From Siphonodentalium dalli (Eukaryota; Mollusca; Scaphopoda; Gadilida; Siphonodentaliidae): a stretch of 64,000 nucleotides of DNA. Made by a program: the position numbers and the translations under genes. The stretch lies in assembly GCA_032622095.1 (NCBI GenBank), contig CP136068.1, positions 116,857,509 through 116,921,508 of the forward strand, given 5' to 3'. How positions within the stretch are numbered: position 1 is the first letter of the stretch; every line of letters begins with the position of its first letter. Below the pieces are notes generated by a model. The model was given only the letters and a program-made list of their open reading frames with translations, had not been told where the DNA came from and did not search any database. This document shows, piece by piece, positions 1 through 64,000 of the stretch.

Positions 1-300
1 AAATATTTACAATTGAGCGTAGTTTGGATGATGTTCTCTATGGAGCGGAATGGTCGATTTGCTTTAAATTTTCGGCGATGTTAGTAGAATGATACATTCC
101 TCCAGTTGACATAATTCCTGAATACTAACTTATCAGTTTCACCCACCGAACAAGTACATAATTTAACTTTAAGCATTGTAAAATATATATCTTTTTGAAC
201 GCTTTATGCAAAAAATGGGTTATCTTCTAATCGATCGGATAAGCCAAAGACTGCACAAATCACAAGTCCTCAATGTAACGGTAGTTTTTTAACAGCGTCG
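1..300. other. No feature recognised
   Basis: This is AT-rich sequence left of the minisatellite. I see no ORF, splice pair or clear repeat in it. Confidence 0.5.
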
Positions 301-304
301 TTTT

Positions 305-1020
305 GCCCCACCAACATCATAGCTAAATTAGAGCGATCCAAAAACTTACGACATCATAGCTAAATCAGCAGGACCAACCAACATCATAGCTAAATCAACA
401 GGACCCACCAACATCATAGCTAAACCAACAGGACCCACCAACAGTATAGCTTAACTAACAGGACCCACCAACATCATTGCTAAATCAACAGGACCCACAA
501 CATCATTGTTAAATCAACAGGACCCACCAACATCATAGCTAAACCAACAGGACCCACCAACATTATAGCTAAATTAACAGGACACATCCACATCATGGCT
601 AATTCAACAGGATCAACAACACCATAGCTAAATAATCAGCACGATAGCGACAGCATAGCTAAATCAACAGGACCCACCAACATCATAGCTAAATCAACAT
701 GAGCCACATCTTAGCTAAATCAACAGGACCCACCAATATCATATATAGCTAAATCAGCATGATCCACCAACGTCATATCTAAATCAGCAGGACCCACCGA
801 CATCATAGCTAAATCAACAGGACCCACCAACATCAAAGCTAAATGAACTGAACCTACCAACACCATAGCTAAATCAACAGGACCACCAACGTCATAGCTA
901 AATCAACAGGACCCACCGACAAAATAGCTAAATCAACAGGACCCGCAACATCATAGCTAAATCAACAGGACCCACCAACATCATAGCTAAATCAACACGA
1001 CCCATCATAGCTAAACAGGA
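305..1020. repeat. Minisatellite, about 30-bp unit
   Basis: About two dozen imperfect head-to-tail copies of a 30-bp unit whose core reads ATCATAGCTAAATCAACAGG followed by ACCCACCAAC. Copies differ by point changes and small indels; several are shortened to 25-29 bp and one is lengthened by an extra TATA. The frame shifts between copies, so the ORFs crossing the array are by-products. The array fades into non-repetitive sequence at about 1020. Confidence 0.9.
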
Positions 1021-1212
1021 TACATGCCCTGTGCCGAACAAATTCCTAGCATCTAGTGGTCTATCTCCAGGCAAATGTAGACATCGATTAATTAGCAGTT
1101 TTTTATTACGGGGGAGGGACCAGGACACACCGTGCCGACCGAGAATTTGTTTTAATCTGAACGTGAGAATTACAATCCTAGCATCTAGACTGACCTCAAG
1201 CTTTTGGAGTGT

Positions 1213-1279
1213 TGGCTTCATATCAAGTGAAATTTCGGGTGGGGTGCCAGGTCGGAAATTTCACTTGATATGAAGCCAA
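1213..1279. repeat. Short perfect-armed hairpin
   Basis: TTGGCTTCATATCAAGTGAA is followed after about 25 bases by its reverse complement, giving arms of about 21 bp. It may be the remnant of a snapback MITE. No target duplication is evident. Confidence 0.7.
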
Positions 1280-1835
1280 TTTACGGCGGGTGGTTCATGG
1301 TACAACTAAATAAATGCGCTTCACTACCAGAAGACAGTTCAAACCAAGACAAAAGGTGTCATCCCTCATTATTAACTGATGATGAACTCAAACCCCCCTA
1401 CCAAGAGTTAAATGCATACCTATTACATAATAGAAGCAGTCTTAAAACCTTTTGTCCCATTATTTTGAAGAAAAAATGACTGTAGGAAAAAATTTACAGG
1501 GCCAGGAAAAAATGTGTAAGCCGGGCTGCTGAACCACCCACCCCGCCTAGTGTTCGGATAAAAATTGCAGACCTTCCCCCTGCTGTGATCCCGATAAAAG
1601 CATTCTCCTGAATACACCACATTCATAGATGTGTCGTGTACATTATACATGTACGTTGGTCTTGCCACAAACAGTACTATATGCCAATATATCACCCACG
1701 GTGTTGAAGCCAAGACCTCAAACTAGCCCAGAAGGACATAATCACTTACTACAATATAATGTCAAGTAAATGTGGCTCTCTGTATGGGAGTGTTTTATAT
1801 CCAGGCTTAAAAATAACGCATACCCGTACCATATG

Positions 1836-1972
1836 TTATTAATTTGTTGTATCCATATTGGCCGAGTTATGAGGCCGATGACTGTCGTATTGGCCTGAGG
1901 CCGCAGGCCGAAGGCTAATACGACAGACCGAGGCCTTATAACTCGGTCAATGTGGAAACAACCAATTAATAT
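1836..1972. repeat. Imperfect palindrome (snapback element)
   Basis: The arms run from TTATTAATTTGTTG inward through ATTGGCCGAGTTAT and meet at a GC-rich centre (GGCCTGAGGCCGCAGGCC). The right arm mirrors this with ATAACTCGGTCAAT and a degenerate CAACCAATTAAT. The GC-rich centre stands out from its AT-rich surroundings. Confidence 0.65.
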
Positions 1973-2287
1973 GAATTTTATTAATTAGCAACATTGGCAA
2001 TAATTGTTTCACAGAATGAATATATTAACATAGATATAACAATTATTGCAGCAATGTTTATTCTTGTGAACTTTGTGAAGAACTTGAAGCGATTTCACAG
2101 TACTGTCAGTTTCTACTGGGAATGATATTGATACGGATACATGTAGTTTATCCACGTACATGTATATTTATTCCAAAAAAACAGTGACTGTAATTCATCC
2201 GAAATCAACTGCAATCTATCTTCCGTCGACCCAATATTCTTTGCCGATCGAGCTAATTACGTATGACGTGATTTACGTTACTTTGAG

Positions 2288-2372
2288 TTATTGGCCGCGT
2301 TTTCTACTAATTGGCCGACTTTTTGTTACTTATTGGCCGCGTTTTCTACTTATTGGCCGACTTTTTGTTACT
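2288..2372. repeat. Tandem duplication, about 42-bp unit
   Basis: Two copies of a block reading TTATTGGCCGCGTTTTCTAC then TTGGCCGACTTTTTGTTAC lie head to tail, followed by a third partial copy ending in GCGGCCGATAAC. Confidence 0.8.
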
Positions 2373-2865
2373 TTTAACGCGGGCAGCGTTCTACTTATTG
2401 CGGCCGATAACCTGTAGCTAATTAATAAATTTGCTTTTAAACGAGTAATATTTTTATTAAAGGTACACAATCCGATTCGACGGTCCCCGTATCATCAGAC
2501 TCCAAAAACAACAACAACATTTTTTATCAAAAGACGCTTTATATAGTTATCAGAATCGATTAATTACCAACAAATAATGCAAATAATGTCAACTCTAGTA
2601 TAATATTTTCCAAAAACGTGTTATATATCAGCATTTTGTTTAACGCAATTGGTATCCAGGGTATGTCAGTCGGCTCGTCGAGTATTTTCTAGGCCGCCAA
2701 ATATTCCAGGTGGTGAAAAATAACAGATTTCAAAAATAGATATCTGACAACTCTGATCTTTGATATGTGGGTTCCTCGACTCGATTACAATATTTTATAC
2801 CCCCGAAGCCAAAGGAATTAGCAGATTTAGCTTTGCGGTCGTATAAGCCAACATATCCTCATGCA

Positions 2866-3287
2866 AATAGGTTCATATTGAACGTATTTAAAAAATCTAA
2901 ATACGCCCATATTGGCGTTATTTGAATCTGAATTACGCTCTGAATGAACGTAACTTGGGCACGAAAACAGTCGACTCTGAAATAAGTCCATAATGAGCGT
3001 ATATCCGTTATTCCGTTGAATGGCGCGGGCCGCGCTGAACCCACATTATAAAGAACGCCAATCTGGTAAGTCGTTTCAATGAAAACATTTAAGATTAATA
3101 ATGGAAAAATGGGCGTGTGTCGTATGAGGGGGTGCATCAAATACGTTCGATACGGATGTATTTTTAATACGCTCAAATAAGGCTGTTTAGTGCCCCATTT
3201 ACGTTCATATAGAGCGTAATTCAGATTCAAATAACGCCAATATGGGCGTATTTGGGATTTTTGAAATACGTTCAATATGAACCTATT
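2866..3287. mobile_element. MITE with about 90-bp terminal inverted repeats
   Basis: The left end AATAGGTTCATATTGAACG and the right end are reverse complements for roughly 90 bp with only a few mismatches. The inner part of each arm contains its own short palindromes (GCCCATATTGGCG). The 240-bp interior has no convincing coding sequence; the 138-residue minus-strand ORF simply reads across the arms. No target duplication could be fixed, so the superfamily is unknown. Confidence 0.8.
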
Positions 3288-3299
3288 TTCAAGAGAACA

Positions 3300-4125
3300 G
3301 GCTGTATAAGCACTTGATTTAGTGAAACAGAATTCGAGTACTGGGGGACGGGAAGAGGTCTAAGAAAACAATCACTCTGAAACAGACTGGCCACCACCTT
3401 ACATCATCCTTTCCTAACGATCCGCAAGATCATCATTCACCAGTCACCATTCTCTCACATTCCACACAGCTGTTAATAAGTTACTTATTGTGCCACTTTG
3501 TCAATTATGTAATTTTGTAACAATGTATACTGGAGAGGGGCTCATTAAGTTATGTAACTTGTGCCCCAATCCACTTTGTATTATTACAAATAAAATATGT
3601 TTAAAGTAAAGTAACAGACTGGCCGTAAACTGTCCCACGGCGTGTCTAGCGTGCATGTAACGTCCAGGAACAACAATCATCAACGACAAAATCGGCGAGC
3701 AATTTCCGAACGCAGTATCGTCCATATCCGGACCGTCTTTTGTTTCGTGTGCAATTCCGCGCAAAACGTTTACTGTCACGCGATAGATCACACCCAGAGG
3801 AGGCATAATCCGACTAAGTATCATTGGAAAGATACATTCAATTCCCGTATATCGAGGGGTCGTTGGAATGTCTAGGAGAGGAAGTCAAGTCGGTTAATTT
3901 TATGGGGAATGTCGATGGGAAGTCCATATGATCGAGCAAATTAAAATTGACAGGGACCACTGCGTGGTATGCATGTATTTCGCACAGGAATGTGTGTTGT
4001 GAGGACTCGGAAATATAAGTCTGGATGCAAGGCGGTCACCCATTTGTATACAATCAACATGCATCCCATTAATTTAGTACCCTTTTAGTACCCATTACTC
4101 CCTCTCTACTGCAGCTTATTCATTT
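3300..4125. other. No feature recognised
   Basis: This stretch has only short ORFs, in both strands, without splice or domain support. I see no repeat that recurs elsewhere in the window. Confidence 0.4.
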
Positions 4126-4127
4126 AG

Positions 4128-4250
4128 CATGGTGTGACACTCTGTGCATGCATGGTGTGAAACTGTGTGCATGGTGTGACAATGTGTGCATGTTGTGACA
4201 CGGCGCTTGCTGTGCTACTGCATATGGTGTGTCACTGTGTGCATTGGTAC
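4128..4250. repeat. Degenerate TGTG-rich minisatellite
   Basis: Four to five diverged copies of a unit of about 19-23 bp built on GCATGGTGTGACACTGTGT. It supplies the Cys/His-rich start of a spurious 160-residue ORF. Confidence 0.7.
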
Positions 4251-4674
4251 GTGCTTGTGCTTATAGCAGTAAACGAGCCCGCAGATGATTTGACGAACGA
4301 CCAGTCACATACATGTAGACCTTTCTGCTCCCGAAAAATAGAGCAACGAAAACGGCCCCACGAACACGTGACAGTTAGTGTAGTTATGTGTGTTGAAATC
4401 TTCACTGCTCTAAATTTTGGTTACTTTCATCTCAGGTACACACGTCGAATGTGTCGCTTTTATCATAAAATGCACAATGCTGTACTGCAAATTGGAAGTG
4501 AAATAATAAAAAACAACAATGGCGTCCAAATGTTCTTGTTTTCAGGTTGCTCGCAGTGTTATATATATTCTTCGGATACGATCACGTCTTGGACATCCAC
4601 GGTTCAGAACGCGGATTTGAACACACCCCATCACATGTACGCTTGGTAGACACTAACATATAGAAACTTAGCAG

Positions 4675-4925
4675 GACAACTTAAACGGACATGGCTCATT
4701 CGAGCTTCAAATTTTGCCTACGTAATTTGGAAGGAAGTATATGAGATAGGTTGAATATACGAACTATTCACATACCGGCATCATATGATCTGAAAAATAC
4801 AATGTACTTGCAATGGTCACATCCATTTTAAAGCTGTTTTCAATTTTTCATAAATGAAATAAACGCTCTTTATTTTTACATATCAGATTAGAAAAACATC
4901 GAACGTTCTTTTCTCTTTCGCCATG
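4675..4925 (+). repeat. Dispersed repeat, family Q (copy 1)
   Basis: The block starting AAACGGACATGGCTCATTCG recurs in reverse complement at 14095-14300 (GCTCGAATGAGCCGTGTCC). Its distal part, AAACGCTCTTTATT, recurs at 22076-22135, and the first 20 bases recur inverted near 54521. The family is old and diverged; the class is unknown. Confidence 0.65.
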
Positions 4926-5339
4926 CATGTGACTTTTGTTTGTTTGTGACCCAAACAGCGTGTTCAAAGTTGTATTTTGTATAACTTCAATGCGTCTTTC
5001 TGGGACATATAATGCCCACAGAAAGGTATCTCAAGTATATATCGACCTATTTCGATACCGGGAAACATTCAAAAGCGAATATTATATTAGGTGTATGATG
5101 TAGCGCGAACATCCATCTGGCTTTAACCAAGGTGGTTATTTACATCTATAATCAAGAACAGGCCTCCAGTAGATGATGACGGTTCGATGCATAATATTTA
5201 GACGGAGGTTTCATAACTGTTACGAGCTATAGTGTAGTTATCTGTAAATATTGATCAGCAATATATGCTTTGGCCGAATGATCCAAATGTTCAAGTTTAC
5301 AACATCTAGAACAATAAACAAATTATCTGCTCGGTCCAC

Positions 5340-5490
5340 TTCACTATGTTAGTGAACGTAATAAGAAGAATGCGTTTGAACTTACGCTACAGCTAACAAT
5401 AATAGGGCCAATGACTGGTCAGAGATCTCATAGCACTCAGTGATCTCTCTGTGGGGACTATTAACGAAACCTATGATCGATGTGTCTTAT
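5340..5490 (+). repeat. Diverged direct repeat (partner 6240-6395)
   Basis: CAGTGATCTCTCTGTGGG and the following TATGATCGATGTGTCTTA recur at 6334-6385 as CAGTGATCTCGCTGTGGG and GTGATCGGTGTGTGTCAT. The flanks match more weakly (AATAGGGCCAATGACTGG against ACGGGGCCAGCGACC). The pair brackets SINE family A and the sequence after it. Confidence 0.55.
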
Positions 5491-5700
5491 AAGCTTTATA
5501 GCGCTTTATATGTCGTTATACGACATATATTATGATGGAGCTGGTTCGATTCCAGACCAGGCAGCCCAGTTTTGTGATCCACGTAAAGAAAGGGTAATCC
5601 GATATATATATAAGTATCTGGGCAAAGTTGTCAGTTGCGTATCGGGGGCAGGTGTAATTTCTACGTGCATTGGGGCGATTTCCGAGTGAAATTATCAACA
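5480..5700 (+). mobile_element. tRNA-derived SINE, family A (copy 1)
   Basis: A B-box-like GGTTCGATTCC near 5542 is followed by a body shared with the copy at 35330-35550: TTTGTGATCCACG, an AAAGAAAGGGTAA stretch, TATCTGGGCAAAGTTGTC, and the end ACGTGCATTGGGGCGATTTC. The A-box half is hard to recognise. Two copies sharing body order support a SINE rather than a chance tRNA match. It is non-coding, despite ORFs in both strands. Confidence 0.65.
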
Positions 5701-6239
5701 TGTCCCGTCCTTCGCCATCAGTATAAACGACAATATCTTGATATATCATCTTAAATAACGATAAACCCAGAAAAAGCCCAATATCGAGCTAACTGTTGAA
5801 TTATAATTATCACAATGGTCACGTATACAACATGAACACCATAGCGATCATGCATCCTTTCTGTATGCAATATATTAGACAACGTATAGTAGATCATGTG
5901 ATACAAGAACACCATAGGCAGAAATGGTAACGCGCTCAAGATCATATATTATATACCCATGATTGTAATTATAGAATCTTTTTCATTTCTGTTATTTGTA
6001 ATTGGCATAGCTTATCGCAAACCAAAAAATCAACATTATTGACATAATGTAAACGCCAATAAACGAAATTGAAATTCTCAACTACACCTTTTACCGGGCT
6101 CGGCCTCGGGGTTGCACTACAGCTCGGCCTCGGGGTCGCACTACAACTATTAATATGTCCCAATAATTAACATTCTATAAATTTAACCCCCAGCGTTATG
6201 GCAGCGCCCATGCGAAACAAGAATTTGTACATTAGTATA

Positions 6240-6395
6240 CACGCGGCGCGCGTAATAAGGAGAACTTGTATAAAGACGTATAACGGGGCCAGCGACCTAT
6301 ACCAAAAAAATTGTTCGACATCTCACATGACCCAGTGATCTCGCTGTGGGCGCTATTATCGGATCCGTGATCGGTGTGTGTCATACATTGTTGTG
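6240..6395 (+). repeat. Diverged direct repeat (partner 5340-5490)
   Basis: Second member of the pair described at 5340-5490. The best-conserved part is CAGTGATCTCGCTGTGGGCG. Similarity ends near 6400. Confidence 0.5.
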
Positions 6396-6399
6396 GTAA

Positions 6400-7025
6400 A
6401 CTCACCATGATTTGACGCGCCGGTTTCTAGCGCGCAATTGGGTGTGTTAATTGACAATTATCCGTTCTAAATTCCCACAACCGGCTTCTGTAATGACATT
6501 ACATTTTATTTTTTTCCAACTTAGCATCGTCTCTCATAGATAATATATGAGCCTTCACGCACATTACTCAATGTTTACAGACTTCGATCATCTTCGCGTG
6601 ACTCGGTTTTCCAAAAAAAAGACTCATTTTCATTTGATTATGTGTGTTCATAATTTAATAAAAGATGAGCTTTCGGAAGATTGCGTCAATTTGTGCAACT
6701 TGTAATGATAGGGCCGTGTATTAAAACAATCTATAATTTTCAATGATAAATTAGGCCAAGTGTGGCACCATCAATATGTCAAGGACGCCCCATGTGGCTT
6801 TCACTGACATTCACCATTAACGTTTTCGTGTGATCATATTGGTGACGTGGTTCCAAAACTGTTAGGCACAACTTGCCAGTTCTATTGTGAGTTGCCGATA
6901 CATGTACACTCAACCTGGTTTTGGAAGCCACTAGGCTACATATAAGTAGACGCTTATGGGAAAGGAGTCTCTCATTTAATGACAATGGCTCAAGAACGAT
7001 GGTGCCCAAATGTAAAGGGCACACA
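6400..7025. other. No feature recognised
   Basis: This is AT-rich sequence with short ORFs only. No splice-bounded coding block or repeat shared with the rest of the window was found. Confidence 0.4.
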
Positions 7026-7027
7026 TA

Positions 7028-7127
7028 CAGTAATGCCCAAAGTAATGACCACTTAACCACATCAGAATTATGGGTAATTTTTTAGGATTTAGTCGGAAAT
7101 ATGGCTTGTTGCCATTCTCTCGCCGAG
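7028..7127 (+). mobile_element. Half-copy of TA-type MITE, family B
   Basis: TA then CAGTAATGCCCAAAGTAAT begins the same left arm as the full copies at 23042-23253, 61102-61314 and 63466-63678. It runs through GGATTTAGTCGGAAATATGG and breaks near GCCATTCTCTCGCCGAG, so the right arm is missing. Confidence 0.75.
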
Positions 7128-7189
7128 TATTTATTCTCAAGAATAGCACATATAATACATAATATAAGGACGATAACAATTTAACATTA

Positions 7190-7400
7190 GAGAAAAGGAT
7201 TTGGCAATGTACGTTGAACTTGTCATCTGAACATTTCCCACCAATGAACATGAATCGTTCTGCTCTTGTGTTATATGTTTTTCTGTCTGTCGTCTGCTGT
7301 CATTACCTGAACCCCCCATCCAAAATGAACAACAGGCCGTTCCAATGTATAGTTTGATAACTGATGGGAGAATCTATTTGATGTAGAACGGGTTATGATC
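7190..7400 (+). repeat. Dispersed repeat, family T (copy 1)
   Basis: AACATTTCCCACCAATGAAC, the phrase GTCGTCTGCTGTCATTACC, and CCATCCAAAATGAAC then TTCCAATGTATA recur in the same order or inverted at 29690-29950, 30353-30537, 38888-39118, 51720-51880, 52500-52570 and 53220-53430. Intact copies are bounded by TTAA and CCCT/AGGG ends, so this is a decayed piggyBac-like MITE. Confidence 0.6.
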
Positions 7401-7844
7401 TACTCGACTACCAGACCATCATCATATATAAGGGATCAGTTAACGGATTTTTACAGCCCCTCCCGCCGCCCACATAAAATGTTTTTACAATTGGCGACAT
7501 ATTGGACATAATACTGCATAATAACCGAATTTAAGTACAAATACTGCTAGTTATATCTAAATAATTTTAAATACAAAGCTATCTAATATAATATAATCCC
7601 GTGTTGAACTGTATTTGCGAAGGTACATTTTGTTCTTATAACAACTCTCGTGATAGTCAAACTAATCTCACATGCCTCCGTTGCATTCTGTCGGGAAAAG
7701 TGGAGCAAAAAAAAAACACAAAACACAAAACAAATTGAAAAGCAAACAAAAATAAAAATCATCTACATCAGCCACAAAATCCCTCCCCGCTTGAAAGAGC
7801 ATTAAATATCAGGGTGTGGTCAGACGTAAGTCGGGATTTTTTTA

Positions 7845-8204
7845 CCCTGTGCCAATGCATTCTCTTATATATGCGAGTCGACCATAGGTCGCCTCCCATA
7901 TATAAGAGAATGCATTGGCCTAACAATTTTAATATTTTTTTCTTGTATTCTTTAACAATTTTATAATTTCACCCACACAGAGCCCCAGACAAACATGAGC
8001 AGACGGCACTCTTCTATAGGCTTCTATATATGTGTGGGTCTCCCTGCAGGGTAATGGATGTTTTTTTATTTTATGTCCTAAAAATTTTAAGAAACATTTA
8101 TTTAAAAAAAAATGATAAAAAATTGTTAGGCCAATGCATTCTCTTATATATGCGAGGCGACCTATGGTCGACTCGCATATATAAGAGAATGCATTGGCAC
8201 AGGG
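7845..8204 (+). mobile_element. Double-palindrome MITE module, type I
   Basis: The module is bounded by CCCTGTG and CACAGGG. Just inside each end lies a 67-bp near-perfect palindrome (7852-7918 and 8131-8197) with arms CCAATGCATTCTCTTATATA and a centre CGACC-ATA-GGTCG. The two palindromes face each other: the left has GAGTCGACC, the right GAGGCGACC. The interior includes GAGCCCCAGACAAACATGAG and an AT-rich spacer. Outside the left end, CGTAAGTCGGGATT matches part of the longer inverted end of the copies at 9690 and 11372. Confidence 0.9.
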
Positions 8205-8697
8205 TAAAAACAGATAATTACTGTGATGAGTTTCCTACCAGGACTGAATTAGACTCTAAAGAAAGTCATCAATCTGAGTAACTGATGGTTCGTAATTTAA
8301 TCGGATTCACCAGTCTCTTTACAGAATACCCATTTAATCGGCTTTGTTTCTTCCTGCGCACACTACAAAGAGTCGGTATGCTTTATGTTCGATTCCTGTT
8401 TATCTGCCTTTATGTTCCGCAATTTTAACCACTCCCGTACCGAGCGAAATTATAACCGCTAAATTCCTTTGAGATGAAGAAATGTAAACCCCACGTTTTT
8501 CGTAATCTCTGGCCTTTCTTGTAATTTCATCTGAGCTATAGAGCTGAGCTGTATCGAACAGACTTCTCAAAATCTAGGACTTATATAGGTTAAATAGCTT
8601 TTCTAAAGGTCGGGGTATTTTTCTTGCATGCCCTTTGCACACATCTATCATGAACGTGAAGGGGATTAGAATTACATGTGCTTGTGGCTATTTTAGA

Positions 8698-9395
8698 AAT
8701 GGATATTGATTTGCTTGCGTTACAATGAGTATGGATGCAAGTTGGTCTTACACTTTGTGTGGGACGCGAAAGCATTTCACTCATAAAAATGTCAGATCAA
8801 CTTGAAGACATGATCCATGGAACGTAACAAAATCAACTTACATGATTTTTTTTACCTTGTGCCAATGCATTCTCTTATATATGCGAGTCGACCATAGGTC
8901 GCCTCGCATATATAAGAGAATGCATTGGCCTAACTATTTTTTACAATTTTAATAATTTGTTCTTGTATTCTTTAACAATTTTATAATTCCACCCACACAG
9001 AGCCCCAGACAAACACGAGCAGACGACACTCTTCTTTATGCTTCTATATATGTGTGGGGCTCCCTGCAAGGTAATGGATGTTTTTTATTTTATGTCCTAA
9101 AAATTTTAAGAAACATTTATTTAAAAAAAATGATAAAAAATTGTTAGGCCAATGCATTCTCTTATATATGCGAGACGACCTATGGTCGACTCGCATATAT
9201 AAGAGAATGCATTGGCACAGGGTAAAAACTTTCAAAAGAAAAGGGGCATTTAGCGCCAGTTTTGAACGATATTCTGGTGTCACAAATAGAATCAATACAA
9301 CATGAAAACAAGTTGCGACTTGCCGAGTAAGTCACCTGACGTAATTCCAACCAACCAACGTCTTCAACGCAGGCTACACAATGCAAATGTAGGAG
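8698..9395 (+). mobile_element. Snapback element family K, interrupted (copy 1)
   Basis: The left part is a hairpin with arms ATGGATATTGATTTGC and GAGTATGGATGCAAGTTGG, closely related to 17345-17720. The right part continues from 9240 with GGCATTTAGCGCCAG and ends in CACCTGACGTAATTCCAACC. Between them sits a complete type I module (8855-9222), so family K was present before the module inserted. Confidence 0.65.
8855..9222 (+). mobile_element. Double-palindrome MITE module, type I, nested
   Basis: The palindromes are at 8862-8928 and 9149-9215, with type I interior GAGCCCCAGACAAACACGAG. The left outer end is CCTTGTG instead of CCCTGTG. It sits inside family K, giving a relative age: module younger than K. 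Confidence 0.9.
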
Positions 9396-9689
9396 TTTAA
9401 ATAGGCACATACAGGGTGAAAACCGGCTATGCAATGTCGGTTAGTTTCCATGGTTGCTATGGTATGTAAATGTACTGGTCGAAATATTGCACCAGTTTAT
9501 GTATAAGAAATGTAGGACTTCATGTAACATTGTTCAACAACAATAGGCTATATGAGTACATGCACATTGCCTGAGGATATTTACTGTGAGAGATGCGGAT
9601 TCAATTCGATATGAACGCTATATATATTCCTTTCCCTATTCTCTTGTATTCTTCCGTTGGTTTGATTGTACGCTCAACTGTTGGAAATA

Positions 9690-10145
9690 TGTGACCCGCC
9701 ATCAAATCCAGTCGTAAGTCGGGATTTATTTACCCTGTGCCAATGCATTCTCTTATATATGCGAGTCGACCATATGTCGCCTCGCATATATAAGAGAATG
9801 CATTGGCCTAACAATTTTTTACAATTTATATAATTTTTCTTGTATTCTTTAACAATTTTATAATTTCACCCATACAGAGCCCCAGACAAACATGAGCAGA
9901 CGACACTCTGCTGTATGCTTCTATATATGTGTGTGGCTCCCTGCAGGGTAATGGATGTTTTTTATTTTTATGTCCTAAAAATTTTAAGAAGCATTTATTT
10001 AAAAAAAATGATAACAAATTGTTAGGCCAATGCATTCTCTTATATATGCGAGGCGACCTATGGTCGACTCGCATATATAAGAGAATGCATTGGCACAGGG
10101 TAAAAAAATCCCGACTTACGACTGGATTTGATATGGCGGGTCACA
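9690..10145 (+). mobile_element. TA-type MITE with TGTGACCCGCC ends carrying the module
   Basis: The terminal inverted repeats are about 47 bp: TGTGACCCGCCATCAAATCC then AGTCGTAAGTCGGGATT, mirrored at the right end as GGATTTGATATGGCGGGTCA. TA dinucleotides flank both ends (9688-9689, 10146-10147), as in Tc1/mariner-type insertions. Inside are palindromes at 9740-9806 and 10027-10093 and a type I interior. Confidence 0.9.
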
Positions 10146-10239
10146 TATGACAATAACCGGCTTATTCCCAAAAAGCCGTGATATTTGTTCTGAACTGGAA
10201 ATTGTATATACTGCATTTGCGCATTGCTGATTTGTATAT

Positions 10240-10510
10240 AATATATTCATTGAGTGCAAGAATAACCAATCGGAACAATTTGGATCTTCTTTGAACGTAA
10301 ACAAACACAGGGGAAAATGTGAGATTACTCCTAATTACATGGTACAGTCTATAGGTAATTAATATAAAAGTTAGGTTATAACACGTCATTATGACCGTAA
10401 TATATCACTCTTTCAGATGAATATAGTATCCTGTATTTTTAGGAGATATAGTCGATTAATATTGACGAATAATTCCGCCTCTGGAGATGGGCATAGCGTT
10501 CGCTATAGAA
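10240..10510 (+). repeat. Left arm of large inverted repeat (partner 12180-12420)
   Basis: Reading from GATCTTCTTTGAACGTAAAC through GTGAGATTACTCCTAATTAC, CCGTAATATATCACTCTTTC and GGAGATGGGCATAGCG, the arm is the reverse complement of 12180-12420 with scattered differences. A plausible acceptor (ctctttcag at 10407-10416) lies inside it, but because the sequence is repeated I do not call an exon. Confidence 0.8.
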
Positions 10511-10752
10511 GAGAAAGAGGAGCGGTCTTCGATGTTATTCGGCATTTAGCACTACCGATATCACAAACGGGTGTATTCGAAGGAAACTTGGTGGAAAACA
10601 TCATGAGAAATACGGATTGACATAAACGAAAAAATAGGTAGTGGCCTCATTTATTCTTAGTGGTCATATAGTATATATGTTACAAAAACACTGTTATCTG
10701 CGTTCGATATGAAGTCAACAAGCCTGAGTTTAGTGTGTCTGTCATTTGCCGA

Positions 10753-11078
10753 ATGAGGTCCCCAGAGGGTAAATTTAGTGACGCTATCCCGCATAGTTGG
10801 CTAGCATCCCCAAATTCACATTCTTGGGACCTGCGTGGTGCCTCATCTGCTATGGGAGACATAGACTCAGATAGAAGTTCCCAAAGGTGAATATTGTGAT
10901 ATTGTACACCCATTGGGAACCTTGATTATGCAATGAGTCGTCTGCAAATTTCAGGATATAGAGAAACTAAACTAAAAAAAGAATAATGAGGTCCCCAGAG
11001 GGTAAATTTAGTGATGCTTCATTGTAGCCCGCTATGCCGGATAGCATAACTAAATTCACCCTCTGGGACCTTATTCTG
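10753..11078. repeat. Two related hairpins with GGTCCC ends
   Basis: ATGAGGTCCCCAGAGGGTAA begins a hairpin at 10753-10834 and again at 10986-11078. The second closes with TTCACCCTCTGGGACCTTAT. Both centres contain CCCGCATAG/CCCGCTATG-like inner palindromes. They look like two members of one small snapback family inserted about 150 bp apart. Confidence 0.7.
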
Positions 11079-11222
11079 CAAATAACAGGCGCACTAAACT
11101 CAGACTTGCCTACTAATATATATTAATTAATAATGATCTATCTCTGAGTTCAATTATGAGAATGGTGAAATACGAGACACCTATAGTGCTTTTCTGATAA
11201 GTTATTTTCCGTCATGTCACAA

Positions 11223-11303
11223 AATGTATCGAACATGATCTATTTAGATGACACATGACTCGTGTGTCTTCAAAACATATCATGTTCAATACATTTTTCA
11301 TGA
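11223..11303. repeat. Hairpin around TGTATCGAACATGAT
   Basis: TGTATCGAACATGATCTATTT faces ATATCATGTTCAATACA, and the centre GACACATGACTCGTGTGTC is a second smaller palindrome. Arm length is about 17 bp plus the inner stem. Confidence 0.65.
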
Positions 11304-11371
11304 AGATGGATTCATAGATATTATAGGAAAGAGGAAGAGGAGCGACTGCCAGCTCTGTGTTATATGCTATA

Positions 11372-11829
11372 TGTGACCCGCCATATCAAAACCAGTCGTA
11401 AGTCGGGATTTGTTTACCCTGTGCCAATGCATTCTCTTATATATGCGAGTCGACCATAGGTCGCCTCGCAATATATAAGAGAATGCATTGGCCTAACAAT
11501 TTTTTACAATTTTAATAATTTTGTTTTGTATTATTTAACAATTTTATAATTTCACCCATACAGAGCCACAGACAAACATGAGCAGACGACACTCTTCTAT
11601 ATGCTTCTATATATGTGTGGGGCTCCCTGCAGGGTATGGATGTTTTTTATTTTATGTCCTAAAAATTGTAAGAAACATTTATTTAAAAAAAATGATAAAC
11701 AATTGTTAGGCCAATGCATTCTCTTATATATGCGAGGCGACCTATGGTCGACTCGCATATATAAGAGAATGCATTGGCACAGGGTAAAAAAATCCCGACT
11801 TACGACTGGTTTTGATATGGCGGGTCACA
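11372..11829 (+). mobile_element. TA-type MITE with TGTGACCCGCC ends carrying the module (copy 2)
   Basis: Same organisation as 9690-10145. The terminal TGTGACCCGCCATATCAAAA pairs with TTTTGATATGGCGGGTCACA, TA flanks both sides (11370-11371, 11830-11831), and the palindromes lie at 11424-11491 (1-bp insertion) and 11711-11777. The two copies are about 95% alike by eye, indicating recent activity. Confidence 0.9.
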
Positions 11830-11889
11830 TATAAGATATTATATTAGGTCAACAAGGGCGAGTGTTGAATATCATTTGAGACAAATGGT

Positions 11890-12180
11890 TGCATTTTTGT
11901 CAGAATTGGAATTGGATTCAGATTGTCCGTCTTTCCCTAGATGTACTTGTCAGGTGAAAATGCAAAACATGGGAGTATCAGTTGGGACTTGTGAGGTGGG
12001 GTGGTCACATGTGACCATGTCGAAACGCGTTTAAATTGCATTTCTTAGCTGCAAAACAATTTATGTCAGTCACCCAACAAGCCAATGAACAATAATTGCT
12101 GGCTGTTTTATAATTGACGGTGTCATCCAATGAACCTGCATCGGATGTTCTGCATCCCATGGGTGTGTTTTATATGGCGG
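11890..12180 (+). repeat. Inverted repeat arm (partners 13340-13500 and 14280-14410)
   Basis: GATGTACTTGTCAGGTGAAA and GACTTGTGAGGTGGGGTGG are mirrored at 14310-14400. AATTGCTGGCTGTTTT through TTCTGCATCCCATGGGTGTG is mirrored at 13360-13455 (AACACACCCGTGGAATGCAG). The partner arm is therefore split by SINE B, a family Q fragment and a local duplication. Confidence 0.7.
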
Positions 12181-12420
12181 ACGCTATGCCCATCTCCAGT
12201 GGCGGGAGTATTCGTCAATATTAATCGGCTCTATCTACTAAAAAATACAGGATACTATATTGATCGGAAAGAGTGATATATTACGGTCATAATGACGTAT
12301 TAAAATCTAACTTTTATATTAAATTACCTATAGACTATGGTATGTAATTAGGAGTAATCTCACATTTCCCTCTGTTGGTTTACGTTTAAAGAAGATCCAA
12401 AGTGTTCCGATTGATTGATA
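12180..12420 (-). repeat. Right arm of large inverted repeat (partner 10240-10510)
   Basis: This is the reverse complement of 10240-10510, ending near GAAGATCCAAAGTGTTCCGA. About 1.7 kb separates the arms; the interval contains a complete MITE (11372-11829) and two hairpins. Confidence 0.8.
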
Positions 12421-13339
12421 TTCAGAATGAAAAAAATATACATCATATGGAAGCGACACATGTGTGTTTCTGTGCAGCCTATAATACGGTTATTTACCAC
12501 GCTATGTTCTGAGATAAACAGGCCCTCTATGTTTAAAACTGCAGAGAAAACAGTTTGTTCTGTGGCAAATTCGCTCTTCAGTCCCCTAGACTCACTCATT
12601 CTATGTGTCACGGAACTGTTCTCTGACCTCAAACCCACCCCCGTGTGACAAGTTAGGTTATTAGGTATAGTAATAGTAATCATAGTAATGGCTTTCGTTT
12701 ATAAATTTCCATATATTTGTTTGAAGGAGCCAACCCATAATTTCTGTATCAGCTATAGAGGTGGGAGTGTCCCAATGGGGCTACGGACACATATCTCAGT
12801 GCAATTGGGCTACATCAAGTGTAGCAATATTAACATTTTTTTTTAGAGGAATACAAGCTTGGACAAAATTATGCACGATGCGAAACATTTCTAAGTTAAA
12901 AAAAGGGGGATAACTCCACTTTAAAAAAAAAGTCGGACGGACGGTTTCTATGGTACTAAATGGCTGTGCCAATAAAACAAATTACTGAAATATGTAGCAG
13001 TAAAATATCGGACAAACGAACGTCCACAGACCCCATGTAGCAGATACACTTGTGTGAACACATACCTGCGAGCTGCAGACAATCCATTGTGGGTTTCATC
13101 GCCCCTGTCCAGGACGTAATGGGGTGCAGGCAAAATTTAGTGGGTGCGAGATATTAAAAGTCAATAAATCAACAAATATTGAGATATTTTTTTAAACGTG
13201 GTAAATGCCTATTATCAGTTTGGGCCTAGTGATGTTAATCCATAATCTGAGACGAAACTATGGTTACACAAACTTCTGAAGTGGTGTTGTCAAATATAGT
13301 GCACCCCACAAGTCGACGTTTTATTGATTGGTCAAATGG

Positions 13340-13500
13340 TGTCACATGTTATATATATTTAGAAAACACACCCGTGGAATGCAGAACATGCAATACATTT
13401 CATTAGATGGTACCGGCGATTCGAAAACAGCCAGCAATTGTTGTTCTATTACTTGTTGAGACGTGACATAAATTGTTCTTCAACTCAGAAATGCATATTT
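13340..13500 (-). repeat. Split right arm, inner part
   Basis: AACACACCCGTGGAATGCAG and GAAAACAGCCAGCAATTGTT are the reverse complement of 12060-12180. Similarity stops where the 72-bp duplication begins. Confidence 0.7.
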
Positions 13501-13647
13501 CCCAGAAAGAGGCATTGAAGTCGTGAAAAATACAACTTTGAATACTGTGTTAGGATCCCAGACAATAAATAGCCAGAAAGAGGCATTGAAGTCGTGAAAA
13601 ATACAACTTTGAATACGGTGTTAGGATCCCAGACAATAAATAGCCAT
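13500..13647 (+). repeat. Two-copy tandem duplication, 72-bp unit
   Basis: The unit starts AGAAAGAGGCATTGAAGTCG and ends CCCAGACAATAAATAGCC; it occurs twice in succession with one difference (TGTGTT versus CGGTGTT). The near identity indicates a recent event. Confidence 0.9.
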
Positions 13648-13664
13648 TGTGACAGAAAAGAGCG

Positions 13665-14078
13665 TTCCGTGTTATAATAATAATGTATATCATTTATATA
13701 GCGCTTAATCCCTGGTGTAGCTCTAAGCGCTCACATTATTACCCCAGCTGTATTTTATGAGTAATGCCGAGTCTTGTGCCTGCTGCCATTTTAGAGGGGC
13801 TTCACTAGAGCGGCTTACGGATACCCAACAACCAGGTCCCTATTTCTCGTCTAGGTACGACGAAGCGAGCACAGTACAAGTGACCTTGCCCAAGGGTCAC
13901 AACCTGGCGCGAGATTTGAAACAGCGTGTGGCTATATAGTATATATAGCACACACACCGCTTAATCCGGCCAAGCCACTGTTGTGGAGACGATAGTCCAC
14001 CGACCGGGCGCGAACTCATGCCGGTGCGTTGACACCATTACAAGTCCGACACTCTAACCACTGGACTACCACTTCCAC
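13665..14078 (-). mobile_element. tRNA-derived composite SINE, family B
   Basis: On the minus strand the 5' end at about 14078 reads GGAAGTGGTAGTCCAGTGGT, with the A-box region in TAGTCCAGTGG. An anticodon-loop-like CTTGTAA and a B-box-like GAGTTCGCGCCC follow, so the head resembles tRNA-Thr(TGT). The body contains TGTGACCCTTGGGCAAGG, a CTTCGTCGTACC stretch, GGGGTAATAATGTGAGCGCT and GCGCTATATAAATG, ending in a TTATTATTAT tail. This order is typical of metazoan SINEs with a conserved central domain. The last claim is from family knowledge, not a search. Confidence 0.8.
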
Positions 14079-14094
14079 GTTAATCTATTCCCGA

Positions 14095-14300
14095 TATGGA
14101 AGAAATAGAGAGCGTTAATTTCACTTCAGTGCGAAACGTTGAAAACAGCTGGAAAATGGCTGTGACCATGGCAAGTATTTCTCAGATCATGTGAAGCTGG
14201 CATACGAATATTTCGTGTATTTATATCAACAAATATTATACTACTTCCAAATTACGTATAGACAAAATTTGAAAGCTCGAATGAGCCGTGTCCTTTTAAA
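14095..14300 (-). repeat. Dispersed repeat, family Q (copy 2)
   Basis: Reverse complement of 4675-4870: GAAAACAGCTGGAAAATGG, TCTCAGATCATGTGA, CTTCCAAATTACGTA and GCTCGAATGAGCCGTGTCC match in order. It abuts the 5' end of SINE family B, so the SINE probably inserted next to or within it. Confidence 0.7.
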
Positions 14301-14410
14301 CGAGTTTCAACATAGTCACAAGTGACCATCCCACCTCACAAGTCCAACTGATACTCCAAATTTTGCGTTTTCACCTGACAAGTACATCTATATGGGGGAA
14401 ACGGATGGAC
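14280..14410 (-). repeat. Split right arm, outer part
   Basis: CACAAGTGACCATCCCACCT through TTTTCACCTGACAAGTACAT is the reverse complement of 11930-12020. It ends with the GGACGGACAAACGG phrase, which has a shorter counterpart near 11920. Confidence 0.7.
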
Positions 14411-15054
14411 GGACAAACGGAAAAGCTGATTGCAATATACCGCCATAACTTCGGTACCGGAGCCGAGTGTATAAACATCTGCAATGCGTATAGTCTTATG
14501 AGACAATCTGAGCTAGGCTGCCAAAAATGTACCTATAGCGGAGTTGTCATGTATTTGAAGGTACATTTTGTCTGGACAACTCTTGTAATAATAGCGAAGC
14601 CAGTTTCGCAATATTTTGTTGCATTGTGTGGTGAGTACGGAGATAATTAAAACACAAAAATAACACAATAAAACAATACTAATTAAATAAATAATTAAAA
14701 TAAAGTAAAATAAAACTGATTGTGGCAGCAAAACCAGAAAGCTCAAACTAATTTTGCGCCGATCGATGAATAGCACATCTATGGATCGTATATTCGTAGA
14801 GTACCACTTGCGTCTTTATAAGGAAGTATTACGTGTTGCAACGTAAAAAGCGCGTAGGTTGGTTCTGATTCATTGTCCGCGATCTGGTTGTAAAATACAC
14901 ACAGTTCTCGATGGATATGTGCGTTTCTATTCCCTTTTATTGATTTAGATACCGTGGAACCACGCTCTTGCTACTATACATTTCGCCATTTGAAATGGCA
15001 GCTGTCAAGGTTTGGTAAAACCTTGTGATTTTTCCTGACTAGATTAATCACTGA

Positions 15055-15200
15055 TCTGATGTCGACGGTTATTCCGTGGGCGATAGCTGTTCTGAGATAT
15101 ACACTGACAAGTCACCGACAGTGTGAAATATAGCCTGTACGAATGTATACTGTGGTTTGCCCAATCGCCCCGCTTTCTCGGTTACTCGGAGTCTCAGCCA
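15055..15200 (+). repeat. Direct repeat (partner 16515-16660)
   Basis: GTTCTGAGATATACACTGAC and GTGTGAAATATAGCCTG recur at 16545-16600 as GTTCTAAGATGTACACTGAC and GTGTGAAATATATCCTG, followed in both by a C-rich stretch and CTCGGTTRCTC. The pair flanks the palindromic minisatellite and a foldback, so the copies may be remains of one element's ends or of a tandem duplication. Confidence 0.65.
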
Positions 15201-15218
15201 TACACTCTTAAAACAATA

Positions 15219-15465
15219 GGTACTCTGGTGTACCTTCGTAGGTACTGAGATTTGTCCCAGGGGGAGTACCTAATTGTTGGTACTCTATAGTACCTGCGTA
15301 GGTACTCTGACGTACCTATATTTAGGTACTCTGGAGTACCTATATTTAGGTTCTCTGGAGTACCTATATTTAGGTTCTCTGGAGTACCTATATTTATAGG
15401 TTCTGTGGAATACCTATATTTAGGTTCTCTGGAGTACCTATATTTAGGTTCTCTGGAGTACCTAT
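15219..15465. repeat. Minisatellite of palindromic GGTACTC-GAGTACC units
   Basis: About ten units of 23-27 bp, the regular form being TTTAGGTTCTCTGGAGTACC then TATAT. Each unit contains a small palindrome GGTACTCTGGAGTACC or a one-base variant, so either strand can form a row of short hairpins. Left-hand units are more diverged and include a GTCCCAGGGGGAGTACC variant. Confidence 0.85.
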
Positions 15466-15584
15466 CCAGGCATCATGTGGAGTACATACATGTGCCTTAT
15501 CTAACATCACTCCAAAAGTTAGTCCAAACATAAGACTACGTATACAATGCAATACCTATAATTACAATGACTTAACAGGTTATG

Positions 15585-16030
15585 AAAAATGCTGTCTTTT
15601 CAGATTTTTTAAGAGTTACCTATCCTGGAAACGCGCTAACATACGAGCTAACCGTCTGCTCCTTGAAGTCTTCTTTCTGCGGGCATGATGTTAATTGTAA
15701 TATATATGTATTCTTTGTTTGAGTACGGAAAACTATATGTATACATATACAAATCTAACTGACCGTCTGCACCTTTCCGCGCTTATTTTATTTAATAGTG
15801 ATAAGTTCATTGATATAAAGTTATGATAAAATTGTATATTACTATATATTCACGTGCTCAAACAATAGATGTATGAACAATGAGGTAGTATACTGAAAGG
15901 AATACATATACATGTTATATTACAATTAAACAAAAATGCGCGCGGAAAAGAGCAGACGTTTATCTCGTAGGTTAGCGCGTTTCCAGGATAGATACACGTA
16001 ACTCTTGAAAAACAAACGAAGACAACACTT
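15585..16030. repeat. Foldback with about 120-bp arms
   Basis: TAAGAGTTACCTATCCTGGA then AACGCGCTAAC and TTAATTGTAATATATATG on the left are matched inverted by TTACAATTAAACAAAAATGC, GTTAGCGCGTTTCCAGG and ACACGTAACTCTTGA on the right. The loop of about 160 bp includes a second copy of the GACCGTCTGC phrase. Confidence 0.7.
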
Positions 16031-16514
16031 TCAGCAACAGGTTTAGAGGGACAGTAATCATTATCCGAACAGAGGAAATGGTATGTCTGAGGTACAAAAT
16101 CCACACACCTCCACCGTAAAATCTTCCCCCGATTATAAGATATACCCCCATACCACCCATTCTTCTAAACTCCACCCAATACAAATGCTAGAATATCACA
16201 TACATGTATGCTAAGCTTAATTGTAATTCATTATATTGTATAACTGCCAGTAAAACTGTTATTGTAACTTGTACTACGTTGTAATACATGTACATGTTTT
16301 TGCATGCCAGGAGTGGATGTTCGTAATACGAACATGTCCTTCAATGCCCCAGTATTAAAATTAACCGTACTTTGTGCATATATATTATTCCGTCACGGTG
16401 ACCAACGCTTCGATCTAAGCTTTTTTGTATCGACATATAGGCACACATATATACGCGAGTTTTCGTGGAGTAAAACTTATTTCTAGTCACCTCATGTATT
16501 CATTGGTGATATAG

Positions 16515-16660
16515 TATCAAGGACGTTTATTACGTGGTGAATAGATGTTCTAAGATGTACACTGACAATTCATCGACTGTGTGAAATATATCCTGCACCA
16601 ATGTTCTGTTTGCTTATTCGCCCGCCCGCCTCGGTTGCTCAGACCGGTGATCTAATATAT
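16515..16660 (+). repeat. Direct repeat (partner 15055-15200)
   Basis: Second copy of the block described at 15055-15200. A weaker match to its ATACACTGACAAGTCACCG portion also occurs near 20800 (CTACACCGACAATTCATCG). Confidence 0.6.
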
Positions 16661-16724
16661 CGGACATATCAATCATCTCTTAAAATGTAGTTCACAATAA
16701 CATGTTAAGACTACACTCTAAGAC

Positions 16725-16915
16725 GTCTTTAAATTTGCCAAGTGCATTACTACGCTTCCAAATATCGCTATAGCTTCTCCAACCACTAAAGTACAATTTC
16801 TGATCAGGATTAGTATACGATCTTGTCCAAAAATTGTACTTTAGTCGTTGGACATGCTATATAAAGATTTGGAACCGTCTTTATGCACTTAGGAAATTAA
16901 ACAAATTTAACCGTT
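16725..16915. repeat. Imperfect snapback hairpin
   Basis: TTTAAATTTGCCAAGTGCAT and CCAACCACTAAAGTACAATTT face AAATTGTACTTTAGTCGTTGG and ATGCACTTAGGAAATTAAAC, with unpaired bases in between. It resembles an aged MITE. Confidence 0.65.
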
Positions 16916-17204
16916 AAAATTATTAATGTGACATTGATAATTGTCCGGGAACACAGACTTCATAGGCAATACTTATCTGTGAAGATTTTCGGCAGAGTTT
17001 GTTAATAATGTTTGCGGAAATCACATTCAGTGAATTAAAATATACTGAACTTTTCTCCGTCGCCTTTGTCCAATGCTTTGGTTCAATATTGTTTCCTCTT
17101 CACTGTTTCACTTTTGAAGTAGGTTACACACACGTGTGCGCTGAAGATATACTTATTCGTTATCCGTGTTGCCATCCATTTTTCTATTATGTTTGATCAA
17201 TTAA

Positions 17205-17892
17205 AGGCGGAGTATAGACTAAATTCGGCCGTCTCATTTTATGCTCAACAGAATATAAGCAAGAATGAATGAATTTGAGCCATGGATTAGTGCAAAAATA
17301 ACTCATGTGCTCTATGAACGATGCAAATAACATGGTATTTATTTAAGAAATGGATGTTGAATTGCTTGCGTTCCATAGAGTATGGATGCAAGTTGGTCTG
17401 ACATTTTGTGTGGAACGCGAAAGCGTTCCACACATAAAAATGTCAGACCATCTTGCATCCATACTCTATATGGAACGCAACAAAATCAACATCCATTACT
17501 TATATTTACACTCAACCGAGTCAACTGGCAGATTAAACGAGTTTTAAGCGCCCATTTCCAACGTTATTATCATGGCTCGGTGCAAGTTGCGTCTATACAA
17601 AAATAGATGCAAAGTTGGGGTCAGCGCGCGACGTCATGTGACGTAATTTCGACCAACCAACGTCCTGCATTCATGTTCCACAATACGAATGCATGTGTGG
17701 GTGTAAATATAATGAAAATGAGTTTATGACTCGAGTCGTTAACTCAATTGCATTATAATTACAATGTTGTTTGCACATGAGAGTATTTTGCTCTAATACA
17801 TAGCTCAATTTCATTCATTTGTTGCATATATTCTGTTTAGTATAATAGGAGATGGTCCCACAAATGGCAGGATTTAGTGATACAATACCCTT
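17205..17892 (+). mobile_element. MITE family D, split by a family K insertion
   Basis: The left part (17205-17340: AAATTCGGCCGTCTC, CTCAACAGAATATAAGC, ATTTGAGCCATGGATTAGTG) and the right part (17730-17892: TTCATTTGTTGCATATATTC, GATACAATACCC) together make one copy of the family found uninterrupted at 23411-23693, 55960-56287 and 60820-61061. TTAA lies before the left end; TTAA also follows CCCT at the right end. The 375-bp intervening sequence is family K. Confidence 0.75.
17345..17720 (+). mobile_element. Snapback element family K (copy 2), nested
   Basis: A strong hairpin at 17350-17494 has arms ATGGATGTTGAATTGC / AACATCCAT and GAGTATGGATGCAAG / CTTGCATCCATACTC, with a perfect inner loop stem GTGTGGAACGCGAAAGCGTTCCACAC. 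Downstream sequence TTAAGCGCCCATTTCCAACG to GCGACGTCATGTGACG recurs near 9240-9350 and 20230-20360. It lies inside family D. Confidence 0.75.
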
Positions 17893-18229
17893 TTAAGTAT
17901 CATGGAATTCTACAGCATGGCATGGAATCGAGACATTTGCAAAATTCTAACTTCCTACGGCTCGATTCGTATATATTCGCTTTCTCGACCAACAAATCTC
18001 CACATCAACATTGTCTGCCTGACTTATATTTCTCCACAAATGTATTGTAAGACCGTTGAAAACAGCCTCACGAAAACCAATGATTTAAAACCACCGCCGG
18101 GGTCCAGTAATTATTTCCTTGCAACCAGTCATGCAAAGTGGCAATCAATTAACCAGTTGGAAATTGAAAAACTTTTTGTGAACAAACAGTTGAATGACGC
18201 TGTGCTATGCCAAGCATCGGTCTAAGCAC

Positions 18230-18990
18230 CCACAATGGATAAATTGGTACTAAATCTTAATCTTATCGAACCAGAAAAGCTAGCGTGCATCAAAAGATCG
18301 AGACATCCCTCGCGAGTTGCAACACGATTAGTCATTTATGGTCAATGTTTCACAACTGAACTTTAAAAATAGAAGGCGAACAATTCAAAAACTATTCCAT
18401 AATTGAGTGCTCACGGTGCTGAGATAGAAACTCTAGATAAAATTGAACCAGAATGCTGAGCATTGTAGTTTACACCATGTGGTAAATAATGTAATTTTGA
18501 CAGGATAATGGCAGAGAAATCTTCATCTCATTTAAAATATACATATATTAGTATACATTATGGGTGTGACAAATACAGATAATTGAAAACTATTCTACTA
18601 ATCAGTTAACCAATTATACAACTATAAACTCTGTCCCCAGTGTTAAGAACAACTGGTAACAGGATATTTATGGATTTTTACACAATAACACGCTTTCCAT
18701 GCGAGCTGTCAGAAGTTAAATGAATATTCCTTCTTGATATATACATATACAAACTGATAGATATATGTATATTTTAGTATGATTTGTCAAAACGCGACAT
18801 ATAATATATGCATGAATGATTTTGATTCAAAAACTTATTTATTATTATTACTTGAATGATATGTAAAACATGACCATGAATTTATACCCAAAATAAAACA
18901 TAAAAAAAGGTTTCACTACGGTAAACAACATTGTTATGCATGTTTATGGGTATGGAATTTCAATAACTTTGAAATTCGATCGGAATCAGC
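18230..18990. other. No feature recognised
   Basis: This is low-complexity AT-rich sequence without convincing coding or repeat structure. A 107-residue ORF just to the left (17902-18225) has no motif I recognise. Confidence 0.4.
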
Positions 18991-19059
18991 GCTTGCAAAT
19001 GTGTGGAATTCGATTCATTTCGATTGAGGAAGTATAAATTCTATGGTGGAGATCCCACG

Positions 19060-20600
19060 TTTATTATCACACTAGGGGGTTGCCCGTCACAAAATGACGG
19101 GTCTACAAATGTTCTTTGTTACTTTCTAGTGTCCGCGGCCATGAACAAATTCTCATTTCTATATAAGAAATGGAATGGTCATGCTTCTCTGTTTTGTCAC
19201 TGGATGCGCGAGGGAACACTTTATTTCACTAAAACTGTATTTCTACACATACCCACCTCACATATACGGATGCACATATTGAACGAAACAAAATCAGCAT
19301 ATCACTTTAAATATTACTATATACTAACTGAAACATACTCAATTCGGGAGCGTTTATTCAGCGACGAAAGGAGCTTGTAGCACATTTTGATCTTAAACGG
19401 ATCCCCCTGGAGCCCGCATTCAGCATGCAGCCTAAGGATCACAGGCCCATTTGTGGGAACACTTTATTTGAAATAAAACTGTATTTCCCCCTCTCCCCAA
19501 CCCACATATATACCTGTATATGCATGCACATACAGAACACACCAATCAAGATATTTTCAGCCTAAGAATCACAGGCCCATGCACTGCGCCCCAATTGTGG
19601 AAACACTTTATTTCAATAAAACTGTATTTTCTACCCCCTCTCCCCAACCGACATATTTGCACGCACATATGAAACGCAACAATCAAGATATTTTTTTTTA
19701 TTACTATATGCTAACTGAAACAGGCTCTATTCGGGGGCCTTTATTTAGCAGTGGAGGGGCCTGTAGCCCCTTTGTGCGCTTCGCGCACATTATATGATCT
19801 TAAACAGCGCGCGCTTCGCGCACATTTTGATCTTTTAAACATTCTTTTATCAGATTTGCACTCAACTGAAAGATTAAAAGAGCAACAATTAGCGTCGATG
19901 GTATTGTTTACACTATATTAGTCCCGGCCCGGGAATGTGGTTATTCTAACCGAGTTCCGGCGAATCTACTGAACGGTAGGCCTATATACCCACTGGCGGG
20001 AGGACAGACTGTGTACATTCGCCATCTTCCAGGTATACCGCTACTCCTTCGATTCCACACTCAATGCACAACTGTCATGTCATAGACAGCATTCTTTACC
20101 TATGTTCACACTGACATGGCAAATTAAAATACCATATTAGCACCCATTCACAACGATGGTATAGCTTTCTAGTCTCGACTCTACACCACACTATACATGC
20201 ACTTGCACGACAAAATCAACATTCGTTACTTATATTCACACTCAACCTGAACTGACAAATTAATTTAGCGCCTATTTCCAACAACGCTTTGGTAGAGCGA
20301 ATGGAAGTTTCGACTACAATAGCAAAGCTAATATGGGTTTGCGTGCGACGTCATATGACGTCATTTCGACAAACGTCATAAGAAATAGTGTCTATACTTG
20401 AGTGCAAATACTGCATTTGGGGACCATGTTAGATCTCAGGTTTGCTTTGACCAATCAGCGTGAAATTTGGTGAGTCATCTTTTACGACACAATTTTAGGC
20501 CACATTGCACGCATGGTTGAAAAGTTATAAACGCGCCAAAAGCGTGACCGAGTTATACACACACACACACACACACAGACGATGGGTTTTATGTATATAG
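19060..20600. repeat. Composite repeat region ending in a CA microsatellite
   Basis: Three diverged copies of a block (ACACTTTATTTCACTAAAAC then GTATTTCTAC and a CCCACCTCACATAT-like stretch) lie at 19210-19380, 19450-19560 and 19600-19800. GCGCTTCGCGCACATTTTGA occurs at 19780-19840 and in part again at 26016. A family K 3' part is at 20195-20400 (GCGACGTCATATGACGTCA). The region ends with GCGTGACCGAGTTATACACA, a (CA)n run at 20558-20578 and GACGATGGGTTTTATG. It may include one larger unclassified element. Confidence 0.5.
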
Positions 20601-21224
20601 ATAGCTACGTTCCTGTGTGTTGCTCGAATTACACCCTATGCCCCTCATCTTTCGGTACCGTCTAGGCACATATCTAACGTTTTAACATCTTTTGACATCC
20701 GCATCGTTGCCCATCGACAAAACATCTCGGTCTATTAGTAGTTGGAACTGATTTAGTCTCGGAATCTGACACTTACTTCAGATGCAATGGCCGATCATAG
20801 ATCTACACCGACAATTCATCGCGAGTGCGAACTGTCTGATGTCGTCTGCACGCAACAAAGGGAAGTAATCTGTCGACGAGAGCCGAACTTTTTAGTTTTG
20901 TCAACATAATAGCATCTGAATACTTGCCATTTTAACAGAGAACCGGTAATTCTCTCATGGCGCGATGCCAATTAATTCTTGGATGGGATTGTAATCGTAT
21001 CGCAACAAGAATCAATATGTTTGCAAATATGATTAAAGAATCGGTCACGTGATTGATGTCTGTTGTTCCAGTAAATGAAAGGATTCGGAAGCGGCCCAGA
21101 ACTGCGGTCGTCTCCGGACACGCGCGCGGAATGTAATTACACGAGATAGTTGTGTCCGCCAGGCTATTTGATTTCCTGACAGCAGCGTGTTGCCATATAA
21201 TCTGAAGGGTGTGATTATACTGCC

Positions 21225-21425
21225 ATCTATCAGTAACAACTGCAGCGTACTAGTCTATATACTTACCACATAAATCTATGATGTCTTACCGCGAACTATT
21301 GGTAGCATCCCCACTACGCAGTATCTTCGCAACTTTATCACCCATAACATAATTTTACGAGTGTAATTTATTGAAACTACTGTAGTGTGACCCATGTGTT
21401 TATTAATGCAGTTACAATACTATCA
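21225..21425 (+). repeat. Dispersed direct repeat (partner 26893-27070)
   Basis: CAGTAACAACTGCAGCGTAC then TAGTCTATATACTTACCACA and CCACTACGCAGTA recur with the same order at 26900-27060. Overall identity is moderate. It is immediately followed here by a LINE tail. Confidence 0.7.
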
Positions 21426-21584
21426 TGGGTATATCTTGCGCAAAAGAAGTAGTTTGGTGGTAAAACGACCAAATAATTAGACATATATGAATGTATATTA
21501 TTGTATTCACAATTACAGACCTTGAGCACTCCTATTTTACTGAGCAACAATCGAACCGACGGCATTGGAGCAAAGACTATGTAC

Positions 21585-21790
21585 ACTGTATACTGTGTTC
21601 AGATGACGCTATATAGAAGACGAAAATCACTTTCTTTTAGAATGCAGCGCTTACCACACACCACGCCTCTAGTTCGTTAATATTAGGAAGACACATTTCC
21701 CGGACTGCGAAAGCATGACCAGAAATGAATAGCTTGTCAAATTCTTATCAAACAATATTCCAAATATATGCAACTTAATTTGTCATATGA
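21585..21790 (+). pseudogene. Non-LTR retrotransposon C-terminal fragment (broken)
   Basis: From 21613 the frame reads IEDENHFLLECSAYHTPRL, then a stop and FVNIRKTHFPDC, later VKFLSNNIP. The xEDExHFLLxC...YxxxR motif followed by a SNN phrase is characteristic of the extreme C-terminus of many animal LINE polyproteins. The expected upstream C-x2-C (CILC) is present at about 21591 but shifted by 2 bases. It has two in-frame stops and one frameshift, so it is a dead 5'-truncated copy. Confidence 0.7.
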
Positions 21791-22408
21791 TCCGCAGATT
21801 ATTTCCAGCACGCGATAAGCATCGCACGATTAAAGGCACGGGCGGCGTTCGTTGCAGAAACATTCATATTTGTTCAAATCGCCATCAACAGAAGGAATAT
21901 TAAAAAATATATAGTTTTGTTCATATGCCAAACACAATCAGTGCGTAAATAGTATAATGTCGGCAAGACGTACGATGGTGTACGTAACAAAGAGCCTGCT
22001 CGTGTTACAGAAGTTTTGCTTCTGTTTACATAACACAGCGCAATTCTATTGGTTAATCATACACAAATGATATAAACGCTCTTTATTATTTCCATATCAG
22101 GAAAACAGTAGCAAAAACGCTCTTTATGTTTACCATATCCAGATCTAAACAAAAGCCAGGTTCTGAACGTTTTTGCTTTTGTTTACATAACAAAGGAAAC
22201 ACATTTGACAATAACATACTGTTTATGCCATATTTCTGATTGGTATAAGAACAAGGTATGTCTATATTTTACTATTATTTCTGTTTATGGCGGCTTTTGA
22301 CGGAGATGAATATTTTAACCCACCGCCAACACCGCCCGTATCTTTGATAATAATCAATGAATGCACGTAGACATGACGACTGTGCACATGCAGCTTCTGT
22401 GAAGTTAT

Positions 22409-23005
22409 CAGGGCCCGCGCTGGATCACAATTTTCTTTTGCCAAATAATTTGCCAAATGAAAATATTTTTTGCCAAATTATTTTAGCATTTGCCAAATCC
22501 TATCCCTGATAGTATCATTTTCTGCAACCTTAAGTCTTATGTTTCGACACTCGCGGTTTGAACGACTTTTGATATCGATAGAAAATCAGTAAGATAATAA
22601 TTAATTATACTCGCATCTCTATTATGTTTTATCATAAAACAATCAGCCAATCACCGAAAAATACAATGGTAGAAGGGTTGCTTCATCAGAAGGGCACATC
22701 GCAGGAGGATTAGTTATGTAAACTCCACCACCACACTAAATAATAGTAATCCCGCCAACCATCGGTACTAATGCTATGAGATTAACTGCATCTTAATAGA
22801 GGTATTAACCTTATACACCACCACTATTATAATTACGTTGTAAGAGTTTCCTGAAATTAATGGTATTGATTGATTAATATTTTTTCAACTTTCATGAGGA
22901 ATTAAAAAGTTACTTGCCAAAACTTTTGCCAAATGAAAATATTTTTTGCCAACTCTGAATTATTATTGCCATTGGCAAATTTGGCAAGTCGCAGCGCGAA
23001 CCCTG
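22409..23005. mobile_element. hAT-type non-autonomous element with 8-bp target duplication
   Basis: The ends are CAGGGCCCGCGCTGGATC and GTCGCAGCGCGAACCCTG, a short imperfect inverted repeat beginning CAGGG. GAAGTTAT occurs exactly on both sides (22401-22408 and 23006-23013). An 8-bp duplication and CAGGG ends are hallmarks of hAT transposons. Subterminal regions are full of TTGCCAAAT/ATTTGGCAA motifs, typical of transposase-binding clusters. No transposase ORF remains in the 597 bp. Confidence 0.85.
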
Positions 23006-23041
23006 GAAGTTATACATTACCTTCTATGAATACCATATATA

Positions 23042-23253
23042 CCGTAATGCCCTTAGTAATCGACTCCTTAACCACAGCAGCATTATGGATAACTTTTCAG
23101 GATTTAGTCGGAATATGGCTTGTTGCCATTAATATGAAAGCTCTCCCCGAGAGCTTTCCGATGAATGGCAACAAGCCATATATCCGACTAAATCCTGAAA
23201 AGTTACACATATTTCTGATGTGGTTAAGGAGTCGATTATTTAGAGCATTACTG
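23042..23253. mobile_element. TA-type snapback MITE, family B
   Basis: The long arms are CGTAATGCCCTTAGTAATCG and GGATTTAGTCGGAATATGG, facing CCGACTAAATCCTGAAAAG and TTATTTAGAGCATTACTG. The centre is AAAGCTCTCCCCGAGAGCTTT. TA follows the right end and a TA lies just left. It inserted directly beside the hAT element. Confidence 0.85.
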
Positions 23254-23410
23254 TATACACGCATTTCTATCTATTATACTGATTACTAAACAATTTCAAT
23301 TCATATGGTAATATTAATGCATACTGTTTTGCAAATTAAACTTAAACTTATCAAACTTATCATGAAACTAACACTTATAATCCATATTCATTTTGATACC
23401 ATGTGTATTA

Positions 23411-23693
23411 AATGAGGATTGTACTCTAAATCCGGAAATTTATGGGACCATCTCCTTTAATACTCAACAGAATATATGCAACAAATGAATGAATTTGAGC
23501 CATGGACTAGTGCAGTTATAAATTCATTTTCACTATAATTACCATGTTGTTTGCATCGTTCATAAAGCAAATTAGTGTATTTAGTACTAATTCATGACTC
23601 AAGTTTATTAATTGTTTTGCATATATTCTGTTGCGTTTAAAAGAAGATGGTCCCATGCATAAATGGTCGGATTTAGTGCACAGTACCCCTGTA
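23411..23693. mobile_element. MITE family D
   Basis: It begins TTGTACTCTAAATCCGG and ends ATTTAGTGCACAGTACCCC. The interior repeats CTCAACAGAATATATGCAAC and its complement CATATATTCTGTTGCG. The outermost TTAA/AGGGG bases have decayed. Confidence 0.75.
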
Positions 23694-24255
23694 AGCTCAC
23701 ATGTCTTAGCGTAAATTGTCCACAAATTTTAGCCGAACGAATCTGATAATAGACCGCATATCAGGAATCTATCAGACATAATGCCAGAGGAAAAGCCAAA
23801 CAGTTTGCCAATTTCATTGACAATTCACACCACTGGAGATAGAAACCACCGGTCCAGATAGACAACTGTCAATCGTGTCCATATCGATGTTCGAATCTGG
23901 ATATTCTACCTGTGCATGGAATATATAACGGGTGTAAGTCCCCCAATGTGGTTTTCCCCACCTGAAGGGACTTCCACTGTTTGGGTTCGCAGCCTTTGGC
24001 CGACAAGCGGACCTGACTGACTGACCGACTGTCCGCTTTATGCGGGGACTGACCACGAGGAACACTTTGACCATGCTCGTAAGGGTGGGTACCTCTGACG
24101 GGGTGCTCAGCCGACAAGACTGGTCCGTAAAAGCTCCGGGTTATCTAAAAAATATATATATATATATATATAACGGGTGTAATTATTCATTAAAACCTCT
24201 TCAAACCGAACACCCTTCGGACAGATCCTTCTGTTCGGTTTGGATAGGTGTTCGG

Positions 24256-24305
24256 TTTGTAGAAAATCGCACTACGATCGGGATGTATTGCCGTCGTTAC
24301 TAAGA
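24256..24305 (+). repeat. 49-bp direct repeat flanking a MITE (left copy)
   Basis: GTAGAAAATCGCACTACGAT through GTCGTTACTAAG recurs at 24649-24698 with three or four differences. The element at 24306-24645 lies between. Such a long flank duplication is not a normal target-site duplication. Confidence 0.8.
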
Positions 24306-24645
24306 TATCTTCGGTCTGTCTCAATAGAACCATACAAATATGGATATCATTGGAACCGGCTCCTTGACCACATTGTGATAGTTACAGTTATGCCCTGTGC
24401 CAATGCATTCTCTTATATATGCGAGTCGACCATAGGTCGCCTCGCATATATAAGAGAATGCATTGGCCTAAAAACAATCTTTTTTTAACACCTTTTACCA
24501 TTTTTTCTTATATTCTTTAACAATTTTATAATTTTTAATGTGTTAAGCCAATGCATTCTCTTATATATGCGAGGCGACCTATGGTCGACTCGCATATATA
24601 AGATAATGCATTGGTACAGGGCCGTTCTGTTGGGTAAAGGGTTAA
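24306..24645 (+). mobile_element. Left-truncated piggyBac-like MITE with module, type II
   Basis: The right end is TTGGGTAAAGGG then TTAA. The left terminus CCCTTTACCC and the GGCC-rich start seen at 52584 are missing; similarity begins at ATATCTTCGGTCTGTCTCAA. It carries palindromes at 24400-24466 and 24548-24614, separated by a short type II spacer with TATTCTTTAACAATTTTATAA. Confidence 0.85.
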
Positions 24646-24950
24646 GTTTATAGAAAATCGCACTACAATCGGGATGTATTGCCATCGTTACTAAGCATTG
24701 TCGAAGCACAACCAACTTATTATTGAGCTAAAGTTAATTCAATTAAGCACCAAATAAAATATAAATAACAATAGGTAAAATATGTTTTAATAAAACCTAA
24801 AAATGTTATTAGCTCTATATGGTTCAATGGTCATATATCCGTTAATTATATGTTTAAATGGCATGGAAAAAAATCAACTATGAATTATAAAAACACTACG
24901 GAAATCCAGCGTGCATATATAGTTGGTATAAAATTGCTATCAAATTGTAT

Positions 24951-26760
24951 GGCCGGATTCGTCATCTCAGGTTTAAACCTGGTCTACGTAAACCTCTAGG
25001 TTTAAACAACCGTGAGTCAGCAAAATCCGTGGTTTAAACCCGAGACCGCAGGTCTAAGTGACGCATTCGTCATCTCTGGTTTAAACCTTGTCCAGCAGTA
25101 TGTGCCTCTGTATCGTCGAGATAATTAAACGTACTTTCCTAATGCGGACCGCCTCATTTGATTGATTGCGAAAATCAATAATTACGACAGCGGTCATATT
25201 TTGATTGGAAATTTATAAGCGAGAAGCAGTCACACATATAAATCGTATGGGGATGGTTTTTGTCAATTTCAATATTGTTTTTGCGTTTTATAAGCTTAAA
25301 CCGGCAACTAAACCATCTAATTCGGCGGTCCAGCTAAACCAGCTTTATCGAGGCTAAACTTGAGATGACGAGTTCGTCTTTTCTTCATCGCGGTTTAGAA
25401 TTGTCAAACAATCAGTCAAAGGGTGGAGCTGTAAAAAATCTTGAGTGAGGGCGTGTCTAAGTGGCGACTGGTGTTATCATGTCACAGTTGATTCATTCGC
25501 ACGCGAGATTTGCTCAGATATGGACATGTTCCAAAATATATGATTTTTACAACTATTTTGTGGGTTTTTTTGTTTGGCTTGTGGCAATCACAAATACTGG
25601 TGTTTTCTATGAATTCATTTGAAGGGTTCAACGTTTTAATTTTGACACCAAAACGATGCTACTGCATGACCAAATATGCTGTACACATAGTTTGCAATCC
25701 TCAACTTATAATGCTATATGAGTCAAATTTGATACCTTATTTTGTTGTAAATCATGCCACAAAGCTCTACACTGGCTACGCACATAAATTCCCATAATAT
25801 TCTACCAGTTCAAAACCTGGGAACCTTTTTGATTTTCTGCATGACTGGACATTTATGACAGTGAAAAAAATCAACGCATGTAACATATTTCTTTATTAAA
25901 AGCTGTCCCTCTGCATGGTTGCCAACTTCCAACAGTTCAGATGCCTTTACTTGACTGGCCTCTTGGTCCAGGATTGACTCGATTATGGAAATTTTATTCA
26001 GCGCCAGAGGGGCTTTGCGCACATTTTGATCATTTGAACATTTTAATTAAAAAAATATTTTAATTAAATTTAAAACAAACAAATGTTAATTTAAATTTAA
26101 ATTTTGTTTCTTTTTAGATTCAACTCCTTACTCAATTTAACATAATTTTTTCATTTTTTTAAAATTATATTTTACTTATTTTTAAATCAAATTTGTTTAA
26201 ACCTAACGCCGTTAAACCACACGAATCACCACACCCCTAATTTAATTGAAATCGGTCCAGGGGTATTGGAGAACAGTTGCGAACAGACAAACGGACATAC
26301 AGATAGACAGCTCCTATATCCTTTAATATATACAGGTATACATGTAAATACACAAAATTTTGTCTTTGCGGGTGAAGCATCTTGCAGAAATCTATCACAA
26401 ACAAAGTGATGAACAGAGCGTGAAACTCGTGTTGAGAGACATGCCATTTGTTAAAATGCTTTTCAACACAGAATAAGATCGGATTAATAGTCAATTAGCG
26501 ATACTTGTTTCTCAATGAATCCATTGAGCGTGCACGCGGTCACGATAATTTATGACTTGTCAATAACCAATATATCGGCCTATCTTTTGGTCCGATTGGT
26601 AAGAGGGTAGTTTGATTGCATAAACATATCACCGAGTCGAGTTGTCAATTAGCTGGCAACGACAAAAACTCCCCCTTAGATCCGGTTTGGCTGGACCACC
26701 AATGTAGTTTTAAACCAGGTTTAAACTCGGAGGTTTAAACCGGAGATGACGAATTCGGCC
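24951..26760. mobile_element. 1.8-kb element with GGCCGAATTCGTCATCTC ends
   Basis: Left GGCCGGATTCGTCATCTCAG then GTTTAAACC and right GGTTTAAACCGGAGATGACG then AATTCGGCC form inverted ends of about 29 bp. Further GTTTAAACC motifs repeat subterminally on both sides, plus another ATTCGTCATCTCTGG at 25066. TAT lies outside both ends, compatible with a 3-bp target duplication. The superfamily is uncertain; PIF/Harbinger is one option on duplication length only. The interior has A+T-rich filler and one coding-like minus-strand ORF. Confidence 0.7.
25810..26022 (-). CDS. Coding-like ORF of unknown function, 70 residues
   Basis: The minus-strand ORF is rich in charged and ordinary residues, with ESILDQEASQVKASELLEVG followed by a C-x(6)-C-x2-C pattern (CVDFFHCHKC) and a basic end. 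Composition is unlike the Leu/Ile/Tyr-rich ORFs around it. It lies inside the 1.8-kb element, so it may be a remnant of its protein or a captured exon. No homology was recognised and the start is arbitrary. Confidence 0.3.
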   Translation of the reverse strand: MRKAPLALNKISIIESILDQEASQVKASELLEVGNHAEGQLLIKKYVTCVDFFHCHKCPVMQKIKKVPRF

Positions 26761-26892
26761 TATATGTTATCACCCAATGACTGAACCAATGATGCAAAGC
26801 CTAATATAAAAATAAATGTGAGAAAACTGCATTTCCAAATTATGTAAACTACCTTCAGATTTAATATGTAAAATATCCGGTCTAGTACTGCT

Positions 26893-27070
26893 ATATATCA
26901 GTAACAACTGCAGCGGACTAGTCTATATACTTACCACAAAAATATATGATGGCTCACCAGGACATATTGGTAACATCGCCACTGCGCAGTAACTTTACGA
27001 CATAATCTTACGAGTCTAATATATGGAAACGGCTGCAGTGTGATTCATATTTGAATACAGTTACTATCAG
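26893..27070 (+). repeat. Dispersed direct repeat (partner 21225-21425)
   Basis: Second copy of the block starting CAGTAACAACTGCAGCG. It runs up to the CAGTGTTCGCGCTG terminus of the next element. Confidence 0.7.
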
Positions 27071-27180
27071 TGTTCGCGCTGTCGGTGGCCAAATTAGCCA
27101 ATGGCTAATCTTTTTCGAATTTGGCTAATAAAAATTTCATTTGGCTAAACTTTTGGCTAAACTTTTTTTGACCCCAAATG
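27067..27180 (+). mobile_element. Left end of a second hAT-type element (incomplete)
   Basis: CAGTGTTCGCGCTGTCGGTG resembles the reverse-complemented right end of 22409-23005 (CAGGGTTCGCGCTGCGAC). It is followed by repeated TTGGCTAA/TTAGCCAAT motifs. I could not find a matching right terminus, so only the left end is annotated. Confidence 0.5.
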
Positions 27181-27479
27181 GAGACTGAAAGCATGATTTT
27201 TTGGCAAGTGGGTTTTCGTTGTGAACGATCTAGTCCGAAAACATCGTAAGTGGGAATATATCGCCGACTGTACAAAGCGAAACCCGATCGCGGACAGTAC
27301 AAAGGAAAACCCGTCACTCTGCACGAAACAGCAAAAGGTCATTGTTTTCCATTTAATCCGCTAACCCCCCATTGTCTGTCTGGTCACTGGCAGGGCTCCT
27401 GTACAAGGCATGTTTATGGTGGCATTGTATTTATGACGGTCAAGGTTTATGAGCACCGATTGTAAGACAATAGCTTAAT

Positions 27480-27970
27480 CAGCTAAATGTGAATCCCGAC
27501 AGATATTATTTTGTGGCTATTTGTAACTTACTATATTATTGCTATAGAATATAGCAATATGATGGTAACCAGACCATTGGGCATTTACTTGAATATATAG
27601 AAACAAGTCTCAATTTCCAAAAGCGCATGTCACTCCTCAGACTAATTTTGTTAGTATTTTAAACAATCTGCTGAGGAGGTGTATGCAGAATGGCTATTTA
27701 TGTATATTTTGATGGCAGTATACGTGCCTTAAATTGTGTCTACATGCATGGCAATACCGAATAGATCATCTCTTATTTCACACTTTGATAATGGTCACTT
27801 GGACTAGATGTATCAGTCAGTATGCGTAAATTTGTTCGGCTTTCATAAAATCGTCTTACACTAATACTGATATGACATGCAACACCCTTTCTTAGTTTCT
27901 GCCAAATTTTGTATTATATTGCATGATTGCATAATATACTAATAAGCAAATGCGTGTCAACGTTTGGTAA
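27480..27970. other. No feature recognised
   Basis: This is AT-rich sequence with only a weak short hairpin near 27630-27690. Confidence 0.4.
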
Positions 27971-27979
27971 TAAACATGC

Positions 27980-28200
27980 ATTACCCTGCAGGGAGCCCCA
28001 CACATATATAGAAGCATATAGAAGAGTGTCGTCTGCTCATGTTTGTCTGGGGCTCTGTATGGGTGAAATTATAAAATTGTTAAAAGAATACAAGAAAAAA
28101 TTTCTAAAATTGTAAAAAATTGTTAGGCCAATGCATTCTCTAATATATGCGAGGCGACCTATGGTCGACTCGCATATATAAGAGAATGCATTGGCATAGG
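27980..28200 (-). mobile_element. Truncated type I double-palindrome module
   Basis: Relative to 7845-8204 this copy is inverted and keeps the interior (GAGCCCCACACATATATAG, CTCATGTTTGTCTGGGGCTC) and one palindrome (28128-28194). The other palindrome is gone; the sequence starts at CATTACCCTGCAGGG. Confidence 0.8.
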
Positions 28201-28869
28201 TCATATAACGAGATGACCAAAGCGTGCTGTTGTTTGAGTCCCAAGAAGAAATAAACTCTTCTCTGCTGATATGATACCATTTTGTGACATCTGTTTGTAC
28301 GAAAGAGCAGGCCAAGCTCAATCGAATTCGTGCAATATATGCTGAATGATTTGCGCCGCGTTGCTCGGTGGACTTAGCGACTGAGTTCCCAATGGCTTCT
28401 GGCTCGAATGGTAACCACACACACGCGTTAAGTCGCCCTGAGAAACGTTTGTGTGTGTAATTACGAAGAGCATTTGTACTCTAAACAGAGCTAACCCATG
28501 GATATCAAATTACTATTTCTTTGGTTTCGGGGGTAGACAAATATTTGATTCAAATCGAGAACACACCAATCAACTTTCAGAGTTATCAGATATCGATTTT
28601 TGAAATATATTATTTTTCAACAACTGGAAACTTTGGAGGCCTAGCAAATATTCGAGGAATGCTGACCGACATATACTCTCGATACCAAATTGCGTTGGTC
28701 AAAATGTTGATATACAACACGTTTTGGAAAATTTTATACTAGAATTGACAGTGGACACTGCACCCATGACAACATACCTGGACAAATGTTGTAATGGGGG
28801 AAGTCGGCATTTTTGCATTCGGATCTTTACTCAGTGATCTCGAATGAGACTTCTCAGTCTGACAAACTT

Positions 28870-28972
28870 GGTATCTGATAGAGTTCAGATTTTTGTCAGA
28901 ATACCATGACCAGGTTGCGATCCCCGGTCCGCTAGCACTAGAGACCAGCACGCTACATCTCTGCTACCGACT
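28870..28972 (-). mobile_element. tRNA-like SINE head
   Basis: On the minus strand, GTCGGTAGCAGAGATGTAGC and then GTGCTGGTCTCTAG resemble an A-box and anticodon arm; CCGGGGATCGCAACCTGG resembles a B-box. Spacing of the two boxes fits a tRNA gene. The sequence continues into a body down to about 28740 with no second copy here, so it could also be a tRNA pseudogene. Confidence 0.45.
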
Positions 28973-29689
28973 TGTAATTATAGAGGATATGTGCACTCTA
29001 ATTGATGTAACGGAGCTATAACGGATAGCTATCACATTCCAATGAACGACTAGGAAACCTTATGATTCGAATCAAAAGGTACACATTGCCTCTTCATCCG
29101 CACACGCAATTAACATACTGTCAACAACTACCAGGATTCTCAACCCTCAAATTGTGAATGCGTGCAGTTCCAGAGAATGCTATGTTATTATTACACTTGG
29201 AAGAGGTATGGAAAGCGATCCAACATAAACATGGTCGTCGGGAAATCTAAACACGATTGGATCATAAATCGATTATGTTTACAAACTTTATTTGAGTATC
29301 GACATCGGTCTTACTGGAAGCCGGATCGACCCGGCCAGACGGGAAATTACATCGAATTAGACTCACAGTGAGTGGCGGGTTGTGAGTAGTACGGGAGGAC
29401 GAAGGGATGGGAAGGAAAACAAAGCATTAAGTGCGAGATTAAGAGGCCGTTGAGAGAAAACATTTACGAACGAGATGAGAAATGGTTTCGAAGTATGGGA
29501 TGAGTCATATCTTGTCACTAGAGGCTCATTGGGCGATACATATTAAGATAGTCGGACAGGTTATATAATATTATCGGGAATATGATAATAATAACTCCAC
29601 ACTATAGACTTGCCATGACGGTTTGCGTGTACTGACGGGAGACCGAAGTTATGGAAAGGAAAAGGAAAGGAAAAGCATTAATTGTCGAG

Positions 29690-29950
29690 ACTAAAAGCAA
29701 TAGCAAATGTTTCCCAATAAACATGAATTATTCTGCACTTGTTTGAAGGGCTGTCGTCGGCTCATACATGTATATCCTGAACATCCATCCAAATTAATAA
29801 CATACAAGGCAAGTTTGGAGTTTGGGATGATACCCGGGAAGATTTGAAAGGGCCGTGGGCCCTCTCTTACAACCCACAATAACAGACAATTTCAATGTAT
29901 ACTGTTTTAGTGGGTTGGAGAATCCATTTGGTATGGTTGTTGAGAGAGTA
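29690..29950 (+). repeat. Dispersed repeat, family T (copy 2)
   Basis: TTTCCCAATAAACATGAATTA, GTCGTCGGCTCATACATG and ACATCCATCCAAATTAATAAC match copy 1 at 7190-7400. The tail is interrupted by unrelated sequence before GTTGGAGAATCCATTTGG. Confidence 0.55.
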
Positions 29951-29957
29951 TATTTAA

Positions 29958-30348
29958 CCCTTTACCCAACAGAAGGGCCCTGTGCCAATGCATTCTCTTA
30001 TATATGCGAGTCGACCATAGGTCGCCTCGCATATATAAGAGAATGCATTGGCTTAACACATTAAAAATTATAAAATTGTTAAAGAATGTAAGAAAAAATG
30101 GTAAAAAGTGTTAAAAAAAGATTTTTTTTAGGCCAATGCATTCTCTTATATATGCGAGGCGACCTATGGTCGACTCGCATATATAAGAGAATGCATTGGC
30201 ACAGGGCTAACTGTAACTATCACAATGTGGTCAAGGAGTCGGTTCCAATGATATCCATATTTGTATGGTTCTATTGAGACAGACCGAAGATATTTTAGGC
30301 TGTTGAAGCTTTATTTGGCCGGTTTTGGCCGGTTTGTTGGGTAAAGGG
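29958..30348 (-). mobile_element. piggyBac-like MITE with module, type II, TTAA-flanked
   Basis: The ends CCCTTTACCCAACA and TGTTGGGTAAAGGG are flanked by TTAA at 29954-29957 and 30349-30352. It is inverted relative to 52584-53041. Palindromes lie at 29985-30051 and 30133-30199. TTAA target sites with CCC-starting ends are the hallmark of piggyBac elements; no transposase is encoded. Confidence 0.9.
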
Positions 30349-30352
30349 TTAA

Positions 30353-30537
30353 CCCTACTAAATAGATTCTCCCACCCAGTTATAACAGTATACATTGGAA
30401 TGTTATATTATTCATTTGGATGGATGTTAATGATATATGAACAGACGACAAGACGTTAGTGGAGAAGAATTCATGTTCATTGGTGAACATTTCCTATGTG
30501 ATTATTACTCATCAATGAATATTTAGTATAGAAAGGG
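30353..30537 (-). mobile_element. piggyBac-like MITE, family T, sharing a TTAA with its neighbour
   Basis: CCCTACTAAATAGATTCTCC to TTTAGTATAGAAAGGG is flanked by TTAA at 30349-30352 and 30538-30541. The left TTAA is shared with the preceding element, so one was inserted into the other's target duplication. Confidence 0.75.
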
Positions 30538-31602
30538 TTAAGGGCATTCTTAGAAGAGACGAGGACTAGTTAATAGTCTGAGAGTAGTCAGAAAGGCAAC
30601 AAAAATATCACAGAGAATATTATTTATATAAAAAACTTCGTATTAGACTTGCAGTGAGTGACGGATTGTGAGTAGTTCGGAGTTCGGGTGAACGAAGGTC
30701 TGGCGAGGAAAACAAAGCTTTAAGTGCCGAGATTAAAAATTCTGGTTAGATAATACAATTTAAAGGACATGTCCCGGAAGTCTGAGATTATCCAAGGTAA
30801 TATCATAGAATTTATTCTCATAAAGGTGGAGACAGGCAAGATGGTGTTCAGACATACGGACACTCATTTGCGAAATGGGCAATGGTTTGAAAGTTTGAGA
30901 TTCGTCGAAAGGATATCAATGACATATTCATATACTTGCGGAGCTTGGGCAAATAGTACTCAGGCGCCACAAAATTCGAGGATCGTAAGGTTCAGTGACA
31001 TTTACTATATTATGTTGGTCTATGTGACCCTTTGATATGACTCGTTCTTCAGTGAGTGGCAGAAAACAAATCATGTGGAATTAAGAGGGTCGTTGTTGTT
31101 GAGAGAATACATCTAAGGACATTATGGGCAAATTGTGCGCAATTCGATGATGGTTCAGGTACATTTACAAGATTATGTTAGTGTATGTGATCCTTTGATA
31201 TGACTCGTTCTGCAGTGAGCTACGGTTTGTGAGTAGGACGGAGGGGGGGGGGGGGGCGAAGACATTGCAAGCAAAACAAAGCCCGCATTGAGGGATAAGA
31301 AGGACGTGGTTGTTGATAACTTGCATTAAAGGCATTCCTTGGCGACAAGGGCAACGGCTTGAAAGTCTGAGTTCAAAAGGGCAATACGATATCATAGAAA
31401 ATATTCACATAAATGTAGAGCCAGGGAAGCTAGTGATCAGATGCAATACAATTCGAGGATCATATAGCTCAGGTATGCGTGGTCCACGTATTACAATCGA
31501 TGGTCGACACCAATCTACTGCTCTGACATCTTATTGATCTTTGTGAGGTACACACAAATGTATTTAGCTATATGTCAGCTTATTTAGCATATTTTCCCTT
31601 AA

Positions 31603-32028
31603 CCCTTTCAGTGCCAGGTCCGATTTGTGTATCAACCCATATACCCTGTGCCAATGCATTCTCTTATATATGCGAGTCGACCATATGTCGCCTCGCATAT
31701 ATAAGAGAATGCATTGGCCTAACAATGTTTCATCATTTGTTATTATGTTTTACAATTTTTTACAATTTTAATAATTGTTTCTTATATTCTTTAACTGACT
31801 TATTTTGTAGGTTTAGTGCCAGGGAATCTTACGTTTTTCATGGGCATCAAAATTATTACTATGAATACTTGGTGATAGTTTTGAGTTATAACAAGATCCT
31901 AAGGTTTTATCCAGTTTAAAAAAAAATTCGCTATAGCATGCTTAAGCATACCCAAAACAATTTTTTTAGGGCCGATTTTACAGACCGTAAATTAGGGCGG
32001 ATGAGATCGGCCCCTGGCACTGAAAGGG
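31603..32028 (+). mobile_element. piggyBac-like MITE (CCCTTTCAGTGCC ends) with one palindrome
   Basis: The ends are CCCTTTCAGTGCCAGG and CCTGGCACTGAAAGGG. TTAA precedes the left end; the right flank has mutated to TTAG. The first 40 bp match the module-free element at 34273-34479, after which a module begins (palindrome 31651-31717, then an AT-rich spacer). The second palindrome is absent, replaced by other sequence. Confidence 0.85.
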
Positions 32029-32032
32029 TTAG

Positions 32033-32160
32033 GATGCCTATCTGCTGAGAGGAAGATTTTGCGACTGTGGGGAATTAGAAATGGCCGAGCACTTCATACT
32101 CCACTATCCCATATTCGAGAGTGAAAGAGTCCATTCTTTAGCTAATCTAAATGTGAACTT
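32033..32160 (+). pseudogene. Non-LTR retrotransposon C-terminal fragment
   Basis: The frame reads DAYLLRGRFCDCGELEMAEH, then FILHYPIFESER. The CxCGExExxEHxLxxxPxxxxxR pattern is the zinc-binding-like end of many LINE polyproteins; here the usual Cys before Pro is Tyr. A stop abuts the MITE end at 32030, so the MITE at 31603 may have cut the copy. Downstream sequence is not recognisably LINE. Confidence 0.6.
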
Positions 32161-32169
32161 AGATGTCAA

Positions 32170-33610
32170 AATATGTCAAAATATTACTGTATGTATCTAT
32201 AGATACATGTATATTATATACATGTACCAAAAATGCCGACATATTCATCGCCGAACAAAAGTTCATCAACGATACATGTACTAAACGATTTGACCGACAT
32301 AATATCGTTATGAGCTGCAAGACGTGAACCATAAACATAAACAATATTGTGCTCTCATATACTTGTGCATGCCAGAGATGTGATTGTGTGGGGGGGGGGG
32401 GGGCGGACACGCAGCAATTGGCCACGGGATAACTTGCGGATGCTCGTGGAACAGGCAATCCATCACTGAGATGCAATCAAACCATGATGTAATATATACA
32501 TATATACACCAATGACATGGCCACATATAAGCCATTGGCTTACTACCAAATCCTTTTATCTAATGTTGAATTGTTTATGTCTTTATATTATGTCTTATAT
32601 TTGCTAGTTCTTGAGAATAAGATATTGTTTACACTATAGAGGAAGACTTTAGTTCAGGCGGTGCGCAGCCGTGCTTAGTGCCAAATCCATTTCCAATTGT
32701 TATTTTGGTGTTTGTAATACGATGTATCGGGAATGCATACATTGGAAATGAAATTTGTTTACAATAATGACTAAAATAATAATAAGCGGAACCTCTGAGT
32801 AATTATTCGCACACGAGCTAGTTAGAGAAATATATGATCATCGTTGTTTCGGCGTTTTTGTTTCGCGACAGAGAATCGACAACACTCAATTTTCTCTCTT
32901 CAAGTAGGGCTTCAAGTAAGCTCAACAAGAAGGCAAACAGGTAGCAATGCCATTCTCTTAGCAGATAGTCTCAACATATTTTCAATGCACAACATGTGTG
33001 TTCGCTGAAGTATCATTCCACTGACATCACTGCCATGCACCCGACAAGAGACTGGAAACGAAGATATGAACATAATATACAACTGAATGACGGATCGTAT
33101 GATAAGAGATGATTACAGCTATATTGCTACTCGACTCCGGCGATATGTCAGTGCATGCTATGGCGTTAAAAGCCCCCATCCCAACGTTTAATACACAGAA
33201 CAATTATAGGTAGGACATGACCAGGAAAACCAGCAGTGGTTCCTGTCGGAAGGGCGAAAACTATCTAGACGAATTAAGGATAATTGTTGCTTAAACGACT
33301 TACAAATTACCGTAAATTGCATTTGTTACGGTCCTGTGGCGGAAAACTCTATGCCTTCAATCGATATCACGATAAATCGATAATTTTATATAGCCATCCG
33401 ATTATCGGTATACCTACCAGTGGCTCAGTAGCGGAACTGAACATAACAAAACTTTTAAATTTAACTTCCGTTCTGATCTCGATGTTTGGACGAACAATGA
33501 GTCATAATAACAGTCTATCGGATTTATATCCTAGCTCCGAATGAGTTTATTATATGTCTGCTATCATGGCGCACTTGTTATCTTTTTATAGACTGTTGTG
33601 TTTCAGAAGC
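32170..33610. other. No feature recognised apart from a G run
   Basis: This stretch contains a run of 14 G at about 32390 and several short ORFs (for example 33284-33544) with no motif or splice support. Confidence 0.4.
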
Positions 33611-33616
33611 AACGCC

Positions 33617-34268
33617 ATTATTATACGTCGGTGGCATTCTAAAAGGTCGTACCTGCCATTTTGGCGCGAAATTTTGTATTAAAATTTTCGGAATCTACGG
33701 GTTCGATTACATAAGTTCATCTGATAACTTGTAAATAAAAGTATAAATGCCTTTTTTCGCTTTTTTCCGCATGGAAATTCGTGTTCTAAAATGCCGTATA
33801 TGCTATATAAATGCCATTTTTCGCTGTTATTCAGGGAAATTCGTGTTCTAAAATATTCGTATCGTTCATTCTAAAATGTTGTATATTTATTTTCGAAACA
33901 GCTCCTGGTAGGATAATTCTGATTAGACGATTTTGAAGAAGACTAGTCGGAGGGCGTATCCTCCTTATCATGAGTGACAGAGACCAACGAATCCGCGAAA
34001 ATCGTCAAAACTAAAATGTACCTCAGTACAATCTCACTAGATTTCAATTTGTTCTTTCCAAAACCATAAAATCGTGTGTTTTCATAAACTAGATGATACT
34101 TGAATACGAAAGAGTATCTGTTATAACAATGTGTGTCATTATGTTAGTGTGTTAATGTGTAAAGTTATTGGCAGATACCAATTGTAGTTCCAGAGTTAAA
34201 TAGTTTTCTGTGTCCTGAGCAATTTGATTTTCCCGAGGTACGACCTTTTAGAAACCCACCGACGCATA
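33617..34268. mobile_element. Element with CGTCGGTGG terminal inverted repeats
   Basis: Left CGTCGGTGGCATTCTAAAAG then GTCGTACCT and right AGGTACGACCTTTTAGAAAC then CCACCGACG are inverted copies of about 30 bp with few differences. The interior includes a duplicated phrase GGAAATTCGTGTTCTAAAAT (33771 and 33836). A TA target is possible but not certain. No transposase ORF is visible. Confidence 0.75.
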
Positions 34269-34272
34269 CTAT

Positions 34273-34479
34273 CCCTTTCAGTGCCAAGTCCGATTTTTGT
34301 ATCAACCCATATTTCCTTGATCATTTTTTTCAAATTTATTGATTATAATAATGTGATACATTGATGGAAAGAGCTAAGAGCTCTTTCCATCAATGTATCA
34401 CATTATTATAATCAATAAATTTGAAAAATGATCAAGGAAATATGGGTTGATACAAAAATCGGACTTGGCACTGAAAGGG
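34273..34479. mobile_element. Near-perfect palindromic piggyBac-like MITE with CTAT flanks
   Basis: The arms of about 100 bp run from CCCTTTCAGTGCCAAGTCCG to a centre GAAAGAGCTAAGAGCTCTTTC and are nearly identical. The flanks are CTAT on both sides (34269-34272 and 34480-34483), where the related element at 31603 has TTAA/TTAG. It lacks the double-palindrome module. Confidence 0.85.
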
Positions 34480-34489
34480 CTATCAAACA

Positions 34490-35320
34490 TCCGCGTCGTG
34501 GTATGGATTCATCGCTGGCTTAACTGTGTGTAACGTTGTGTCTATAGTCATATATAATAAATTCGGCGATCAAAACCAATGTGAGATTAGGATGGGTACT
34601 GTATACTCGTGAAACCGAAAGATCACAAAGACAATGCCATTCTTAACATTTATGGCGGTTATATAATTAATTATTTTATTGAATAAATATTTAGTGCCCT
34701 TTTAAGACATCTGATGTCAACGGGGCCTGTCTAATACGATTTCGGGTCAAATTACCTCTATATACAAATTTTCAGTTCCGATGGTCAAGCCGTTTCTGTG
34801 TGAACGATCAGTGCGCGCCAGTAGATAAAACCCAATTGCATGAGCCTTTCAAATTTGACACTGCGTGTCCTAGTAGTCCCTCATGTGAACATGTACTATT
34901 CAGACTGCATAATCCATTATGTAATATTAAATCGGTATAACTTCAGTTACGCGCGGTCTATCACAAATATTTTCGGCAGCGTGCTCAGTGGATCAGCGGC
35001 GATCGATAACGATAAAAAATCTACACCGGCGTAATCCTTTAACCATTTAATGTGTATACGGTAATAATAGTGTTATGAGTTGCGTGTTGTTTCAACCAGT
35101 CATAATTACACATATGACTTTTGAGAATCTTTGCATTTTATTTTGTAATCTGTGGCATTAATAAATTCCCTGTAAATACTTAACTTGTTTTGTATAGTTG
35201 GTGTCGATCCGACATGTTGGCCGGTTTCTATTCGACGAGCCATGTTTTAGCACTACATGTACATACATTAGTCTATGCCGAGAATGTCTCGATAGCTGCA
35301 TGTAGCACGGGGGTTCTAAA
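34490..35320. other. No feature recognised
   Basis: This stretch is AT-rich with isolated short ORFs. Nothing in it recurs in the window. Confidence 0.4.
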
Positions 35321-35329
35321 ACCGTAGGT

Positions 35330-35550
35330 GCTTGGTGGCTCAGTTGACAAGGCGCATTGTATATTAGGCCAACATACATTAAACCGTCTATACCGATAGC
35401 GAAATTGGTTCCAATCCCGACCGACGCGGATTTATGATCCATGCAAAGGGAAGGTAACCTGATTCGTGTATCTGGGCAAGTTTGTCCGTTGATTTCCGGG
35501 GATCGGTGGTTTTTACGTGCATTTGAGTGATAAGATAAGATAAGATAAGA
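35330..35550 (+). mobile_element. tRNA-derived SINE, family A (copy 2)
   Basis: The head is GGTGCTTGGTGGCTCAGTTG (A-box-like), with GGTTCCAATCCC (B-box-like) after an extended middle. The body matches copy 1: TTATGATCCATGCAAAGGG, GTATCTGGGCAAGTTTGTC, TTTTTACGTGCATTTGAGTG. The tail is (GATAA)4 at about 35528-35549, shared with the 3' end of the LINE fragment on the other strand. Confidence 0.75.
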
Positions 35551-36063
35551 CATTTAATGCAAAATACACCTAATGGGCAGTTGCACATATAATAAATACA
35601 ACATATATCAACATAAAGAATAATTTAACATGAGTAATCACATACGATATGCATATATGTTCTCGTGAATTTACTGTCAAAATCTCAGGTATACATACTT
35701 GCTTTTGTTAGATATATGTATATTGTCTCGAATGGTGAAGAAAGACCAGATCATGTCGCTTACAACGTTAAAGGTTGCAATTTGTTCATTCTGCATTATA
35801 AATCTGTACTTCTCATAATTTGTCATTTCTAAGAAATGAGGGCACGTTGTAATTATGTCCTTTACATAAGTTTCACGAAAACTTTCGTGGGCCTGACATT
35901 CTAAGATGAAATGATATTCTGACTCAATTTGTTTTGAATTATGTGATATACCGGTAAAATAAATCATCGTTGCTGTCTTTACACCACCCAGAAAACCGAC
36001 AACGTCGTAATATGGCGTAGTGACTGAAGTGACGATAAACCCGAACAAACCAAAACCATCCAA
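35551..36063 (-). pseudogene. Non-LTR retrotransposon 3' end, minus strand
   Basis: The minus-strand ORF (36063-35677) contains IESEYHFILECQAHESFRET, then NYEKYRFIMQNE, the same C-terminal signature as at 21613. An untranslated tail runs to about 35551 and meets the (TTATC)n repeat. The upstream reverse transcriptase domain is absent, so the copy is 5'-truncated; the last 128 codons are open, suggesting a younger copy than the one at 21.6 kb. Confidence 0.75.
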
Positions 36064-36067
36064 AATC

Positions 36068-36590
36068 GCTGGTCTGTACCCAGATCATGCCATGAATCTC
36101 TAATCTGGCTAACGCCCGTAGATATCATATTCCACAAGTACAAAACATGGGAACTTTTTGAAGTTTTGACAGGGAACCTTATAAAGTCTAAAATATAACG
36201 CGGGGAATATATTTCTACGTTATTACCTGATCCTTACAGGTGATTGCATACTTTACCGTGGTATTTGTGAGCCGATATCACAATAAACAATGAATTCATT
36301 AACCAGGAGAAATACGATAATTGTAAGCGACGCAAAGCAAAATCGCTCACAAATTTATTTAAATCGTGAAAGTTCGAGTTGGGACCTTCACCAACAGTGA
36401 TGTACATTATTATGGAACACATAATAACTAAGAAATATATTCCCCGTGTTATTTTTTCGACTTTATAATGTTCCCTGTCAAAACTTCAAAACGTACCAAG
36501 GTTTTGTACTGGTGGAATATTATCTCTATATACGGGAGTTAGCCAGAGTAGAGATTCTTGGCATGGTCTAGTCTGTACCCAGGACTAGAA
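36068..36590. repeat. Foldback with about 115-bp arms
   Basis: GGTCTGTACCCAGATCATGC, GAATCTCTAATCTGGCTAAC and AAAACATGGGAACTTTTTG on the left face AGTTAGCCAGAGTAGAGATTC, GGCATGGTCTAG and AAACGTACCAAGGTTTTG on the right. Both inner borders carry AATATATTCCCCG/CGGGGAATATATT. A piece (AATATTCTACCAG...AAACCTGGGAACC) also occurs at 25797-25831. Confidence 0.7.
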
Positions 36591-36599
36591 CTGGGAAGA

Positions 36600-37080
36600 T
36601 AAACGCAGGAAACATTACTCACACACAGAAGCATGCACTCACGGTATAATGAGTAAACGCGAGTAGAACATCACTGGAACTCTCAGTGGACGAACGCATG
36701 AAGCGAAGCACATGAATCACGATCTAATTTAATGGGCCGTCAGTCTCATGGATTATTCAAACGCTTCTGTTCATTTTATTAATTTCATCAAATGGTTCAT
36801 TGATTACCTGTGTGAGCAACGAGCATCTTCACCCTGATCACAGTTTATTGCATGGCGTTTATATCAGCGACTGTCCGATGTCATGATAGCACTCAACATT
36901 TATTATGTACCCAACATCTTTTAACCCATTCTATACTAAATTAATTATCTCATTAAGTTTAAAGTACACAATGAAACAGTATACAAGTACAGCTGTGTGC
37001 TAAATTTAGCACAAAACTAAACCAATATCAGAAAGCTGTCGACCAATCAGAAGGCTCGGTTTCTGGGTGAGGTTTAACAT
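36600..37080. other. No feature recognised
   Basis: No repeat or exon was identified in this stretch. Confidence 0.4.
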
Positions 37081-37190
37081 TACAGTGTATGAGATTTTGG
37101 TGAAGCATAGGTCTCTTCGTATATGGGTTGATTGTGTATGAGATTTTGGTGAAGCATAGCTCTCTTCGTATATGGGGTGATTGTTGTTCG
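37078..37190 (+). repeat. Two-copy tandem duplication, about 54-bp unit
   Basis: TGTATGAGATTTTGGTGAAG then CATAGGTCTCTTCGTATATG is repeated immediately with one G/C difference. Confidence 0.9.
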
Positions 37191-37630
37191 TCTTACCTGT
37201 AACTAAAGTATACTATTTGAAATTTAAGAATTGTCAGACTGTTGGGTAAAGTTATAGACATCTTCGCAGCTCACATAAAATAAACCGATGCCTCAATATT
37301 GTGCACATGACTAAACATAATCATTCTGGTGTAACAATACCATACTTTAGAGCACAATCCCATTGTTACAATCGTTCCCTGATTCTTGGTAAAGCACACC
37401 AACTCCCAAAGCTGGCGAAGGAATAGTTCAGTGATTATCCCATTGTTATATAGGCACACGCAACTCATAACAACAAAATCGCACGGGCGTTTCAAAGTGG
37501 GACCAGTCCCAGGGATGTTGTTTCGGACATATCTATTCACATACAACGGCGATAAGTTCATGTTAATCACGTTATTGGGCGTGGCTAACCGGCTATTGTG
37601 TCCAATCGCGGCCATGGTCTGTTCCTTCGA

Positions 37631-37957
37631 TCACATTGTGATGGTTACAGTTATGCCCTGTGCCAATCCATTCTCTTATATATGCGAGTCGACCATAGGT
37701 AGCCTCGCATATATAAGAGAATGCATTGACCTAAAAAAAAAAAAAATTTACCATTTTTTCCTTACATTCTTTAACAATTTTATAATTTTTTCTGACATTT
37801 TTTAACAATTTTTATAATATTTTTCTACATTCTTTGACAATTTTATCATTTTCAATATGTGTTAAGCCAATGCATTCTCTTATATATGCGAGGCGACCTA
37901 TGGTCGACTCGCATATATAAGAGAATGCATTGGCACAGGGCCGTTTTGTTGGGTAAA
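37631..37957 (+). mobile_element. Left-truncated piggyBac-like MITE with module, type II
   Basis: It starts within the family at ACATTGTGATGGTTACAG and ends TTGGGTAAAGGG before TTAA. The palindromes are at 37663-37729 (the left one with changes in both outer ends) and 37867-37933. The spacer contains three diverged copies of a 33-40-bp AT-rich unit (TACATTCTTTAACAATTTTA). GTCTGTTCYTTCGATC occurs on both sides (37618 and 37977). Confidence 0.85.
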
Positions 37958-37969
37958 GGGTTAAGGCAA

Positions 37970-38880
37970 GTGCTTGTCTGTTCTTTCGATCGCAATTTAC
38001 GAACACAAGAACGGCTCTTGACGAGGCGCGACGGCGGGGAATGATTGGCGCGACATTGAACGTATCTACATCATTGATGACATATTCTTGTCAGCCAATG
38101 CTATATGAATTTGATTTTATCGCACCTTGGCGTATATGACTTTCGTCTTATTGAGTTAGTAGTAATTGGGTTCCTGGATCGGAGACACGGATCGAAGATA
38201 AACGTTGCCTCGCCTTTGGCTGGCCTGGAGACGTGTGTTGAGTGAGTTAACCAAACGAAGCACCACGGCTATATATTTGGTTCTAAATTACACATGTAAT
38301 CCACCAGTGGTCATTGGGTCATAACTATGCAATTCCATTGGTTCCTCACATTGGTGATAACAATATAGAACCATATATGGCTAATTCAGTTCCCAATATT
38401 TGTTTTCTGTGTAGCGTGAAAGAAATTTTCGTATCCATGTTAGTTGAGGTCGCAAGGGTTACCTATGTTTCTAAAGTTTCTTTTTCTTGCGCAGTGTTTT
38501 GTCATTTCCTGGAAAATGAAGATGTGGTTAACCAAACTACTAAATGCACAAGTTGTAAAATAGATATACCAGAATGCACGAGTCACAGGGTCAGTGAGAG
38601 GTGTTTCAATGTATCGCAGTGTACGCGAAAAATTCTCAGTTGATATCGGAATGTCCTATTTGTCTTTTAAGTAATGGAGCTCTGGGCTGTCCATCAACTC
38701 TGCCAAAGCTTGAAATTGTTTTCCAACTTTCGGCCTTGACGAGAAAGAGAGTCAACAGAATCACCACAATGTGATCACACTATTAAGAATGGTCTGAGAT
38801 AAACTTGGGTTTACGTATGTGCAATGATATACACATCGGAATGCACCAAGAATATGTGCAGATATTGAATGTACATGACT
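37970..38880. other. No assigned gene; one Cys-rich ORF
   Basis: An ORF at 38314-38643 has a plausible acceptor inside (tttcttgcgcag near 38492) and a downstream Cys-rich part (CTSCKIDIPEC). I recognise no domain and the codon pattern is not convincing. Confidence 0.35.
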
Positions 38881-38887
38881 CATTTAA

Positions 38888-39118
38888 CCCTTTTTGTACT
38901 AAATGGGCCCTCCCGCCAAGTTAAAAAAGTGTACATCAGCATGGGTTATTATTGATTTGGAGGGATGTACAGGTAATATAATCAGACGACAGATAATACA
39001 AGTGCAGAAGGAGTCCTATTTATTGAGGGAATGTTCAGATAATAAGTTCAACAAACTTATTATCTGAACAATTCATATGGGATAGATACTCATCAATGAG
39101 AGTTCAGTATAGAAAGGG
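38888..39118. mobile_element. piggyBac-like MITE, family T, intact ends
   Basis: CCCTTTTTGTACTAAATGG to CAGTATAGAAAGGG, flanked by TTAA at 38884-38887 and 39119-39122. The centre is a hairpin, TTCAGATAATAAGTTCAAC facing TTATTATCTGAAC. Confidence 0.8.
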
Positions 39119-39344
39119 TTAACATGATAATATAGGTCGATATATACAAGAACAATCCCTATACAGACTTATCATTGCATATAAATTATATGTAAAGAGT
39201 GTGCGATAAGCAAAACACTCAACACCGTGACGATGTTTTTGTGAGAGTGGTTCGCCGTGAACCACTCAACACCGCTTGAGTTGCGAGGATTAGCAATAGC
39301 TATGGTGTAATATAAAGTTATTATACAATGTTGTGTACAGTGTG

Positions 39345-39830
39345 TTTTTCTTGTCCAGGTTGTGGTGAAAAGTCATATTGGACGAGACACGCATTGTCGA
39401 GTCCAATATGACTTTTCACCGCAACCTGGACGAGTACAAGAAAAACTCACACTGTACACAACATTGTATAATGAAATTTTTATTATCCATCTGTATGTTT
39501 ATCCAAATTTTGGGAGTAAAACTTTTGTGGTTATTTTTGGTATCTGTCGGCACTTAATTCTCTATAAAAGTCTGTATTTGTTCATCAGAAAGCATGATTT
39601 GGAACAGTAAACACGAAAATGAAAACAAAACTCAACGCGGAAGTGAAACGTCTGCTAAATCCACCAGTGTTGAGCGCGCATCACAATTTCACCGACTCAT
39701 TTCGCAATAGTTAATTCGTGACGTCACAGAGTCCCGATAAAAAAGTAATATTGCACAGTTGGGAGTCCAATATGACATTCGGGAGTCCAATATGACTTTT
39801 TCCCGGATTACCACGTGGCGGCTTTTGCCA
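39345..39830 (+). mobile_element. Repeat family O (copy 1) with terminal hairpin
   Basis: A hairpin at 39335-39472 (ACAATGTTGTGTACAGTGTG facing CACACTGTACACAACATTG, with GAAAAGTCATATTGGAC inside) is followed by about 350 bp that match 56946-57440: TTTTGTGGTTATTTTTGG, CTCTATAAAAG, GAAACGTCTGCTAAATC, and GGGAGTCCAATATGAC twice. Both copies keep an ORF in the same frame (CRVQYD..PQPGRVQEK), though this may follow from their similarity. Confidence 0.75.
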
Positions 39831-39910
39831 AATCAGAAATGGTGTTAGTTAAGGGATGGATAATAATCAACATGTTAGTGGCAGTATTATCCAAACCTCA
39901 ATATACGACC

Positions 39911-42110
39911 AGGAATCACAGCGATTCACCACGGGTCACCACGAACACTCTAAATATACACAACATGGAATCACAGCGACTCACCATGGGTCACCACGAA
40001 CACTCTACTAAATATACACAACATGGAATCACAGCGACTCACCATGGGTCACCACGAACCCTCTAAATATATATAGCACATGGAATCACAGCGACTCACC
40101 ATGGGTTTCAGCGAGCCCTCTAAATATATACAACATGGAATCACAGCGACTCACCATGGGTCACCGCGAACCCTCTAAATATATATAGAACATGGAATCA
40201 CAGCGACTCAACGTGTGTCACCGCAAGCCCTCTAAATGTATATACAACATGGAATCACAGCGACTCACTATCGGTCACCGCGAACCCTCTAAATATATAT
40301 AGAACATGGAATCACAGCGACTCACCATGGGTCACTGCGAACCCTCAAAATATATATAGCACATGGAATCACAGCGACTCACCATGGGTTTCAGCGAGCC
40401 CTCTAAATATATACAACATGGAATCACAGCGACTCACCATGGGTCACCGCGAACCCTCTAAATATATATATAACATGGAATCACAGCGACTCACCATGGG
40501 TCACCGCGAACCCTCTAAATATATATAGAACATGGAATCACAGCGACTCACCATGGGTCACTACGAACCCTCTAAATATATACAACATGGAATCACAGCG
40601 ATTCACCACGGGTCACTGCGAACCCTCAAAATATATATAGCACATGGAATCACAGCGACTCACCATGGGTTTCAGCGAGCCCTCTAAATATATACAACAT
40701 GGAATCACAGCGACTCACCATGGGTCACCGCGAACCCTCTAAATATATATAGAACATGGAATCACAGCGACTCAACGTGGGTCACCGCAAGCCCTCTAAA
40801 TGTATATACAACATGGAATCACAGCGACTCACTATCGGTCACCGCGAACCCTCTAAATATATATAGAACATGGAATCACAGCGACTCACCATGGGTCACC
40901 GCGAACCATCTAAATATATACAACATGGAATCACAGCGACTCACCATGGGTCACCGCGAACCCTCTAAATATATATAGAACATGGAATCACAGCGGCTCA
41001 CCATGGGTCACCGCGAACCCTCTAAATATATATAGCACATGGAATCACAGCGACTCACCATGGGTTTCAGCGAGCCCTCTAAATATATACAACATGGAAT
41101 CACAGCGACTCACCATGGGTCACCGCGAACCCTCTAAATATATATAGAACATGGAATCACAGCGACTCAACGTGGGTCACCGCAAGCCCTCTAAATATAT
41201 ATATAACATGGAATCACAGCGACTCACCATGGGTCACCGCGAACCCTCTAAATATATACAACATGGAATCACAGCGACTCACCATGGGTCACCGCGAACC
41301 CTCTAAATATATATAGAACATGGAATCACAGCGACTCAACGTGGGTCACCGCAAGCCCTCTAAATGTATATACAACATGGAATCACAGCGACTCACCATC
41401 GGTCACCGCGAACCCTCTAAATATATATAGAACATGGAATCACAGCGACTCACCATGGGTCACCGCGAACCCTCTAAATATATATAGAACATGGAATCAA
41501 AGCGACTCAACGTGGGTCACCGCAAGCCCTCTAAATATATATATAACATGGAATCACAGCGACTCACCATGGGTTTCAGCGAGCCCTCTAAATATATAAC
41601 ATGGAATCACAGCGACTCACCATGGGTCACCGCGAACCCTCTAAATATATATAGAACATGGAATCACAGCGACTCAACGTGGGTCACCGCAAGCCCTCTA
41701 AATATATACAACATGGAATCACAGCGACTCACCATGGGTTTCAGCGAGCCCTCTAAATATATAACATGGAATCACAGCGACTCACCATGGGTCACCGCGA
41801 ACCCTCTAAATATATATAGAATATGGAATCATAGCGACTCAACGTGGGTCACCGCGAGCCCTCTAAATATATATATAACATGGAATCACAGCGACTCACC
41901 ATGGGTCACCGCGAACCCTCCACATATACAACGCGGAATCACAGCGACTCAACGTGGGTCACCGCGAACCCTCTAAATATATAGAACATGGAATCACATC
42001 GACTCAACGTGGGTCACCGCGATCCCTCCACATATACAACATGGAATCACAGCGACTCATGCACCATGGGTCACCGCGAACCCTCTACATATACAACGAG
42101 AATCACATTG
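39911..42110. repeat. Satellite, 56-57-bp unit, roughly 38-40 copies
   Basis: The unit is ACATGGAATCACAGCGACTC then ACCATGGGTCACCGCGAACC, CTCT and a variable AAATATATATAG linker. Three sequence classes alternate: the common one, one with GGGTTTCAGCGAGCC, and one with CAACGTGGGTCACCGCAAGC. Between 41168 and 41840 the third class recurs every 165-170 bp, a three-unit higher-order repeat. Since 57 is divisible by 3, long ORFs arise by chance. Confidence 0.95.
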
Positions 42111-42732
42111 CATACAGGTACATGTAGGTGTACCATTTCCACACATTGTCATCTTCGCGGTCATTAAAATGTTTGAACAATTATAAGTCACGATAAGACA
42201 ATTAACAATATATATAGTTAATACTATTATAAAATATATCGAAATGTCGTAACATATTGTAAGTAGTGGGTGTTTTGTGTCGATTCTCAGTGATTCGCCG
42301 TGATTCTTAAATGTGTGATCCCTCCTCCGTCTCCACGATTTGTGTTTATTAAATTAATCTGCTCCGCGCAGCCCAAGTCACCATGGATAACCGCGAATTT
42401 ACCGTGAATCCAGGTCATTCACAGTGGATTAGGTGGTCCCCGGTGTTCAGTGTTTTATTTATCGCACACTCTTTAACTATACCGTTACTCACCTGTGCAC
42501 ACATACGTATATAAGACAAGCGGTCTTTAGTTTGACCATATCAAGAATATGCATGTATTGACCACGCAGGAACACTATTGATTGTTTCAATCTAATTGTC
42601 CGTTTAAATTTAGTAACATCTCGCTTTTGTCACGTTTTGCCACTTATAATGCGACATATACGCTCTTTATTTGTGTCGTACGTGTATCAGACTAAATAAC
42701 AAAACTAACATATTTCTATACGCCTGCTTTAA

Positions 42733-43364
42733 AGGGGTACTGTACACAGAGATAGGCAATTTTTTGTATTTACTCCCATTGACATAACTTTCAAGTTAGA
42801 TTGTGTTCGTGTTATATGAGTTTCGTATAAACCTAATTTAGCGACGAAAATATTGATCTTGGAAATAAAAATAATACGATTTCAAACTACGCGCCATGTT
42901 TTTGACCTTCACCGGAGAAGACGCAGGTTGCATGATGAACCGGAAGTTCAATTAATGCCTGCAATCTCTTCCATCGAACAATCTCACCCCCTATAAAAAT
43001 ACTTGACGCTTTATGAATCTTGTTTCTTCTCTTTTTTTCCAAATTGGTTATAGCGGGACTTCCTTTTGCATGTAACATGTTTTGTTCGCAACTCAATAAT
43101 GTTCGTCGTAAACGGCCGTCGATAAAAAACACCCAACATGTGAGATTTCAAGAACGGTAACTCGTACTGGCATAATTCTCCATTTTATGACTCCAGCCAT
43201 AAATGATTTTATATTAAATAATTCAATTTTACTTTTGTGGTAGCCTGTTTACCGGAACGTTTTCAGTAGACATCGTCGACTCAAATACGTTATTTTAAAA
43301 TATAATATTGATATTAGATCGCAATTGTTACCGGGAATTTATTGAAATTGGCGTACAGTACCCT
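42733..43364. mobile_element. TTAA-flanked MITE, family C (copy 1)
   Basis: The ends AGGGGTACTGTACAC and GTACAGTACCCT are flanked by TTAA (42729-42732, 43365-43368). The right half (TATGACTCCAGCCATAAATG, CGTCGACTCAAATACG, ATTGATATTAGATCGC) matches 45895-46088. The 81-residue minus ORF at 42887-43132 is not conserved in copy 2. Confidence 0.8.
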
Positions 43365-43629
43365 TTAACAGCGGGACGCATTCCGTTTTTTATATGTTCG
43401 TTTGTCCATGTACCCGATACGGACCTCCAATATACTGTAGTAAAGGAAAATTGTTAAGTTATACCCGCTAATACTGCTTACCAATCTGACGCTCAAAATT
43501 GATTCACTGCAACCAACGAAGTAACACTTCTTCAAGTATCAGCCCGTACTTACTTCTTTGGCTGTGGTGAAGCAATTTTGGCATGTCAGCAGATCATAAA
43601 CAATTACTGAATGTACCATTTTAGAAATA

Positions 43630-43805
43630 TCAATGCCGACTAAAATGTACATGTACTCGTAAATCTAATATAGAGTGCTGGCTGTTGGACTTTATATAAA
43701 CCAATGCCGACTACAATAAACTCGTAAATATAAAAAATCAAGTGTTGAATGTGGTACTTTAGACATACTAGTGCTGGCTAAACTGTAATCGTAAATCTAA
43801 AAAAC
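43630..43805 (+). repeat. Three-copy tandem repeat, 65-80-bp unit
   Basis: AATGCCGACTAAAATGTAC / CTCGTAAATCTAA / GTTGGACTTTATATAAACC recurs three times with strong divergence. It runs into the AT-rich spacer of the next module. Confidence 0.6.
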
Positions 43806-44093
43806 TATAATTTGTTTCTTACATTCTTTAACAATTTATATATTTTTTTTACTTATATTCTTTAACAATTTTTATATTTTGTTTCATTATTTCTGACATT
43901 CTTTAACAATTTTTTATAATTAAAAATAAAAAATTCTTACATTTTTTAACAATTATAAAAAATAATATAAAATATGTTAGGCCAATGCATTCTCTTACAT
44001 ATGCGAGGCGACCTATGGTCGACTCGCATAGATATGATAATACATTGGCACAGGGTTTTCGCAAACATCCAGTAAGCTCCCGTCATGAAAGGG
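43800..44093 (-). mobile_element. piggyBac-like MITE (CCCTTTCATGA end) with one palindrome
   Basis: The right end is TCATGAAAGGG followed by TTCA (decayed TTAA). The palindrome lies at 43982-44048, with changes in the right arm, next to CACAGGGTTTTCGCAAAC. The spacer holds four diverged units with TTCTTTAACAATTTTTATA. The same end occurs inverted at 62488. Confidence 0.75.
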
Positions 44094-44564
44094 TTCAACC
44101 GCATGCGTCAGGTGTCAGATGATGCGATTCTATCTCTAATTAGCAGTAAAATACAAATAATTGATGATAAACGAGAATGTCGCATGCATATGATATATCG
44201 TATAAGGGGGTCTCAAAATAAAAAAAACAATTACGGATTACAACCAGAGAGAGCTATTTGTGGAAAATGTCTGTATATAACTCGAAAATGTTATCTAATT
44301 ACACCGCAAGCACACATTGGAAACTGATTAAAAATTAAAGTGCGCTAGACATTTCATCCATAAACACACACACTCGATTGGGATCCCCGTTGCTGTATTT
44401 ACCAATGATTTATATACTGCCCTTTTCCTCCTGGAATGATTTATATACCGCCCTTCTCGCCCTGACATTCTGTCTATTATATGTGATGCGCCAAGCAAAT
44501 TTCAACTATTAAAGCGATATTACACAACGTGGTGGGAATACAGAATTGTACCAACCAGACTCAA

Positions 44565-44655
44565 TTACGAAGATGAGGCTACAGACATCTTGAACTGAAG
44601 GGTTTGCCGATAAATCGCAACCCGGATGGTGATGAATGCGACTTCGATCAATGGG
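44565..44655 (+). repeat. Direct repeat, about 90 bp (partner 46195-46285)
   Basis: AATTACGAAGATGAGGCTAC, AGACATCTTGAACTGAAG and GGTGATGAATGCGACTTCG match 46192-46280 closely. The pair is 1.63 kb apart and brackets a family C MITE among other sequence. Confidence 0.8.
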
Positions 44656-45528
44656 CGATCGTATTACAGGGAGAGAACTCATGGTCAGAGGACCTGCCGA
44701 CTTCCGGTTATATAATGTTTGCATTATAACTCTCGATTCATTTCCTTCCCTATGGTGTAAACATCCAAATAAGTGTGGAATTGTTACAAAGATCCCACTC
44801 TTGAGTTGTGCACTTATTGTCATATCGCTTACGTTAATTTTCTAATATCCAGCCACAAGATTCACAAAAAGTATATATAAACGAAATGTAAGATGTAGCT
44901 TGTGTCAAAGCTAATGCTTAAATGAAGCCGTTTACATTACAACCGGAAATGAAGCGATCCTCTGAATTAGCCACCTATCGGCCAGACTAATATGGGAAAT
45001 AACCGCAATATTGTCCCCCATTAATCACAGACGCACTGTTGTTATATTATTCAAGGGTTGCTAGGAATGCCGCAGAAGCGAGGGTCAGTCCTAAACCACT
45101 GGTATATACACAAGCGATGCATTTTCTTGGGTACACATTGTAGAGTATATATATCACAAGGACACTAAGATAGTCAACTAAATATAAAGAAGATTTATCA
45201 GTAGCATGGCGAGGGAAAAATTAATTTGAAACGATGCTCACATTTTAGGTAGTGTATGACCAAATGATAGCAATGATGAAGTATCCAGCAAAAGGCAAAA
45301 ATTGCACGATAGAGTTATAAATCACCACAAGGATACTGTTAACACAATTAACAGATGTATATTAAATTGACCGTAACCTTATGTCGGGTCTTAATAATTT
45401 AGAAATTAATTTAAAGCGTATGCAAAGGGCCGAATAAAATGTATAGCCAAAGGGTTTAATTTAGAATATGCGAATGTTTCAGGAGAGGAAAGCATAATGT
45501 ATGTTTGTATAGTCTTAAAGGGATACTG

Positions 45529-46088
45529 TACTCAAATGTTGTTGTTGGTTTCTATAGTCTCTAAGTCGTAGAATAAGGTAACCAGACTGCCATTAATTGA
45601 AAGTCTGTTGAGTACGAAGTAATGTTATGGATGGCAGATTAGCCGGTATGCGAAAATACAAATTGTCGTTGTCGAATAATTTGTGCATAGTTTCCAAGCA
45701 AATGTATAAAATAAGTGTTATATTATATGCATGCTATTCCCATAATACTTATTTATGTTATTGTTTAGTCACTAGTCAGTGAGTGGCTTGGGTTTACGCC
45801 CCGTGTCGACATATATTTTTACACGATCATGTGTGCCACGCGTTGTCCAATCCACTATCCTTTAATTAATTTGATTACATCATGTACTCGGAAATTCGTA
45901 ATTTAATTTATGGCTCCAGCCATAAATTAAATATATTTCAAATTATTAACCTTGATTTTAAGATAACCTATTAACCTGAACGCTTACAGAATACATCTTC
46001 GACTCAAATTACTTATTGTTCTATATATTATCGATATTAGATCGTTGTTATTACCGGGAGTTTATTGGAAATGACGTACAGTACCACT
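45529..46088. mobile_element. TTAA-flanked MITE, family C (copy 2)
   Basis: AGGGATACTGTACTC to GTACAGTACCACT is flanked by TTAA at 45525-45528 and 46089-46092. The right third matches copy 1 while the left interior is largely different, so either copy may be a composite. Confidence 0.75.
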
Positions 46089-46194
46089 TTAAGAACGGTG
46101 TGTAAACGTTCAAAAAGTCAAAATATCACCGATAGCATCATCAGTTAATAGCCCGGTGGCGATTCATCTAAGCGAATAACCACCGCTTTTCGGC

Positions 46195-46285
46195 AATTAC
46201 GAAGGTGAAGCTACAGACATCTTGAACTGAAGGCAACGTCGATAAATCGTAACCCGCATGGTGATGAATGCGACTTCGATCAATT
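46195..46285 (+). repeat. Direct repeat, about 90 bp (partner 44565-44655)
   Basis: Second copy of the block. A minus-strand and a plus-strand ORF overlap it but neither has domain support. Confidence 0.8.
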
Positions 46286-46680
46286 CATCACAGACGTACT
46301 GCGGTAAATGCCTGCGGTTTCTTGAGTTGTTTTTCGGTTCATCTAACCAGACGCGAGGTTTAGCAATCCACAATGCCATATATGTGGCAGCCAATCAATC
46401 AGATATCGATGACGTCAGCTATGCACAATGCTATTCCATTCTATGACCTGCTGATAGCTTCTCAGTCTCGGGTGTTTTCATATCTTCAATATCTTCGTTC
46501 CTTTGCACTTCAAATCATTGATAGCATTGAATGTATTTAGTAATCTGCTGAGATGTGTTTTTTACCTCAATATGTTGTGGTCTATAGGTAATAAATTTAC
46601 CATGTATTATTGGACCATGTATGTGATAATCTCACCGATCTACAGTGAAGACAGAAACTAAATCAGGGACAAACAAAATA

Positions 46681-46706
46681 GAGAGAAAGCGAGAGAGAGA
46701 GAGAGA

Positions 46707-46749
<43 letters not shown>
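46681..46749 (+). repeat. (GA)n microsatellite
   Basis: About 69 bp of GA repeats with two interruptions (AAGC, GGG). Confidence 0.95.
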
Positions 46750-46751
<2 letters not shown>

Positions 46752-46799
46752 GGATGGGGAGAAAATAAGAGAGAATTAAAGACGAATCACAGTCAGATT

Positions 46800-48735
46800 C
46801 TATATTGCAAGAGTGGACACTTTATTTACTATTTAAAAACAAAATACGACGCCCTGATGTAAACATTGCACGCCCTGCTACAGTTCAAACCAGGCGGTGT
46901 ATTTTCGATTTCACCAGAAAAAGTGCCTTGTTTCCGCAAATTCGCGTCTTTTACACATGTCATTTTGATAACTCATTGGTGGTCTTGTCTCTGGCGTTGA
47001 TAAAGCGGTCTATCTCAGATTAACCTGTTCTATCTAGAGCCAAGTCACACGCGTCGGATGTCAGGCACAAATATGGACGTTTTGATGGATATAAGATATT
47101 TTAACATCTGAAATGTACTAAATTGCAGTGCTTTTCGTTTTTATTTTTAAACCATCTTTTCCAAAAATACAAGTATTTGCAAATCAGATGATACGATTTA
47201 GTAGTTGTCGCAGTACTTTTATATTACATGAATAAAAAGATAAATGTTTTGCCGAAATTCTCTCGGAATTCTTGCCTTGATCTGCTTCAAGCAAATCGTG
47301 CAAACAAACATCCAATATCAGACTCAAAATCAAGCTCCCGTATAAACGCCACTCATCGATATATCCAATTGACTCTCGGTGTATCGTATGGGAATAGAAC
47401 GAATAGGCACGACGCTATTCAATTATATCGCCGATACGGTACTCTATCCATGAACGGAGTGCCGTAATATCGCTGGATAAATGATAGCACTAAATATGGC
47501 CCATAACCATCCGTCTCGAGGGTTGGTCGATAGACTGTAGAGCTTCTCTTATAGACGATGCTTTCGGAATCTTACACAATTCGTGGGCGCGATTAAACGT
47601 CATGCTGTGACCCATGAGTGGGGAAATTTGTGCCAACAAAATGAGTAATATCATCTATTTTCAACCCTGAAATTAATTTTCTTGTTGTTAGAGTGAAAAG
47701 TAACTTGATAGTCTGCCTTATTGAGCGCATCGCGATTCTAAGATAATGACGATTGTGATATCGCGGAATTGATTGCCACGACATTTGCGGTATAATACAT
47801 GATATGCACACACACATGCAATAAATCATGCTGATAGGTCTCCTCGCTCGAGGAAAATATCAGTAAAGCATTTAAACTTTAGAATAATGCTATCTTGAAA
47901 TTCACATCCGAACAAAGTGTTTAAAATGTCCATGGTGCATGGTAGTTTGGAATATATTACTGCGATTTGACAGCATAAAACTGCAATTATTACGTGTATA
48001 AACTTTGTCTATCGCAAAATACAATGTGTGAAATGTATCTAACCGTTAAGAGAATACACATTTGAAACGCGGGACTGTAACGTGCCACTATATAACAGTG
48101 TGTTTTACATGGTACTTTTGAAGATACCAATCCAGTTGGACACAGCGAATGCACTATTTGTGCATTACCACATCATCCACAATGGCATAGAACTTATGAC
48201 CTCATAAATGTGAGTTTTTGATGGTCAGATATCGACGTTAAAATCAGGCCTCAAGCCAAAACATCGTCTTTGGAAAATAAATACAAAAAAACACAAACAG
48301 TTAAGAAAATCAACTGCAGTAAATGCAACGTTGAATTTTTCATTAGAGATTTTTCAATCTGAGACTGTGAGTTTATGCCGATTCAAGCGCAAATTATTTT
48401 CTCAGTAAAATTAGCATGCACGATGATTGTCGCACCAGTAAAACTGAAAGCGCCGTGATATGGTCTGTAGAGCGATTGAAAAATATATATATACCCCCAA
48501 CTAATCAAACGTTTATTGCTACGGTTCTGTACTGTCTAATGTGTCATCTGCGAATCTTTAACATATTCCCCAAGGAGTGCCGAGTTCGGTAAAGAAACAG
48601 TTATCTGATAAACGCGATCTTGAAATCCATCATTGGAGATTTTTCAAATTGAGTCTTAAATTCACACAATGAATATCCCGCTCCCCGGTCACGTTGGTGT
48701 GATGAAGCGTAAGTTCAGTATAACCAATCCTGTCT
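46800..48735. other. Mostly unique-looking sequence, nothing assigned
   Basis: Short ORFs at 46805, 47228 and 47593 lack domain or splice evidence. This is one of the longest stretches in the window without a recognised repeat, so it could hide regulatory or diverged coding sequence. Confidence 0.4.
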
Positions 48736-48744
48736 CCGTGATTG

Positions 48745-51210
48745 ATCTCCACAGTTGTTTATTCGCCCGACAGGCTAATAACTGAAATCGGCACTGATAC
48801 GTCCAACCTATGGGCATTCAGTTATACACCGTACAACGTCTGGACACCATCGGTCATCCATTTTCCCGACGCTTGTATTCCGTCGTGTTCTGGTGGCACC
48901 CTCCCATCCCCAATATGTCTGTATTAGTACATGCGCTGTTGGATGACGTAGCTAGACAGAATCATCGTCGTCATATTTTATTGCGGTCATCGTCGTGATC
49001 ACAATTATCAAGACGACGGTGATAGCGGTAATAGTGACGACGACAATGCTCATCATAAAAATGATGGTGACAATGGATGTCAATGCTACATGTAAAATGG
49101 TTTTCTCAAAAGCAAGTAGAAACAATTGAGAGCCGTACCTTAAAACTTTTTCTGGAGTTTCAAACGAAGCTGCGTGCTTCGAAATATGTAATGTTGTTTA
49201 AAAATACAATTCCAACCAAAGGCGACCATCAAATTACCGGCAATTGAACAACTGGCATTAGCTGATGAACATAATGATTGCATGGCAGGTCTTTGTCTGG
49301 CATAATTAATAACCAGCCATAACTACTCTATACTTCAGTCTGTTGATTGATCGCCCATAGTTGTGTATTCGCCCGACAGGCTAATAAGTTAAATTGACAC
49401 CGATACGTTGAACCTATGTACATTGATGTAGGACGTACGACGTCTGCACACCATCGGTCATCAATTATTCGGAACCTTGTATTCCGTCGTGTTATGGTGG
49501 CACCCTCCCACCCCCAAATGTGTTTACTAGTCCATGCACTGTTGGATGATGTAGCTAGACAGAATCGTCATCGTTATCAATACTATCTAGTCGACGACGG
49601 TGATGGCGGTCTTGGTGACGACGACGATGATCATCATGGAAATGATGGTGACAATGGATGTCAAAGCTACACGTAAAATGGTATTCTCAAAAGCAAGTTG
49701 AAACAATTAAGAGCCGTACATTAAAACTTGATCTGGAGTTTCAAACGAAGTTGCGTCCTTCGAAATATGGCATGCTGTTTCAAAAACCAAATCCAGCCAA
49801 AGGCAACCATCAAATTGCCCGCAAACTGGCATTAGCTGATGAACATGTGGCAGGTGACATGTCTGGCATAATTAACAACCATCCATAAAAATCCTATACA
49901 TCAGTCAGTTGATTGATCGCCAATAGTTGTTTATTCGCCCGACAGGCTAATAAGTGAAATCGACACATATACGTTGAACCTATGTAAATTGATTTATGAC
50001 GTACGGCGTCTGGACACCATCGGTCATCAATTTTACGGAACCTTGTATTCCGTCGTGTTCCGGTGGCACCCTCGCATCCCCAAAATTTGTTTACTAGTCC
50101 ATGCACTGTTGGATGATGTAGCTAGATAGAATCGTCGTCGTTATCAATACTATCTAGGCGACGACGGTGATGGCGGTCTCGGTGACGACGACGATGATCA
50201 TCATGAAAATGATGGTGACAATGGATGTCAAAGCTACACGTAAAATGGTATTCTCAAAAGCAAGTTGAAACAATTGAGAGCCGTACATTAAAACTTGATC
50301 TGGAGTTTCAAACGAAGTTGCGTCCTTCGAAATATGGCATGTTGTTTCAAAAACAAATTCCAGCCAAAGGCAACCATCAAATTGCCCGCAATTGAACAAC
50401 TGGCATTAGCTGATGAACATGTGGCAGGTGACATGTCTGGCATAATTAACAACCATCCATACAAATCCTATACATCAGTCAGTTGATTGATCGCCAATAG
50501 TTGTTTATTCGCCCGACAGGCTAATAAGTGAAATTGACACCGATACGTTGAAACTATGTAAATTGATTTATGACGTAACGTCAGGACACCATCGGTCATC
50601 AATTTTTCGGAACCTTGTATTCCGTCGTGTTCTGGTGGCACCCTCCCATCCCCAAAATTTGTTTACTAGTCCATGCACTGTTGGATGATGTAGCTAGATA
50701 GAATCGTCGTCGTTATCAATACTATCTAGGCGACGACGGTGATGGCGGTCTTGGTGACGACGACGACGATCATCAAGAAAATGATGGTGACAATGGATGT
50801 CAAAGCTACACGTAAAATGGTTTTCTCAAAAGCAAGTTGAAACAATTGAGAGCCGTACATTAAAACTTGATCTGGAATTTCAAACGAAGTTGCGTGCATT
50901 GAAATATGGCATGTTGTTTCAAAAACCATTCCAGCCAAAGGCAACCATCAAAGTGCCCGCAATGGAACAACTGGCATTAGCTGATGAACATGTGGCAGGT
51001 GACATGTCTGGCATAATTAACAACCATCCATACATCAGTCAGTTGATTGATTGTCCATTGTTGTGTATTCGCCCGACAGGCTAATAAGTGAAATCGACAC
51101 CGATACGTTGAACCTATGTACATTGATTTGTGACGTACGACGTCTGGACACCATCGGTCATAAATTTTTCGGAATCGTGTATCCGTCGCGTTCTGGCGGC
51201 ACACTCACAG
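48745..51210. repeat. Tandem array of four and a part units, 560-606 bp each
   Basis: The anchor GCCCGACAGGCTAATA occurs at 48765, 49371, 49937, 50511 and 51071, giving periods of 606, 566, 574 and 560 bp. Each unit includes GACACCATCGGTCATC, TTCCGTCGTGTT, a (GAC/GAT)-rich stretch, ATGGTGACAATGGATGTCAA, and a block from AGCCGTACATTAAAACTTGA to GGCAACCATCAAA. In units three and four the minus strand keeps a 72-81-residue ORF, but its hydrophobic end is encoded by the GAC/GAT microsatellite. Units two to four are the most alike. Confidence 0.9.
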
Positions 51211-51324
51211 TCCCGTGACGCCTGACGCATGAAGATCACTATAGACGGGCCTCATTGTTATCAGGCAACAATCCAATTATTGAAAACTCCCCACCACTGT
51301 CATCATTTCACGACTTCATCTGTT

Positions 51325-51410
51325 CCCCTCCTGTATTTTAGTTTCTCATCCCACTATCTCCCTCTCCCTCTCTCTCTTTCTCTATCTCTCTCTCTGTCTC
51401 CTGCTATCCA
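51325..51410 (+). repeat. (CT)-rich tract
   Basis: A pyrimidine-rich stretch of CTCCCTCTCCCTCTCTC type immediately to the right of the 560-606-bp array. Confidence 0.8.
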
Positions 51411-51719
51411 TAATACTATCTTCTCCCTTTTTTCCATCCCTAACTCATCCAAATTCAGTTATATATCTCCATTTCACTTAAAACCATTATTTCCAACCAT
51501 TCCCATCTGATATGTACCCCTCACTTATTGGGGACGGGGCATGTTGCCAAAGAGGAGAAGACTTCATATATACGTCCTCGGGCTTGTTGTCTGATCCTCG
51601 TTTCCATACATTAACTCTTCTATTCTGCATATATGTGTCATCACTATATATTATGTTATTTGTTTGGATTGAGGAAATAAAAATATGTTTACACTAAATG
51701 TTTACACTAATCCCGTGAT

Positions 51720-51880
51720 TTCCTTAAACATTTCTGTACGAAATACTCATTGACGAGTAGTTGCCATAGGAAATTTCAGATAATAAGTTAAACAAATGGC
51801 CATTGAACATTTTACACCAATGACCCTGAATAAGTATGCTCTTATATTATCCTTTTCTCTCTCTGTCGTCTGCTGTTATT
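51720..51880 (+). repeat. Dispersed repeat, family T fragment
   Basis: CATTGACGAGTAGTTGCCATAGG, AACATTTTACACCAATGACC and CTCTGTCGTCTGCTGTTATTA match the family in order. The ends are decayed. Confidence 0.5.
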
Positions 51881-52583
51881 ATGATTGCTTTATTGCGAAG
51901 AAACAAATTAATGAGTAACATGCAATAACACATATGCAATATTTTATATACAATATGTACACAATGGAAATGAGACCCCTCCCTACAAACGTGTTGTTTG
52001 TTTGTTTATTTTTTTCGTGTTCCTTATTTTCTTTTAAAAATCGTGTGTGTATATAAGTTATATTCCTCTTATGTTTTCAATGTCCGTTTGACTATCAGTT
52101 TGAATTTGTGACCATGCGATGAGCTAATTCAGCTGCCTTCCACAAGGTATACAATTAATTGCAATTAAGAGACTTCTCTAAAGGCAATTTTTAGAAAAAT
52201 AGAGAGTTGTTTCAAACGAGAGATATTTTCTATTGACAAGAAGGGCGCGAAGGGTTTTCCCAGTAATATTTTGGGATATAGCGCTCACGTAGACATTTTT
52301 ATTTGTCACAGACGAGTACAAAATGATACTCGTCTCCGATTGTGTCAGATTTACATCTATCGCACATCTTACTCTGTTTTATGCCATCGCGCTTTTTCGA
52401 TTGGTAATCTATGGTTTGATGTTCTGATTTTCACTAATGATGCTGTCAGGTGTTTATGGAGATATAACACATATCGGCATATTACTTGCATGCATCTTCC
52501 AGATGAATAATATTCCATTCCAATGTATACTTATTATAATTGAGGAGAGTCTCCATTTAGTATAGAAAGTTCACATATATTAA

Positions 52584-53041
52584 CCCTTTACCCAACAAAC
52601 CGGCCAAAAACGGCCAAATAAAGCTGCAACAGCCTAAATTATCTTGGGTCTGTCTCAATAAAACCATACAAATATGGATATCATTGGAACCGGCTCATTG
52701 ACCACATGGTGATGGTTATAGTTATGCCCTGTGACAATGCATTCTCTTATATATGCGAGTCCATAGGTCGCCTCGCATATATAAGAGAATGCATTGGCCT
52801 AAACAAATCTTTTTTTTAACACTTTTAACCATTTGTTCTTACATTCTTTAACAATTTTATAATTTTTTCTTACATATTTTAACAATTTTTATAATATTTT
52901 TCTACATTCTTTGACAATTTTATCATTTTTAATATCATTGTGTTAAGCCAATGCATTCTCTTATATATGCGAGGCGACCTATGGTCGACTCGCATATATA
53001 AGAGAATGCATTGGCACAGGGCAGTTATGTTGGGTAAAGGG
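52584..53041 (+). mobile_element. piggyBac-like MITE with module, type II, complete
   Basis: The ends CCCTTTACCCAACA and TGTTGGGTAAAGGG are flanked by TTAA (52580-52583, 53042-53045). From the left come a GGCCAAAAACGGCC palindrome, GTCTGTCTCAATAAAACC, CATACAAATATGGATATC and ATGGTTATAGTTATGCCCTG, then palindromes at 52734-52797 (partly deleted centre) and 52948-53014 with a three-unit AT-rich spacer. This is the best reference copy for the family; 24306, 29958 and 37631 are relatives. Confidence 0.9.
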
Positions 53042-53219
53042 TTAATCGGTGATGAAAACAGAACCCACATTTTCATTGTCGTCATAATAGAGAGGTTTCG
53101 CAATCTCACGATTGCAATTAACGGATAGAAATATCTTGGGCTCCCTGAATCTCACTTTTCCCAGAACTTCAGAAATCTGATCAATCACGTGACATGCATA
53201 TTACTACATCCATAATATC

Positions 53220-53430
53220 TTAACCAGTTCTATACTGAAGCATCATTGATGAGTAGTTATCCCATAGGCTATCCAATCTTGGGATAATTATGGATAACTT
53301 ATTATCTAAACATTTCCCTCAATAAATAGGACTCCTTCAATACTTTTATTTATTTGTCGTCTGCCGATGTTACCTGCACATCTCCGCAAAATCAATAATA
53401 TACCATTCCGATGTAAATTGATGACAGTTT
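53220..53430 (-). repeat. Dispersed repeat, family T fragment
   Basis: TTAACCAGTTCTATACTGAA, then CATTTCCCTCAATAAATAGG, TTGTCGTCTGCCGATGTTACC and TACCATTCCGATGTAAATT. The left TTAA is present; the right terminus is gone. Confidence 0.55.
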
Positions 53431-53599
53431 GCTCTCGAATTCTCATCTCCGTTCGATTGTCCTAACAATACAGTTAAAAAATACAGTTGGGGAAATCGAA
53501 CGCTGGTTAACTTCGTCGTTTTAAGATTTTGTGGAAGCAGTGGCACGACTTCCTCGTGACTGAACGGGTGATTGATGTTTGGTGAATGACGGGGCCCTC

Positions 53600-53800
53600 T
53601 TTGTGACAGCGACGACTAGGACTAGGATGACGATGGAAGTCAAATATAAAGTGGTTCCTCGAAAGTATGGTAAAACGATTGAAAACCGTGGATGGACCGC
53701 ATCTGGTGTTTTACATGGATCTGTGTGTACCGAGATATGGAGTGTGCTTTAAAAATGCCAACAAAAGGTGACCACCATATTACCTGCCATTCGTTGATGG
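53600..53800 (+). repeat. Diverged outlying copy of the 560-606-bp unit
   Basis: GACGATGGAAGTCAAATATA, GTGGTTCCTCGAAAGTATGG, ATTGAAAACCGTGGATGG and CCAACAAAAGGTGACCACCA align in order with the unit core (ATGGATGTCAAAG, CTCAAAAGCAAG, TTGAGAGCCGTAC, CAGCCAAAGGCAACCATC). Identity is low but collinear over about 180 bp. Confidence 0.5.
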
Positions 53801-54743
53801 CTTTGTCGGACATTTGACATATTCGTACCGGATGGTGACTATGAGATTACCGGATTTATGATATCCACTATGGGATGATTGACATCATCCTTGATGACAT
53901 TCTAGAACGGCCGCAATTATGCCTATCCCGTCCAGTCCCGGGGTAAATTTAGTTGGAAATTTAAAATTGGGACACCGTTCCAACCGAGACCACACAGCCA
54001 CGTCCCTGGTGACAGTTCCGTTGTGATTTTGCAAGCTACATTTAATTAAGAGGATAAGCACCCCCAATAACACCAGCCTGATCCGACATATGCAGATATA
54101 TAGAGAGCATCAACCTTGAAAATTATATTCCAGTCGGTTGCGATTAGGCTGATTTGACTTCCATTCGTTAACTTAAGTATGTGCAATTCACTGGGATAAG
54201 TAGTTGGTGTTGATTTTCTTAGATTCTCATGGAAATGCCAGTCACGTGGTGCAACCAAAACTGACACGAGCGAACCATTACCTTTGTGAATACTTCCGGA
54301 CGTGATGTCGTAAGATTATTGAAAGTCGACATCCCAAAGTTTGGCAGTGTTTTGTATAGTATCTGCCTTCATATATTGCAAGAAATGTTATCTCAAACAA
54401 ATAACCACATACCGTTTCCAATGAAAATGGACATTTTGCATTGGGTCACATTCTTCGTATTTTAGACTGGATGGTGATTATGAGATTATCGCAGTTGGGA
54501 TTATTGACGTCATCATAATGAGCCATGTCCGTTTAAACAATAAACCCCACAACTCAAGCCCAATTAATGAGCATGAACCGGAGAACTGAAGACTATAATG
54601 CACGATATATCAGTGCTGTCGTCTTGTGGCTTGCATGACTTCATACTTTTCATACTTTGTAGAAATTTCCTTTTTGGATATATCTTTTGCCAACAACAAG
54701 CGTGTTCAAGAACAATCTCATTGACCCTTTGGATTATTTGCAG

Positions 54744-54879
54744 GTCACGTTTTCGTGGCCGATCCTTCGTGAACGCTGAAGTCCCCCGTCTGTTTACACT
54801 GCAGTATAAATTACCTCAGTCTACTATGCCCATGAGCATGACCAAGAGTCAGTCAATACCACCCTGTCACGAACAATGA
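54744..54879 (+). CDS. Candidate terminal exon, weak
   Basis: An acceptor-like ggattatttgcag precedes an open frame read as (x)SRFRGRSFVNAEVPRLFTLQ, ending IPPCHEQ and TGA. The composition is protein-like. The phase (two bases needed from an upstream exon) does not connect to the RING exons, and no upstream exon was found. It may be chance. Confidence 0.25.
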
Positions 54880-55710
54880 AACAGTTAACGGACGTGTAGT
54901 TACATCAACGTCAATTCCATTTGTTCAGCCCGGTGAGGCGAGAAAATCGTTCTTTCTCATAATTGGAGCTATCGCATAAACTTCGTTTATGCCAGCGGCG
55001 ACGTATCGGTCAAATTTGAAACGCTCCATGGGAACCGGTACAACAACATTTGCCATTAAAACGTCACATTACAAATAAGAAGAGCGCGCCAATTTAACGC
55101 GCACACATAAGACATATTATGTGCCTATTTCGCCTCTCCACAAACTGACGTTGTACAATGTAACATATCAGATAGTGTTGACGAAATTGTAAACAACGTC
55201 TCTAGAAAGAGTACATGCGAACTATATTGATCAGATACAATTCTGGGTTGATTTATTCCATTTGATGGGCTATTATAAACAAACTGAAGGGCGAAGCTGT
55301 ACGCGACGGGCGGAACGGAATTCACACAGGATCGAAAGCGCGCAGTTCATGTCAGATTGTACTGCCCTATACTGTCCCGTCATAAATTCCAATACTTTAG
55401 CTAGCGTATTTCGTTGGGCTTTGGGCAATTTCTTAGAATGTCAGAGTGTCACTTATCACCGGAAGGGATCGATTTCAACCGAAGTTATATAGAAATTAAG
55501 AACGAAGCAGTCTTTAATTGACTGTGGAACTGACTTCTGGCTCCACTGAATTAATTTACGATGCGATGCGTTCATGTGCGGTTCTGATGCCCCGAAGGTA
55601 TCATGGGTTGACGGCTTGCCGTTCCGTAGAATCCCCGGCAATCTTCCAATGACGTACGTTCTGCAATCTCTGCCCTCTAAATGAATTATTGGCACGCAGG
55701 ATTTTGTCAG

Positions 55711-55815
55711 GTATTTATTCGCCTGGAAATTCTATACCTTCTTATAGAGTTTGCTGTCACCGAGATTATCGCTCCACCAAGCAATACGTTATCAACCGCT
55801 CACCTAAAGCGGCAG
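55711..55815 (+). CDS. Candidate internal exon of the RING gene
   Basis: An acceptor-like gattttgtcag and a donor-like CAG/gtaatc bound exactly 105 bp that are open in phase 0, reading VFIRLEILYLLIEFAVTEII and ending STAHLKRQ. That phase fits the next exon (56843-56908), giving LKRQ-EKLLGKLDDHEAEY, a plausible continuous basic-acidic helix. Against it, a second frame is also open and the polypyrimidine tract is short. Confidence 0.35.
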
Positions 55816-55959
55816 GTAATCTTCAAACCGAAGTTAACGATGTATTAATGGTTCCAGACCTCCAATTACAACAACAACATGCAACATTTATCTAACAGAT
55901 TTTGCTTTATTCCACAGGAAAAGTTTAAGACCAAATGTGTTATTAAAGGTATAATTTAA

Positions 55960-56287
55960 AGGGGTATTGTACAAATATCCGGCCATTTGAGGGACCACCT
56001 CCTTTTATACTCAACAGACTATATGCAACAAATGAATGAATTTGAGCCATGGATTAGTGCAAAATACACTTGTGTGCTCTATACCGATGCAAACAACATG
56101 GTAGTTATAATGAATAAATGGCTGGAGTCATAAATTCATTTTCATTACAATTACCATATGGTTTGCATCGTTCATAGAGCACATGAGTTTATTTTGCACT
56201 AATTCATGGCTCAAATTCATTCATTTGTTGCATATATTCTGCTGAGTATAAAAGGATATGGTCTCATAAATGGCCGGATTTACCCCT
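55960..56287. mobile_element. TTAA-flanked MITE, family D, complete
   Basis: AGGGGTATTGTACAAATATC to GGCCGGATTTACCCCT is flanked by TTAA at 55956-55959 and 56288-56291. The arms contain CTCAACAGACTATATGCAAC and GTTGCATATATTCTGCTGAG. It lies in the presumed intron before exon 56843-56908. Confidence 0.85.
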
Positions 56288-56842
56288 TTAAGAAATAATA
56301 ATTTGAATCTTGATTTAGTATAGCAGTTATACGCAGTATAGAGAAGAGTGTCAGGTGGCATATATCACAAGTTTCGATGAGTCTGACATGCAGGAAGGAG
56401 AGGTGGGGAGTGTAAATGATAAGCTATTGCTTTGAATTATACACTGATGTTGTGATATGACCTAGCATTTTGCATCCGAGCCGACATTGGATTTGTATGC
56501 ATATTAATTGTCATGTCAATATTAACAATAATTTGGACTATACGAATCGCATTTTGTGCATGTTAAATGATATGGATATATGTGGTTCAAGTAGGAGCCA
56601 TTGGCTTTGTGGTCGAACTATTATTTGAATCTGTTGGTTCGAATAATTTATTTTTGGACCTCTCGGAAAATCTTTATGTTTTCTTCGTGCGATAGATAAT
56701 TAGAGCCATGTAATAATATATTGGTGGTGATGTTACAGTACATGCATGTATATCAGATACTTCATTCAAGATAGATTAAATACGCCGCTAATTTGCTGTC
56801 TAAATTTGGTATTATTTCTAACATATCCCTCTTTTATTTCAG

Positions 56843-56908
56843 GAGAAACTACTGGGGAAACTAGATGACCACGAAGCTGAGTACATCGCATGTGATCGAG
56901 AGGAAGAG
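56843..56908 (+). CDS. Exon of RING-finger protein, 22 codons
   Basis: A strong acceptor (ccctcttttatttcag) and donor (GAG/gtatgt) bound 66 bp, phase 0 at both ends. They encode EKLLGKLDDHEAEYIACDRE followed by EE, an acidic amphipathic stretch. It joins in frame to the RING exon at 61341, so the last Glu directly precedes the first zinc-binding Cys. The element-free sequence and clean splice signals contrast with the surroundings. Upstream exons, apart from the candidate at 55711, are outside what I can identify. Confidence 0.75.
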
Positions 56909-56945
56909 GTATGTAGTTATATTATTAGGCTATGTCCACTCACTG

Positions 56946-57440
56946 GACAAAATTTCCACGCAGTGTCGAGTCCAATATGACCTTTCACCACAACCTGGAC
57001 GAGTACAAGAAAAACACATATTGTACACAACATTGTATAATTACATTTTTATTATCCAAAATTTTGGGAATAACACTTTTGTGGTTATTTTTGGTATTTG
57101 TCGGCACCATTTGATTCTCTATAAAAGCCTGTTTTTGATCATCAGAAGCAGGATTTGGAAATAGTAAACACGGAAGTGGAAAAAAAACTCAATGCCGAAA
57201 TGAAACGTCTGCTAAATCGACAAGATTATTGCGCGCATCAAAATTTCACCGATTCATTCGGCAATAGATTTACTTCCTGCTGTGACGCGCACTGAGTCCT
57301 GCTAAAAAGTCATATTGGAGTCCAATATGACTTTCGGGAGTCCAATATGACTTTTCCCCGTATTATCATGTGACGGCGTTTGTCCAATCAGAAATAGTGT
57401 TAGTTAAGGGATAGATAGTAATACCAGTTACTTTTCGAGC
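56946..57440 (+). mobile_element. Repeat family O (copy 2), intronic
   Basis: From CAGTGTCGAGTCCAATATGA through CAACCTGGACGAGTACAAG to GGGAGTCCAATATGAC and CCAATCAGAAATAGTGTTAG it matches 39400-39850 at roughly 80% by eye. The left hairpin arm is mostly missing. It begins about 40 bp after the donor site of the 66-bp exon. Confidence 0.75.
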
Positions 57441-57488
57441 AACGCAACCTGTATGTAGTTCTATAAGTTATTTTACAATTGGATTTTT

Positions 57489-57686
57489 CCCGACAGTGAA
57501 TACCAATTTGTTATGAAGTGCGCCAACTTGAGGCACCTGCGGGTAAAATACATATCCGAACACTATTGGAATCCACCATCTAAGAAAAAGTTTTACGAGC
57601 TACTGACAAAGTCTGGTCGCGTTGACTTGAGAAAATTAACACTTTATCTGAAAATAGCCTTCAAATACAGAAATAGAAATTTATAG
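57489..57686 (+). pseudogene. Non-LTR retrotransposon C-terminal fragment, intronic
   Basis: An uninterrupted frame reads PDSEYQFVMKCANLRHLRVK, then YISEHYWNPPSKKKFYELL, RKLTLYLKIAFKYRNRNL and TAG. The xSEYxFxxxCxxxxxLRxxYI motif followed by KFxxLL and a final LxxAxxxR helix is the C-terminus of animal LINE polyproteins. It lies in the sense orientation within the RING-gene intron and is 5'-truncated. Confidence 0.8.
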
Positions 57687-57732
57687 CTGAATACATTTTA
57701 TTAATGTTATTGAAATATCAAGTCAAAATTCT

Positions 57733-58015
57733 ATGGCTGCTGTTGTTGTTGTTGTTGTTAGTATTAGTATTATTATTAGTATTGAAATAAGACATCCTCG
57801 AAAAGTACAGTGATAGAACGTATTAGATGAATATAAAAACGACGATAATGAGGACTGACGATGGTTAACAGAGAGACTATCGCCATATCTATCTACCAAT
57901 CTTCTTCTATCTCCTTCTATCTTATTCTTCTTCTTATCTTCTTCTTCTTTTCCTCTTCTTCTTCTTTGCCTCTTCCTCTTCCTTTTCTGCTTCTTCTTCT
58001 CCATTTTCTGTCTTC
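57733..58015. repeat. GTT/ATT and CTT microsatellites
   Basis: (GTT)n then (ATT)n-type repeats lie at 57733-57780, and a TTCTTC-rich pyrimidine tract at 57895-58010. The opposite-strand KKKRKR-rich ORF is a by-product. Confidence 0.85.
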
Positions 58016-58709
58016 TTTTATATGTATATGTATATATTTCGCACTAAGCACTTTGTAAATATTGCACATCTCGCCAGTAACATGTGAATTCATGTCCTAG
58101 AGATTAAAGCATAGCATAGCCCATTACGTTTCTGTCGGGAATCTATCGGGCCATAATTCGTGGAGGTTCATTGCCATAATAACAGATGAAACAATAAAAG
58201 ACGCAGATTCTATAATTCCGAAATGTATCACCGAGACGTATACAACAGATAGCTATATATGACGAATTGCATTAAAGGCCCACTTAATTTTCGAATGCCC
58301 AGATCACATTATATACAACACATTCCACATTATATACCATTTGGAAGAGGAACCAACAATATATATATATGTATATTCTACCCGAATACGGAAGAGCTGT
58401 GGCCTAGGAGTGTCCATCAAGTGACAGAGATTATCAGATTAACACCAAGACTTCCCCCGCTATGTACACAGAATGCATCACAATTCACAACAAAGAGTTA
58501 TGGTTATTCCCCTTCCATTGAGGACAATAGACTGGCAGTACAGACCAGATCGAAATGTAGTACAGACACACGCCGGTACCTTAACAAAACAACAGCTCAC
58601 AGTTTATTCGACCGAATAAGTTGATAATACACAGTTTGAAGATTCCTTTTTAAAATGGTATATACATAGTTATACTATGGAATATGTTGTATATATAGAG
58701 GATCTCACA

Positions 58710-58845
58710 TGAGTTTCTATTTTATACGGAATTTATCAACCGAGTTCACTAAATTCGATTTGAGCCGAGGTTTACCGAGGCTCAAATAGAATTTAGTGGA
58801 CGAGGTTGATAAATTACGTATAAAATAGAACGAGTTTGAGATACC
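58710..58845. repeat. Palindromic snapback element
   Basis: TCTATTTTATACGGAATTTATC then AACCGAG and TCGATTTGAGCCGAGG face CCTCGGTTTACC-type centre, TCAAATAGAATTTAGTGG and ACGTATAAAATAGA. The arms are about 60 bp. Confidence 0.75.
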
Positions 58846-58859
58846 TTTTATCACATGAT

Positions 58860-59278
58860 CAAATAAACCCGAAGCAACGCGCAATATTCATCGAAAACAA
58901 CAATCATAAACTACAGCGATCGCAAGTTATTTATATAAATCAAAACATTACGCGTTTTTCTTTCCGGTATCGATGACGTATCGATGTAATTATGGGCTTG
59001 CGGTTATGAGCTGTTGCGCGTTCACCGAGAAATAATTGCAACTAGTCACATGGGCGCCGACCAATCGAAATTCTGGATTTAGTGATAATCACACTTAGTA
59101 TGTAAATATTATGTGAGTAAATACAGCGATATTATGATTTCAACGGCCCGCTCTTCCACTTCAATTTTTGTCCACGGAATCATAAAACCATTTACCCTTT
59201 CATCGAACACAGGATAAGGTTTTCACACATACAAGATTATCACTCCAAAGTTCAATTGCTTTCTGATTCCCATATCGC

Positions 59279-59368
<90 letters not shown>

Positions 59369-59650
59369 CTTTTTATGTTTATAGTTACATACTAAGTGTT
59401 GTCATCACTAAATCCAGCATTCTGATTGGTCGGCACCCACGTGGCTAGTTACAATTATTTCTCGGTGAATGCGCAACAGCTAATAACTGCAAGCTCATAA
59501 CAACATCGATACGTCATTTGGGTTTGGAAAGACGAACGCGTAATGTTTTGGGCGCATTTTGATTCGCGCAGGATTGACTTAATAAATAATCGGGTTTCAA
59601 TTGTTCCTGTTAACTTTTGCCAAGGGTGCTATAGGATATTTTGGGCTGGT
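58860..59650. repeat. Large foldback with about 250-bp arms around an (AT)n loop
   Basis: AATTGCAACTAGTCACATGG, GCGCCGACCAATCG, GGATTTAGTGATAA and CTTAGTATGTAA on the left are matched inverted by TTACATACTAAG, TCACTAAATCCAGCATTC, GATTGGTCGGCACCCACG and CTAGTTACAATTATT. Pairing extends through ATCGATACGTCAT and AACGCGTAATGTTTT to AATCGGGTTT. The loop holds an (AT)42 tract. Confidence 0.75.
59282..59365. repeat. (AT)42 microsatellite
   Basis: 84 bp of uninterrupted AT dinucleotides sit inside the loop of the foldback. Confidence 0.98.
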
Positions 59651-59717
59651 TTTGTCACGATACACTTTTCGATTTAATACATTTACAAAAGTGGCTTTTT
59701 CGCTAAATGTATATAAA

Positions 59718-59878
59718 TATAAGGATTAACTGTCATGTGGACTGTTTTATGGAGATGTAACCGTGACGTAAGTGGTCATAACTTGTATGTAAAACCCTCG
59801 GGTTTTACACAAGTTATGACCACTTACCTCACGGTTACATCTCCATAAAAACAGTCCACATGACAGTTAATCCTTATA
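59718..59878. mobile_element. Near-perfect palindromic MITE
   Basis: TATAAGGATTAACTGTCATG through GAGATGTAACCGTGACGTAA meets its inverted copy at a centre AAAACCCTCGGGTTTT. The arms are about 75 bp with one or two mismatches. TA dinucleotides lie at the ends. Such high arm identity implies youth or gene conversion. Confidence 0.85.
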
Positions 59879-60819
59879 TAACGACCATTACCGAGAAAAT
59901 TCAGACTAATCGACTATAGACGTTACACTCTACTCACATTTCATTGTATATCGTAATTTCGAAATCTTTAAAGGCCCACTTAATTTTCGCCCAGATCACA
60001 TTTTATCACATAATTTGGCCATAAAAGCAGTTTCATAATTATCGGTAATAGACACGTTTAATATCAGCGCGTGCGATGACGTCACGGCGTTCTTCAATAT
60101 ATATATATATATAACTACTACATTTCCATAGCTGAATAATCCTATGATACTTGATTTGTATCTTACGGCATATATATCAACAACAATAGTGATATATGTA
60201 CCACATAGCTGCACAGACCTATTTTCGAACATAATATTTGAATACATTCGTATCTTGTGTTCCGCGTTGGCACTTCCTCGTCACCCGCGTTGTCAAATAA
60301 TCGTTGCACAAACTTCACGTTATGCTCAATAAAATGCTTATTTGTGGGACATTTGCACTGAAATTTTGTGGAAATGCTTGGGAGATGTTTGGCTTCGAAT
60401 CGGCTCAATCACACCCACCGATAAGTGTATATTTTTGAAAAAATGATGGATGTTTTGTCAACAATGCCGGTATTTTGGCCAAGGGTATCCAGTTGGTGGC
60501 ACAACTACAGCAGCGTGTATCGTTTGCTCAGACATTTAACCACTGCCAGCACTCTTCACAATAACCAGTTCACTGGGATAAATCAATGATAGGTGATACG
60601 TACCGTTCCATTGTCCTAACAAACGGACTTTGGCGGCGAAAACTCAATTTCACCGCCACGGAAAACACAAATTTTACTTGTTGCCGCGTTGGCCATCCTT
60701 GTTTTCCCGGGATATCCTTGTTTTCCCGGGATCGGTTCCTCCGTGTGGTTAACTGCCTTTAGAATAAACCCTTCATCAGTGCGTGTTCCGACATCTATAC
60801 TAACTCTGTGTCTTCTTAA

Positions 60820-61061
60820 AGGGGGACTGTCCACTAAATCCAGGCATTTACGGGACCATCTCCTATAATACTTAACAGAATATATACAACAAATGAATAC
60901 CTTTGAGCCAGGGATGAGTGCAAAATACACCCATGTGCTCTATGAAAGATATTAACAACATTGTTATTATAATGAAAATGAGTCTATGACTCGAGTCATA
61001 AACTCATTTCATTGTAATTACCGTGTTGTTTTCATGGGCGGATTTAGTGTACAGTACGCCT
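60820..61061. mobile_element. TTAA-flanked MITE, family D, intronic
   Basis: TTAA then AGGGGGACTGTCCACTAAAT begins it, and GATTTAGTGTACAGTACGCCT ends it, with the right TTAA decayed to TCAA. The interior ACTTAACAGAATATATACAAC and TTTGAGCCAGGGATGAG match family D. The second arm is shortened. Confidence 0.75.
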
Positions 61062-61101
61062 TCAAGAAAATCGTACTTCACATGTATTTGCAAATGATAT
61101 T

Positions 61102-61314
61102 AAGTTATGCCCTAAATAATCGACTCCTTAACCACAGCAAAATTATGGTTAATTTTTCAGGATTTAGTCGGAAATATGGCTTGTTGCTATTCATCGGAAA
61201 GCTCTCACTGAGAGCTTTCCAATGAATGGCAACAAGCCATATTTCCGACTAAATCCTGAAAAATTACCCATAATTCTTCTGTGGTTAAGGAGTCGATTAT
61301 TTAGGGCATTACTG
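61102..61314. mobile_element. TA-type MITE, family B, next to a splice acceptor
   Basis: The arms TCGACTCCTTAACCACAGC and GGATTTAGTCGGAAATATGG face CCGACTAAATCCTGAAAAAT and GGTTAAGGAGTCGATTATTT, with AAAGCTCTCACTGAGAGCTTT at the centre. The right end ATTACTG and TA (61315-61316) are 26 bp before the terminal RING exon. The left end is slightly shortened. Confidence 0.85.
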
Positions 61315-61340
61315 TATTGTTGTGTTTTGTCTGGTTCCAG

Positions 61341-61616
61341 TGTGTGATATGTTTTGCTGCTAAAGCTACTATGCAGACGTACCCGTGCGGCCACAAAGTG
61401 ATCTGCAGACGGTGTTTTATAAAGACCGTACAGAGTGCCGTGATACAACGCCAACTGCCACTGCGCTGTGTGATATGTCGGTCTCGGATTCTCAAGCTTC
61501 GACGTAGTGGAGCACACGAAAACAAGCGGACGACGCCTAGGCCTAATCCACGATCGTTACTGTCGCCTAAATCGGGGCATCGACAACCAAAGTCTAACAA
61601 GATATTTCCAAAATAG
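61341..61616 (+). CDS. Terminal exon encoding a C3HC4 RING finger
   Basis: The acceptor tgttttgtctggttccag precedes an open frame of 91 codons ending in TAG. The first residues are CVIC, then 11 residues, CGH, KVI, CRRC, 17 residues and CVIC: all eight zinc ligands of a C-x2-C, C-x-H, C-x2-C, C-x2-C RING in order. A basic tail rich in Arg, Pro and Ser follows (residues 57-91). RING domains of this form recruit E2 enzymes for ubiquitin transfer, so an E3 ligase is likely; the target is unknown. Phase 0 joins the 56843-56908 exon. The specific orthologue was not recognised. Confidence 0.85.
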   Translation, partial: CVICFAAKATMQTYPCGHKVICRRCFIKTVQSAVIQRQLPLRCVICRSRILKLRRSGAHENKRTTPRPNPRSLLSPKSGHRQPKSNKIFPK

Positions 61617-62480
61617 TTCCTTTACTAGTTATGCGAGAGTGTATGGATATATGTGAAAATGTGTGCATGTGTGTGTGCGAAAAAGGATGATACTGCCTTA
61701 AGAGAGACAATCTTAGCTTAAGCATTATTTTCAATTTTACAAGAACTGTAGACGTCAGCAACACAACGAGCCGGTTAGTGTTATTAATACTGCCTTTCAG
61801 AAAATGATCCAGAAGTGAAGTGAAGGTTGTACTGAGCATACTGTTTCAGATCAAACCGACCATTCATCCACGTCGTCGATTCGGTGTAGTCAGCTACGTT
61901 CCTGGATTAGTTATGCATCAACCTATAACGGCCACAATATCCGTCTCCCTCGGACGAGGTCTACCCTGTAGTTGTCACTGGACACATTTCGCACAATGAA
62001 CTACTTTCTATAAGATTTAGGAATATGCTAATACGTCACCAGACTTTGTGTTCTTTATCAGTTGATTAAGGTTTCGCGAAACCAATCATGAACACGCGAG
62101 CTTTGAATGCAATCATTGAGATTACCGCTAACTATGACGTGATAAAATCATTATTAAGTACAAACTATTCACGGCACACATAACCACATCACCTTACTAT
62201 GAGTGGCAATAAGTTTGAACGGCACTATATTCTCACAAATCGGCTCGTACTAGTAGTCGTCAATTATGTGAACAGGTTTTTGGCTGTCAGACAATATTAC
62301 GATTACTATAAGCTATTCATAATTCTTATCAGTAGTAGTTCATTATTCGCAATGTGTCTATTATATTCTCACTGTCCATATTTCACATATTATACGTTCA
62401 CCGATGCCAAACATGACTTTGAAAGCATCTGCGGAAACATAGAATCACAGGGAAGGAAAATACTGACTGATTGCAAAACA
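61617..62480. other. 3' flank of the RING gene, nothing else assigned
   Basis: I saw no canonical AATAAA close to the stop. An ORF at 62199-62498 is Leu/Ile/Tyr-rich with no domain and runs into the next MITE. Confidence 0.4.
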
Positions 62481-62487
62481 TTCTTAA

Positions 62488-62760
62488 CCCTTTCATGAAG
62501 GGAGCTTCCTGATTTTTTGCGAAAACCATGTACCATACGTCACCTCGTATATAAGAGAACGCATTGGCCTAACAAATTTTATATTATTTTTTATAATTGT
62601 TAAAAAATGTAAGAACAAATTAAAAAAAAATTAAAAAATTGGTAAAGAATGTAAGAAATATGATAATTTAAAAAAAAAAATGTTAAAGAATGCATGAAAA
62701 AATGATAAAAATTTATAATGAATGTAAGAAAAATATAAGTTGTAGTTTTGCCATATCAGT
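62488..62760 (+). mobile_element. piggyBac-like MITE (CCCTTTCATGA end) with palindrome fragment
   Basis: TTAA (62484-62487) then CCCTTTCATGAAGGGAGCTT and GCGAAAACCATGTACC, half of the 67-bp palindrome (to 62567), and an AT-rich spacer of TAAAGAATGTAAGAA units. TTACGATTACGGTTT near 62763 matches the far side of the copy at 43800-44093. The right terminus was not located. Confidence 0.7.
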
Positions 62761-62893
62761 AGTTACGATTACGGTTTCAGGTTTTCAATAAAACTCACAA
62801 ATACATCATTGTATAGTCACACATTCGAGGTCGTGTATCTGGTCCTCAATAAGGGAATTGACTCGAGGATTGCGTCCTTCAGTTGTAATTACC

Positions 62894-63055
62894 ATGTGGT
62901 CTGTATTTCTGTTTCTTATAGTATCAATCAAATCGATCGTCGTCGTGAAACACGAGAACCTTCCAAAACGCAAAGCGCTAAGCGTGACGATCAACAAACG
63001 AACATTCAATGCCGGATTCGGCATCGGTCACCTTAAGGAGTATTTGGAATCGTAG
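62894..63055 (+). CDS. Candidate small secreted (neuropeptide-like) precursor, 53 residues
   Basis: ATG in an ACCATGT context starts MWSVFLFLIVSIKSIVVV, a good signal-peptide-like stretch (short n-region, Leu/Ile/Val core). It is followed by KHENLPKR, KALSVTINKR and a 17-residue C-terminal segment TFNAGFGIGHLKEYLES, then TAG. Lys-Arg after LP and after IN are dibasic sites of the kind cut by prohormone convertases. Alternatively, tttctgtttcttatag within the sequence is a splice acceptor and the block is a terminal exon from 62922. An in-frame ATG also lies at 62858. No homologue was recognised. Confidence 0.3.
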   Translation: MWSVFLFLIVSIKSIVVVKHENLPKRKALSVTINKRTFNAGFGIGHLKEYLES

Positions 63056-63465
63056 TCGCCAATGCTGCGAAAAGATATTTGAACCGTCCAAAAATGTACC
63101 AATACTATTAACTATTCGTAATTCTTATCAGTAGAAATTCAATATAGAGATGTTTCGCAAAACTCACGGATATAGTTATGACTACGTTTAGTGTACTACG
63201 TCATCAAATTACGGTAATACGTCATCAAATTACGATAGTACGTCAGCAAATTATGCGCGCATTCTAACTGTAGCCGTGGTGTCATAACCGTCAAAACGAT
63301 TAGGATATCAATTTCTTAGGTTAGTTCCCAAAAACATCAGTTAAAGATACAGAAACTCAGTAAATTAGTTTTGTTATAACATACAATCATCACTTTTGAA
63401 ACGCCGGACAACTATCCCCAATTGGCCGATTGAATAGAAACTTATTCTACGCGTTGTGCCTAATA

Positions 63466-63678
63466 CAGTAATGCCCAAAGTAATTGACCACTTAACCACA
63501 GCAGAATTATGGGTAATTTGTCAGGATTTAGTCGGAAATATGGCTTTTTGCCATTCATCGGAAAGCTCTCGGCGAGAGCTTTCCGATGAATGGCAACAAG
63601 CCATATTTCCGACTAAATCCTGAAAAATTACCCGTAATTCTGATGTGGTTAAGTGGTCAATTACTTTGGGCATTACTG
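63466..63678. mobile_element. TA-type snapback MITE, family B, complete
   Basis: CAGTAATGCCCAAAGTAATT to TTTGGGCATTACTG, with TA on both sides (63464-63465, 63679-63680). The arms are about 95 bp and nearly perfect, and the centre is GAAAGCTCTCGGCGAGAGCTTTC. This is the best reference copy for family B. Confidence 0.9.
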
Positions 63679-63680
63679 TA

Positions 63681-64000
63681 GCACATGCGTTGTTCTCAGT
63701 GCGCACGGTTATCCACGCGTTAGTGTATTCAGTATAGTCCTTGTTAGTTTTGCGAAACGATTTTTTTGTTGGTCCAACATGGTTACGTATAACTAAACGA
63801 AGTCGTAACTCTATATGTGATTTGCGAGGCCTCTCTATTATGCCAAAGGAGTCTATAACGAAGGACACTCTAGATATAAGCTGCACTCGTGTCACTTTAC
63901 ACAGCAGCTGATTTAGGGTCATTGCCACAAGACCTCTATCACATTCGTAAATATGTAAATATTTTCAAATCGGTCACAAGTGTAGCTGACTTCTAATGGG
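63681..64000. other. No feature recognised
   Basis: An ORF on the minus strand reads out of the MITE arm into this sequence, but no domain is visible. Confidence 0.4.

What the first reader, a model, noticed from the sequence alone, without database searches (positions are those of the whole stretch)
7845..53041. One double-palindrome module inside several unrelated MITE families
A module of two inverted 67-bp palindromes (arms CCAATGCATTCTCTTATATA, ends CCCTGTG/CACAGGG) occurs about 11 times. Its hosts differ: TA-flanked elements with TGTGACCCGCC ends (9690, 11372); TTAA-flanked with CCCTTTACCC ends (29958, 52584); TTAA-type with CCCTTTCAGTGCC ends (31603); TTAA-type with CCCTTTCATGA ends (43800, 62488). 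One module spread across transposons with different target rules is unusual. It may itself be a mobile unit that parasitises MITEs, or a captured cassette.
Basis: partly seen in the sequence, partly recalled or inferred. Interest (0 to 1): 0.85.

Follow-up and report, generated by a model that had tools for sequence, protein, structure and literature searches.

The report
Palindrome cassette shared by unrelated MITEs
A short DNA cassette built from two hairpin-forming palindromes is the shared core of four families of tiny jumping genes with different ends, which have multiplied it to a very high copy number in this 2.2-billion-base genome; one similar case is known from corals.

Summary
The window holds 12 module sites: 8 with two inverted 67-bp palindromes, 4 with one or a remnant. 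The border+arm 33-mer has 124,021 exact copies in the genome (reversed control 0). Four host types carry it: A (GTGACCCGCC ends, 4-bp AWWT duplication), B, C and D (TTAA, CCCTTTM/CCCTTTSA ends, otherwise different). Sequence is shared up to one border, CCCTGTG, and essentially stops there. C also exists empty; no empty A or B was found in the loci read.

D is the likely donor: only D carries an older palindrome version (26 of 32 D ends; 0 of 224 A, B, C ends, 4 unclear), as well as the newer one. Best reading: a D core was captured by founders of A, B and C, and each founder then amplified. An independent parasite is not shown: 0 of 261 sampled module ends adjoin TTAA (40 could not by choice). 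However, in 5 of 60 selected loci CCCTGTG is itself a terminus, with TTAA outside both ends, so this edge can act as a transposon end. Palindromes diverge less than the rest and partly change in step on both arms. Closest known case: coral CMITEs.

The parts
9690..10145 (+). Host A MITE, complete; module 9733-10100, palindromes 9740-9806 and 10027-10093
11372..11829 (+). Host A MITE, complete; module 11417-11784
7845..8204 (+). Double module of A type; only part of the left A end kept, right side breaks off in the A-run
8855..9222 (+). Double module of A type without A ends; both sides break off in the T/A-run; no flanking direct repeat of 8 bp or more
24393..24621 (+). Double module in host B (right end 24632-24641)
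28128..28194 (+). Single palindrome with A-type interior on its left
29958..30348 (-). Host B MITE; module 29978-30206; orientation opposite to the copy at 52584
31603..32028 (+). Host C MITE with one palindrome (31651-31717); border CAACCCATATA|CCCTGTG at 31644
34273..34479 (+). Empty relative of host C: same outer sequence up to CAACCCATAT, then TTCCTTGATC, no module
37656..37940 (+). Double module in host B (right end 37951-37960)
43982..44093 (+). Right part of a host D copy: one palindrome, CACAGGG, D end TCATGAAAGGG; AT-rich 32-bp-type repeats to its left
52584..53041 (+). Host B MITE; module 52727-53021
62488..62567 (+). Left end of a decayed host D copy with a damaged palindrome

Best explanation
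The module is the core of an old TTAA-type MITE family (D). Shown: among the ends read, D carries an older and a newer palindrome version while A, B and C carry only the newer one; the shared sequence runs to the same 7-bp border CCCTGTG and essentially no further. Inferred: a newer D core was captured by founder copies of three other MITE families, one with a different target class (A, AWWT) and two with TTAA (B, C). Each founder then multiplied by its own ends, which explains the copy number without transposition of the module as such. The border coincides with a sequence that can serve as a TTAA-class terminus (seen in five elements), so capture probably began with nested insertion or switching of ends (inferred). 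The palindromes keep their symmetry by arm-to-arm correction or by selection for a hairpin (inferred; not distinguished).
For: Common border in all hosts. Position-by-position identity of the 30 bases outside the border 0.13-0.40 for all 15 host-end pairs. Palindrome version at outer ends in all loci read by then: A 113 new, 0 old, 1 unclear; B 98 new, 0 old, 3 unclear; C 9 new, 0 old; D 4 new, 26 old, 2 unclear. Many of those loci had been picked by the newer arm; in the window and loci picked by host ends alone: A 28 new, 0 old; B 32 new, 0 old; C 3 new, 0 old; D 1 new, 8 old, 1 unclear; further D copies with the newer centre but a damaged arm are. Host C empty in 11 of 12 fetched loci, which were picked for lack of a listed exact module or for closely spaced ends; 11,338 of 24,631 exact C outer 19-mers run directly into the module. 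TTAA on both sides: B 31 of 38, C 10 of 19, D 7 of 13 rows, 5 of these 13 from the one locus L004; A 4-bp duplication 25 of 34. In the loci read A copies share one junction and B copies one pair, as expected for one founder each. CCCTGTG as a terminus with TTAA outside both ends: L141, L157, L171, L174, L196. Paired changes: 21 cells against 9.3 in shuffles, 0 of 500 reach it. Palindromes less diverged than other parts in copies not chosen by palindrome, CpG and homopolymers left out: B 6/1179 against 61/1849, p 4e-8; A 10/944 against 31/1254 in the interior, p 0.016.
Against: No empty A or B was found (20 of 20 A-end loci, several of them duplicates of each other, and 11 of 11 B-end loci carry module sequence; the strict empty-B pattern gave 4 matches and all 4 keep module remnants), so capture by A and B is inferred from C and from the junctions. 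Outside the border five of the 14 pairs other than D1/D2 are marginal: B-right/D1 4, A/C 6, C/D2 11, C/D1 12, B-right/D2 19 of 200 shuffles; four of the five are between TTAA hosts, which share CCCTTT. The number of pairs with changes on both sides is not above shuffles (5 against 4.4; 230 of 500 reach it), nor is the number of pair types (20 against 19.1; 184 of 500), so the covariation rests on few events. The A divergence test has 8 rows with two near-identical pairs. Several junctions at one border are more exact than plain template switching would predict.
Confidence: 0.68

Rival explanations
1. The module is a mobile unit of its own: a TTAA-type element with CCCTGTG/CACAGGG ends that inserts into other MITEs.
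For: Same border in A, B, C and D; the border starts with CCCT as TTAA elements do; five elements have CCCTGTG directly at a TTAA site with a proper host end and TTAA on the far side; four of them (L157, L171, L174, L196) finish with the same D end, as if one founder had moved repeatedly.
Against: 0 of 261 sampled module ends adjoin TTAA, including 0 of 101 in the set chosen by the 33-mer alone; only 341 exact TTAA+border words against 124,021 border+arm words, and of 60 of these fetched 39 sit in ordinary host flanks by the automatic class, plus L155 by eye; in the loci read no element had CCCTGTG at both ends and TTAA outside both; no target duplication around the module inside A, B or C.
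Confidence: 0.15
2. The four hosts are diverged forms of one ancestral element; the module is the inherited core and the ends decayed or were replaced gradually.
For: B, C and D share TTAA and CCCTTT; marginal local similarity outside the border for B-right/D1 (4 of 200 shuffles), A/C (6), C/D2 (11), C/D1 (12), B-right/D2 (19).
Against: C outer sequence exists in copies without the module; A has another target duplication and other ends; the 40 best-scored A copies are 95-97% alike over the element (best candidates only), whereas outer sequences of different hosts are at most marginally alike.
Confidence: 0.1
3. The palindromes are kept because a protein or a hairpin-dependent step needs them (a transposition enhancer shared by families), so the core spread by selection among elements.
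For: Lower divergence of palindromes, paired changes, strong hairpin; the coral paper suggests a role of its conserved core in transposition (PMC2872659).
Against: Arm-to-arm correction gives the same pattern; host C is abundant also without the module. No Rfam family reaches its threshold in the window, which says little here.
Confidence: 0.3

Closest known systems
CMITEs of the corals Acropora millepora and A. palmata (Wang et al. 2010, PMC2872659)
   Same: One internal region (about 75 bp) conserved across six MITE families with different ends, TTAA duplications, CCCTTT-type ends in most, tandem arrays, a new element built by insertion of one into another
   Different: There all families are TTAA type, about 1,600 copies in A. 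millepora, origin of the core unknown. Here two target classes, 124,021 exact border+arm words, a double palindrome, a likely donor family. The coral core sequence is in a figure, so homology could not be tested.
MER6 with the V domain of V-SINEs (Luchetti et al. 2019, PMC6887750)
   Same: A conserved domain from another transposon class found inside, and amplified with, a DNA transposon (abstract and section 2.4)
   Different: Source is a SINE and the carrier a Tc1/Mariner-type MITE; no double palindrome is mentioned in the parts read
Modular pearl-type MITEs and satellite junctions of bivalves (PMC5139131)
   Same: Modular elements with internal repeats; one satellite whose junctions map within palindromes (passages only)
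   Different: The passages concern satellites and Helitron-related elements, not a double-palindrome core in families with different target rules

Membership tests
MITE (hosts A-D) | Short, inverted ends, target duplication, high copy number | tested here: met
   Elements of 141-873 bp within the length ranges searched, inverted ends, duplications; copy numbers of end words
MITE (hosts A-D) | Non-coding | not tested
   Coding capacity was not examined element by element; lengths make a transposase impossible
TTAA / piggyBac-like MITE (hosts B, C, D) | TTAA duplication and CC[C/T]T terminal motif | tested here: met
   TTAA both sides in B 31/38, C 10/19, D 7/13 rows; ends CCCTTT; motif as given in PMC2872659
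TTAA / piggyBac-like MITE (hosts B, C, D) | Related autonomous element with piggyBac transposase and the same ends | not tested
   No transposase search was run; other TTAA superfamilies (Kolobok) not excluded
TTAA / piggyBac-like MITE (host A) | TTAA duplication | tested here: not met
   ATAT, ATTT or AAAT repeated in 25 of 34, TTAA in none of 34
Coral CMITE group | Homologous 75-bp internal region | not testable with these tools
   Sequence is only in a figure of PMC2872659
Coral CMITE group | Core more conserved between families than the ends | tested here: met
Independent transposon (the module) | Constant ends with a target duplication in unrelated DNA | tested here: inconclusive
   Not met in A, B, C; one-ended use of CCCTGTG at TTAA in 5 of 60 loci selected for TTAA

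The most novel reading that the evidence does not exclude
The cassette is bounded by latent but working transposon ends (CCCTGTG) and is a semi-autonomous parasite of MITEs: it moves rarely with a TTAA-class transposase, enters other MITE families even of another target class, and lets their ends multiply it, so that a hairpin core outlives any one set of ends.
Probability: 0.2. Interest if true: 0.75.

Novelty: new variant of a known kind. Interest (0 to 1): 0.5.

Why it matters
MITEs are usually sorted by their ends, on the idea that the interior is filler. Here the interior is the lasting part and the ends differ, across two target-site classes and at very high copy number. With a likely donor and an empty host in one genome, the question how MITE cores are acquired, left open for corals, becomes testable. 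Classifiers that cluster by interior would wrongly merge these families.

Tried and rejected
Free-standing copies: window 7845 and 8855, L019, L034, L101, L108, L113, L115, L116, L119 and others looked like independent insertions. They are A-type pieces that break off at or near T/A-runs on one or both sides. Of 16 truncated copies tested for flanking direct repeats (L116 not among them), 13 had none of 8 bp or more, L158 had 16 bp, L148 11 bp and L144 8 bp (L144 is within chance: 15 of 240 mismatched pairs reach 8-10 bp, none 11) (L019 had been cut in the wrong orientation there and was repeated with the same answer, none). The cut points were set by hand, roughly in L139. Best read as fragments of A moved by repair, a few perhaps with a target duplication.

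Other hosts: 20 loci chosen by C or T before the border fell in A (complete or truncated), B or D. A strict empty-A word pair gave 0 hits, which says little because both arms had to be exact.

A first divergence table was biased because many copies had been picked by their palindrome; only (8 A and 10 B rows) is used. An automatic far-end test counted 9 hits; 4 of them (L155, L184, L190, L195) are chance words in A-type copies, which leaves 5 after reading the sequences. For one search I used 22 of 51 distinct 67-bp palindromes (all 15 of the old type, 7 of 36 of the new); 8 of the 107 palindromes found there were not 67 long and were dropped. Ungapped inside-border identity is lowered by single-base indels in window copies and is not used.

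Rfam: no family at its threshold in the window. Paper searches: (one search was an input error); three papers came. The host-end and palindrome words were in no paper on transposons; one search listed two polyomavirus papers that share one 12-letter word, seen only in the listing. The taxon of the genome was not determined.
Full report
Setting. The window lies in a 2.23-Gb genome of 9 contigs held as G000, contig C8. The taxon is not named and was not worked out.

Observation. Of 12 module sites in the window, 8 are double; 28128, 31644, 43982 and 62544 have one palindrome or a remnant. The border+arm 33-mer has 62,118 forward and 61,903 reverse exact copies, the reversed control none. The palindrome is a strong hairpin.

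Hosts. I fetched 40 stretches around places from the first 6 Mb of contig C1 listed (not random over the genome) and read the sequence outside each palindrome. Four settings recur. A: GTGACCCGCCATATCAAATCCAGTCGTAAGTCGGGATTTTTTTTA before the border on both sides. B: a left part ending GTTACAGTTATG and a right end TTAACCCTTTACCCAACAGAACGG. C: CCCTTTCAGTGCCAGGTCCGATTTTTGTATCAACCCATATA before a single palindrome, with another right part. D: CCCTTTCATGAC ends, with two variants of the sequence between the end and the border. Of 261 module ends in the window and loci L001-L140, 97 were classed A, 103 B, 12 C, 27 D and 22 none; the loci were chosen in different ways, so these are not genome proportions. 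Most of the 22 are A-type copies broken off in the T-run; the others look like damaged or inner ends.

Target duplications. B, C and D have TTAA on both sides in 31 of 38, 10 of 19 and 7 of 13 rows; 5 of the 13 D rows come from one locus, L004. So the module sits in elements of two target classes.

The border. Comparing 40 bases outside the border, the two D ends are alike (0 of 200 shuffles); B-right/D1 (4 of 200), A/C (6), C/D2 (11), C/D1 (12) and B-right/D2 (19) are marginal, four of these five pairs being TTAA hosts that share CCCTTT; the other 9 pairs are not above shuffles. Inside, the palindrome is the same in the A and B majority and in C copies. The interiors between palindromes are related but vary: an AT-rich unit of about 32 bp (TTCTTACATTCTTTAACAATTTTATAATT and variants), once to several times in A, B and C and in long arrays in some D copies.

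Empty hosts. C exists without the module: in 11 of 12 fetched C loci the outer sequence runs to CAACCCATAT and then to TTCCTTGATC or close variants. These loci had been picked because no exact module was listed beside them or because two ends lay close together, and two (L069, L070) have the same flanks; window 34273-34479 is another. Genome-wide, 11,338 of 24,631 exact C words run directly into the module. For A, 20 of 20 loci picked by the end word carry module sequence, several being duplicates of one another; for B, 11 of 11. A strict empty-B pattern gave 4 matches: two keep one CCCTGTG, one an arm piece with CACAGGG and one a piece of the palindrome centre, so they look like deletions rather than empty sites.

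Donor. D copies have two palindrome versions. The older has the centre CTCCCATAGGGAG and often CCAGTG/CACTGG at the base, with a spacer of about 28-30 bp between the palindromes; the newer equals that in A, B and C. By outer end: A 113 new, 0 old, 1 unclear; B 98, 0, 3; C 9, 0, 0; D 4 new, 26 old, 2 unclear; no host recognised, 22 new and 2 old. Many loci had been picked by the newer arm, which favours 'new'. In the window and loci picked by host ends alone the picture is the same with smaller numbers: A 28 new, 0 old; B 32, 0; C 3, 0; D 1 new, 8 old, 1 unclear, and several further D copies with the newer centre have a damaged arm. The newer version and the AT-rich interior are therefore nested in D's diversity, which makes D the likely source. 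D ends also form satellite arrays with a unit of about 37 bp.

The edge as a terminus. If the module moved by itself at TTAA, TTAA should adjoin its border. It does in 0 of 261 sampled ends, of which 40 could not because of how they were chosen; in the set chosen by the 33-mer alone it is 0 of 101. Genome-wide there are 341 exact TTAA+border words. I fetched 60 of the 100 listed. By the script, 39 lie in A, B, C or D flanks and 21 in unrelated DNA (one of these, L155, is an A copy by eye). Reading the rest, five are elements that start with CCCTGTG at TTAA and finish with a B end (L141) or a D end (L157, L171 with one changed letter, L174, L196) followed by TTAA. So this edge can serve as a transposon end, at least on one side. 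I saw no element with CCCTGTG at both ends and TTAA outside both. L194 is a tandem array of a piece of the module.

Palindrome upkeep. In 22 distinct palindromes (15 old, 7 new), 92.5% of paired cells form standard pairs against 89.8% in shuffles, and 21 cells change on both sides against 9.3 (0 of 500 shuffles reach either); but the number of pairs with such a change, 5, and of pair types, 20, is ordinary, so few events are behind it. In copies not chosen by their palindrome, palindromes have fewer mismatches than the rest (B 0.5% against 3.3%; A 1.1% against 2.5% in the interior). Subfamily differences in B's outer part inflate the contrast. Arm-to-arm correction and selection for a hairpin are not separated by these data.

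How it most likely works. Shown: common core, four sets of ends, two target classes, common border, D diversity, latent end. Inferred: capture of a D core by one founder each of A, B and C, probably through nested insertion or end switching at the latent terminus, then amplification by the new ends. Simple template switching during repair would give scattered borders. Homology-driven exchange cannot easily start in unrelated outer sequence.

What is known. Coral CMITEs are the same kind of thing: a conserved core shared by six families with different ends (PMC2872659: abstract, Results part 1 of 2, sections 12 and 13, and Discussion read). They are all of TTAA type and the core's origin was left open. 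This case adds a second target class, a very large copy number, a likely donor and an empty host. In the searches listed under Tried and rejected I found no report of these sequences or of a double-palindrome core in such different MITEs; the library holds open papers only.

Noticed in passing
L078 (C1:3257300-3258500) and L084 (C1:8060800-8061700); by spacing alone also C1:3257437-3273395, 4325741-4329315, 4907345-4924003: Satellite arrays with a unit of about 37 bp (TTAACCCTTTCATGACGGGAGCTG...GGTGCAGCA) that equals the left end of host D, running from TTAA to TTAA.
   Followed up: partly
L031, L043, L051; middle of window A elements (about 9868-9960): A further short element with ends like CCCAYAGAGAGCCCC and GGCTCCCTGTGGG beside TTAA; a similar, diverged core sits in the middle of the A module.
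   Followed up: partly
G000 C1:735735-779435 (about 14.6 kb), 820017-920855 (about 11.2 kb), 94237018-94292256 (about 7.9 kb): Evenly spaced module copies, which point to large tandem arrays carrying B and C elements.
   Followed up: no
L194: Tandem array of a short piece of the module border and arm next to a D end: a satellite arising from the module.
   Followed up: no
window 39901-42093 and 351-1004: Large tandem arrays with periods 57/169 and 30/119 bp, not related to the module by eye.
   Followed up: no
L158: A fragment of A's module flanked by a 16-bp direct repeat, as after insertion by a LINE-type or repair process.
   Followed up: partly
window 10752-10785 and 10985-11018; L054, L059, L097: Another dispersed repeat (AATGAGGTCCCCAGAGGGT...) seen near several module loci.
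   Followed up: no
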